From positions 40,714-80,665 of the forward strand of contig VCMS01000405.1 in assembly GCA_022539475.1 (NCBI GenBank): 39,952 nt of DNA, read 5' to 3'. The notes below the pieces were generated by a model. That model had not been told where the DNA came from and made no database searches. It worked only from the letters and a program-made list of their open reading frames with translations. Shown here piece after piece: positions 1 to 39,952 of the stretch. A program made the position numbers and the translations under genes. The stretch comes from Gracilaria domingensis (Eukaryota; Rhodophyta; Florideophyceae; Gracilariales; Gracilariaceae). Position 1 is the first letter of the stretch; every line of letters starts with the position of its first letter.

Positions 1-312
1 AGTGTTGCGCCACACTATTTCGAAGACCCCAAATTTTGATGGATAGGTCAATAACAGAGCTGTGGCCCACCACCGTTTAAAGAGCCTAAAACTGTTAATA
101 TGGCTGCTCTCCGGCTAGTATGATACTCTAACAAAAACGTCGTTAAATGAGATGGATAGAATACAAATATTTTTTGAAGTATTACGAAAATTCAACAATT
201 AGATGTGGCCACACTAAACTTTTTACGCACACTAATATTGAACCCACACTAGTTGCAGTGTTCACCTGTACCGGTGGGGGATATAGCGCATGATATGGGC
301 CTCAACATACAA
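1..312. other. Left edge, no gene seen
   Basis: AT-rich sequence with no convincing coding region. Nothing recognisable precedes the minisatellite that starts near 313. Confidence 0.5.
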
Positions 313-424
313 GTGTTTTAGGACGGGCGTCAAGAAACACGTGTTTTAGGACGGGCGCCAAGATACACGTGTTTTAGGACGGCCGTCAAAATACACGTGT
401 TTTAGGACGGCCGTCAAGATACCA
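313..424. repeat. 28-bp minisatellite, four copies
   Basis: Four consecutive units begin at 313, 341, 369 and 397, exactly 28 bp apart. Each has GTGTTTTAGGACGG followed by S-CGTCAAGA and ends in ACAC, so unit junctions form CACGTG. The later copies contain the inverted sequence GGACGGCCGTC. The GGAC...GTC core resembles the 17-bp quasi-palindromes found elsewhere in the window. Confidence 0.9.
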
Positions 425-941
425 TCTTGCGGAATGCACTGGCCTACGTTTTTCTATATCTCGGTTGTTGGGTTGGAAGTTCATTAGGCCCTTGAAGTTT
501 GTAGTATGAAGTCGAAGTATAGGCTGTTATTATCTACATGATATATATTAATTTTGATTGAGAGCCTGTAAGTAACAAGTTGTAAACTCAGCTCGTTCAA
601 TGATGTATATGGTGCTCCAGACACACTGAACAGCTTCATAATCGTAACAAATCGAACACAAACATTTGATGCTTTCAGGCATGAAATAAACGAGTCACAA
701 ACATGATAAAGAAATTTCGGGCGATGACTTTCCACAATCCACTTTGGAATGCAATCTAGCTTCGTTGGACTTCAGGATTGGCCAGAACAGGCTGATCTTT
801 TAACCACTCTGGCTACTGATAAGTCAACATCACATCTTATGCGAAAAGAATCAGCTGAAACTCATCAAAGAAAAGGCTCGTAAAAAGATAACATAAATAG
901 AGGACGGAAGGTGGCCATATTAAACGATCAAAACCTTCGAT
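425..941. other. Spacer without a supported gene
   Basis: A minus-strand open frame of about 80 codons exists (484-735). It starts at GTG, has no recognisable motif, and its length is expected by chance. No repeats or RNA genes seen. Confidence 0.5.
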
Positions 942-3860
942 AGATGGTCAAAGATGTCACTGGAACACTTCTCGACAACTCTGAGGCACTCCTTCAAACT
1001 TTCTCATTCGTCATTCTTGTGTACATCCCTGCCTCAAAAATCTTTTCAACAGCCAACAGCACCATGAAATGCACTATCATACCTTTCACTACACTCTGCC
1101 CATATCAGCGACAGCGGAAAAGGCGACATAGCGTTCTGCCAAAATGCACTTGATGACAGCATCAAGAACAAAAATCGCGGTCATCCACAGTCTGTAACGC
1201 CCAGAACGTCGCTCATTCTAGTCAGGTAGAACTGATCAAAAATGGTCAGAGATGCGTCTAGGACACTTCTGTACAACTCTGAGGCGCTCTATACGACTTC
1301 CTCAGGCGTCCTTTTTCAGACATCTCTCCTTTAAATAGTTTTTCGTAAAGACAATAGCAAACAGGAATCAATTTCTATACCTCTCGGTACACTCTAGACG
1401 TGTCAGCGAAAACCCCTGAACGGCCGTATACGTTTGCGATGAAGCCCTCAGGGACAACATTATGGACGAAATTGTGATGGACCTTAGTCTGCAACGGCCG
1501 AAAGGATGCTCATTCCAGACGTCTAGGCCGACTACAGATGGTAAGAGATGTCCCTCTAAATCCTTGAAAGATGTTTTGGTAAAGACATTGGCTCACAGGA
1601 ATCGATTCCTATGCCTCTCGTTACACTGTAGACTTGTCAGCGACAGGTCAAAAACCGACGTAGACTTTTGGAAAATGGCACTCAGTGACAGATTCAAGGA
1701 CAAAAATTGCGATTGACAATAATATGCAACGGCAGAAAATGTGCTCATCAAGACACCTGGAACTGCTCATGGATGGTCAGAGAGGCCTTTAGAACGCTTC
1801 TGGACAAGTCTGAATCAATCCCCTCGACTTCCTCATTCTTCATTTTTGTATACATCCGTGTCTCAAATAGATTTTGTAACAGCGAATAGCACTCTGAAAT
1901 TCATTCCCATACCTCCCGATATACTCTGCACTTGTCAGCGAGAGCTCAATGAAGGACATAGGGTTCTGGAAAAGTGCACTAAATGACAGCATCAAGAACG
2001 AAAATCGCAGTCATCCAGAGTCTGTAACGCCCAAAACGTCGCTCATGCCAGACGTCTAGGACCGATCAAATATATGGTCTATGACCGATCATATATGGTC
2101 AAAGATGCTTCTAGAACTGGCAGCTCTGAGGCACTTCCCTAGACTTCTTCATTCTTCTTTCTTGTGTACATCCCTACCTGCAAGGGATTCTTTAACAGCG
2201 AATAGCACTCTGAAACGCATTCCAGTACCTCCCATTATACTCTACACAAGTCCGAGAAAGGTTAATAAAGGACATAGCGATCGGCCAAAATGCACTCAAT
2301 GACAGCATCAAGAACAGAAATCGCGGTCATCCACAGTCTGCAACGCAGAAAACGTCGCTCATGTTAGACGGCTAGGACAGATCAAAGATGGTCAAAGATG
2401 CCTCTAGGACACTTCTGGGCAACTCTGAGGCACTCTACACGACCTCCTCACGCGTTCCTTTTCTGACATCTCTGCCTCAAAAATGATTTGGTAAAGACAT
2501 TGGCACACGGGAATCAATTCCTATACCTCTCGGTACACTCCAGACGTGTCAGCCAGGGGTCAGAAACCGACGTAGACGTTTGCAGCAAAGCGCTCAGTGA
2601 CAGCATTATGGACGAAAATTGTGATTGACAATAGTCTGCAACCGCCGAAAACATGCCCCTTCCAGACGTCTAGGACCGACGATAGATGGTCAGAGATGTC
2701 CCCCTAAATCCTTCAAAAATGTTTTTGTAAAGACATTGGCACACCTGAATCAATTCCTATACCTCTTGGCACACTCTAGACGTGTCAGCCAGAGGTCGGA
2801 AACCGACGTAGACGTTTGCAACAAAGCACTAAGGTACAGCATTATAGTGGGCAACGGCCGAAAGGGAGCTCATCAAGACACCTAGAACCGCTTATGGATG
2901 GTCAGAGATGCCTCTAGAACACTTCTGGACAACTCTAAGCCACTTCACTCGACTTCCTCATTCGTCATTTCTGTGTACATCCCTCTCTCAAAGAGCTTTT
3001 GTAACAGCGAATAGCACTCTGAAATGCATTCCCATACCTCCCACTATACTTTGCACATGTCAGCGAGAGCTCAATGAAGGACATACGGTTCTGCAAAAAT
3101 GCACCCAATGACAGCATCAGGAACGAAAATCGCAGTCATCCACAGTCCGTAACGCCCAAAACGTCGCTCATACCAGACGTCTAGGACCGATCATATATGG
3201 TCAAAGATGCTTCTAGAATACTTCTGGGCAGCTCTGAGTCCCTTCCCTCGACTTCCTCATTCATCTTTCTTGCATACATCCCTACCTCAAGGAGCTTCTT
3301 TAACAGCGAATAGCACTCTGAACTGCATTCCAGTACCTCCCAATATGCTGTACACAAGTCAGAGAGAGGTCAATGAAGGACATAGCGTTCTGCTAAAATC
3401 CCTTCAATGACAACATCCAGAACGAAAATTGCGGTCACCCACAGTTTGCAATGTCCAAAACCTCGCTCATGCCAGACGTCCAGGATCGATGGAAGATGGC
3501 CAAAGGTCCCTCTAGAACACTTCTAGACAACTCTAAGGCACTTCCCACGACTTCCTATGGCGTTCTTTTTCTGACATCCTTCCTTCCAAAACGATTTTGT
3601 AAAGACATTAACAAACCAAAACCCACTCCCATTCCTCTCCGTGCACTCTAGATATGTCAGCCAGAGTTCAAACATCGCCATATACGTTTGCAACAAAGCG
3701 CTCAGTGAGAGAATTATGGACGAAAATTGTGATTGACAATAGTCAGCAACGAACGACAGGATGCTCATCCCAGACGCCCAGGAACGACAATAGATGGTCG
3801 GAGATGCCTCTCGAACACTTCCGGCGAGCTCTGTGGAACGTCCAACTACTTCCCCATTAC
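942..3860. repeat. ~300-bp satellite with higher-order structure
   Basis: About eleven monomers of roughly 210-325 bp, mostly near 300 bp, can be anchored on a shared start resembling GATGGTCAGAGATGCCTCTA at about 942, 1241, 1535, 1770, 2094, 2386, 2684, 2895, 3196, 3493 and 3792. Monomers fall into types by internal text. Two related types carry 'acagcgaatagcactctgaa'. A third carries 'cttcctcaggcgtcc' or close variants. A fourth carries 'aaatcctt...aaagacattgg'. The types recur in the same order every 1.10-1.15 kb (1241 to 2386 to 3493; 1770 to 2895; 2094 to 3196), which is a four-monomer higher-order repeat. Open frames here are by-products of the repeat; the same short peptides recur unit after unit with no conserved start. 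Confidence 0.88.
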
Positions 3861-4036
3861 TAACTTCCAAGTACAAAAAGACCTCAAACTTTCCTAACTT
3901 TTGAAATATTTCAAATATTTTTACATTTCTGTAATTCTCTCACAATTCTGAATATTTTGATATAACTTTCGAAACTTTTGAAAATCCTCCCCAGAAATCC
4001 CCTCCCTCCCAGAAACACCCTCAATATAGGTAATAA
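3861..4036. other. AT-rich linker with a 16-bp palindrome
   Basis: AT-rich sequence between the satellite and the telomere-like tract. It contains the perfect palindrome TTTGAAATATTTCAAA at about 3900-3915. No gene. Confidence 0.5.
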
Positions 4037-4120
4037 TCCCCTAAATCCCCTAAATCCCCTAATCCCCTAATCCCCTAATTCCCTAAATCCCCTAATTCTC
4101 TAATCCCCTAAATCCTCTTA
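4037..4120. repeat. Telomere-like C-rich tract (CCCCTAA/CCCCTAAAT)n
   Basis: About ten imperfect units of AATCCCCTAA or AAATCCCCTAA in a row; the complement reads TTAGGGGATT. This resembles G-rich telomeric repeats but is degenerate and mixes 8-, 9- and 10-bp units. It is followed by ordinary AT-rich DNA, so it would be interstitial. A shorter similar stretch (tcccctaaatcccctta) occurs near 24915. Confidence 0.6.
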
Positions 4121-4263
4121 ATCTGATAAATCTTTCCACGTGTATGCGCTGTACCATTGTAAAACTTTTATATGTGTATACGTGTTCTTATTGTCATACG
4201 TATAAAATTGTTTGCAAAATTTGGATTTATTTACGTTTTTTTTGACAGCCGTTTTCCACATTT

Positions 4264-6063
4264 TTGTGCTTTAATTTATATTATTCACAAATGAGTGCCT
4301 TCGTGTTTTGTGGGTTTTTGCGTTCTTCTCGGTGGTATTTCTATTTGCAGCAATTTAAAGATCATTTCGCAAGACGTTTTCAAATTTCTCACATTTTTAT
4401 AACGATTTTGACTTTGCTCCCGTGTCCTTTATTTATAGAACGATTTGTACCTTGCTCACGTGTACATTGTTGCCCCATTTATATTGTTGCTGTAATGTAA
4501 TTTACTTTTAGACCTTGTGTTACCTGTCTTACATGTACGACTTTGCATCATATGTTTCGCGTTTGTAGTCTCCTTCACTTTGTGAATGTATACGTGCGTT
4601 ACTTGTACATTTGTACACCAGATCGTCCGTTTTTGTATAATTAAGTTTGGTTTACAATATGTTGTACACGAATTATAATTAGATGCCATATAGTGGTTGT
4701 GTTTTGCTTATGAAATGGTCAACCGTGGTAATGTCTCCCGTGTTTCACTTGTGCGAAGATTCATTTATTTGCTGTACTCTTACGCGTTTTTAATGCCTTC
4801 ACTGTTTCTGAACGCTCACTAGCTGTACTATTTGTACGTTTTTGCACCATGTCGTGCATTTTAATATTAATAACTTTATGCTTTCCTGTACTTTCTTGTC
4901 TATATTATGTGTGTTACATATCTATCGCTCTGCTCATCGAGTAACACATTGCCTTCTCGCTAAATACCAACTCGTTATTGTTTTCTCTGCATCCGTGATA
5001 TTTTTAACAATCTTGTAATATTGGGTCACTCGTACTACGTGCTTTTTTGATATTTGATACATTCTTGTATCATTGTATTTTTTTTACTGAGTGTTCGCTT
5101 ATGCATCATGCACCCTGGGCCCCAATTCTATGCAGTATACTCGGTGATTCTGACTTGTGTCTATTTTCTCCGTTTTTCTATGTACCCCGGTTGACGCCAC
5201 AAGTTGGATTTCTTACAATCTACATGTACTTCAACTCCCCATTATTTTTTTCCTTATTTTCATTTTCTCTTACTTTTCTTTTCATAATTCCTTTACAGCT
5301 ATATCCAATCCTTTCTGATCGTTTGCATAATCACATCCTCCTATTCCATTCCCTTTATAGGTGATTGTGTGGTACCTGTGTTACTTCTACGTTTTTGCAC
5401 CATGTGGTGCCTTTCTGTGTAATTTTCTATTTTGTTTTTTTACTTTGTAGTCAAATTTAAATTCAATGCGATACAGTTTTCTGGTTCTGCCCATGCGATG
5501 CACAAACGTGTACGGTAGTGTCCCCCGTCTTCCACTTGTGCAAAATTTGATTTATGTCCTTTTCACTTAAGCTTATGTAATTTCCTTCACTCTTTCTGAA
5601 CGTGCACTATCTGTACTACTTGTACGTTTTTGCACCATGTGGTGCATTTTAATATTAACAATTTTTTGCTTTCGTGCAATATCTTGTTCATATTCCATGT
5701 GATATATATATTGGGCGCAGATCATGGAATGTCACGTTGCTTTGTCACTAAGAAATCATTTCGTTAAGGCGTTTTGTGCACTCCTTATATTTCACACATT
5801 CTTAGAATATTGTGTCATTTCTACTTCGTGTTCGGTTATGCTCCACGCACCATGGGGCCCAATGTTATGCAATACACTCCGTGTTTCTATTTGTCCATTT
5901 TCACCGTCTTACTATGTAACCCCGTTGACACCACAAGTTGGATTTCTTACAATCTACTTGTATTTCAACTCCCAATTATGTTACTCCTTATTTTAATTTT
6001 CTCTTACTCCCCTTCTTATAATTTCTTTACAGCTCTATCGAATTCTTTTCGTTCGTACAGGTG
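4264..6063. repeat. Duplicated AT-rich blocks, period ~735-790 bp
   Basis: At least two diverged tandem copies. The text TGACGCCACAAGTTGGATTT near 5192 recurs near 5926. The text TTTTGCACCATG-GTGCATTTTA near 4840 recurs near 5628, with a partial version near 5394. A block around 4695-4770 recurs near 5483-5556. Open frames at 5047-5364 and 5724-5996 are the same duplicated text read in frame. They are hydrophobic because the DNA is T-rich, and I do not regard them as genes. Confidence 0.75.
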
Positions 6064-6379
6064 TTAACAACCTTCTAGTATCTTTATCTTATATTCGTCT
6101 TCTCTCTTACGCCCTGCAACTGCTATTTGCTCTCTGTGAAGAGCATAAGACCAATGCAGTGGTATTTCTCTATCTTTCTCACGCTTCGTACCTAGAAAAA
6201 AGCCTTCGCCCTCGTCCAGAAAAAGACGAAATTCTCCACGTAGGGTGAGTCACGTTTGTTTTTAATGTATGCTTCGTCACGTTTTCAAGCTATCTGGAGC
6301 TTTCAAAAGCGAGGGCTCTGTAGTCGATACGGGCATATGTACATTGACTGATTCCAAGATATATAGTGCCTTACATGCA

Positions 6380-6936
6380 CGTGATCCGCGAGGCAGTCTT
6401 GTACCCGGGCCCTAGTAATAGTTCAGTTTTTTGACGGTTTGGCGGTACTAAATTACAGTTGGCGACATCCTTTTTCCGCGGTGGTAATAAATCTCCATCA
6501 CAGCCAGGGGGGACACGCATTTGTGGCCCAGCATCAACGGCTGGCCAGCTGGGAATATAGTATATTCGTGTGGTGTAGACCAATGGTAGAGTAAGAGACA
6601 CCAACACATTCATCTTTTGACGCGTCATGACTACGCGAAGGATCTAGTATTCGTAAGTGATCCATGAGGCAGTCTTGCATCCGGGCCCTTGTAAAGGATC
6701 AGTTTCTCCACGGTTTTGGCGGTACTAGACTACAGTTGCAAACAGCTTTTTTTTCCGCGGTGCTAATAAATCCCCATCATAGCCGGGAGGATACGCACTC
6801 TTGGCCCGGCATTAACCGCTGGCCAGCCTGGAATGTAGTATAATAATGTGATGTAGACCAATGGTAGACTAAGAGACACGAACACTTTTAACTTTCGACG
6901 CGTCAATAACACGCGAAGGATCTAGTATTCGTAAGT
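6380..6936. repeat. 278-bp tandem duplication
   Basis: Two copies, about 6380-6658 and 6659-6936. Copy 1 has GAGGCAGTCTTGTACCCGGG, copy 2 GAGGCAGTCTTGCATCCGGG. Both contain GTAGACCAATGGTAGA and both end GAAGGATCTAGTATTCGTAAG, with the end points 278 bp apart. The GTAGACCAATGGTAGA segment looks like a tRNA A-box, but no proper B-box or cloverleaf follows. Confidence 0.85.
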
Positions 6937-7490
6937 ATCTGTTAATACAATAGCCGTACATTGTCGGTGCGCGTCATCTGTATGCGCATAAGCTCGAATA
7001 TTTCTTTATATCAGAAGCATGCCTACCATCATGTTCATTACACAATGATAGAGTTCCGTATTCTGAGGAGTGACTGTCCTCTGCGCCATCTATTTTGTCG
7101 AATGTGTCGCATGAGCTTTCGACCTCCACTGGCTAGCACCATGTTTAATGACTCATTCCGCTGTCAGATTTCACACGCCCTCAATTCAAGAACGAGAAGT
7201 GTAATCAGAGCCATTACCGAGTCTTTTTCTACGATGTGTAGTACACATTATAAACACACGTTACTGCATACTGTAAATTTAATGGATGTCATTAATTCCA
7301 TGTAGTGACCAAATTCTGGTTCAAAACATTGTCATACAGTTCGCGTGACTTGGATTATCTCTATAATATTTATTATAGACGTCGGTCATACAGCGCCTTT
7401 CGACGTCATCTGTAAAGGATTCGCTTTCGCTTCTCCAGCTGTTGGAACTGGGTTGCCTCTCCTCAATAAATATTGCTTCTCATTCACTCC
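6937..7490. other. Upstream region of the 161-residue gene
   Basis: No coding region supported; a 114-codon plus-strand frame at 6961 has no motif. Just before the gene at 7571 the plus strand becomes pyrimidine-rich (about 7500-7565), as in a 5' untranslated region. AT-rich candidate promoter sequences lie near 7355-7380 and 7465-7475. Confidence 0.4.
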
Positions 7491-7570
7491 GTTCGCAAGT
7501 CTAAACTACCATCACCCTCATTCCTTCTTTCAAACCCACCCCACCTTTTTCCCTTCGATCCAAGTCAACC

Positions 7571-8056
7571 ATGTCCTCCAACAACATACGCCTGCGTGCC
7601 ATTCCTGACTATCGCAGGATGGGAGGCCTCTTCAAGTACAGAAATCTCCAGGTCGGAGAGCACACCCTTTCCGATTGGCTCGCACCGTTGTATCTCACAG
7701 CGAATATGCAGGAGCGCCTTTTGTGGAACTTTGTCCATCTCTGCCTGGGGTTCCTTTTCGCGCAAGGGCCATTCTTCAAGGATCAGCAGCATTTCAACTT
7801 GTTTACTACTCTCTGCCGCCGTCTATGTGAGCCTCTTTGTGACCATGTCGGGTATGAATTTGTCTTCTACTTCTTTCATTTCGCCGTCGGCCGCTTTGGT
7901 TATGTGCGGAGCGAGATGACGTATGCGGTAGAGGTTCAGGGTTACATTGATCGTCTAGAAACTCATCCGGGAGAAAGAATTGAATTTGCTTACGACGTGA
8001 ATCGCGTTCAGGTCCCGTTCCCGTTTCATCTCCAGTACATGTACGAGCGAGAATAA
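7571..8056 (+). CDS. Small protein of unknown function (161 aa)
   Basis: A single open frame from ATG at 7571 in a good eukaryotic start context (CAACCATG) to TAA at 8054-8056. I do not recognise the family. The protein is rich in aromatic residues, especially in the middle (Phe, Tyr and Trp clusters at about residues 45-115). It has three Cys in the segment LCRRLCEPLCDHVGYEF at about residues 81-97, and no clear signal peptide or classical transmembrane helix. The upstream 60 bases are pyrimidine-rich like a 5' UTR. Two AATAAA signals follow immediately, the first overlapping the stop codon. A diverged copy of its upstream and downstream DNA lies at 9025-9300 without the reading frame. It could be cargo of element 1, 2.6 kb to the right, or an independent repeat-borne gene; no homologue was seen near element 2. 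Confidence 0.6.
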   Translation: MSSNNIRLRAIPDYRRMGGLFKYRNLQVGEHTLSDWLAPLYLTANMQERLLWNFVHLCLGFLFAQGPFFKDQQHFNLFTTLCRRLCEPLCDHVGYEFVFYFFHFAVGRFGYVRSEMTYAVEVQGYIDRLETHPGERIEFAYDVNRVQVPFPFHLQYMYERE

Positions 8057-8073
8057 ATTTTTCTGAGAATAAA
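8052..8073 (+). terminator. Two AATAAA polyadenylation-type signals
   Basis: AATAAA occurs at 8052-8057, overlapping the stop codon of the 161-residue gene, and again at 8068-8073. The position fits a very short 3' untranslated region. Confidence 0.5.
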
Positions 8074-8184
8074 CTTTTCTGATCATTTGCTTGACCCCTG
8101 CCGTGTATGTACCAAGTCTGTTAGAGTGAATGCGTACGTAAATTAAGTTATTGGTGTCAGTATGTCAAAGCGTTAATCTTTCCA

Positions 8185-8343
8185 GCAAACTCGGCTCCCA
8201 GTGAGGAACATTTTGTGCTTCCGCAATTGCCAACAATACCGTGTTTATTTAATATCCGAGAACGCAAACTCGGCTCCCCAGTGAGGAACATTTTGTGCTT
8301 CCGCGATTCCCAACAATACCGTGTTTATTTAGTATCCAAGAAC
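8185..8343. repeat. 79-bp tandem duplication downstream of the small gene
   Basis: Two nearly identical copies start at GCAAACTCGGCTCCC (8185 and 8264) and run through TTTTGTGCTTCCGC, CAACAATACCGTGTTTATTT and a terminal GAACGC. They differ at few positions, so the duplication is younger than most repeats in this window. Confidence 0.9.
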
Positions 8344-8639
8344 GCAGCCGTAAACTCCATGGGCTTCCATAATGGCTGCCGTAACCCAATATGTATCAAA
8401 AAATAATTTCCAAACCCTTATTCTAAATATATAGAAATCTTCAGTGCCTTCATTCATATTATATTATTTTTGTTGTTACCTTCAAAACTACCTCGTCATG
8501 AAATTCACGAGCCACAACGTCCCTCTTCTTGCGTTCATTTCGAGCTAAAATTTCTATTTTTACTTCGAAGCGTTTTCCGAAATCCAATACGACGTCTTGC
8601 ATTTCAGAACTATAAGGTTGTTGTCAGGGCTTAGCACGA

Positions 8640-8760
8640 ATAATGGTCGTAGTTCGCATTTCGTTAGTGTAATCGCGTCTGTCGGACATTTGCCAGAATC
8701 CAGGACGTCGACCTGCATTTCGTCACTGTAATGGTAACTGTCAGATATTTGACCCCGAAC
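8640..8760. repeat. Diverged palindrome-bearing repeat units
   Basis: Two diverged units related to the array at 9590-9975. GCATTTCGTTAGTGTAAT (8656) and GCATTTCGTCACTGTAAT (8714) are the same text. The second is preceded by a 17-bp quasi-palindrome, CCAGGACGTCGACCTGC at 8700-8716. Confidence 0.75.
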
Positions 8761-9024
8761 CCATGCGCAGTAAAGCGAAAGTGGCGCCGGATGGCACAGG
8801 TGAGGGTGTACCCCCTTTGTGCTCCAAGAGGGTAGAAATCCATTTCGTTTTTGGGAAGTTGTGTCATTTGACCCCCACAAAAAATTAGTAAAATTAAAGC
8901 GTTGCAGCCACTCCTGCGCCGAAAACGAAATGGGTTTTGGCCATGTCCGGCGACATGACCACCAGCACCAGTGACACGTTTACCGCTACCCCCGAAGGGA
9001 TACTTGCTCGAGCTAACTTTCTTG

Positions 9025-9300
9025 TCATTCCTCGGTATCCATCACTCCCACTTTTTCCCTTCGCTCAACTCGACCCAATCACCATGCGCTTGTCGCGCAC
9101 CTTCTAATCAACCATCAGTAGCTCATCGCCATCTCTGCAAATTTCACTGCTTCCAGCTGTATGTTTCCATTTTAGACACTATCAGTGCATTTATTATTAT
9201 AATATAATTTTCGCTTTTGCGATATTCAAGTCTACCTCCTCATGAAAGTCAATACCCGTCACAGCTCTTGTTCCAATGTTTTAGAGCAAAACCTCCGGAT
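9025..9300 (+). pseudogene. ORF-less relative of the 7.5-8.5 kb gene region
   Basis: The left part resembles the leader of the gene at 7571: a pyrimidine-rich run with a shared TTTTTCCCTTCG, then an ATG at 9084 that reaches a stop after only seven codons. The right part (TCAGTGC-TTATT..., CTACCTC-TCATGAAA, about 9180-9250) matches the region downstream of that gene at about 8445-8510. The coding sequence and its 3' flank are missing between the two parts. This is an internal-deletion derivative, as seen for non-autonomous mobile elements or decayed duplicates. Confidence 0.55.
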
Positions 9301-9589
9301 TGGAATATCAGCGGATGTATTGCATGACCTGAAACACAAAGCGAGTAAAAATGGAATATATTTGGGTAATTTAAATAAAAGATTGTCGCTAACGAGCTGT
9401 TTTTAATTATTACTTGGTGGATATGGACAGTTTACCATTATTTAAATTTTATCGTCGCCTTTGATCGTAGGAAACCGGGAAATTCTCGATTGAACTCGGT
9501 AGTTAATTCTCCGAAGGGTCTTCGAACAGGACAGGAACCACATGGTTTTTTTGTGGAAGTTTTAAAGCATTTTTCCTTTCGTTGAATGA

Positions 9590-9975
9590 CAGTTGTTGTC
9601 AAAACGCATGACCTTGTCCTGCATTTTGTCACTGTAATGGTTGACTGTCAGGCATTTGCCAGAATGCAAAACAGTTGTTGTCATAAAGCAGAACGTCATC
9701 CTGCATTTTGTCACTGTAATGGTTGACTGTCAGACATTTTACCAGAGTGCAGGACAGTTGTTGGCAAAACGCAGGACATCGTCCTGCATTTCTTCACTGA
9801 AATGGTGACTGTCAGACATTTACCAGAGTGCAGGACAGTTGTTGCAAGAACGCAGGACATCGTCCTGCATTTCGTCACTGTCATGGTGACTGTCAGGCAT
9901 TTCCCAGAATGCAGGACAGTTGGTGCCAAAACGCAGGACGTCGTTCTGCATTTCGTCATCGTAATGGTGACCGTC
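9590..9975. repeat. 82-bp tandem array carrying 17-bp quasi-palindromes
   Basis: About five units; the text GCATTT-GTCACTGTAATGG starts near 9621, 9703, 9786, 9867 and 9948, spaced 81-83 bp. Each unit has one 17-bp quasi-palindrome directly before it: 9606-9622, 9688-9704, 9771-9787, 9852-9868 and 9933-9949. The best are GCAGGACATCGTCCTGC (9771 and 9852). Open frames across the array on both strands are repeat artefacts. Confidence 0.9.
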
Positions 9976-10633
9976 AGAATTTTTTGTTTCTGTCATTGTA
10001 GTCTATGAACATGCCGGACTGTTATTCCAGGATAGCTGTCTCAATTTCTTAGCAGAAAGGGAAACGGTTTGTTGGTTTGGAGTTCGTTCCTCTTCCCATC
10101 CTGACTTAATCTTCTCATACTTTCAGTTCACTTGGAAATTGTCGATTATTTTGTATCCAAGAGATCAATTAATTGCTCTGGACAGGTTTTTACCTATATA
10201 TTTTTTGAAATAGTGCTATTACTGCGTCTGCTGCATCTTACCGTTATGCGCAGTATTGCAATGATCTCAGAGCTTAACGTTGAGCCCTGGAAACCGCCAG
10301 CCCCTTCAGCACTAGTTCCTAATCCGGAAAACCATTGTTTTCAGATGTATCTAACACTATTATCAGTAGTAGAATTCAGTATACTGGACAGTGTATCTCA
10401 TTCTTCCAGCCAACTGTATAGGGTAAGATCTGTATCCATTCCTGGCACAGATGTTTACCTCTCCACAAATGTTTACCTCTCAGTATGTTCCTGAGTAACT
10501 ATATTACTCCTGAAGGGCGGTATTCTATCCCTCCCATGCTAAAAGAAGGACATGCTTGGCATTAAAGATTCAACAAGGTTTAACACTTTTCCATCCACAA
10601 TTGCACTTCTTTCTCAGTGGAAGTGATTACCGT
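9976..10633. other. Left flank of element 1
   Basis: No gene supported. The left end of element 1 must lie here or further left. I looked for terminal inverted repeats or target duplications against 19.85-20.1 kb and found none by eye. Confidence 0.4.
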
Positions 10634-12304
10634 CTATTCCCGGCTCACCGACTTGCTCGCGCTACCCTTCTCATTCATTCGGTCACCATCACCATCATCA
10701 CTTTCTTCACTCTGCTCGCTTTCCGATCCATAGCCACTTTCACTGCCACTGTTGCTCTTCTCACCTTCCGCTTTTCCCCGCAGTTCCTTTAACATTCCAG
10801 TACGCAGCGCCGCAATGTCTAATGGAAAAGACAGCCTCTTCCCAAGCATCAGTTCCATATGCGCAAATGGAATATCGCTCACCATCCACTCCTTTTCCTG
10901 CACTCCCAACCACATTCGTCGGGTCTCCGTTCCACTATCATCCTCGTAATCCTCTCCGGGTTCCTTTCGTATCATGTGCAGCACTGGATTGCTACGGTAG
11001 ATATCTGCAATGGTTTCTCGTTCACAAAGGGCGTCGTACATGTTCCTCATCATCTCCTTCCTTCCTCGTCCATTCTGATCGACCTCCATAACACTCGGTA
11101 TTGTCCCCACCAGTACGCGACGATCACGTTGATTGTGCTGCATAAACTTGTTCCATTTAACACATTTTACGATCGAATTCTCGTAACCCTTCATCAATTC
11201 TGTTCGGTTCCCGTATTCGTCAAGTTGAGCATACTCTGACATATCATCTACAGAAGCATACTTCATTTTGGCTCCGCGTTCGAGCCTCCTCGCTCGTACG
11301 ACGTACCCAAATATCTCCACATCGTTCTCCCAATGCCCTCCGAAGCGCACAACGCTAGATGCAGACAAGACAATTGAACTCCCGACCGGCATCCAGAACA
11401 CACGGGTAGAGTTCACTTCTCGTGGATGGACTGGCGGGACATACTCGTAATACTTGCCGGTCTGCCCCAGTTTCGTTCCAGTAAATCCCCGCACGGTGCG
11501 TTCCGTTACAGTTATGTAGATACCGGTAATGTCCATGCTTTCCAGATAGAACCCCCCTTTTCGGCCAGCAAGAACCGTGTAGACAACGTACAGCCCATCA
11601 TCCGTGTTCTCGCAAGCCTGCCTGCGGTTACGTCGCCATCCCCATTCCCAAGGTTCAGCGCCCTGCTTCCCAAGAACTTCTTCGGTCGAAACCAAGGCAC
11701 TTCGCGTCTTTTCAACCTTTACAGCTGCGCCACCTGCTTCAACTATACGAATATAATCTTCCATTCCACACATCGCGTTGATGCATATCTTAAATCGACA
11801 GCAGACGGTAGTGACAACCGCAAGTTCTTTTGAAGGCCGATACTCCTCGGCACTCTCGGCATGCGTCAGCAATCCTCTCTCCAAGATACGACACAGTATG
11901 TATTGTTGCGAAAGCACCCATGCTTCCAACAGGTCACAATATTCCTTCCTCTTCGAAAAGCGAACCAGAACAGCCTTCCCTTCATATCCTCTGTACCTCT
12001 CCCCAAGCTTCTCAGGGGCATGTTTCGTGTGCAAACCGGTGATAATATCACCCAGATTCTTGCTGGTTGCTAGATAGCTGTTGATACGCGAGTAATCGCT
12101 GGGAGTTAAACTGTGAACTGCCATTCCAAATCCAGTACCAATAAGTAACCCTTCATGAGCGGCTTTCCATGCTTTCGCTATCGAAGATACCTTTGCCCTG
12201 CAATCCTCCTCTGTCAGTAGCCTCGCGTCAAGCAAGATCTGTATCGGCTTCTTCACCCCGCCCGGATAGGTGTCCATTACTTCACGATGCTCTCCGATAG
12301 ACAT
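10634..12304 (-). CDS. Element gene A1, conserved protein of unknown function (556 aa)
   Basis: I recognise no domain, but the protein is clearly conserved with the copy at 28.1-30.1 kb. Shared blocks are: GFGMAVHSLTPSDYS (about residues 58-72; partner GFGTVAHNITPSEYS); GDIITGLHTKHAP (85-97); a VRFSKRK block (about 114-120); CRFKICINAMCGMEDYIRI near 170-190; GIYITVTERTVRGFTG and the following YYEYV; FGYVVRARR; GTIPSVMEV; and a WLG...EW pair before FPLDI. The last 50 or so residues are Ser/Glu/Asp-rich and look disordered. The first ATG is at 12304; an upstream TTG in frame is unlikely to be used. It is divergent from gene B across an 840-bp gap. A structural, adaptor or DNA-binding role is possible but not shown. 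Confidence 0.85.
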   Translation of the reverse strand: MSIGEHREVMDTYPGGVKKPIQILLDARLLTEEDCRAKVSSIAKAWKAAHEGLLIGTGFGMAVHSLTPSDYSRINSYLATSKNLGDIITGLHTKHAPEKLGERYRGYEGKAVLVRFSKRKEYCDLLEAWVLSQQYILCRILERGLLTHAESAEEYRPSKELAVVTTVCCRFKICINAMCGMEDYIRIVEAGGAAVKVEKTRSALVSTEEVLGKQGAEPWEWGWRRNRRQACENTDDGLYVVYTVLAGRKGGFYLESMDITGIYITVTERTVRGFTGTKLGQTGKYYEYVPPVHPREVNSTRVFWMPVGSSIVLSASSVVRFGGHWENDVEIFGYVVRARRLERGAKMKYASVDDMSEYAQLDEYGNRTELMKGYENSIVKCVKWNKFMQHNQRDRRVLVGTIPSVMEVDQNGRGRKEMMRNMYDALCERETIADIYRSNPVLHMIRKEPGEDYEDDSGTETRRMWLGVQEKEWMVSDIPFAHMELMLGKRLSFPLDIAALRTGMLKELRGKAEGEKSNSGSESGYGSESEQSEESDDGDGDRMNEKGSASKSVSRE

Positions 12305-13143
12305 GATACAGCACAACTGCGTAGCAAACGCTCGGTCTCAGTGAGAGAACAGGACGACGGCGAACGAGGCAGAGTTCAAAAGCATTGGATACAGATAGGA
12401 AATAAGAAAACCGCCGAACTTACGGCATGTGTTAAGGGCAAGCTACTATGGGCGAAACGAACGGCTTCGGTGACGGGTATTGGAGACCATCGTGCTTAAG
12501 CCCTGCCTGGCAGCGGCCGCCACGTTGCACACTATCCCATGACGCAAATTCAAGGTCTTGCATAACTGTAAATTGCTTCCAGACCCTCACGTGAGGCTCC
12601 TGCACGGTTCAAATGGGTGGTGGAGATGCGTCCGCTTGTAAGCAGTGTTTCTTGTTATATACGCCATCGCGCAGCGCCCCTGAAGGCCAGCAGTATCTCC
12701 CCTCGCCACACGGAGTACAATTATTTTCAATTTATTTTCGAAATTAACCGAGAAGCAGGACGGCGTCCGACAAAGTTGCAGGACGCCGTCCTGCGATATG
12801 ACACCGTCCGGAAGCCAAGCGCATTCGGCCACTGTTGACATTCTAGCATGGATTCACCTCCCGAGAAGTTCAAGTTCATCCCTCGCCTGTGAATTCTCAC
12901 GTTCATCAGCTCTCGTGAAATCTCGCGTGCTCAACTCTCATCTGCCAAATCCCATATTCGGTACCCCTTCAGCTTAGCTACACCACATATGCTGAAAGTC
13001 TGAGGAGAGACTCTGCCATTCTTCTGTTCGGTTTGTTTGTAGACCTCTGGAACACATTCGACATCGTTGTCACACGAGGGGCTTCATTGAACTACAGCGA
13101 CGACAATCGGGACCCTTCTGAATTATCGACACAATAAGCAGCA
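12305..13143. other. Divergent intergenic region between A1 and B1
   Basis: This 840-bp stretch should hold the promoters of both A1 and B1. It contains two 17-bp palindromic sites and a TATA-like GTATATAAC on the minus strand at 12654-12662. That site is about 350 bases before the A1 start, so its use for A1 is uncertain. No gene in it is supported; short frames on both strands lack motifs. Confidence 0.5.
12756..12795. promoter_or_regulatory. Pair of 17-bp palindromic sites between A1 and B1
   Basis: GCAGGACGCCGTCCTGC at 12779-12795 has perfect 8-bp arms around a single central base. An imperfect copy, GCAGGACGGCGTCCGAC, lies at 12756-12772, starting 23 bp earlier. Two helical turns are about 21 bp, so proteins on both sites would sit on roughly the same face. 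Related sites occur in the equivalent region of element 2. An operator or partition-like site is plausible. Confidence 0.55.
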
Positions 13144-16142
13144 ATGGCAATCCGACGGGCGAAAGCCACCTTGTCTTCGATGATCATGGAGAGAATTCAA
13201 ATTGCGCGGATAAGCAAGGTTTATTACGCTCACACAGACCTCTTTATCGGCCCGTTCATTGGTCGCCACTCTAGTCAAGCAAACTTCAAGAGAGTTTGCA
13301 TGGAGGTTGGAGAACCGCATAGGTTCCGACGACACCAGCCCCTCCTTGTAGTAACGTCGGATATCAATTTCCCCGAAGGGTTTCTCATAGTGGTTGGTGG
13401 TGGTCATCGCATTTTGGTGGCTGCTCACATAATGCACATCATGATTTTGCCATATCAGGTTCTAGATCTTTCGGGCTTATCCGAGTTTGGTCGGGACGTT
13501 TCCGTTCTCACCCACGACGCCATAATTTCTCATCATCTCGAAGCGACAGAACCGAGACCGGAACCATTCAGTCTCATGGAGCAGGTGCTCTCTTTTGCAC
13601 GTCTGGAACAGTACTGGATATGGAGAGAACAGCAGAGGCTCTTAGAGTCAGGGAAGAAACCTAGGCGAAACCCGGCGATGACCCAGACGAAACTGATGGC
13701 GGCTTACGATGAGCTAAAAGAGGATACAGCTGAAAGCAGTAAATATGCCATTGACTTCATGTCCCCACCCAACAAATCTACGAGACAGGGCTATATTTCA
13801 GGAGCGCAAAGAATGCTGAAAGCCGGGGTGGTACCGTATCTGTGTGAGCTAGAATCTGCCGGCCTTGCTTCTTTTCCTCGCCGTACGCTCAATGTCGTGA
13901 AACATGGCCCGTAGAGAAGATTAAGGCTAGAGTGGATCTGTGGATTTCACGTCGTAGTTCCGGTTTGGATTGCGACTATAGATTCAACGATGGCACAGGG
14001 AGTGAAGTTGATGGACGAAGCAGGGGACGCAAGCGAAGAAGTACCGGACAGCAAGGTAGCTCAGAACTCAAAACTCCGCCACAAGGTTGGGAGAACTACT
14101 TGAACTGGACAGAGCCTGGCTCCATGTCCCTGCTGGATATGCTGCAAGCTAAACTTGACAGTGAGGAGAAAGAGATTGACAAAAAACCAGTCCAGGAGGT
14201 AAACGAGCTGGTTGACATCAAGCGTAAGCAGAAGATCATTCGAGCTGTTCGAAAGCGAGCGGAAGCCCATGTCACCAATGGCGGTGACTCAGATTCCTTT
14301 GATTTGATTGGAATGATAGAAAGAGGTATTAAACAGGAGGAGAAAGACAGATCGGACAATGATGTTCTTTTGGTCGAAGGCGGAGTGCATGATGAAAAGT
14401 TTACGTTACCTAAGAAAGACTATGATGCCATCACCGCGTTTTCGGTGCCCACCGATATCTCCGTACTGTTCACTTTGATGTACCTTAACCAGTGGAACCC
14501 AAACTCAGTGAAGGTCATGTATGTGCTGGAGTCTCTCTTGTTGACGGGATGGTTCGAAACAAAATTGAAAGAAGGCACTGAGCCCTTGCTCTCCCTCCGT
14601 CGAAAAGTGAAATCCATGAGCGGCAAAACCTATTTGGCTCATCATCGAGCCTGGCAGGCGGATCTCACGGTCTTACCTATTGTTGGATCATTTCACTGGA
14701 CTGTGGCAGTTTTGGTTAACTTTCCTAGGCTGCTGGATACCTTTGAGCACTCTACGCGCAAGGGCGAAGATAACATCGTGCCTTCTGAGGCCTCCAATGC
14801 TTGTATATTCTGGTTTGATAGCTTGAAGAATCCATCACCACACCATGGTCTTGAGGACAACCTTTTTCATTACCTTGTCGCTGCGTACCCAGGAAAGCGG
14901 AAGGTATCCTTGCGGGAATTACGAGCCAATGTTTCGCTTCATAGCCTGAAGGAAAGACTCCAAAGCGGCCTCGAATGTGGGTTCTGTGTGACTTACCATG
15001 TGGCTATCATATCGAAAAGGTATAACTTGTTTATGGAGGGTGATCCTCAGGCAATTTCGCAATATGTTAAGGAGGTATATGGATTGTATCCGCTTCGCGA
15101 CTACAAGCGTGAAGTTCTGTCCCGTCTTCAGTTTCTAGTGAACGCTTACCAATCAAACCGTGAAAAATACGTTCAATCTCCGCCTCTATTCTGGAACAAG
15201 AAGTATACCAATCCGTGCGCGTCACAGGTCCCACCACGTCGCACAAAAAGCCAAGCCTCCACGGAAGGCAAGGCTGGAGCACCTGCAAAAGATAAGCAAG
15301 ATTCCTCGAATAATTCTACTGATCCCAACCGACCAATGACGCGTAATGGCCAAACTCCGCCGGCCTCTTCGATTGCGAAGAATGATTCCGACGATACGGA
15401 TGATACAGACTTTATGCAAAATCCCACCAAGCGGCAAAAGGTGGGCCATCCTAGCGGAGAAGGATCTTCCCGAGTGAAACCGCAAGACCAAGCACCTGCT
15501 ACAGCCTCAACTGCACAACCATCCCAAGTTACCACTAGTCAACCTGCCCAACCACTTCAAGACCCCAAAGGTCGTACGCCAAGCTTGAAGGATGTCGAGA
15601 GTACGCCAAGTGCGGCTCAAAGGCCGGTATACTCCTCACCGGGGATATCCGAACAACGAACATTGCTACGGAATGCACTGGTAGGTGTGCTTCATGGACT
15701 TGTTGGTATGAATGATTCCACTTCACCACCCATTGATGTGCACGCCCTTACCTCTTCTGTTCTGAACCATTCCTCAATCACGGATGCAATGAAAAGCCTC
15801 CCTCCTAATGCCGGTATTGAAAATGCAATGGAGAAGATGACTCCGCTGGTGATCTCAAAGTTTAGATCCATCATAGAACCAGCTGCCTTCCCAACCTCGC
15901 AGCCTGTGAAAACTCAAGCCCGTCCTCAGCCGCCCATATCCATGGTGGAGCTATCGAATGAACAGATCGCTGCTTCAGTATCCCCAGCAAGCCGTCCGAC
16001 TTCAGCGGCTGTGGCATTGGTGGAAGAAGGGGTTTCCCTCGCACAGAGTGAAAAGGATACTAGTATTAAGGACGAATGGGAACAATGTTTAGGCAGGATG
16101 CAGAATATCATCAGAAAAATGAAGGCAAGGATTCATTCGTAA
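13144..16142 (+). pseudogene. Element gene B1: ParB-like region plus Ulp1-like protease, one frameshift
   Basis: Two frames (13144-13914 and 13932-16142) together match the single 1018-residue protein at 31356-34412. The break is a one-base shift near 13900, beside an AAA run; it may be a mutation or a sequence error. The N-terminal region (about residues 30-110) has the ParB/sulfiredoxin pattern: QPLLVV, then VVGGGHRILVAA at about 84-94, then LPYQVLDL. A basic cluster (RSRGRKRRS) follows the break. The protease core carries an Ulp1-type Cys-His-Asp set: His in FHWTVAV (codon 14694), Asp in WFDS (14817), Gln and Cys in LQSGLECGF (Cys codon 14976). A long Pro/Ser/Gln-rich linker precedes a conserved C-terminal domain ending in a helical segment. 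Ulp1-family enzymes cut SUMO or related proteins; the substrate here is unknown. Confidence 0.82.
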
Positions 16143-17144
16143 ACTGAAGCCCTGTTCCGGTACTTTTATTTCTTTTCGGCACCAACGATAGAGTTGAAGT
16201 GTAATCAGGTGTACTTCTAAACTGAACTGTAAATGTTCGACTGTGTACAGATCACGTTCTCGATACCGGATGAACTCTAATGCCACTACGCAAACATTTG
16301 GCTATGTGTAAAAGGAAAGGCCTGCTTTCTATTTACCTTCCTGACCGTTGTTTTGGAATAAGACCCGTTCGACCGCTAAAGAGAAGGCAGCCTCTCTGTC
16401 CTCCGAACCGACGAAAATTAGGAAATAGCCCAAGAACGTCACCATGCGCGCATCAACGCGCACACCTTCAATGTTCCCTAGTCGTACTATTCCACCTATT
16501 GCTATCATCGCGAGGGAAACGGCTTGCTACACTCCTTCAGTCATCGAAATGCTTGGAAATTGATCATTTTGGGAGAAGGCTGGGCGAGGCTCCGAACTTT
16601 GCCGCTTTCCCTGTCTCTTCACCACATTTTTACTGGTGGGCCCACAAACCGCACGACTTCCGTCGCCAGTTACCGCGCTGAATTGAAACGGTTTCTTCTA
16701 TTTTGTCACTGCGGATTTCTCCGCTCCAGCGCGCATCCTGTCTCGTCGACTGCTCCACTCTGCCCAGGGCCTCGCCCCTTTTTTGCCAATCCTACTGCTC
16801 TTGACCCTCGAAGCTGCACCTCGCGAGGAAGACGTCGTGATATTGGGCATACGCCATCTCCCAGAGTTCCTTCTGGAAAAGATCCTATCTATCAGCAAAC
16901 GATGACCATCTACCGTCATTTAGCAAAGCATGTCGTTCGCATCGTGGAGTTCGAACAGTTCAATTGCGCAGCGTAGCGGACTCACAACGTTCATTTAGAT
17001 ATCCAAATAGACACACCACCCATCCAACCGACAGAAAACGAGATTTCGTTACCATGCTACTATCCTTCGCACTGAATTCCTCAATTTACTGAAATGATTT
17101 CACTGAAATCTTTCTACAACAGTCCCGTACAAAATGAGAGCGAG
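16143..17144. other. Convergent gap between B1 and C1
   Basis: About 1 kb between the 3' ends of B1 and C1. Overlapping plus-strand frames of 133 and 150 codons occur (16280 and 16524), but they start at non-optimal sites, lack motifs and have no counterpart in element 2. No repeat or terminator structure stood out. Confidence 0.45.
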
Positions 17145-19841
17145 CTAATTTCGGCTGCGACGGCGACGGCCGCGTCGAATTGGCTCAATTTCATCCTCGT
17201 TTTCGCATCCATCACCTTTGTTCCCCTCCCTCCCCATTTCTTCTTCTTCCTCCTCTTTCTCTAATATGGCTAAGCCAAAGTAACCCTCATCTACCCCGGA
17301 GTCATCTTCGACATCGCTGCTATTCCCGTCGCTACCTAAGGGACTTCCTGGGCAGCTGTCGTTCATAAAACGCTCTTCAATATCCTCTTCTCCATCTGTT
17401 TCCTCTCCTAGGATGCTACAGAAATGTTTGGTGAGCAGGGCCGTGATTTCCTGGAAGTCTTCGCTGTAACAAGACATATACGTCGTGCGCAACTGTTCCA
17501 CGGATGTATTCATCTGTTTGGCCATAAGGTTAAGGAACTTATCCTCGTCCATGTTCTTGCCATTCTTCTCAAATTTCCCGTTACGATAGTCATGTAGCAT
17601 GACGGTAGCGAAGCTAGTACGCAGAGTCATAGCTGTTACGGAAGTCAAGGAACGGTCCACGCCAAACATGAACGTCTTAATCGAACGACTGATGTGCGAG
17701 GTGGTCATATAGAGTCCGGTTCGAGAATGAAGTAGCAATGGTCTGTGGCGCTTGAACTCCTTCATAACCGGCATTTTCCGGCTCCTGAGAACAATTGGCC
17801 GAACAACTTCGACATGAAATGCAACATAGGGCAGAACAAATCTCGGAAAATTCACGTTCGGAACGTCTAAAGCCCTCGCAGTTTTCTCTCGGAATGTCCT
17901 CATCTCAAAAACCCCCCTTGCCTTCCCCATGTCAATCGACCAACAAGATTTCAACAACTCCCTCTTTGGGCACTGGAGTCTTGCATACGCTTGCGGCCTT
18001 TGGCCCCCTCCCGTAAGCGCAATCAACCCCAGAAAGTTGAGACACCACTTCTCGAGTAGACCCTTCGTACTGGTTAGCTGCTCCACGGCAACCTTCTTAC
18101 TCTCTCGTCCGACTGTCACATTGAATTCGTCAATGATGTCGCCAAGCTTAGCACGGGCAGTTCGTATTCCAAGCTCGAGATGCTTCTTGGTGACGATTGT
18201 CTGATTCAAAATTCGATCGTCAGCGCTTTGGTTCGCCCGATACTGCTCCCGTGCCCTGCTCTTCGCAGCATTAAATGTGTTGTTCAACATCATCTCTACT
18301 CGTCGCACCTTATTTTTATCTTCACCCTCCATCATTTTAAGTGTTGCGTACTTGCACAATGTTCGTAGAGCATTGCACTTTCCTGCAACAGTCGAGAATG
18401 AGGCGGTTTTGATAAAGTAGTTGACAAAGATGCGCACAAGCGACTCATTGGCCATCAATTGGTAGAGCGCCATAGGTTTCCACCCATCCCTTCGATCCAT
18501 GGCACCAGACGAAATGGCCCAGCGCATGAACTGTCCAATAATGGATCGGAAGACGTCAAAACTCGCATTCTCGGCCTTCCCCATCAGAAGCTCTTTCGTC
18601 CTGTATCGAACCATATACAGATCATTCAAGTCAATGCAGTTCTCCACAATTACCTTCAAGCCAGGGTACACAACCTTCCCTTTCGCGGCGCGGCAATTCT
18701 TCTCCTGCAACAAGGCATTTGAACTGGCAAAGTAGTCTGGGCAGCGACAGAGTTGGTCACGGATCATTGAATGCCATAGCTCTTTTGGAGTTTTGTTCTT
18801 CAACTCCTCCTTTCGCTGCTGCAGCCGATGGAACCGTCGCTCTTCGGCACTGAGTCTTCCTGACTTCTTCGCCACCCCTCTCGTACTTCTCCTGCGTCCG
18901 AGGGTTGCACGGAACCTTCCGGAGTTCATATCCTCTAGGCGCTCGAACAAAGCGTTACGCCTGGCGGATAGATCCTCCTCTTGTTCCTTCAGCATGGCGT
19001 CTAAATCGATTACACGCACCATCGACGCCTCTTCTCCTTCATCGTCAGCAACGTTGCCACCGCCAACATCCTCGGAAGCAACGACCCTTTCTTCCTCAAC
19101 GCCATCGAAGCTTAGCTTCCTAACAGCCATCGCGCAAGACGCTTGACGGGCGTTGTTCCCTAGATCGGATGTGTCAACAAAGTGATCAAGCAGGTTGCCA
19201 CTACGGTCATCATCATGCTCCACTCCGTCCAGAAAACGATGCTCAACATCATCCTCATGTGCACGATTGCCAACTCGGCTGGGCTCGCTTGCGGTTTCCC
19301 TCCTCCCCATCTGCGGAGGTATATCCATGCCCAGAAAAACACGGCTCTTGCTGGGACAAGGAACGCTCTTCGCATCCAGACTACATTCGGAGACCTTCAA
19401 CTTCTTTCTTTCCGGGGATGAGGTGGACAATGAATCATCTCCGGAGTGCGCGGCTTTGGCCCTTGCAAGATCTCCCCGCGCCGAGTCTGAAGTAACTCTC
19501 TCCGACCTCGGACAGTCTGTCTTAGCTCTCTTCTTTAAAGCTTCTCTTTCGATGACACGGTCTTCAAGCTCGTAAACATCAACCGTCGAAGAGTGAATAG
19601 ACTCACCAAGGAGCTCCCCGTCGGGGCCCATGTCCCCACCTCGGCCTTGGTTCCCCTTCTTTGCGTGCACACGGACCTTCGTACGCTCCGTGCGGTTCTG
19701 TACCGGACCTTCAATGACGGTCTTCATTGCTTTCCCTTTCGGGACAGAAGACTTCTCGGATGGCTTGAATATGGTTTTGGACAAAGGTGGGGGCGCTGAA
19801 TACACCTCGTCCATCAAGAAGTTGATAATATGGTCGCTCAT
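17145..19841 (-). CDS. Element gene C1: tyrosine recombinase (898 aa)
   Basis: Likely the integrase that cuts and rejoins DNA through a tyrosine. Residues 1 to about 330 are charged and low-complexity. A helical region follows (about 340-600), fitting the SAM-like DNA-binding half of such enzymes. The catalytic half has Arg615 in ALTGGGQRPQAYARLQ (box I), a candidate Lys in MRTFREKTAR, Arg741 in TAMTLRTSFATVML (box II), and nucleophile Tyr788 in MNTSVEQLRTTYM. The box II His is Met, and the His before the tyrosine is Asn (MNTS in place of GHSS). The same changes are in the second copy. Arg741 to Tyr788 is 47 residues, against about 32 in XerD and Cre, because of an Asp/Lys/Asn-rich insertion. 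The tail is acidic, then basic (RRGRRRRSRN). ATG at 19841 is chosen; an in-frame TTG lies two codons upstream. A TATA box lies about 145 bp upstream. Confidence 0.85.
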   Translation of the reverse strand: MSDHIINFLMDEVYSAPPPLSKTIFKPSEKSSVPKGKAMKTVIEGPVQNRTERTKVRVHAKKGNQGRGGDMGPDGELLGESIHSSTVDVYELEDRVIEREALKKRAKTDCPRSERVTSDSARGDLARAKAAHSGDDSLSTSSPERKKLKVSECSLDAKSVPCPSKSRVFLGMDIPPQMGRRETASEPSRVGNRAHEDDVEHRFLDGVEHDDDRSGNLLDHFVDTSDLGNNARQASCAMAVRKLSFDGVEEERVVASEDVGGGNVADDEGEEASMVRVIDLDAMLKEQEEDLSARRNALFERLEDMNSGRFRATLGRRRSTRGVAKKSGRLSAEERRFHRLQQRKEELKNKTPKELWHSMIRDQLCRCPDYFASSNALLQEKNCRAAKGKVVYPGLKVIVENCIDLNDLYMVRYRTKELLMGKAENASFDVFRSIIGQFMRWAISSGAMDRRDGWKPMALYQLMANESLVRIFVNYFIKTASFSTVAGKCNALRTLCKYATLKMMEGEDKNKVRRVEMMLNNTFNAAKSRAREQYRANQSADDRILNQTIVTKKHLELGIRTARAKLGDIIDEFNVTVGRESKKVAVEQLTSTKGLLEKWCLNFLGLIALTGGGQRPQAYARLQCPKRELLKSCWSIDMGKARGVFEMRTFREKTARALDVPNVNFPRFVLPYVAFHVEVVRPIVLRSRKMPVMKEFKRHRPLLLHSRTGLYMTTSHISRSIKTFMFGVDRSLTSVTAMTLRTSFATVMLHDYRNGKFEKNGKNMDEDKFLNLMAKQMNTSVEQLRTTYMSCYSEDFQEITALLTKHFCSILGEETDGEEDIEERFMNDSCPGSPLGSDGNSSDVEDDSGVDEGYFGLAILEKEEEEEEMGREGNKGDGCENEDEIEPIRRGRRRRSRN

Positions 19842-19982
19842 CTTCAAAGTACTGGTGGTAGATCTTTCTTTTCAGCTACGAGGACTGGAACGAGTCCCGA
19901 GAACAAATGAGAAGCGGATGCGGAGATTCTGAGAAAGCTCTCCGATGCGGTACTTCCACTTTTTGAAACCATTCCCGAGACT

Positions 19983-19992
19983 GTATATATAC
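19983..19992 (-). promoter_or_regulatory. TATA box of C1
   Basis: GTATATATAC lies about 145 bp upstream of the C1 start on the minus strand. This suits a TATA-driven promoter with a leader of about 110 bases. It lies just inside the border with the satellite that begins near 20.02 kb. Confidence 0.5.
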
Positions 19993-20019
19993 TCCTTCCA
20001 GAGTACCAGGCATTGGAAA

Positions 20020-22400
20020 CCAGTTGTCGAGCACACCGCAAAATTTCGATCGGAATTCCGAGACTGTTTGTTTCCGATGTGTTAACTCTGGGATTATGGC
20101 CCTATGTAACATCTCTTTCCCATATGTAACGCTGCTTACGCCTTACGCGTTAATACATTGTTGTAAGGCCCACCCCTGCCTAGTCTTCCCAACACGGACC
20201 CGGAATTTTTCATGGACACGCATCTACCATGCTACATATATTTTAAATGGTACGGCGACTCATTACGAACATATCATCTTATGCTTCATATCGGACGTTT
20301 CATGATGCCCTCAACATCAACTGGGAGACCTAACTCTATCCGTGATGAGTTAAAAGCTACCGCCCCACAACTGCACGATATCGTCATGGCATGACATCGG
20401 CTATTCAAATCAATGGTTCATACCTAAAATATCCAAACAATCACTTGCTGACTTACAGCCCAAATTCACGGTATCATTTTAGACTGGTATAGATTCCGCC
20501 CTGTAGGTCCTTTCCTGCAGCTCAACAAAGTTGTTTTATACCTACGTGCTGTAATCTTCAGAGATGCTTGTCATAACGCGTCGAGCACCCCTCATCAATG
20601 AACACATGACATTTCGGTTCCGATGCATTACCTTGCTTGTCATAACGCGGCGAGCGGCCCTCATCGATCAACCATGACAGTTTGGTTCCGATGCGTTACC
20701 TATTTGGTTATGGTCATATGTATAATGGCTTCCCCCAATGTCACACCGTCACACCATTCCCCATCAATGCATTGTTTTCGGGCCCCGTATACGCCTACTC
20801 TTCACAAGAAGCATTCCTAAAGTTTGGGAACACTTCTAACATGCTACATTTATTTTGAAACGTATGAAGCCATTTCCACGCCCATTATAAAAGTGAGCCT
20901 CATTGTAGGCATGACGCTCAATATGCACGTGACACTCATTATAGACGTATCAACTTATATATCGGAGTGGACACATTATGAAGCAGTTCACATCAATTGT
21001 GAAGGTTACCACTCGCCGCGATGACTCCAAACGTCCGTCGGACAAGTGCATTCGGAGATGTTTGTCATAACGCGTCGAGCACACCTCATCGATCAACACA
21101 TGACAGTTTGGTTCCGATGCGTTACCTATTTGGTTATGGTCATATGTATAATCGCTTTCCCCAATGTCACGCCGTTACATCATTCCCCATCAATGCATTA
21201 TATTAGGGCCCCGTATACGCCTACTCTTCACAAGAAGCATTCCTAAAGATTGGGAACACTTCTAACATGCTCCATTTATTTTGAAATGTATGAAGCCATT
21301 TCCACGCCCATTATACAAGTGAGCCTCATTGTACGCATGACGCTCAATATGCACGTGACACTCATTATAGACGTATCATCTTATACATCAGATTGGACTC
21401 TTTTTGAAACAGTTCACACCAATTGTGAGGGCTACCACTCTCCGCGATGACTCGAAACGTCCGTCGCCCAAGTGCACAACATCGTCATGTCATGATATCA
21501 GCAGCTCCAATCCATGATTCTCAAAGAAAGAATACCAAAACACGTTTGCTGACTTACACACCAAGTTTACGGCATCATTATAGAAAATGAATCTCTCCAC
21601 ATGATCTTCGTAACATAATGTTCTGTGCTGTAATTTGCCCCCCGCAATTCGACTTCCCCATAACTTCACATAGTATAATATAGCTTCTCTCTGTAACTGT
21701 ACTGTTGGGATAATGAAAAGGCACCGAGCGCACCACAAATTTCGATCGGGAGCCCATGACAGTACGCTTCCGATGCGTTATCGTTTTGGTTATGGTCATA
21801 TATATAATCGCTTTCCGCAATGCAACGATGATTCCCTTTTTACCCTAAACTTGATTGTATTATTTTACGGCCGCGCTTACGCCTACTACTCACAAAATGG
21901 CCTTCCAAAAGTTTCATGGGAACGCCTTTAACATGCTACATTCATTGTGCCTTGTATGACGACCTTCTAAAATTGATTATACAGGTAAGGCTTATTGTAC
22001 CCATGACGCTCAATTGGCACGCTTGACTCATCTTATACATCAGATCGTGCATTTTATGCAGCACTTCACATCAATTACAGAACCAACTCTGTTCACGAGG
22101 ATTTCCAATCTTCCATCGCAAAACTGTAGGACATCGGCATGGCATGACATTAGCTAATCCAATACATGCTTCCCGAGGAGAGAATCTCATCAACCATTTG
22201 CTGACTTACAGCCCGAATTCACGACACCATTATAGAAATAATATCCCGCGAAATGATGGATATAGGCTCTATTCTGTAAATCATTCTCGGCAGTTTGGCT
22301 TCGCCGCAACGCACACAGTATTACATAACTGGTCACTGTATTATACTTCATTCCACACGGATGTGAACATATTATGATCAACCGTAAAATTCTATTCGTA
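20020..22400. repeat. ~650-bp satellite, about four units, one shortened
   Basis: Units share three texts: TCCGATGCGTTAC with TTTGGTTATGGTCATAT; ACATGCT-CATT-ATTTTGAA; and TTTGCTGACTTACA followed by ATTCACG-CA-CATT. The first occurs near 20080 (diverged), 20690, 21117 and 21770. The second occurs near 20228, 20838, 21266 and 21932. The third occurs near 20445, 21548 and 22197. The unit between 20690 and 21117 is only 427 bp and lacks the third segment; the other spacings are about 610-655 bp. The two middle units are almost identical, so they duplicated recently. Open frames here repeat with the units and are not genes. Confidence 0.85.
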
Positions 22401-22514
22401 ACATTCCACACTGTTTCAGTCCATCCTTCCGCGGGGACATGATGACGTCTGGTACTTCCTTCCATTTCATTTTTAACATTGATAACAATCCATTCCCGTG
22501 ATCAGTCTCCCCTC

Positions 22515-22850
22515 CAAGACCGCATGACGTGCCGGGTACTTGCTTCCATTATGTTTATAATTTATGTAACGTTATTTTACTGTGTGCAGCCATTCTCCTG
22601 CAGCCTCATTACACGGCACGACCGCATGACGTGGACACGACCGCATGGCGTGGCCGGGTACTTGCCCCCAACATGTTTATATTTTATGTAACGTTCTTTT
22701 ACTGTGTGCAGCCATTCTCCTGCAGCGTCATTACACGGCACGACCGCATGACGTGGCCGGGTACTTGCCCCTAATATGTTTATATTTTATGTAACGTTCT
22801 TTTACTGTGTGCAGCCATTCTCCTGCAGCCCCAGTACACGGCGCGGTATA
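22515..22850. repeat. 103-bp tandem repeat, three copies
   Basis: Copies start at GCCGGGTACTTGC near 22531, 22653 and 22756. Each has ATGTTTATA-TTTATGTAACG, CTGTGTGCAGCCATTCTCCT and GCACGACCGCATGACGTGG. The first spacing is 122 bp because a 19-bp segment (ACACGACCGCATGGCGTGG) is doubled. Confidence 0.9.
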
Positions 22851-23189
22851 TCCTCGCGTTTGCTCAGTCTTACTTTAATTTTCATGGAAACCCACTGCCA
22901 CAGAACGATTACCATCCTTTACTTCGCCGATCTCTTACTAGATTGAAGCGCAATGACTGTATTTAACTGCTGATTTTCACCTAAATCAGACACTCTTCGC
23001 CCTCTCAAGATTGCGTTATTGCGCCGCAAATACTTTTGACATGAACAAAGCCGTTAACTCTCATTACCTCTTTCATAAAGTAAAATGGGTGCTGCGTACC
23101 TTCTGGTAGACATTTCGACGAAGCCTACAACACAGCATTAGCCAGTAAAACAACAGGCGCAGGTAACAACTACTTATATCAACAAAAAC
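22851..23189. other. Spacer, nothing recognised
   Basis: No coding region, repeat or RNA gene seen between the 103-bp repeat and the SINE-like unit. Confidence 0.5.
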
Positions 23190-23490
23190 GACTAAAACCT
23201 TCAAAAAGGGTGTTGAGGAAAAAAAGAAAAAAGGGGGGAAGAAATGGAGGTGAGAGAGAAGGAATCTTAATACAAAATGCCCAGCAAGCAGGGCAGGTAT
23301 GGAAGGTCCGGTGTCCACGCACAGGTTTCATCGTTCTCGTCCACACTGCGCAGCATATTGGGCCAGGATATGCAACGCAGTGTGCACGGAAAGATTCGAA
23401 CCCACGATCTCCGGCGGAGCAGCACAGCCAGCATGGCCGTTACCAACTGTGCTGCTCCAGCGAATTTCGCTTGGCCAATCAGCGGCACCC
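23190..23490 (-). mobile_element. tRNA-derived SINE-like unit
   Basis: Read on the minus strand there is a tRNA-type A-box (AGCACAGTTGGTAACGG, 23453-23437) and a strong B-box (GGGTTCGAATC, 23403-23393). Their starts are 50 bases apart, normal for a polymerase III internal promoter. The region between them does not form a proper tRNA cloverleaf and the acceptor stem is missing, so it is not a functional tRNA. A body of about 170 bases follows, ending in a pyrimidine-rich tail (TTTTTTCTTTTTTTCC near 23220). A perfect 12-bp inverted repeat (23416-23427 and 23447-23458) flanks the A-box. A chance tRNA fossil is the alternative. Confidence 0.5.
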
Positions 23491-23799
23491 CGTTCTTTTT
23501 ATATCAATTCCTTATTCCTTTTCCAGGACGATTTTACCCTAAAACTGTTCGACGTTTTAGAATCTAGGACAATTTACGGGAAACTTGGTATATAAACCAC
23601 TTCCAGATAATACACGTTGCCATCGTGGTATACAACAAACACACGTGGCCACTGTCACATACACGTGGCCAACATAGACAAGTACACAGTTCATACACCT
23701 TTCCAGATTTGACGCTTTCATTATCCGTCTGCGGCATTGCTCCAATTCCAACTTGTCTAATAAATGCAAGAACCAACAACCCAATCCAGGACGGATTCT

Positions 23800-24460
23800 C
23801 CAGGACAGCGTCCTGGATTTTGATTGCCCCCAAATTTTCGCCTTGAAATGTTGTTGGAATCCTGGACAGTGGCCTGGATTTTGACACTGTCCATACTTGC
23901 CCCTCGGAAGGTGGCAACCCTCATTAATCTTCTCCCACGGAAGGTAATGAATTCAGGACGGCGTCTTGCATTTTGTTACTCATCATACTACCACCTCGGA
24001 ATGTTTTCAACTGGGCAGAGCGATAATACACGTTGCCAAAGTGGTGTACAACAAATACACGTTGCCACTTGGCGTATACACGTGTTCGACAGTGACAAGT
24101 ATACAGCTAATACACCTTTCTAGGACGGAATCCAGGACAGCGTCCCGGATTTAGACACTCCCCGAGTTTTCAGGTGCAAGAACCCCGGACACAATCCAGG
24201 ACAGAATCCAGGACAGCGTCCTGGATTTTGATTCTCACCAAAACTGCACCTCGGAATGTGGTGAATCCAGGATGGCGTCTTAGATTTTGACCATTACTAA
24301 ACTCACCACTCCGAATGTTCCGAATCAGGACAGCGTCCTGCATTTTGTTACTCTTCACATTTCGACCTCGCAATGTTTCGATTCCAGGATAGCGTCATGC
24401 ATATCGTTCATCACCATAATTCCACCCCGAATTGTTGTAAATGCAGGACAACGTCCTGGA
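23800..24460. repeat. Cluster of nine 17-bp quasi-palindromes
   Basis: Variants of CCAGGACAGCGTCCTGG, mostly followed by ATTTTG, lie at 23800-23816, 23861-23877, 23952-23968, 24132-24148, 24208-24224, 24267-24283, 24325-24341, 24384-24400 and 24443-24459. Five consecutive copies from 24208 onward are 58-60 bp apart. The DNA between them is diverged but shares texts such as CACCTCGGAATGT. The CACGTGGCC/CACGTTGCC text at 23610-24080 is a separate minor repeat. No gene is supported here. Confidence 0.85.
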
Positions 24461-24599
24461 TTTTGGTCCTTACCTGAACTCGAACCAACTTGTGCATATA
24501 CGCAAAACGATTGTCTTTATAATCTGGAGAGGTAAACTATGAAACCTTTGGATCCGTTAAAAGGCTGAAGAGCCTTATAAAACCTCCGATCCAGCAAAC

Positions 24600-24925
24600 T
24601 CCTTTGAATCCTTTGAATCTATTGAATCCGCTGAACCCGCTGAACCCGCTGAACCCACTGAACCCGCTGAACCCGCTAAACCCACTGAACCCGTTGAACC
24701 CGCTGAACCCGCTGAACCCGCTGAAACCGCTGAATCCATTGAAACCGCTGAATCCATTGAAACCGCTGAATCCTCTGGAACTTCTGCAACCTCTGGAACC
24801 TCTGAAACCTCTGGAACCTCTGAAACCTCTGGAACCTCTGAAACCTCTGAAACCTCTGAATCCTCTAAAACCGATGAATCCTTTGAAACAGCTGAAACCT
24901 CTGAATCCTCTGATCCCCTAAATCC
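24600..24925. repeat. 9-bp minisatellite (CTGAACCCG)n grading into (CTGAAACCT)n
   Basis: About 35 units of 9 bp. The left half is mainly CTGAACCCG; the right half is CTGGAACCT, CTGAAACCT and CTGAATCCT, a gradual shift typical of local unit amplification. Because the unit is a multiple of three, both strands show long periodic frames (Asn-Pro-Leu on plus, Gly/Ser-rich on minus). No start context or unique sequence supports a gene. The array runs into TCCCCTAAATCCCCTTAA, like the tract at 4.04 kb. Confidence 0.9.
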
Positions 24926-25095
24926 CCTTAAACCTTCTATACTATAGAACCTTCAAGTCCACCAAGTCCACCTAATCCTCCATTCTTTCCCCCCCTCAAA
25001 CGCCCCTTTCAAATCCCAAAATCCCCTTTTCTTCTCCTTAGACCTTGCACCTAATTTCTCATAAAACGCTCTTTTCCATTAGACACAAAAATCCC

Positions 25096-25623
25096 TTAAC
25101 CTATAGTATAGGCCCAAGAACCCCTTGCATGGCCCTCCATCATTCCTTGAAGAACACTGGTTTCTACTCGTGCTTTGCACACGGCATATACCAAGCGTTG
25201 TAACACATCCTCAATCCCCTCAATCCCTTCCTCTTCTTCATTCTCATTTATGCTCTGCGGGGATTCCACTTCATTCCCATTTTCCGCCATTTCAGCCCCT
25301 CCACTTTCAACCCCCGTACTTGCAGCTCCTAATGCCGCACCTTCCACGCTCACATTGCCCGCATTCTCCGCACCTGTGTTCATAGCACCATGGTTCCCAG
25401 CACCCGCGTTCTCAGCACCGGCGCTTTGTGCCTCTGCGCTTCCAACCCCCTTTACATTTCCTCCATCACTTTCGACTGATGTACTGGCTACAGCCGGCGC
25501 TCCTTCTACGAAAGCACGTTCGCCTTCTTCACCGCTGTCGCCACCAGCATTTTCTTCTCTTGGTAACTCTTTTGATACAAACCGCTGACCTGCTAAGGTA
25601 AGAACTATACGACGCCCAGACAT
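25096..25623 (-). CDS. Low-complexity acidic protein of unknown function (175 aa)
   Basis: An ATG-started frame at 25623 ends at 25096. The N-terminus (SGRRIVLTLAGQRFVSKEL) is ordered in character. The middle (about residues 25-125) is Ala/Gly/Glu-rich with imperfect AGAENAG-type repeats. The C-terminal part has an acidic run (NENEEEEGIEGIEDV) followed by a likely amphipathic helix (LQRLVYAVCKARVETSVLQ). I recognise no family. The repeated middle could inflate frame length, so it may be a decayed or non-coding frame. It lies between the minisatellite and the fragments at 25.9-26.5 kb, on the same strand. Confidence 0.45.
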   Translation of the reverse strand: MSGRRIVLTLAGQRFVSKELPREENAGGDSGEEGERAFVEGAPAVASTSVESDGGNVKGVGSAEAQSAGAENAGAGNHGAMNTGAENAGNVSVEGAALGAASTGVESGGAEMAENGNEVESPQSINENEEEEGIEGIEDVLQRLVYAVCKARVETSVLQGMMEGHARGSWAYTIG

Positions 25624-25880
25624 GCTTGCAGATGTATGTCTGTACTGCTTTGTATCTCCTCCTCCACGCGCAATGGTGCCGTTTCTTTCCTTTCTTACTG
25701 AACCTGAGAACCATCCCGTTTTTATGTCTTTTCATGCTTCCGATTTGGTTCACGCCCTGTTAAATCGACAGCCTAATTGATGTATTTCTTCTCTATCGCC
25801 TTACTCAGAATATAGTACCTGAACATTGTCATAATTATTTCCGTTCTGTATCATCCGCTTACATACAATTATGACAAGTA
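25624..25880. other. Short spacer between minus-strand frames
   Basis: Upstream of the 175-residue frame. A poorly supported minus frame (25529-25753) has no motif. Nothing else seen. Confidence 0.4.
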
Positions 25881-26457
25881 TCAACGATTACGTTGTACTT
25901 CGGTATAATATCTGCGCTTCTGAGTACCATATCTCCGTTGGCATCGCTCATGTCCCATTACTATGAATGTCCACGACTGTTCCCTGCCCAGCTCCTCGAA
26001 CTTTAAACCAATTTCAGATACCCACGGTATTTGTTCCATGATTTCGTCACAGCTGTCCACACCACTGTCGTCAAGGGCCCAGAGGACCATATCTCGCATT
26101 TCGTTTTTTCGCGCATTGCTCGAATGCAGGTCCCATATCATTACCAAGTGATGGCACTATCGCCGATACCATTCACATGTGAGTTATCAGAAGACACACC
26201 TCGTGTTCACCGTTCCGCAACATTCTAAACTGCTTAGCGAATTACGTGTCAACATCCTCTCGAGATCTCAACACGCTCTGGGCATAGCTATCTACTGCCT
26301 CATACCCGGGATCGCCGTTCACCAACATAGCACGAAGAGAAAGTCTCACCCCGAAAAACGGCACATGCGCTGTGAAGCGGTAGTTCTCACGAGGGCGTGT
26401 GGTTAGTTCCACAGCCGTCGCCATCGGGGTATCGCTGCAGCGTATAGACACGTACAT
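25881..26457 (-). pseudogene. Coding-like fragments of an unknown protein
   Basis: Two minus-strand frames follow each other: 26242-26457 (71 aa, from ATG) and 25881-26147 (88 aa). Both have protein-like composition. The first includes HVPFFGVRLSLRAMLVNGDP and then YEAVDSYAQSVLRSRE. The second includes MVLWALDDSGVDSCDEIMEQ and then FEELGREQSWTFIVMGHERC. About 95 bases with stops in all frames separate them, so either an intron or decay must be assumed. I could not find a convincing splice pair. No similarity to the element genes was seen. Confidence 0.35.
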
Positions 26458-27029
26458 CGGAGCACATAGGATTGCGTAGAGGGTGACAACTCAGGTTGTT
26501 CCGGCACACATGCAATTCGGTTCAGTGACGCAGCGATCATAGCAAAGAAACCACTGCAACGGATCAGTGTTAGAGTATAGGTCGAGGATTGATTATTCGC
26601 GGCGATGGAGAGGTCCCGAAGGTGGCATGATTTCGTGGTGCATTGCTTCCAACCAGCACAATGTGTGATGCAAGCCCCTTTCATTCAGAAGCAGAGGATG
26701 AAAACTTCGACATGCTGTAGCAACGACGCCAAGGTTCCTGAGTTATCCAGTCGGTCTTCACAGTATCAAAGTCATTACAAACGTGGTTGCTGCATTGAAT
26801 CAATGTGAAATACAGCCGAGACCACGAGAGCAGAAGATCTCCCCTCAAACCGATAAGCCTTGTGCCGAGACGTCTGATGCCCGGAGCATGATGGCGACGA
26901 TAGCGATCACGTAAGATAGAGATACTACATGCGCCTGATTCATTCTTGCGCGCAAGCGCCACTTTCCGAAACAAAGGCGAAGCATACCGGAAACGACGAC
27001 TTCCCGATGACCCATTTATTTCATGCCTT
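26458..27029. other. Spacer with weak minus-strand frames
   Basis: Minus frames of 93 and 118 codons occur (26403-26684 and 26681-27037). Both lack motifs, and the longer one starts at TTG. They could be further decayed parts of the fragments at 25.9-26.5 kb, but I cannot support it. Confidence 0.35.
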
Positions 27030-27330
27030 TCCTTCAAATAAATGGCAGCGAGGCCCTCACCCTAGTTGAACTTGCATCCCGCTCCGAGCGCGGCGGAGCC
27101 TTTATATACCCATCGTACACGACGTACAGGTAGTACCAGCTGTACAGATGTACACGTCCGCACCTCTTCAATATGGGCCACGGTACCCAAAAGTGTTGCA
27201 ACAAAACGATGGCAGCGTGATAGGCGATTTATTTCACTCTTATCCTTGAAATAAATGGCACTGAGGCCGTGACCCGAGATGGTTTTGCATCAGGCTCCAA
27301 GCGCGGCGAGCTACCTATATATCCATGTTA
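27030..27330. repeat. ~213-bp duplication containing TATA-like sequences
   Basis: CCTTCAAATAAATGGCAGCG near 27031 recurs as CCTTGAAATAAATGGCACTG near 27244. Each copy continues through GAGGCC, GCATC and the shared GAGCGCGGCG/AAGCGCGGCG to a TATA-like sequence (TTTATATACCCAT near 27101; CTATATATCCAT near 27315) and then TACACG and GTACAGG. Both copies therefore look like promoter modules. A similar TTGAAATAAATGCC occurs at about 30929. Confidence 0.7.
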
Positions 27331-28115
27331 CACGTAGTACAGGACACGCAGGGGCCCATATGGACGTCGTCTTACACTGGAGGCTTACACTGTCATGGGT
27401 TATACCGTCGTGGTTGATGACTTCCATACCTTGCGGCAGAGGTTACGCACTCACTGGGATGGCGATATTGCAGGAATCTTTCCTGCATTTCGATGGGCTG
27501 CTACAATATGCCCACCGGCGCATGCTAAGATACGCTGTTAAAGACTGCCAACGAAAGGATGCTACAATCCTTCTGTGCAAACCTGGAAGATGTGTAGATT
27601 GTAAATAACTTGACCGATACTTTCTTTTCGACCGTGTTCACTCTCAGTTCATGGATTGAACAATTAGTAAATATCGCAGTCACGACCATGTTAGATATTA
27701 TGTGTTACCAAGATGTTCTTTCTCCCGTTTTTCCTTATCCTTTTCGCAATGATATATATTTTTTTGCTCAAGCAGCTCTACAACCTACCTGCGTAAGGCA
27801 TTTGTCTGGTGGTGTCCATCTCATACGTATGGACGAAAGACTTCGGCTTGGAGAACCACTTCCAACTGAGAACTTCGCATATCGATCTACCAATGGTGCG
27901 TACGTTAATTGTAATTGGTTTACGAGTGCAACATGCTAACTTCTTTATGACGGAGATATAAAATGTGGTCACCACTGCTCCACAGAAAGCACCTGGAGAG
28001 GTTACGCTTCAACGCTTTGTTAAAGTATTCGTCCCAATGCATTCCTGTCACGAAGTCGATATCACATGTAGAAAGAGTCTCAACCTCTAAATGATTGCGC
28101 TACGATGCGTCTCCT
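27331..28115. other. Left flank of element 2
   Basis: No gene supported. One 17-bp palindrome, GCAGGAATCTTTCCTGC, lies at 27470-27486, the same version as in the A2/B2 intergenic region. The left end of element 2 is not visible by eye. Confidence 0.45.
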
Positions 28116-30069
28116 CTACTTCGACGTCTTCGATTTATTCCCAAGCTCAGGCTTACTCTCCCCTTTCACTTCACCCTCCTTCTCACTATCCTCGTCGTCT
28201 TCACCTATAATTTTCTCATTAGCGGCGGCCTCCATGTCTGCTTTGTGCACACTACCATCATCTGTTACAGGGCCCCTGGGCGCGCCTTCTTCGCGTTTAC
28301 TTTCATGCACATCACCAACAATTCTATTTTCTCCCTTCTTTCTTCCTCCTTTTCAGACGGATGATCCTTACAAGATCCGTCGTGGGAATCTTCGTTATTT
28401 TTGCATGCCATCTCAGTTCCTTTTTCTTCACCTTTCTGTCCAGCGCTTTCATTTTCTGACTCAGATACAGCAGATTCTGATTCAGCGGCTTCGTCCCTTT
28501 CACTGCCATCACTTCCTTCAGCTTCCTCTATTATAGTCATTGCAATCTGCTGTTGCACGGCCTCCTGTATATCCGTCAGGTCGAAGGGGAATATCAACTT
28601 CATTTGCAGACTACTTTCGATATATTTGTAAGGAACGCCATCAAACATCCATTCATCTCCGTCCCCAAGCCACAGCCGTCGCTCATACGCGTCCCTGTCA
28701 TCTCGGTACCTCACGTTCTCGTCGTACTTCACTAACTTACTCACAGGATTGGCCTTGTAAATTTCACTTATATTCATGCCAGATGGTACCGCTTTGTGCA
28801 CTGTTTCGATCAGTCTTTTCCGGAACGACGTTGTCATTTCAACATCGAGTACACTTGGTATAGTGCCCACCACGCCTTCTCTTCCCTTAGGATAGGCCCT
28901 TCCGAATGAGTTCCAGTCTACAGTTTCCAGTCCGCGCACATCATGTAGATTCTCAACAAGCTCCATTGGGGCTCCGTACTCCTCCAGGTCATCGTACAAC
29001 TCGAGATCTTCTCTTTTCATGTAGCTCATTCGTTTCCCGTCAGTTCTCCGAGCTCGCAGCAAGTAACCAAAGACTTGGACAGCATGCTCTTCATGAGCGC
29101 CAAACCTTACAGCAAAAGTGCTTGGTACTACAATGCTACTACCAATCGTCATGAACAGCGTCCTACACTCTCTCGGTTCCATTGCATTCAGGGGACCGAC
29201 ATACTCGTAGTACAGTCCGCGTTCTCCCTTTCCTCCAGTGCTGCCTCGAACCACCTCCTCAGTGATTGTGACATAGATTCCAACTTTATCCATATTATTT
29301 GAGACAAAACCGCCACTTGCAGTAGGTAACAAAGTGTACACGATAAATGAACCGCATACTTTTCGTTCGCATGACTCTCGCACGTTCCGTGACCATTCGC
29401 TCTTCCAAACTGGCAGTCCACGCAGGGGGAAGCTTTGCTTCTTCGCAAGCAGAAGACCCGTTCCGTTCCAACATCAACTGAGAATAAGTCCTGGTCTAGA
29501 ACGCGAACGTAATCTACCATTCCACTGAGGGGCGGAATGCGTATCTTAAACCGGCATACAGCACTTGTCATCACGAGCGGATGTTTCGATAGTTCTACCT
29601 TAGCCCATTGCTCTCCATGAACATCTTCAACAATTCCTCTTTCCAGAACACAGCTTAGCAAGAATTGATGCGCAACAACTAAAGATTCCAGAGTTTCATT
29701 TTCATCCTTCCTCTTCCCCAATCGTACAAGGTACGGTTCCGTCCTCGGGCCCCTGTACGCCACATCCATCTCCACAGGAACATGTCGTGCACGCAAACCA
29801 GTCCGCACGTCCCCGTGTTTCTCCTCCATTTCCAAATCTGCGTAGACGGCAGAATACTCACTTGGCGTTATGTTGTGAGCAACCGTTCCAAATCCGAATT
29901 CGTACATTAACATGTTGAACGCGGCTTTCCATCCCACACACAACGTACTTGCCGTGTCGAATCCAGCAAACTCTTCTGCTACGTTTCGATCAACGAGAAC
30001 TTGCAGTGGTTTCTGCGGTGTACCACAAAAGCTCCGCAATCTACTCTTCGAGGATTTCTTCTCCTCCAT
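28116..30069 (-). pseudogene. Element gene A2, homologue of A1, two frameshifts
   Basis: The reading begins at ATG 30069 and matches A1 in order. It has PLQVLVD near the start, GFGTVAHNITPSEYS, GDVRTGLRARHVP, YLVRLGKRK and CRFKIRIPPLSGMVDYVRV. A one-base shift near 29460 then moves it to another frame, which carries the GIYVTITEEVVRG, YYEYVGPL, FGYLLRARR, GTIPSVLDV and FPFDL blocks. A second one-base shift in an A/G-rich run near 28330 leads to a tail ending at 28116, rich in Glu, Lys, Asp and Ser. The uncorrected frame stops at 28265 instead. A1's tail is also acidic and Ser-rich. Function unknown. Sequence error is possible at either shift. Confidence 0.75.
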
Positions 30070-30450
30070 TGGAACACGTTTCCACAGTCACACCACTTCT
30101 CACTGCTCACGACCGAAGCGTCGATGCACCTGGAGCCTACAGGACGAGATAACAAGTATCTAGCAACGCCAACTTGCTGATAATGAACGCCGATGGTGAC
30201 AACGGCAAACGCGGAGCGAAGCTGACGTTGAGCACTGCCCACTGAACCGTACGAGCTTCACCGAAATATTCATGCAGCCTTACCCCAGTTTTTGGACATA
30301 ATCTTTGCTACATAGTGGCCCATGAGCCGTCGACGGAGTTCGCCAGCACACCTCCATGTTGCCCGTGACCCACGTTATATAGACTAGAAGCACACGTGTT
30401 CTCTGTGTACTGCGAATGCACCTTACAATGTCAGTCATCTTCATCGGTTT

Positions 30451-30525
30451 GCAGGAATCTTTCCTGCATTCTGAGCTTCGCTTACACTGTCATCAGCTTC
30501 ATCGGTTTGCAGGAATCTTTCCTGC
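30451..30525. promoter_or_regulatory. Two 17-bp palindromes in a 58-bp repeat
   Basis: GCAGGAATCTTTCCTGC, with 7-bp arms and 3-base centre, occurs at 30451-30467 and 30509-30525, each followed by ATTCTGAGC. The third, partial repeat unit near 30559 has lost the palindrome. The position between A2 and B2 matches the palindromes between A1 and B1 at 12.76-12.80 kb. Confidence 0.55.
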
Positions 30526-30966
30526 ATTCTGAGCCGCGCTTACACTGTCATCAGCTTCATCGGTTTTCAGCAGCCGGTTGGCAGCAATGCTTGCGTTTGT
30601 TCGCAATCACGTCACGAGTGCGATTTGTTCCTGTGGCCGGACCACAGTTTTTTGTACGTAACAGTTTGAAAAAAACGCCCCAGCAGCATTTAAGGGAGTT
30701 GCCCAGCTCGGCCGTGCGCTGCCCGAGAATCGCTTTATATACAGCGTAAGACAGACAACACGTGTCTTTTTGTACAGGAGTACACGTTTATCGCATGTAC
30801 ACATTTGTCGCTGTTCTACGTGTATCAGCTGTGATTTTGGCTATACATTGAGAGTCGCGTTCTCTCCCGTCGCTCCGTCGCCATCTCCGTTAAGGGGCTC
30901 ACCCTCGTTTTTTACACTGAAAAAATTGAAATAAATGCCCTCATCATATCAAAGCACCGCACGATT

Positions 30967-30983
30967 GCAGGAGACATTCCTGC
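30967..30983. promoter_or_regulatory. 17-bp palindrome upstream of B2
   Basis: GCAGGAGACATTCCTGC has 6-bp arms around five central bases. It lies about 370 bp upstream of the B2 start and belongs to the same family as the sites at 30451-30525. Confidence 0.5.
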
Positions 30984-31355
30984 ACTTCTGTTTACCAAAC
31001 CAAACCATGGACAAGTGCTGCACTGTAAGGATGATCGCATGACGTGTTGCAATGTTGGCACATAAAGCCAGCACCGCTGAAATATGGCTGTATGTGAGGT
31101 ATACTTCCCTCCGTTTCGTTTTTTTGAAAAAGTTTTTTGGGAAATGCCGCTGCTTTTTACACACATTTTCAACCGTCGTCGCTTACCTCTCGATCTCCCA
31201 TGCGCTCTTCATGCCGCTCGCAGGTGCGCGTGCCGTATCCTCACACAAATCCTATCCTACCTCACGCTTCTTTATTGCGCAACAACCTCATCCCTAGCCC
31301 TCTCCGCGTACCACGAGTTCAACACAACATTGAAGAATACCGATGCTTACGCGTC

Positions 31356-34300
31356 ATGCCGCATCAGAGATTTTCGAAGAAGGTCTATGACCGCATTATC
31401 GAAGCGCGATGTAGCCCTATCTATTTGGCCAGTATTGACCTTTTCGTCGGCCCTATTATCGGCCGCTATTCGTCCATGGCTTATCTTCAACTTCTTTCAC
31501 AAGAAATGGGAGCACCCGCAAGCTATCAAATGAGCCAGCCTCTTCTCGTGATCAGAGGAGTACAGAAGACGATGTACGGGAAATTGATGGTCGTTAGCGG
31601 AGGGCACGGACTGCTTTTGGCCTCACTCGTCAAGCACTTACATTTCCTACCCTACCAGGTAATCGATGTACGAGACCTGGAAGAGTTCGGCAACAATCTA
31701 CATATGGCAATCCATGAGCCAATTTTGGCTTACCATGTGGAGACTACGAACCCTCGCCCGGCACCGTATGATATCATGCAACAGGTGGGATTGTTCGGCC
31801 GGCTCAAGGAGTACTGGGTGTGGCAAGAGCAGCAGCGTATTCTCGAGTCGGGGAAGAAGATGAAGATGTCTGCCATGACGCAGAACAAGTTGCTTGCCAC
31901 GTATGCAGACCTCAGAGAAGACGCGGAAGGTCGGCATAAATTTGCCATCGGTTTTATTGAAGACAGCCCGGCAGACCCGACGAAAAAGGGGTACATGACC
32001 GGAGCAGAACGGTTGTTGAAAGCTGATGTGTTAGAGGACCTGTGCTATCTGGAGGCAACCGGCCCAACGAGGTTCAACAAGAGTTCGTTGAACACCGTGC
32101 GCAACTGGTCAGTGCAAAAAATCAAGAACACAGTAGCACTATGGGTTGCACGAAGAAAGAGTGGCTTCCCATTCACGTGCGTGTTTTCGGACACAGCTGG
32201 CAATGAGACAGATGGAAAGAAGCGGGGACGAAAGAGGAGGCGAAGCGAGAATGAATCACCACGACTCAAGGATCCCCCTCCAGGATGGGAAGATTATCTG
32301 AATTGGGAACAGATCGGGACGATGACGCTCGTAGACCAACTGGAGGGTAAGGTCAAAGAGGAAGTGGATCGAATCAAGAAGGAAGCCGTAAAGAACAGTG
32401 GACCGGGAACAATTGCATTGGATGTCGGCGAAGACAAGCTGGAAGTGCTTTCGCTCGTGCGAGAAGAGCTCAAAGAGAAGAGCAAGCGTGGTAAGGCCCC
32501 CAAATTATTTGATCTTGCGGATCTAGTGACACGAGCGGTGGTCAAACTGGACACTAGCAAGTACTCGGACGTCGCTACGATTCTGAACGGCAGCGTGTTA
32601 CAAAAGACCTTTACCTTATGGAATGAAGACTCGAGTCGTATCGAGAAACTTTCAATGGCTACTGACGAGGCAGTTGTTTTTACGTTGTACTTCCTCAACA
32701 ATTGGTCCACACAGACTATGAATGACATATATATCTTGGATTCTGCGTACTTATCTGGATGGTTTGAGAAACCGTACCATACCTTGGCGAAGAGTAATAA
32801 AGAGCAACTGCGAGACAAGGTCGGAAGATATAAAAGAAACACTGTCAACCCTCATGACGCTGTGTGGGAAACTCAGATCACCATGCTCCCCATTTGTGGA
32901 AACAATCACTGGTCATTAGCAGTTGTATGTTCCCTTCCAACCCTGTTCAACGAGCTAGAAAACCAAAGTTCTTCTCCAATTCGCAACGTTTCCTCACAAG
33001 ATAATGCGAATGCTACAAAAGCGAGGCTCTATTGGCTGGACAGCATGGGTCCGAAGCAATCTCTGCATCAGAGTATGGCGCAGAACCTTATCGAATTCCT
33101 CTGCGCTTGCTACCCTGGAAAGCGAGAGCTAACGGCTCAGGCTCTCAAAGAGCGTTTGTCTTTTGACACGATTCGCAAACCGTTGCAGACAAATGTTGAA
33201 TGCGGCTTCTATGTCACCTATCACGCCTCTCTGGTGTGCCGTGACACAGCTCCATTTCTTTCGTTTTCCCCAAATGCCGCTCAACGCTATCTCGAAGGCT
33301 GCTACGGAGACTACACATTCCGCAAGTACACAAATGATATCCACAAAAGACTTCGCGCCTTCAAGACCATGTACCGGGCTAACCCGACCGATGCCGCTCC
33401 AGCACGAACGTTTCACTGGCCCATACCACCAGTGCCAAAGCGCTCTACTACGTCATCATCAAACGCGCACGATTCTTCTCGCCTTGCAATTGAAGGACCG
33501 TCTGTATCTGCACAGAAAACGAACCGTGAAAGTACCGAGACGACTCCAAACGTGCCAGCGGCTCCTTATGGCCAGAATGAGAAGAGTGAACCTGCGAACA
33601 AGTGTACCAACCTCGGTGCTTTTCGGTCTGATGAGAAAAAGAATTGTGATCCTGCCGAAGCCCCGCCATCCGTGCCAGCTTTTACACCACCGTCCTCACA
33701 ACCTTCCCGGTGCGACATACCATTTGTTGGGAATGACAACGATGATTTCATGCCGCACCCATCTCATAAGAAGCTTAAACGGGATCTGCAGATCACACAA
33801 CTTCCAAACGCACCCTCGCAAATGGATTTTTCACAAACCGTAATACCGGTGAACACCTTGAAACCGCCAATGCAAATCGTTCCACCAATTTCGTCACAGA
33901 ACAAGATCTCATTGCCACTTCGTGCAGTACCGGACCCTTCCTTGCCGGTGCGCAAGGCCCTCATTGGTGTTCTCAATGGACTATTGTCGCTGGATATGGG
34001 AGCTTCCCCCTCACCTGCTAAGAGTGATGTCATTCGAGCTGTGTTGGATACGAGTGAAATTAACAAAGCTATCCGCGAATCTAGAGACCCCGCAAATATG
34101 GAATCCTATCTCACCTTGCTCACCCCAATGGCCGTCAAAAGGTATCGTGAACTTCAGATTGTAGCCTTCAACACAACGAAGCCCACATTGTCCACTGCGG
34201 TTCCGGGCCCTGTGGCGGGCCCTTCTTTGGTACGTCAACGCGGTTCACCGACAGCAGTTGTGCCCACTTCTGTTGCCATGCCGGATATAGTGGTGGAAGG

Positions 34301-34412
34301 TATCTCTCTCGCCAAACAACACAAGGATAAGCATCTTCGGGAAGAGTGGGAACGTTGCATGGCGCGAGCGAGAGATCTGTTGTCCATGATGAAGTGCCAG
34401 AAACAAGGGTAA
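31356..34412 (+). CDS. Element gene B2: ParB-like region fused to Ulp1-like protease (1018 aa)
   Basis: Intact. The frame is open from about 31137, but ATG 31356 is chosen because the protein then starts level with B1. Residues about 27-105 show a ParB/sulfiredoxin-like pattern: DLFVGPIIGRYSS, QPLLVIRG (61-68), VVSGGHGLLLAS (79-90), LPYQVIDV (98-105). B1 keeps the more canonical GGHR here; B2 has GGHG. A helical region follows, then a basic nuclear localisation-type cluster (KKRGRKRRR, near 287). The protease core has His518 in NNHWSLAV, Asp562 in YWLDS, Gln611 and Cys616 in LQTNVECGFYV, the order and spacing logic of the Ulp1/SENP (C48) family. The His-Asp gap of 44 is longer than usual. Residues about 690-860 are low-complexity; the last 140 are conserved with B1. 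It could process an element or host protein, or cut SUMO-like tags. Confidence 0.85.
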   Translation: MPHQRFSKKVYDRIIEARCSPIYLASIDLFVGPIIGRYSSMAYLQLLSQEMGAPASYQMSQPLLVIRGVQKTMYGKLMVVSGGHGLLLASLVKHLHFLPYQVIDVRDLEEFGNNLHMAIHEPILAYHVETTNPRPAPYDIMQQVGLFGRLKEYWVWQEQQRILESGKKMKMSAMTQNKLLATYADLREDAEGRHKFAIGFIEDSPADPTKKGYMTGAERLLKADVLEDLCYLEATGPTRFNKSSLNTVRNWSVQKIKNTVALWVARRKSGFPFTCVFSDTAGNETDGKKRGRKRRRSENESPRLKDPPPGWEDYLNWEQIGTMTLVDQLEGKVKEEVDRIKKEAVKNSGPGTIALDVGEDKLEVLSLVREELKEKSKRGKAPKLFDLADLVTRAVVKLDTSKYSDVATILNGSVLQKTFTLWNEDSSRIEKLSMATDEAVVFTLYFLNNWSTQTMNDIYILDSAYLSGWFEKPYHTLAKSNKEQLRDKVGRYKRNTVNPHDAVWETQITMLPICGNNHWSLAVVCSLPTLFNELENQSSSPIRNVSSQDNANATKARLYWLDSMGPKQSLHQSMAQNLIEFLCACYPGKRELTAQALKERLSFDTIRKPLQTNVECGFYVTYHASLVCRDTAPFLSFSPNAAQRYLEGCYGDYTFRKYTNDIHKRLRAFKTMYRANPTDAAPARTFHWPIPPVPKRSTTSSSNAHDSSRLAIEGPSVSAQKTNRESTETTPNVPAAPYGQNEKSEPANKCTNLGAFRSDEKKNCDPAEAPPSVPAFTPPSSQPSRCDIPFVGNDNDDFMPHPSHKKLKRDLQITQLPNAPSQMDFSQTVIPVNTLKPPMQIVPPISSQNKISLPLRAVPDPSLPVRKALIGVLNGLLSLDMGASPSPAKSDVIRAVLDTSEINKAIRESRDPANMESYLTLLTPMAVKRYRELQIVAFNTTKPTLSTAVPGPVAGPSLVRQRGSPTAVVPTSVAMPDIVVEGISLAKQHKDKHLREEWERCMARARDLLSMMKCQKQG

Positions 34413-35084
34413 ACATAGCACAGAAGATTAGGGAGATGGTGCGGAGCAGACCAACATAATGCTGTCTATGATTTGCTAACACCAAGCATATTACCCCTTC
34501 TCCTAAACAGTTGCATACGACTTGGCTCACCAGGTTTGCTGTAGAACGCATATATTATTCAACGGAAGTGAATTACGGAATAGCGATGGTTCTTTCGAGA
34601 ACGCCGATCGTTATGGAGAAGCGCAGCTACTTGGCATACTTCACATTCTGGACAACATAGTGGGAAGGATCAGACAGAAGAACCTGATCATTGTACAGCC
34701 ACAGCTCGTCTCTAAATCCCAAAATTGAATTCAACAAAAGCAAAAAAAGTTTGTTCTACCTCATTGCCTCGAGCTCTACTTGTGCTACCTAAACGAACTT
34801 GTTTTGGTCAACTTTGATATTAATGGGAGTTTTTGAAAGCATCAAAAGATGGTCTCGATCCCTTTCACTATTTCAATCGAGGATCAGGGAGGGGTGACGC
34901 CATGGCACAAGTGAGTCTATGTATCATACAATATGATATTTTGTCGGACAGGACCACAACCAATATTGTAGTTATTGCTACGGGTCCATGCACCAGATCT
35001 GGATATTGCTCTAGAAAGGTGAGAGCAATAAGCTGAAAATTATATTCGCAAAAGTGGTAGGTTTTCATACTCGACTACGAGAAC
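34413..35084. other. Spacer after B2
   Basis: No gene supported; only short motif-free frames. No repeat recognised. Confidence 0.4.
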
Positions 35085-35558
35085 ATGACCGTTTCATGTC
35101 CTTGTCGCTCTCAGTATCGAACTTGTACCGAATCCATTGGACATAAGTCCTTTCCTACAAGCAGCTTGTTACACAGCACCGAGCCAAGCGATATTGCGGA
35201 CCTCGCCTCAATGCTTGGCCTCGTTTCGATCGGGCAAGCATTCGCCTCGATCCACTATCGCTCGACACGGTCTTGCACAATAACCTATACGTACGAGAAC
35301 GGGTTTCGCTGTCAGGGGGAAGCGTTCCACTACATTGAACCAGCTGCGTCGAAGGAAAACAACGAAGGTCTGCTCGATATTATGAACCTCTACTTCACCA
35401 TCTGCCTACCAGCCACAAACACTTGCATATTGGTTAGCTATATGCTTAGCCAACGCAGTTTGCCAGTGTTCTTGGGGTTTCGCTGTCAGGTACACTACGA
35501 GGAGGAGTTACTCTACTTTGAACCACCTCCGCCGAAGGAAAAAACGAAGGTCTGCTAG
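35085..35558 (+). pseudogene. Coding-like fragment between B2 and C2
   Basis: An ATG-started frame at 35085 runs 157 codons into a tandem repeat. The text before the repeat (PSDIADLASMLGLVSIGQAF) has protein character. The third repeat unit (about 35670-35825) reads cleanly in one frame as about 50 residues containing HYEEELLYFEPPPPKENNEG and then LARYYEPILHQLPTDHKHLH. Unit 1 has lost ten bases and unit 2 one base, and both are out of frame. This looks like an unknown coding segment that was amplified and decayed. It has no counterpart between B1 and C1, so it may be cargo or a foreign insertion. Confidence 0.4.
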
Positions 35559-35870
35559 GACTGGCTCGATATTATGAACCAATCCTTCACCAACTGCCTA
35601 CAGACCACAAATACTTGCATATCGGTTAGCTATATCGCTTAGCCAACGCAGTTCGCCAGTGTTCTTGGGGTTTTCGCTGTCAGGTACACTACGAGGAGGA
35701 GTTACTCTACTTTGAACCACCTCCGCCGAAGGAAAACAACGAAGGTCTGCTAGGACTGGCTCGATATTATGAACCAATCCTTCACCAACTGCCTACAGAC
35801 CACAAACACTTGCATATCGGTTAGCTATATCGCTTAGCCAGCGCAGTTCGCCAGTGTTCTTGGAACTGCT
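35300..35870. repeat. ~175-193-bp tandem repeat, three units plus a remnant
   Basis: Units begin at GGGTTTCGCTGTCAGG (35301), GGGTTTCGCTGTCAGGTACA (about 35476) and GGGTTTTCGCTGTCAGGTAC (about 35668). A fragment (GTTCTTGGAACTGCTCGG) follows near 35857. Units 2 and 3 are almost identical apart from one-base indels; unit 1 is older and lacks AGGACTGGCT. Confidence 0.9.
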
Positions 35871-36112
35871 CGGCTTTCTCACCGGGTTTACTCTCTTTGA
35901 AAGACGATTGCACTCAACTTTATCTTATAACTCGGCAGCTGACAAAGACAATTGATCATTCTTTTCTGAATTGGCATGGCTCGGGATTTACTTTTCTCAC
36001 CTAACATGAACGCGACCACTGTATGATTCTGCGGCCGGAATCTTCATTGTTCACCACAATATTTTCTCTCTCACACGATTTCTTTCTCCTTCGTCTCCAC
36101 CCTCGATTCATT
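35871..36112. other. Spacer before C2 with possible C2 tail
   Basis: In another minus frame this region encodes a basic run (NRGWRRRRKKS near 36080), which resembles the basic tail of C1 (RRGRRRRSRN). The true C2 end may therefore lie here beyond a further frameshift, not at 36113. Confidence 0.4.
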
Positions 36113-38832
36113 TCAATCCTCATCCTGAGATTCCTCTTCGTCCTCAAATAAGCCCACACCGGTTCCGATTTCATCCTCCACGTCCTCATCACTGCTTTCG
36201 TCCTCGACACTATCTTTCTCCGTTCCGTGTTGGCTATCACTCAGTTCATCGTCGCTTTCACTAGCCCCGTCGTCTTCGTCACCCGAGTCCTCGCCCATAA
36301 TCATGCAAAAGTGCTTCGTCATAATGGCAGTAACCTCCTTAAAGTCACTGCTACGAGAGGCCATGTACGTACCGCGTAGCTGCTCAACTGAAGTGTTCAT
36401 CTGCTTGGCCACCAAGCCTAAAAACTTATCTTCGTTCATCTCCTGCCCATCCTTCGTAAACTTCCCACGCCGATAATCATGTAGCATTGCTGTGGCGAAA
36501 CTGGTTCGCAGAGTCATGGCCGTAACGGAGGTGAGCGAAGAGTGTACACTCGTCATAAACGTTTTGATGGTTCGGGAAATATGCGACGATTTCAACAATA
36601 CACCAGTTCGGGAATGCAACAACAACGGTCTGTTTCTCTTAAACGAAGTGGTCAAAGGCAGCTTCCTCCTCCTTAGTATCATCGGACGAACGAGATCAAC
36701 ATGGAAAGCAACGTAGGGCATTATCAACCTCGGAAAATTGATGTTCGGAACGTCCGAGCGCCCGCGCGGTCTTTTCCCGGAACGTCTTCATCTCGAACAG
36801 TCCTTTCGGGTTTCTCATTTCTTCGTCGATACATTCATCGAGCGTAAAATCGCTCGGGCATTGCAGCCTCGCGTAAGCCTGGGGCCTTTGCCCCCACCCG
36901 TGAGCGCGATGAGGGCTAGGAAGTTTATGCACCATTTGTCAAGCAAACCTTTGGTTTGCATCATTTCCTTCACCGCGGCCCGTCGTGACAGTTTGCATGC
37001 CGTTGCGGAAAACGATTCGATCATGCCATTCAGCTGCGATCGGGCTACATTCACGCCCTTCTCAATCTGCTTCCGCGACACCGATAGTTTGGTTCTTGAT
37101 ACGTTCTTCGGCACTCTGCAGCTTCCGAGTGCTCTCCCTCGCTCCTCCCTTCGCTGCGTTGAAAGCAGTTCCGAGGTACATCTCAACACGGGCAATCTGG
37201 TACGATCTTCCATGTCCGCCATGCGCACGGATGCGTACTGGCACATGATTCTCAACACATTGCACTTGCTTGCAATCGTGTTAAACGAGGCGATTCGAAT
37301 GAAGTAGTTCACAAAACACCTAACAAGGTGTTCCTCCTTCAGCAAGCAAACAGTGCGAGAGCGCTTCCAATCCATCAGAGACAAGGAAGCTTGGCCCTTG
37401 GCACGATCGCCCACGCTGACGAACTGACCAACATATCGACCTGAACCATCGTGAGAAGACTCCCAGCACCCCTGGTGTGAAGAAGCATCCTCGTCTTAAA
37501 TCGCATAGCATGTACACTTTTCCAGGTCTGGGCAGTTTGGCAGACGGAAATATGTTCAAGCCGGGGTTAGGCCAAGGTCGCTGTGCATGTCCTAACGGAT
37601 GTCCAAAGTGCTCGGCAGCATAGCGATTCTTGCTACGGTAAATATGCAGGGCTTCTCCCAGAGTTTGCTTGCAACCATGCTCTTCAAGAGGTGTTGAAGA
37701 GAGCTGGTGTCCAACATCGTCGAAGTCTCATTCACGTTCTCCTTTCCTGCTTCTTCCTCGCCCTGTCCTAGTCGAGAGTTCCGCGTCCTTTTCTCTTTGT
37801 CGTGTGGCAATAAACATGGATATTCAGACACGGAGCACCAATCCTGTCGCCTCTTGCCCCGAATATCTCCGCTCGAGCCAACACGCATCGCGTCATGTCA
37901 TCGCACCTATTTCCGATTTCTTTAGCGTCCCTCATGAACTTTTTCCAAGTTAAATAGGATGACAAGTCTTCCGACCATCGACTTCTTGGCGATCGGCCGG
38001 TATTCCTTCATTTGATGGCAAGGTAGGATGTGGAACTACAGGTTATGCAGCGTATGCCGACGACTGGCGTCTTATAGGGTTTTGGGCTTGTCGTCTCCGA
38101 TCAAGTCACATAATGCTGCTACGTTTTGATTGACGCAGGCAGGGACGCCGGTCCTGCGTTGTAAAGAGCTCGCATGTCTGCAGCTTCCGTTCGCTTCTCT
38201 TCGTGTACCGCGCATAACATCAGCAAGTCTTCGTCACAAGACCAGCGAAGTCAGGCCCAAGCGAGAGGCTATCATTGCGAGAAGACCATTCTTCGTCTCT
38301 GCCGCTTCCGGTGCCGATAGGACTGTTCTATGCTCCAGCCATTCTGCGTTAACACGCAAATCGTTATCCTCTGCTTCAAACTATTCCATACGTGGTGGAA
38401 TAGATATTCCAAAGTCCGTAGGGCTCGTTTGCATTCGTCCTTTTTCGCGTCTGGCGCATGAAACGATTCCTTTCCGGCAAGACGTCTTCAGATTCATCAG
38501 CTCCTTTGCTTTTTTGGAGTCTTCAATGCGTCGCCCGATAATGTTCCGTTATCGACACTTCTTCTTCGCGACGAATGAACTTCACCTGAAGTCGCCTCTT
38601 GGGCGGAAACTCGCCTTGGTCACTGGGAACACAACCTTCTGAACTGCACCCTTCGTGGACGTCATTCTACCTTCAAGTTCCTTGTTCAGGGTCTCTTCGC
38701 CGGCGCCTAGTACCTTGGCGTGCACAGGCTTCTTATTACAACTTGCCCCTTCACAAGTACGGCTGACTTTTGCCACTTGCTCGAACTCGCAGTCGGACTA
38801 CGGTGGGGACACGCGCCACTATCGCTCATCAT
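36113..38832 (-). pseudogene. Element gene C2: tyrosine recombinase, several frameshifts
   Basis: Homologous to C1 over its whole length. The start MMSD at 38832 matches MKMSD of C1. FGISIPPRME near 38.4 kb matches FLGMDIPPQM. CFVNYFIRIASFNTIASKCN matches the C1 helical region. The catalytic blocks ALTGGG (then GQRPQAYARLQ), EMKTFREKTARAL, LLLHSRTG, TAMTLRTSFATAML and MNTSVEQLRGTYM are all present. The frame switches near 37205, 37090, 36893 and 36763, again near 37.5 kb, and probably further upstream. The box II Arg and the Tyr survive, with the same Met and Asn replacements as C1. The tail is strongly acidic. The number of shifts argues for real decay over simple read error. Confidence 0.75.
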
Positions 38833-39003
38833 TGCCAAAGCATGCACTGGAGAAATGAAATCGCTCAATGATGGATACTAAGAAATCACAGTAGTATTCA
38901 GCTGTACACTCTAACAACGAAGTCAGGGTTTCCAGTAGGAAAAAGAGACTTGTTGTTCGTTGCCTCTGACGACTCCGCCATTTCTGGACCACTCTACGCT
39001 CCT

Positions 39004-39011
39004 CTTTATAA
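39004..39011 (-). promoter_or_regulatory. TATA box of C2
   Basis: TTATAAAG on the minus strand lies about 170 bp upstream of the C2 start, a similar distance to the TATA box before C1 (about 145 bp). Confidence 0.45.
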
Positions 39012-39952
39012 GCACACCACACCCATGTCACCGTCCTCTTCACCACCCGAACGATTTCCAAGTCACATCGCCTCGCTCCGAATATGAGCATCAAACTTAC
39101 ACCGGGTGATGATATTATCAAATTGTGTGTAACGACTCCATTGCCCTCCAAACGTCGTGTATTAACAGTCTTACCGCTTTTTCTCAACCACAATCAATGA
39201 CCATCACGGTTCGGTTAGCGACAGTCAGCATATGGGATTACCACAATATAGAGTGACGGAACGATCCCTGATTTGAGTTGTAAGGAAGGCCTCCAGGCGC
39301 GGTGTTTGAAACTGCTGATACATTGGACCATAAAAAGAATACCCGTCTATCTCGCTTCGGTGGCAGCGGCGTTAACAGTTGTTGGTGGCCACAGTGCCAG
39401 ACGCGTCCGACCTGATGCTCCCCGTAAGTTTGGAGCTTCATCAAACATGATGGCGTTCTTTCGATTCGATGCAGCTCGGCGTACAATGCCGCTGGCTAGT
39501 TTGAAGCTCACGTGCAAATTCGTGATGACAGAGCTACGGAACAGTTCGCTCCACAAATTCTTAGTTCCACAACCACTTACAACAAAATCTCATAATCTCA
39601 CTGTGTATGCTAGGCGGAGCCGAGGAAATGCTCAGTTATTTTGCCGTCGCCCCAGAAAAAAAAGTTTATGGCCTACAGAAGGCGTTTCTCGCTCATCTGC
39701 CATTTTTGTTTCATTGGTTATAGCATATTTTACCCAACAAGATCGGGATCCGTCCCGCTGCCTGAAGTGTACACTGTCTAAGACCTCTCCGCATACTAAC
39801 GAGCCGTCCCTTTCATCATCAGTATAGTTATTGGTGGTGGCATACTCGCATCAGATCTCATCCCTGGCTACGCAAAATCATACAGACAGGTTATGTATGA
39901 ATGTTGCGTCGCAGGAGGGTGATGGAGATCTCCCTTTTGCGGGAGAGGGCCT
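39012..39952. other. Right edge, no supported gene
   Basis: A 184-codon plus frame (39273-39827, TTG start) and shorter minus frames overlap here. None has a motif, and a frame this long can arise by chance in 40 kb. A small inverted repeat (CTCCC-TTTTGC-GGGAG) lies near 39930-39945. The right end of element 2 should be in this stretch, but no terminal repeat was identified. Confidence 0.4.

Follow-up and report, generated by a model that had tools for sequence, protein, structure and literature searches.

Tyrosine recombinases (YRs) are found in eukaryotic mobile elements such as the DIRS/Ngaro retrotransposons. Cryptons are described as carrying 4-6 bp terminal direct repeats and no terminal inverted repeats, and the same account has CryptonF-2_PS and some CryptonS elements of oomycetes encoding a C48/Ulp1 peptidase together with the YR (PMC3212892). 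Endogenous nimaviruses (Majanivirus and relatives) are presented as large viral genomes in which a YR is tied to insertion in telomere repeats, (TAACC)n (PMC10871703). Starships, as outlined in PMC12134995, have a YR at one end that reads inward, show direct repeats and start from sizes of 15 kb.

An apparently undescribed element family within this known class of YR DNA transposons is present in the red alga Gracilaria domingensis. The window, that is, the whole stretch of DNA that was analysed (39,952 nucleotides; C405:40714-80665, where C405 is VCMS01000405.1), belongs to an assembly of 77.9 Mb in 680 contigs, and C2, C100, C405 and similar names denote contigs of that assembly. The original prediction placed two loci here that share three protein families arranged as A(-)B(+)C(-), and both are seen at that place. 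It also spoke of conserved proteins amid unrelated intergenic DNA, which is right given that DNA matches are confined to C: blastn of element 1 against element 2 (E<=1e-3) returns two matches, both inside that gene (604 bp at 68% and 84 bp at 71%). A mobile three-gene unit had been drawn at 10634..39011; the mobile three-gene unit stands, but it is larger than that span, and the two loci are parts of two abutting elements (Table 1). Among the papers listed by full-text searches of open-access literature, none has a title or abstract start that deals with red algal YR DNA transposons. The reading that we favor, and consider probable, is a family of DNA transposons of about 16-21 kb that move, as Cryptons do, through site-specific recombination by a tyrosine recombinase.

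Table 1. Features of the window (position 1 is its first nucleotide)
Feature	Position	Strand	Remarks
Element X, right-hand part	1..4041		Abuts element 1; end reads ATATAGGTAATAATCCCC
Tandem-repeat stretches	297-422, 919-3764, 8185-8346, 9588-9982, 20637-21476, 22518-22842, 24623-24935, 35372-35863
Element 1 (21.1 kb)	4042..25124	+	Starts with TAAATCCCCTAAATCCCCTAATCCCC immediately after the end of element X, where its left limit was set; right end common to several copies, stops abruptly
Left-end array, element 1	4042..4123	+	Units TAATCCCC / TAAATCCCC
183-aa open frame	7505..8056	+	Possible fourth gene; identical in the inverted element 1 copy; no Pfam match
Gene A, element 1	10634..12337	-	567-aa open frame, first ATG near 12304, acidic tail
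Gene B, element 1	13138..16142	+	Ulp1-type protease by sequence; split into two frames, 13138-13914 and 13848-16142 (258 + 764 aa)
Gene C, element 1	17145..19871	-	Predicted tyrosine recombinase, 908-aa frame; modelled domain 17400-18791
Low-complexity frame	25096-25731	-	Near the left part of element 2, cut by the element 1 insertion; continuous by eye in C333
Right-end motif, element 1	25102..25124	+	TATAGTATAGGCCCAAGAACCCC
Element 2	25125..39952	+	Left part interrupted by element 1; right end past contig end
Gene A, element 2	28265..30087	-	Split into two frames
Gene B, element 2	31128..34412	+	1094-aa open frame, Peptidase_C48 match
Gene C, element 2	36116..38884	-	Several frames; extent from blastn of the C333 counterpart

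All three elements of the window have copies elsewhere. Those of element X are on C454, C455, C192 and C382 (97-99%) and on C251 (79%), and on C455 and C192 the sequence diverges from the element X match at the common end motif, with different DNA beyond. Element 2 has copies at 97-98% on C211 and C333, and element 1 is nested in it: C333 carries the uninterrupted sequence (C333:58780-58901), reading CCTCAATCCCCTTGCATGG without a break, where C405 reads AAGAACCCC-TTGCATGG. Intact counterparts are also available for genes that are split in the window, namely a 1001-aa B frame at C405:21725-24727, in the second, inverted copy of element 1, and 891-aa C frames in the element 2 copies of C211 and C333. 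Compared with its C333 counterpart, C of element 2 has 51 mismatches and 159 gap openings, an excess of gaps which suggests that some splits may be sequencing indels. The three genes together make up about 7.4 of the 21 kb of element 1, and tandem repeats of many periods (9, 28, 80-81, 103-122, 195, ~300 and 426) fill the non-coding parts.

By prediction, C is a tyrosine recombinase, as had been proposed: its modelled fold is like those of Cre and XerH, and it retains the conserved R, K, R and Y. Searched against PDB sequence profiles, C matches nothing (best E 0.63), and the C protein of the window has no YR match in Pfam. DUF3435 was found in none of 16 recombinases scanned, a weak test in that Phage_integrase itself matched only one of the 16; DUF3504 was likewise found in none, and GCR1_C came up only at E 0.054 in a single protein, N-terminal to the recombinase domain. 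Among 7998 candidate proteins scored, at least two match the recombinase.

On sequence grounds B is an Ulp1/SENP-type protease. Two of three B proteins match C48 (best E 5.7e-5), SENP7 matches at E 0.0021, and H518 W519, D559, Q607 and C612 are invariant in all three sequences; H518, D559 and C612 would be the catalytic His, Asp and Cys of such a protease. The proposed ParB-like/Ulp1 fusion survives in its protease part and finds no support in its ParB-like N-terminus: profile searches with Pfam, PHROGs, NCBIfam, PADLOC and PDB returned no ParB family there. This half of the protein, though conserved, has no match of any kind, and a GGH(R) motif is its only ParB-like feature. A, which had been called conserved and of unplaced fold, keeps that description: it has a significant match in none of the profile libraries searched and no annotated relative, and a six-sequence structural model (mean pLDDT 35.6) is too poor for a fold call. 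Among 8000 candidates scored, at least five proteins match A: the window copy, three from the same genome and one other at 30%.

The genes for A, B and C look constrained when copies are compared. For C, dN/dS is 0.20 between two copies on C333 (C333a and C333b), and in five other pairs (two of A, two of B and one of C) synonymous sites are saturated, with pS 0.78-0.82 and pN 0.27-0.46. Apparent constraint, together with recurrence of the set at many other places, puts the A-B-C association beyond chance.

That recurrence comes from genome-wide searches for each gene, with the loci tabulated by hand; in the recombinase search 50 of 129 candidates were scored, so that every locus count is a minimum, and copies of A or B that have diverged could escape the survey. 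Gene A occurs at no fewer than 17 places, of which 12 are substantial (three on C405, two on C333, and one each on C2, C454, C100, C211, C66, C301 and C12) and five are fragmentary or weak (C310, C275, C329, C337 and C12:555158). B adjoins A in divergent orientation at all 12 substantial loci and at one of the five fragments (C275); beyond B comes C at 10 of the 12, the exceptions being C66 and C301. The adjacency is thus not limited to the two loci of the window, and the genome-wide co-occurrence that the original prediction looked for is there. This is a real family of elements in many copies, built around a core of three genes and apparently mobile in the recent past.

The core is not invariable. 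C100 (35.8-41.6 kb) and C251 hold B and C without detected A, and these two copies agree at 99.79% across the 5154 bp that were compared; on C184 a weak B stands next to C, and further B-like matches without A are found at C275:26149 and on C13 and C420. The genome also has at least 28 additional divergent recombinase loci (23-52% identity). Twenty of the 28 are on contigs where neither A nor B has a match, and the other eight are on C100 (three), C405, C251, C2, C275 and C184. Among these eight, B is adjacent only on C184; the C275 recombinase has a B-like match 6.5 kb off, in an orientation that does not fit. Around the lone recombinase at C405:9614-11380, the A and B profiles match nothing in the surrounding 12.7 kb. 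Divergent recombinase loci without A or B suggest other element families, and the lone recombinases and the two recent A-less B+C copies count against the three genes as a fixed trio.

Mobility itself, as claimed at the outset, is visible in copies that are 97-99.7% identical and lie beside different DNA, in their right ends and in one unoccupied sequence. The inverted pair on C405 agrees at 99.69% over 20.4 kb; this pair and the copies on C2, C100, C12 and C382 have a common right end, CTATAGTATAGGCCCAAGAACCC(C), with different DNA after each. A second subfamily (C211, C333a and C333b) ends in TTATAGACGCTACAACCC(C), and further right ends were read on C106, twice on C425, and for element X on C405, C455 and C192. 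The 15 right-end junctions, read by eye, have the common form TATAG-N8/9-CCCC, after which the DNA differs; variants have one C fewer (C100, C333b), one substitution (C455) or one C more (C106). As a regular expression over 158 kb of non-N sequence, this form occurs at five distinct places, all of them element ends (three on C405, and those of C211 and C333a), and misses the C333b end. Closely related copies have different right flanks, and most right flanks are not arrays.

An apparent target can be discerned in these flanks. Four junctions that enter CCCCTAA-type sequence (element X on C405, element X on C455, C106 and C333b) were set aside; TA starts the flank in 8 of the remaining 11, which are not fully independent since the two C425 junctions are at one locus, as against 21 of 775 for CCCC generally (p 4e-11) and a plain TA frequency of 4.9% (p 5e-9). 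Over all 15 junctions the count is 10. As to terminal repeats, a CCC(C) core is present in the 15 right junctions and the left end starts with TAAATCCCC. The comparison of occupied and empty sites that had been suggested gave right ends and one unoccupied sequence; none of the copies read shows both host junctions, or a left junction with unique host DNA. As a separate observation, an element end at C425:17950-18130 gives way to a brief, isolated stretch of right end from another element, and this in turn to other DNA, which suggests either a nested insertion or an excision footprint.

From these ends, the simplest reaction to envision is a conservative site-specific recombination on a CCCC(T/TA) core. 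C would excise the element as a circle, whose joint (AACCCC + TAAATCCCC) would read CCCCTA, and a single crossover at a CCCC(TA) target would then insert that circle, leaving the 4-5 bp core as the only repeat; circle joint and usual target would both be CCCCTA. Going by its family, B might strip SUMO off proteins of recombination or of host chromatin; A might conceivably be a DNA-binding or complex-forming partner. Excision and insertion are open to direct test here, where the enzyme can be seen alongside the right end, the apparent target and recent copies.

Cryptons are the closest systems by mechanism, a likeness that need not mean descent. The original prediction had set them apart as encoding a YR only, which is wrong for the oomycete cases cited above; the pairing of tyrosine recombinase and Ulp1/C48-type protease is common to that subgroup, as described, and to the Gracilaria element, and suggests a shared need. 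The ends of the Gracilaria element, compared by eye, are not inverse complements and may bear short direct repeats like those of Cryptons. It differs from Cryptons in its extra conserved gene A, in its size of 16-21 kb, mostly of non-coding repeats, in the apparent CCCCTA target and left array of the target unit, in recombinases with no DUF3504 match among the 16 scanned and only the marginal GCR1_C match, and in its red algal host. DIRS/Ngaro elements also have a tyrosine recombinase; unlike them, the window shows no reverse transcriptase in the 31 of its 46 frames of at least 120 aa that were scanned with Pfam, in keeping with the original exclusion of these retrotransposons.

The left end is an array of CCCCTAA(A)T, a unit equal to the apparent target, and may represent a self-carried target. 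To the left of the C2 element, after an N run, left-array units extend over at least 0.9 kb, and C9 and C382 also have CCCCTAA-type arrays. Since the left array consists of target units, each inserted copy would in turn offer a landing site, which would explain chains of elements. Element X stands at the left array of element 1 on C405 and C454, the same order recurs in a 77-79% copy on C251, and C333a and C333b lie in tandem. Together with the nesting of element 1 in element 2, these arrangements suggest that arrays serve as landing sites, or at the least gather insertions; by means of an array of the target unit, a transposon could quite simply carry its landing site along. Short internal CCCCTAA-type arrays are also present at C587:16420-16700 and C299:97500-97740, with the same flanks on both contigs and no element end read beside either. 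At C382:71911-73218 (-), beside an N run, no more than about 1.3 kb separates a CCCCTAA array of left type from a right end, and the two may bound a small non-autonomous derivative.

A bolder version of this idea takes CCCCTAA(A)T as the Gracilaria telomere repeat and the elements as telomere-repeat-bearing YR transposons, with the left block as docking site, self-targeting into chains. We think it unlikely. What keeps it tentative is that red algal telomere sequences are, by the account in PMC7046594, mostly missing or fragmentary, that three consecutive units of either canonical repeat, CCCTAA or CCCTAAA, have no match in the assembly, and that the arrays which could be placed are contig-internal. 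A search for CCCCTAA arrays gave 88 forward and 131 reverse matches, and every one of those listed falls in C2 or C9, at a distance from contig ends; the reversed-pattern control (88 and 129) is uninformative because the repeat matches the reversed pattern too. If the telomere reading were true, the elements could seed new internal or terminal telomere arrays, and such a system, which has a SUMO protease of its own, would represent a way of life new to recombinase elements of eukaryotes. As a caution, a CCCCTAA array in a Gracilaria assembly may point to an element and not to a chromosome end.

Transposition by a Crypton-like reaction has to be weighed against an endogenous DNA virus or virus-derived element of nimavirus type, in which A would be a structural or replication protein. 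Nimaviruses, so far as described in PMC10871703, resemble the Gracilaria element in having a YR linked to insertion into a short repeat motif rich in C, and A is large, conserved and without annotated relatives. Such an origin is nonetheless improbable: in place of a large viral genome in (TAACC)n arrays there are three genes that occupy only a minor part of the element, the Pfam-scanned frames (31 of 46, as above) have no capsid, polymerase, helicase or packaging matches, and A, B and C have no match in viral_contigs by a pattern-based search, so that viral core genes were not found in either.

Equally improbable is a cluster of host genes that spread through segmental duplication near repeats and not by its own recombinase. 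Inverted and tandem copies do occur on one contig with N runs adjoining, and scaffolding could create some of them, but right ends that stop at one motif with different DNA beyond, the one preserved unoccupied sequence and near-identical copies on separate contigs all argue against it. A giant cargo element of Starship type, its captain recombinase at one end, is very improbable and Starship membership is not supported: the likeness in layout that had been noticed holds, in that C is the gene nearest the right end of element 1 (about 5.2 kb away) and reads inward, and putative direct repeats and a size overlapping the lower end of the Starship range fit the description in PMC12134995, but the captain domain DUF3435 (PF11917) is found in 0 of 16 recombinases (the weak test noted above), the host is a red alga and not one of the Pezizomycotina, and in place of variable accessory cargo only A, B and C recur, with no cargo recognised and no significant match in the other scanned frames.

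For the copy on C12, decay by base changes was considered and rejected, as its differences are mostly indels. In the copy at C2:597726-619395, the C region has 95% DNA identity to element 1 while A has only 61% protein identity, a mosaic look that suggests exchange between elements.
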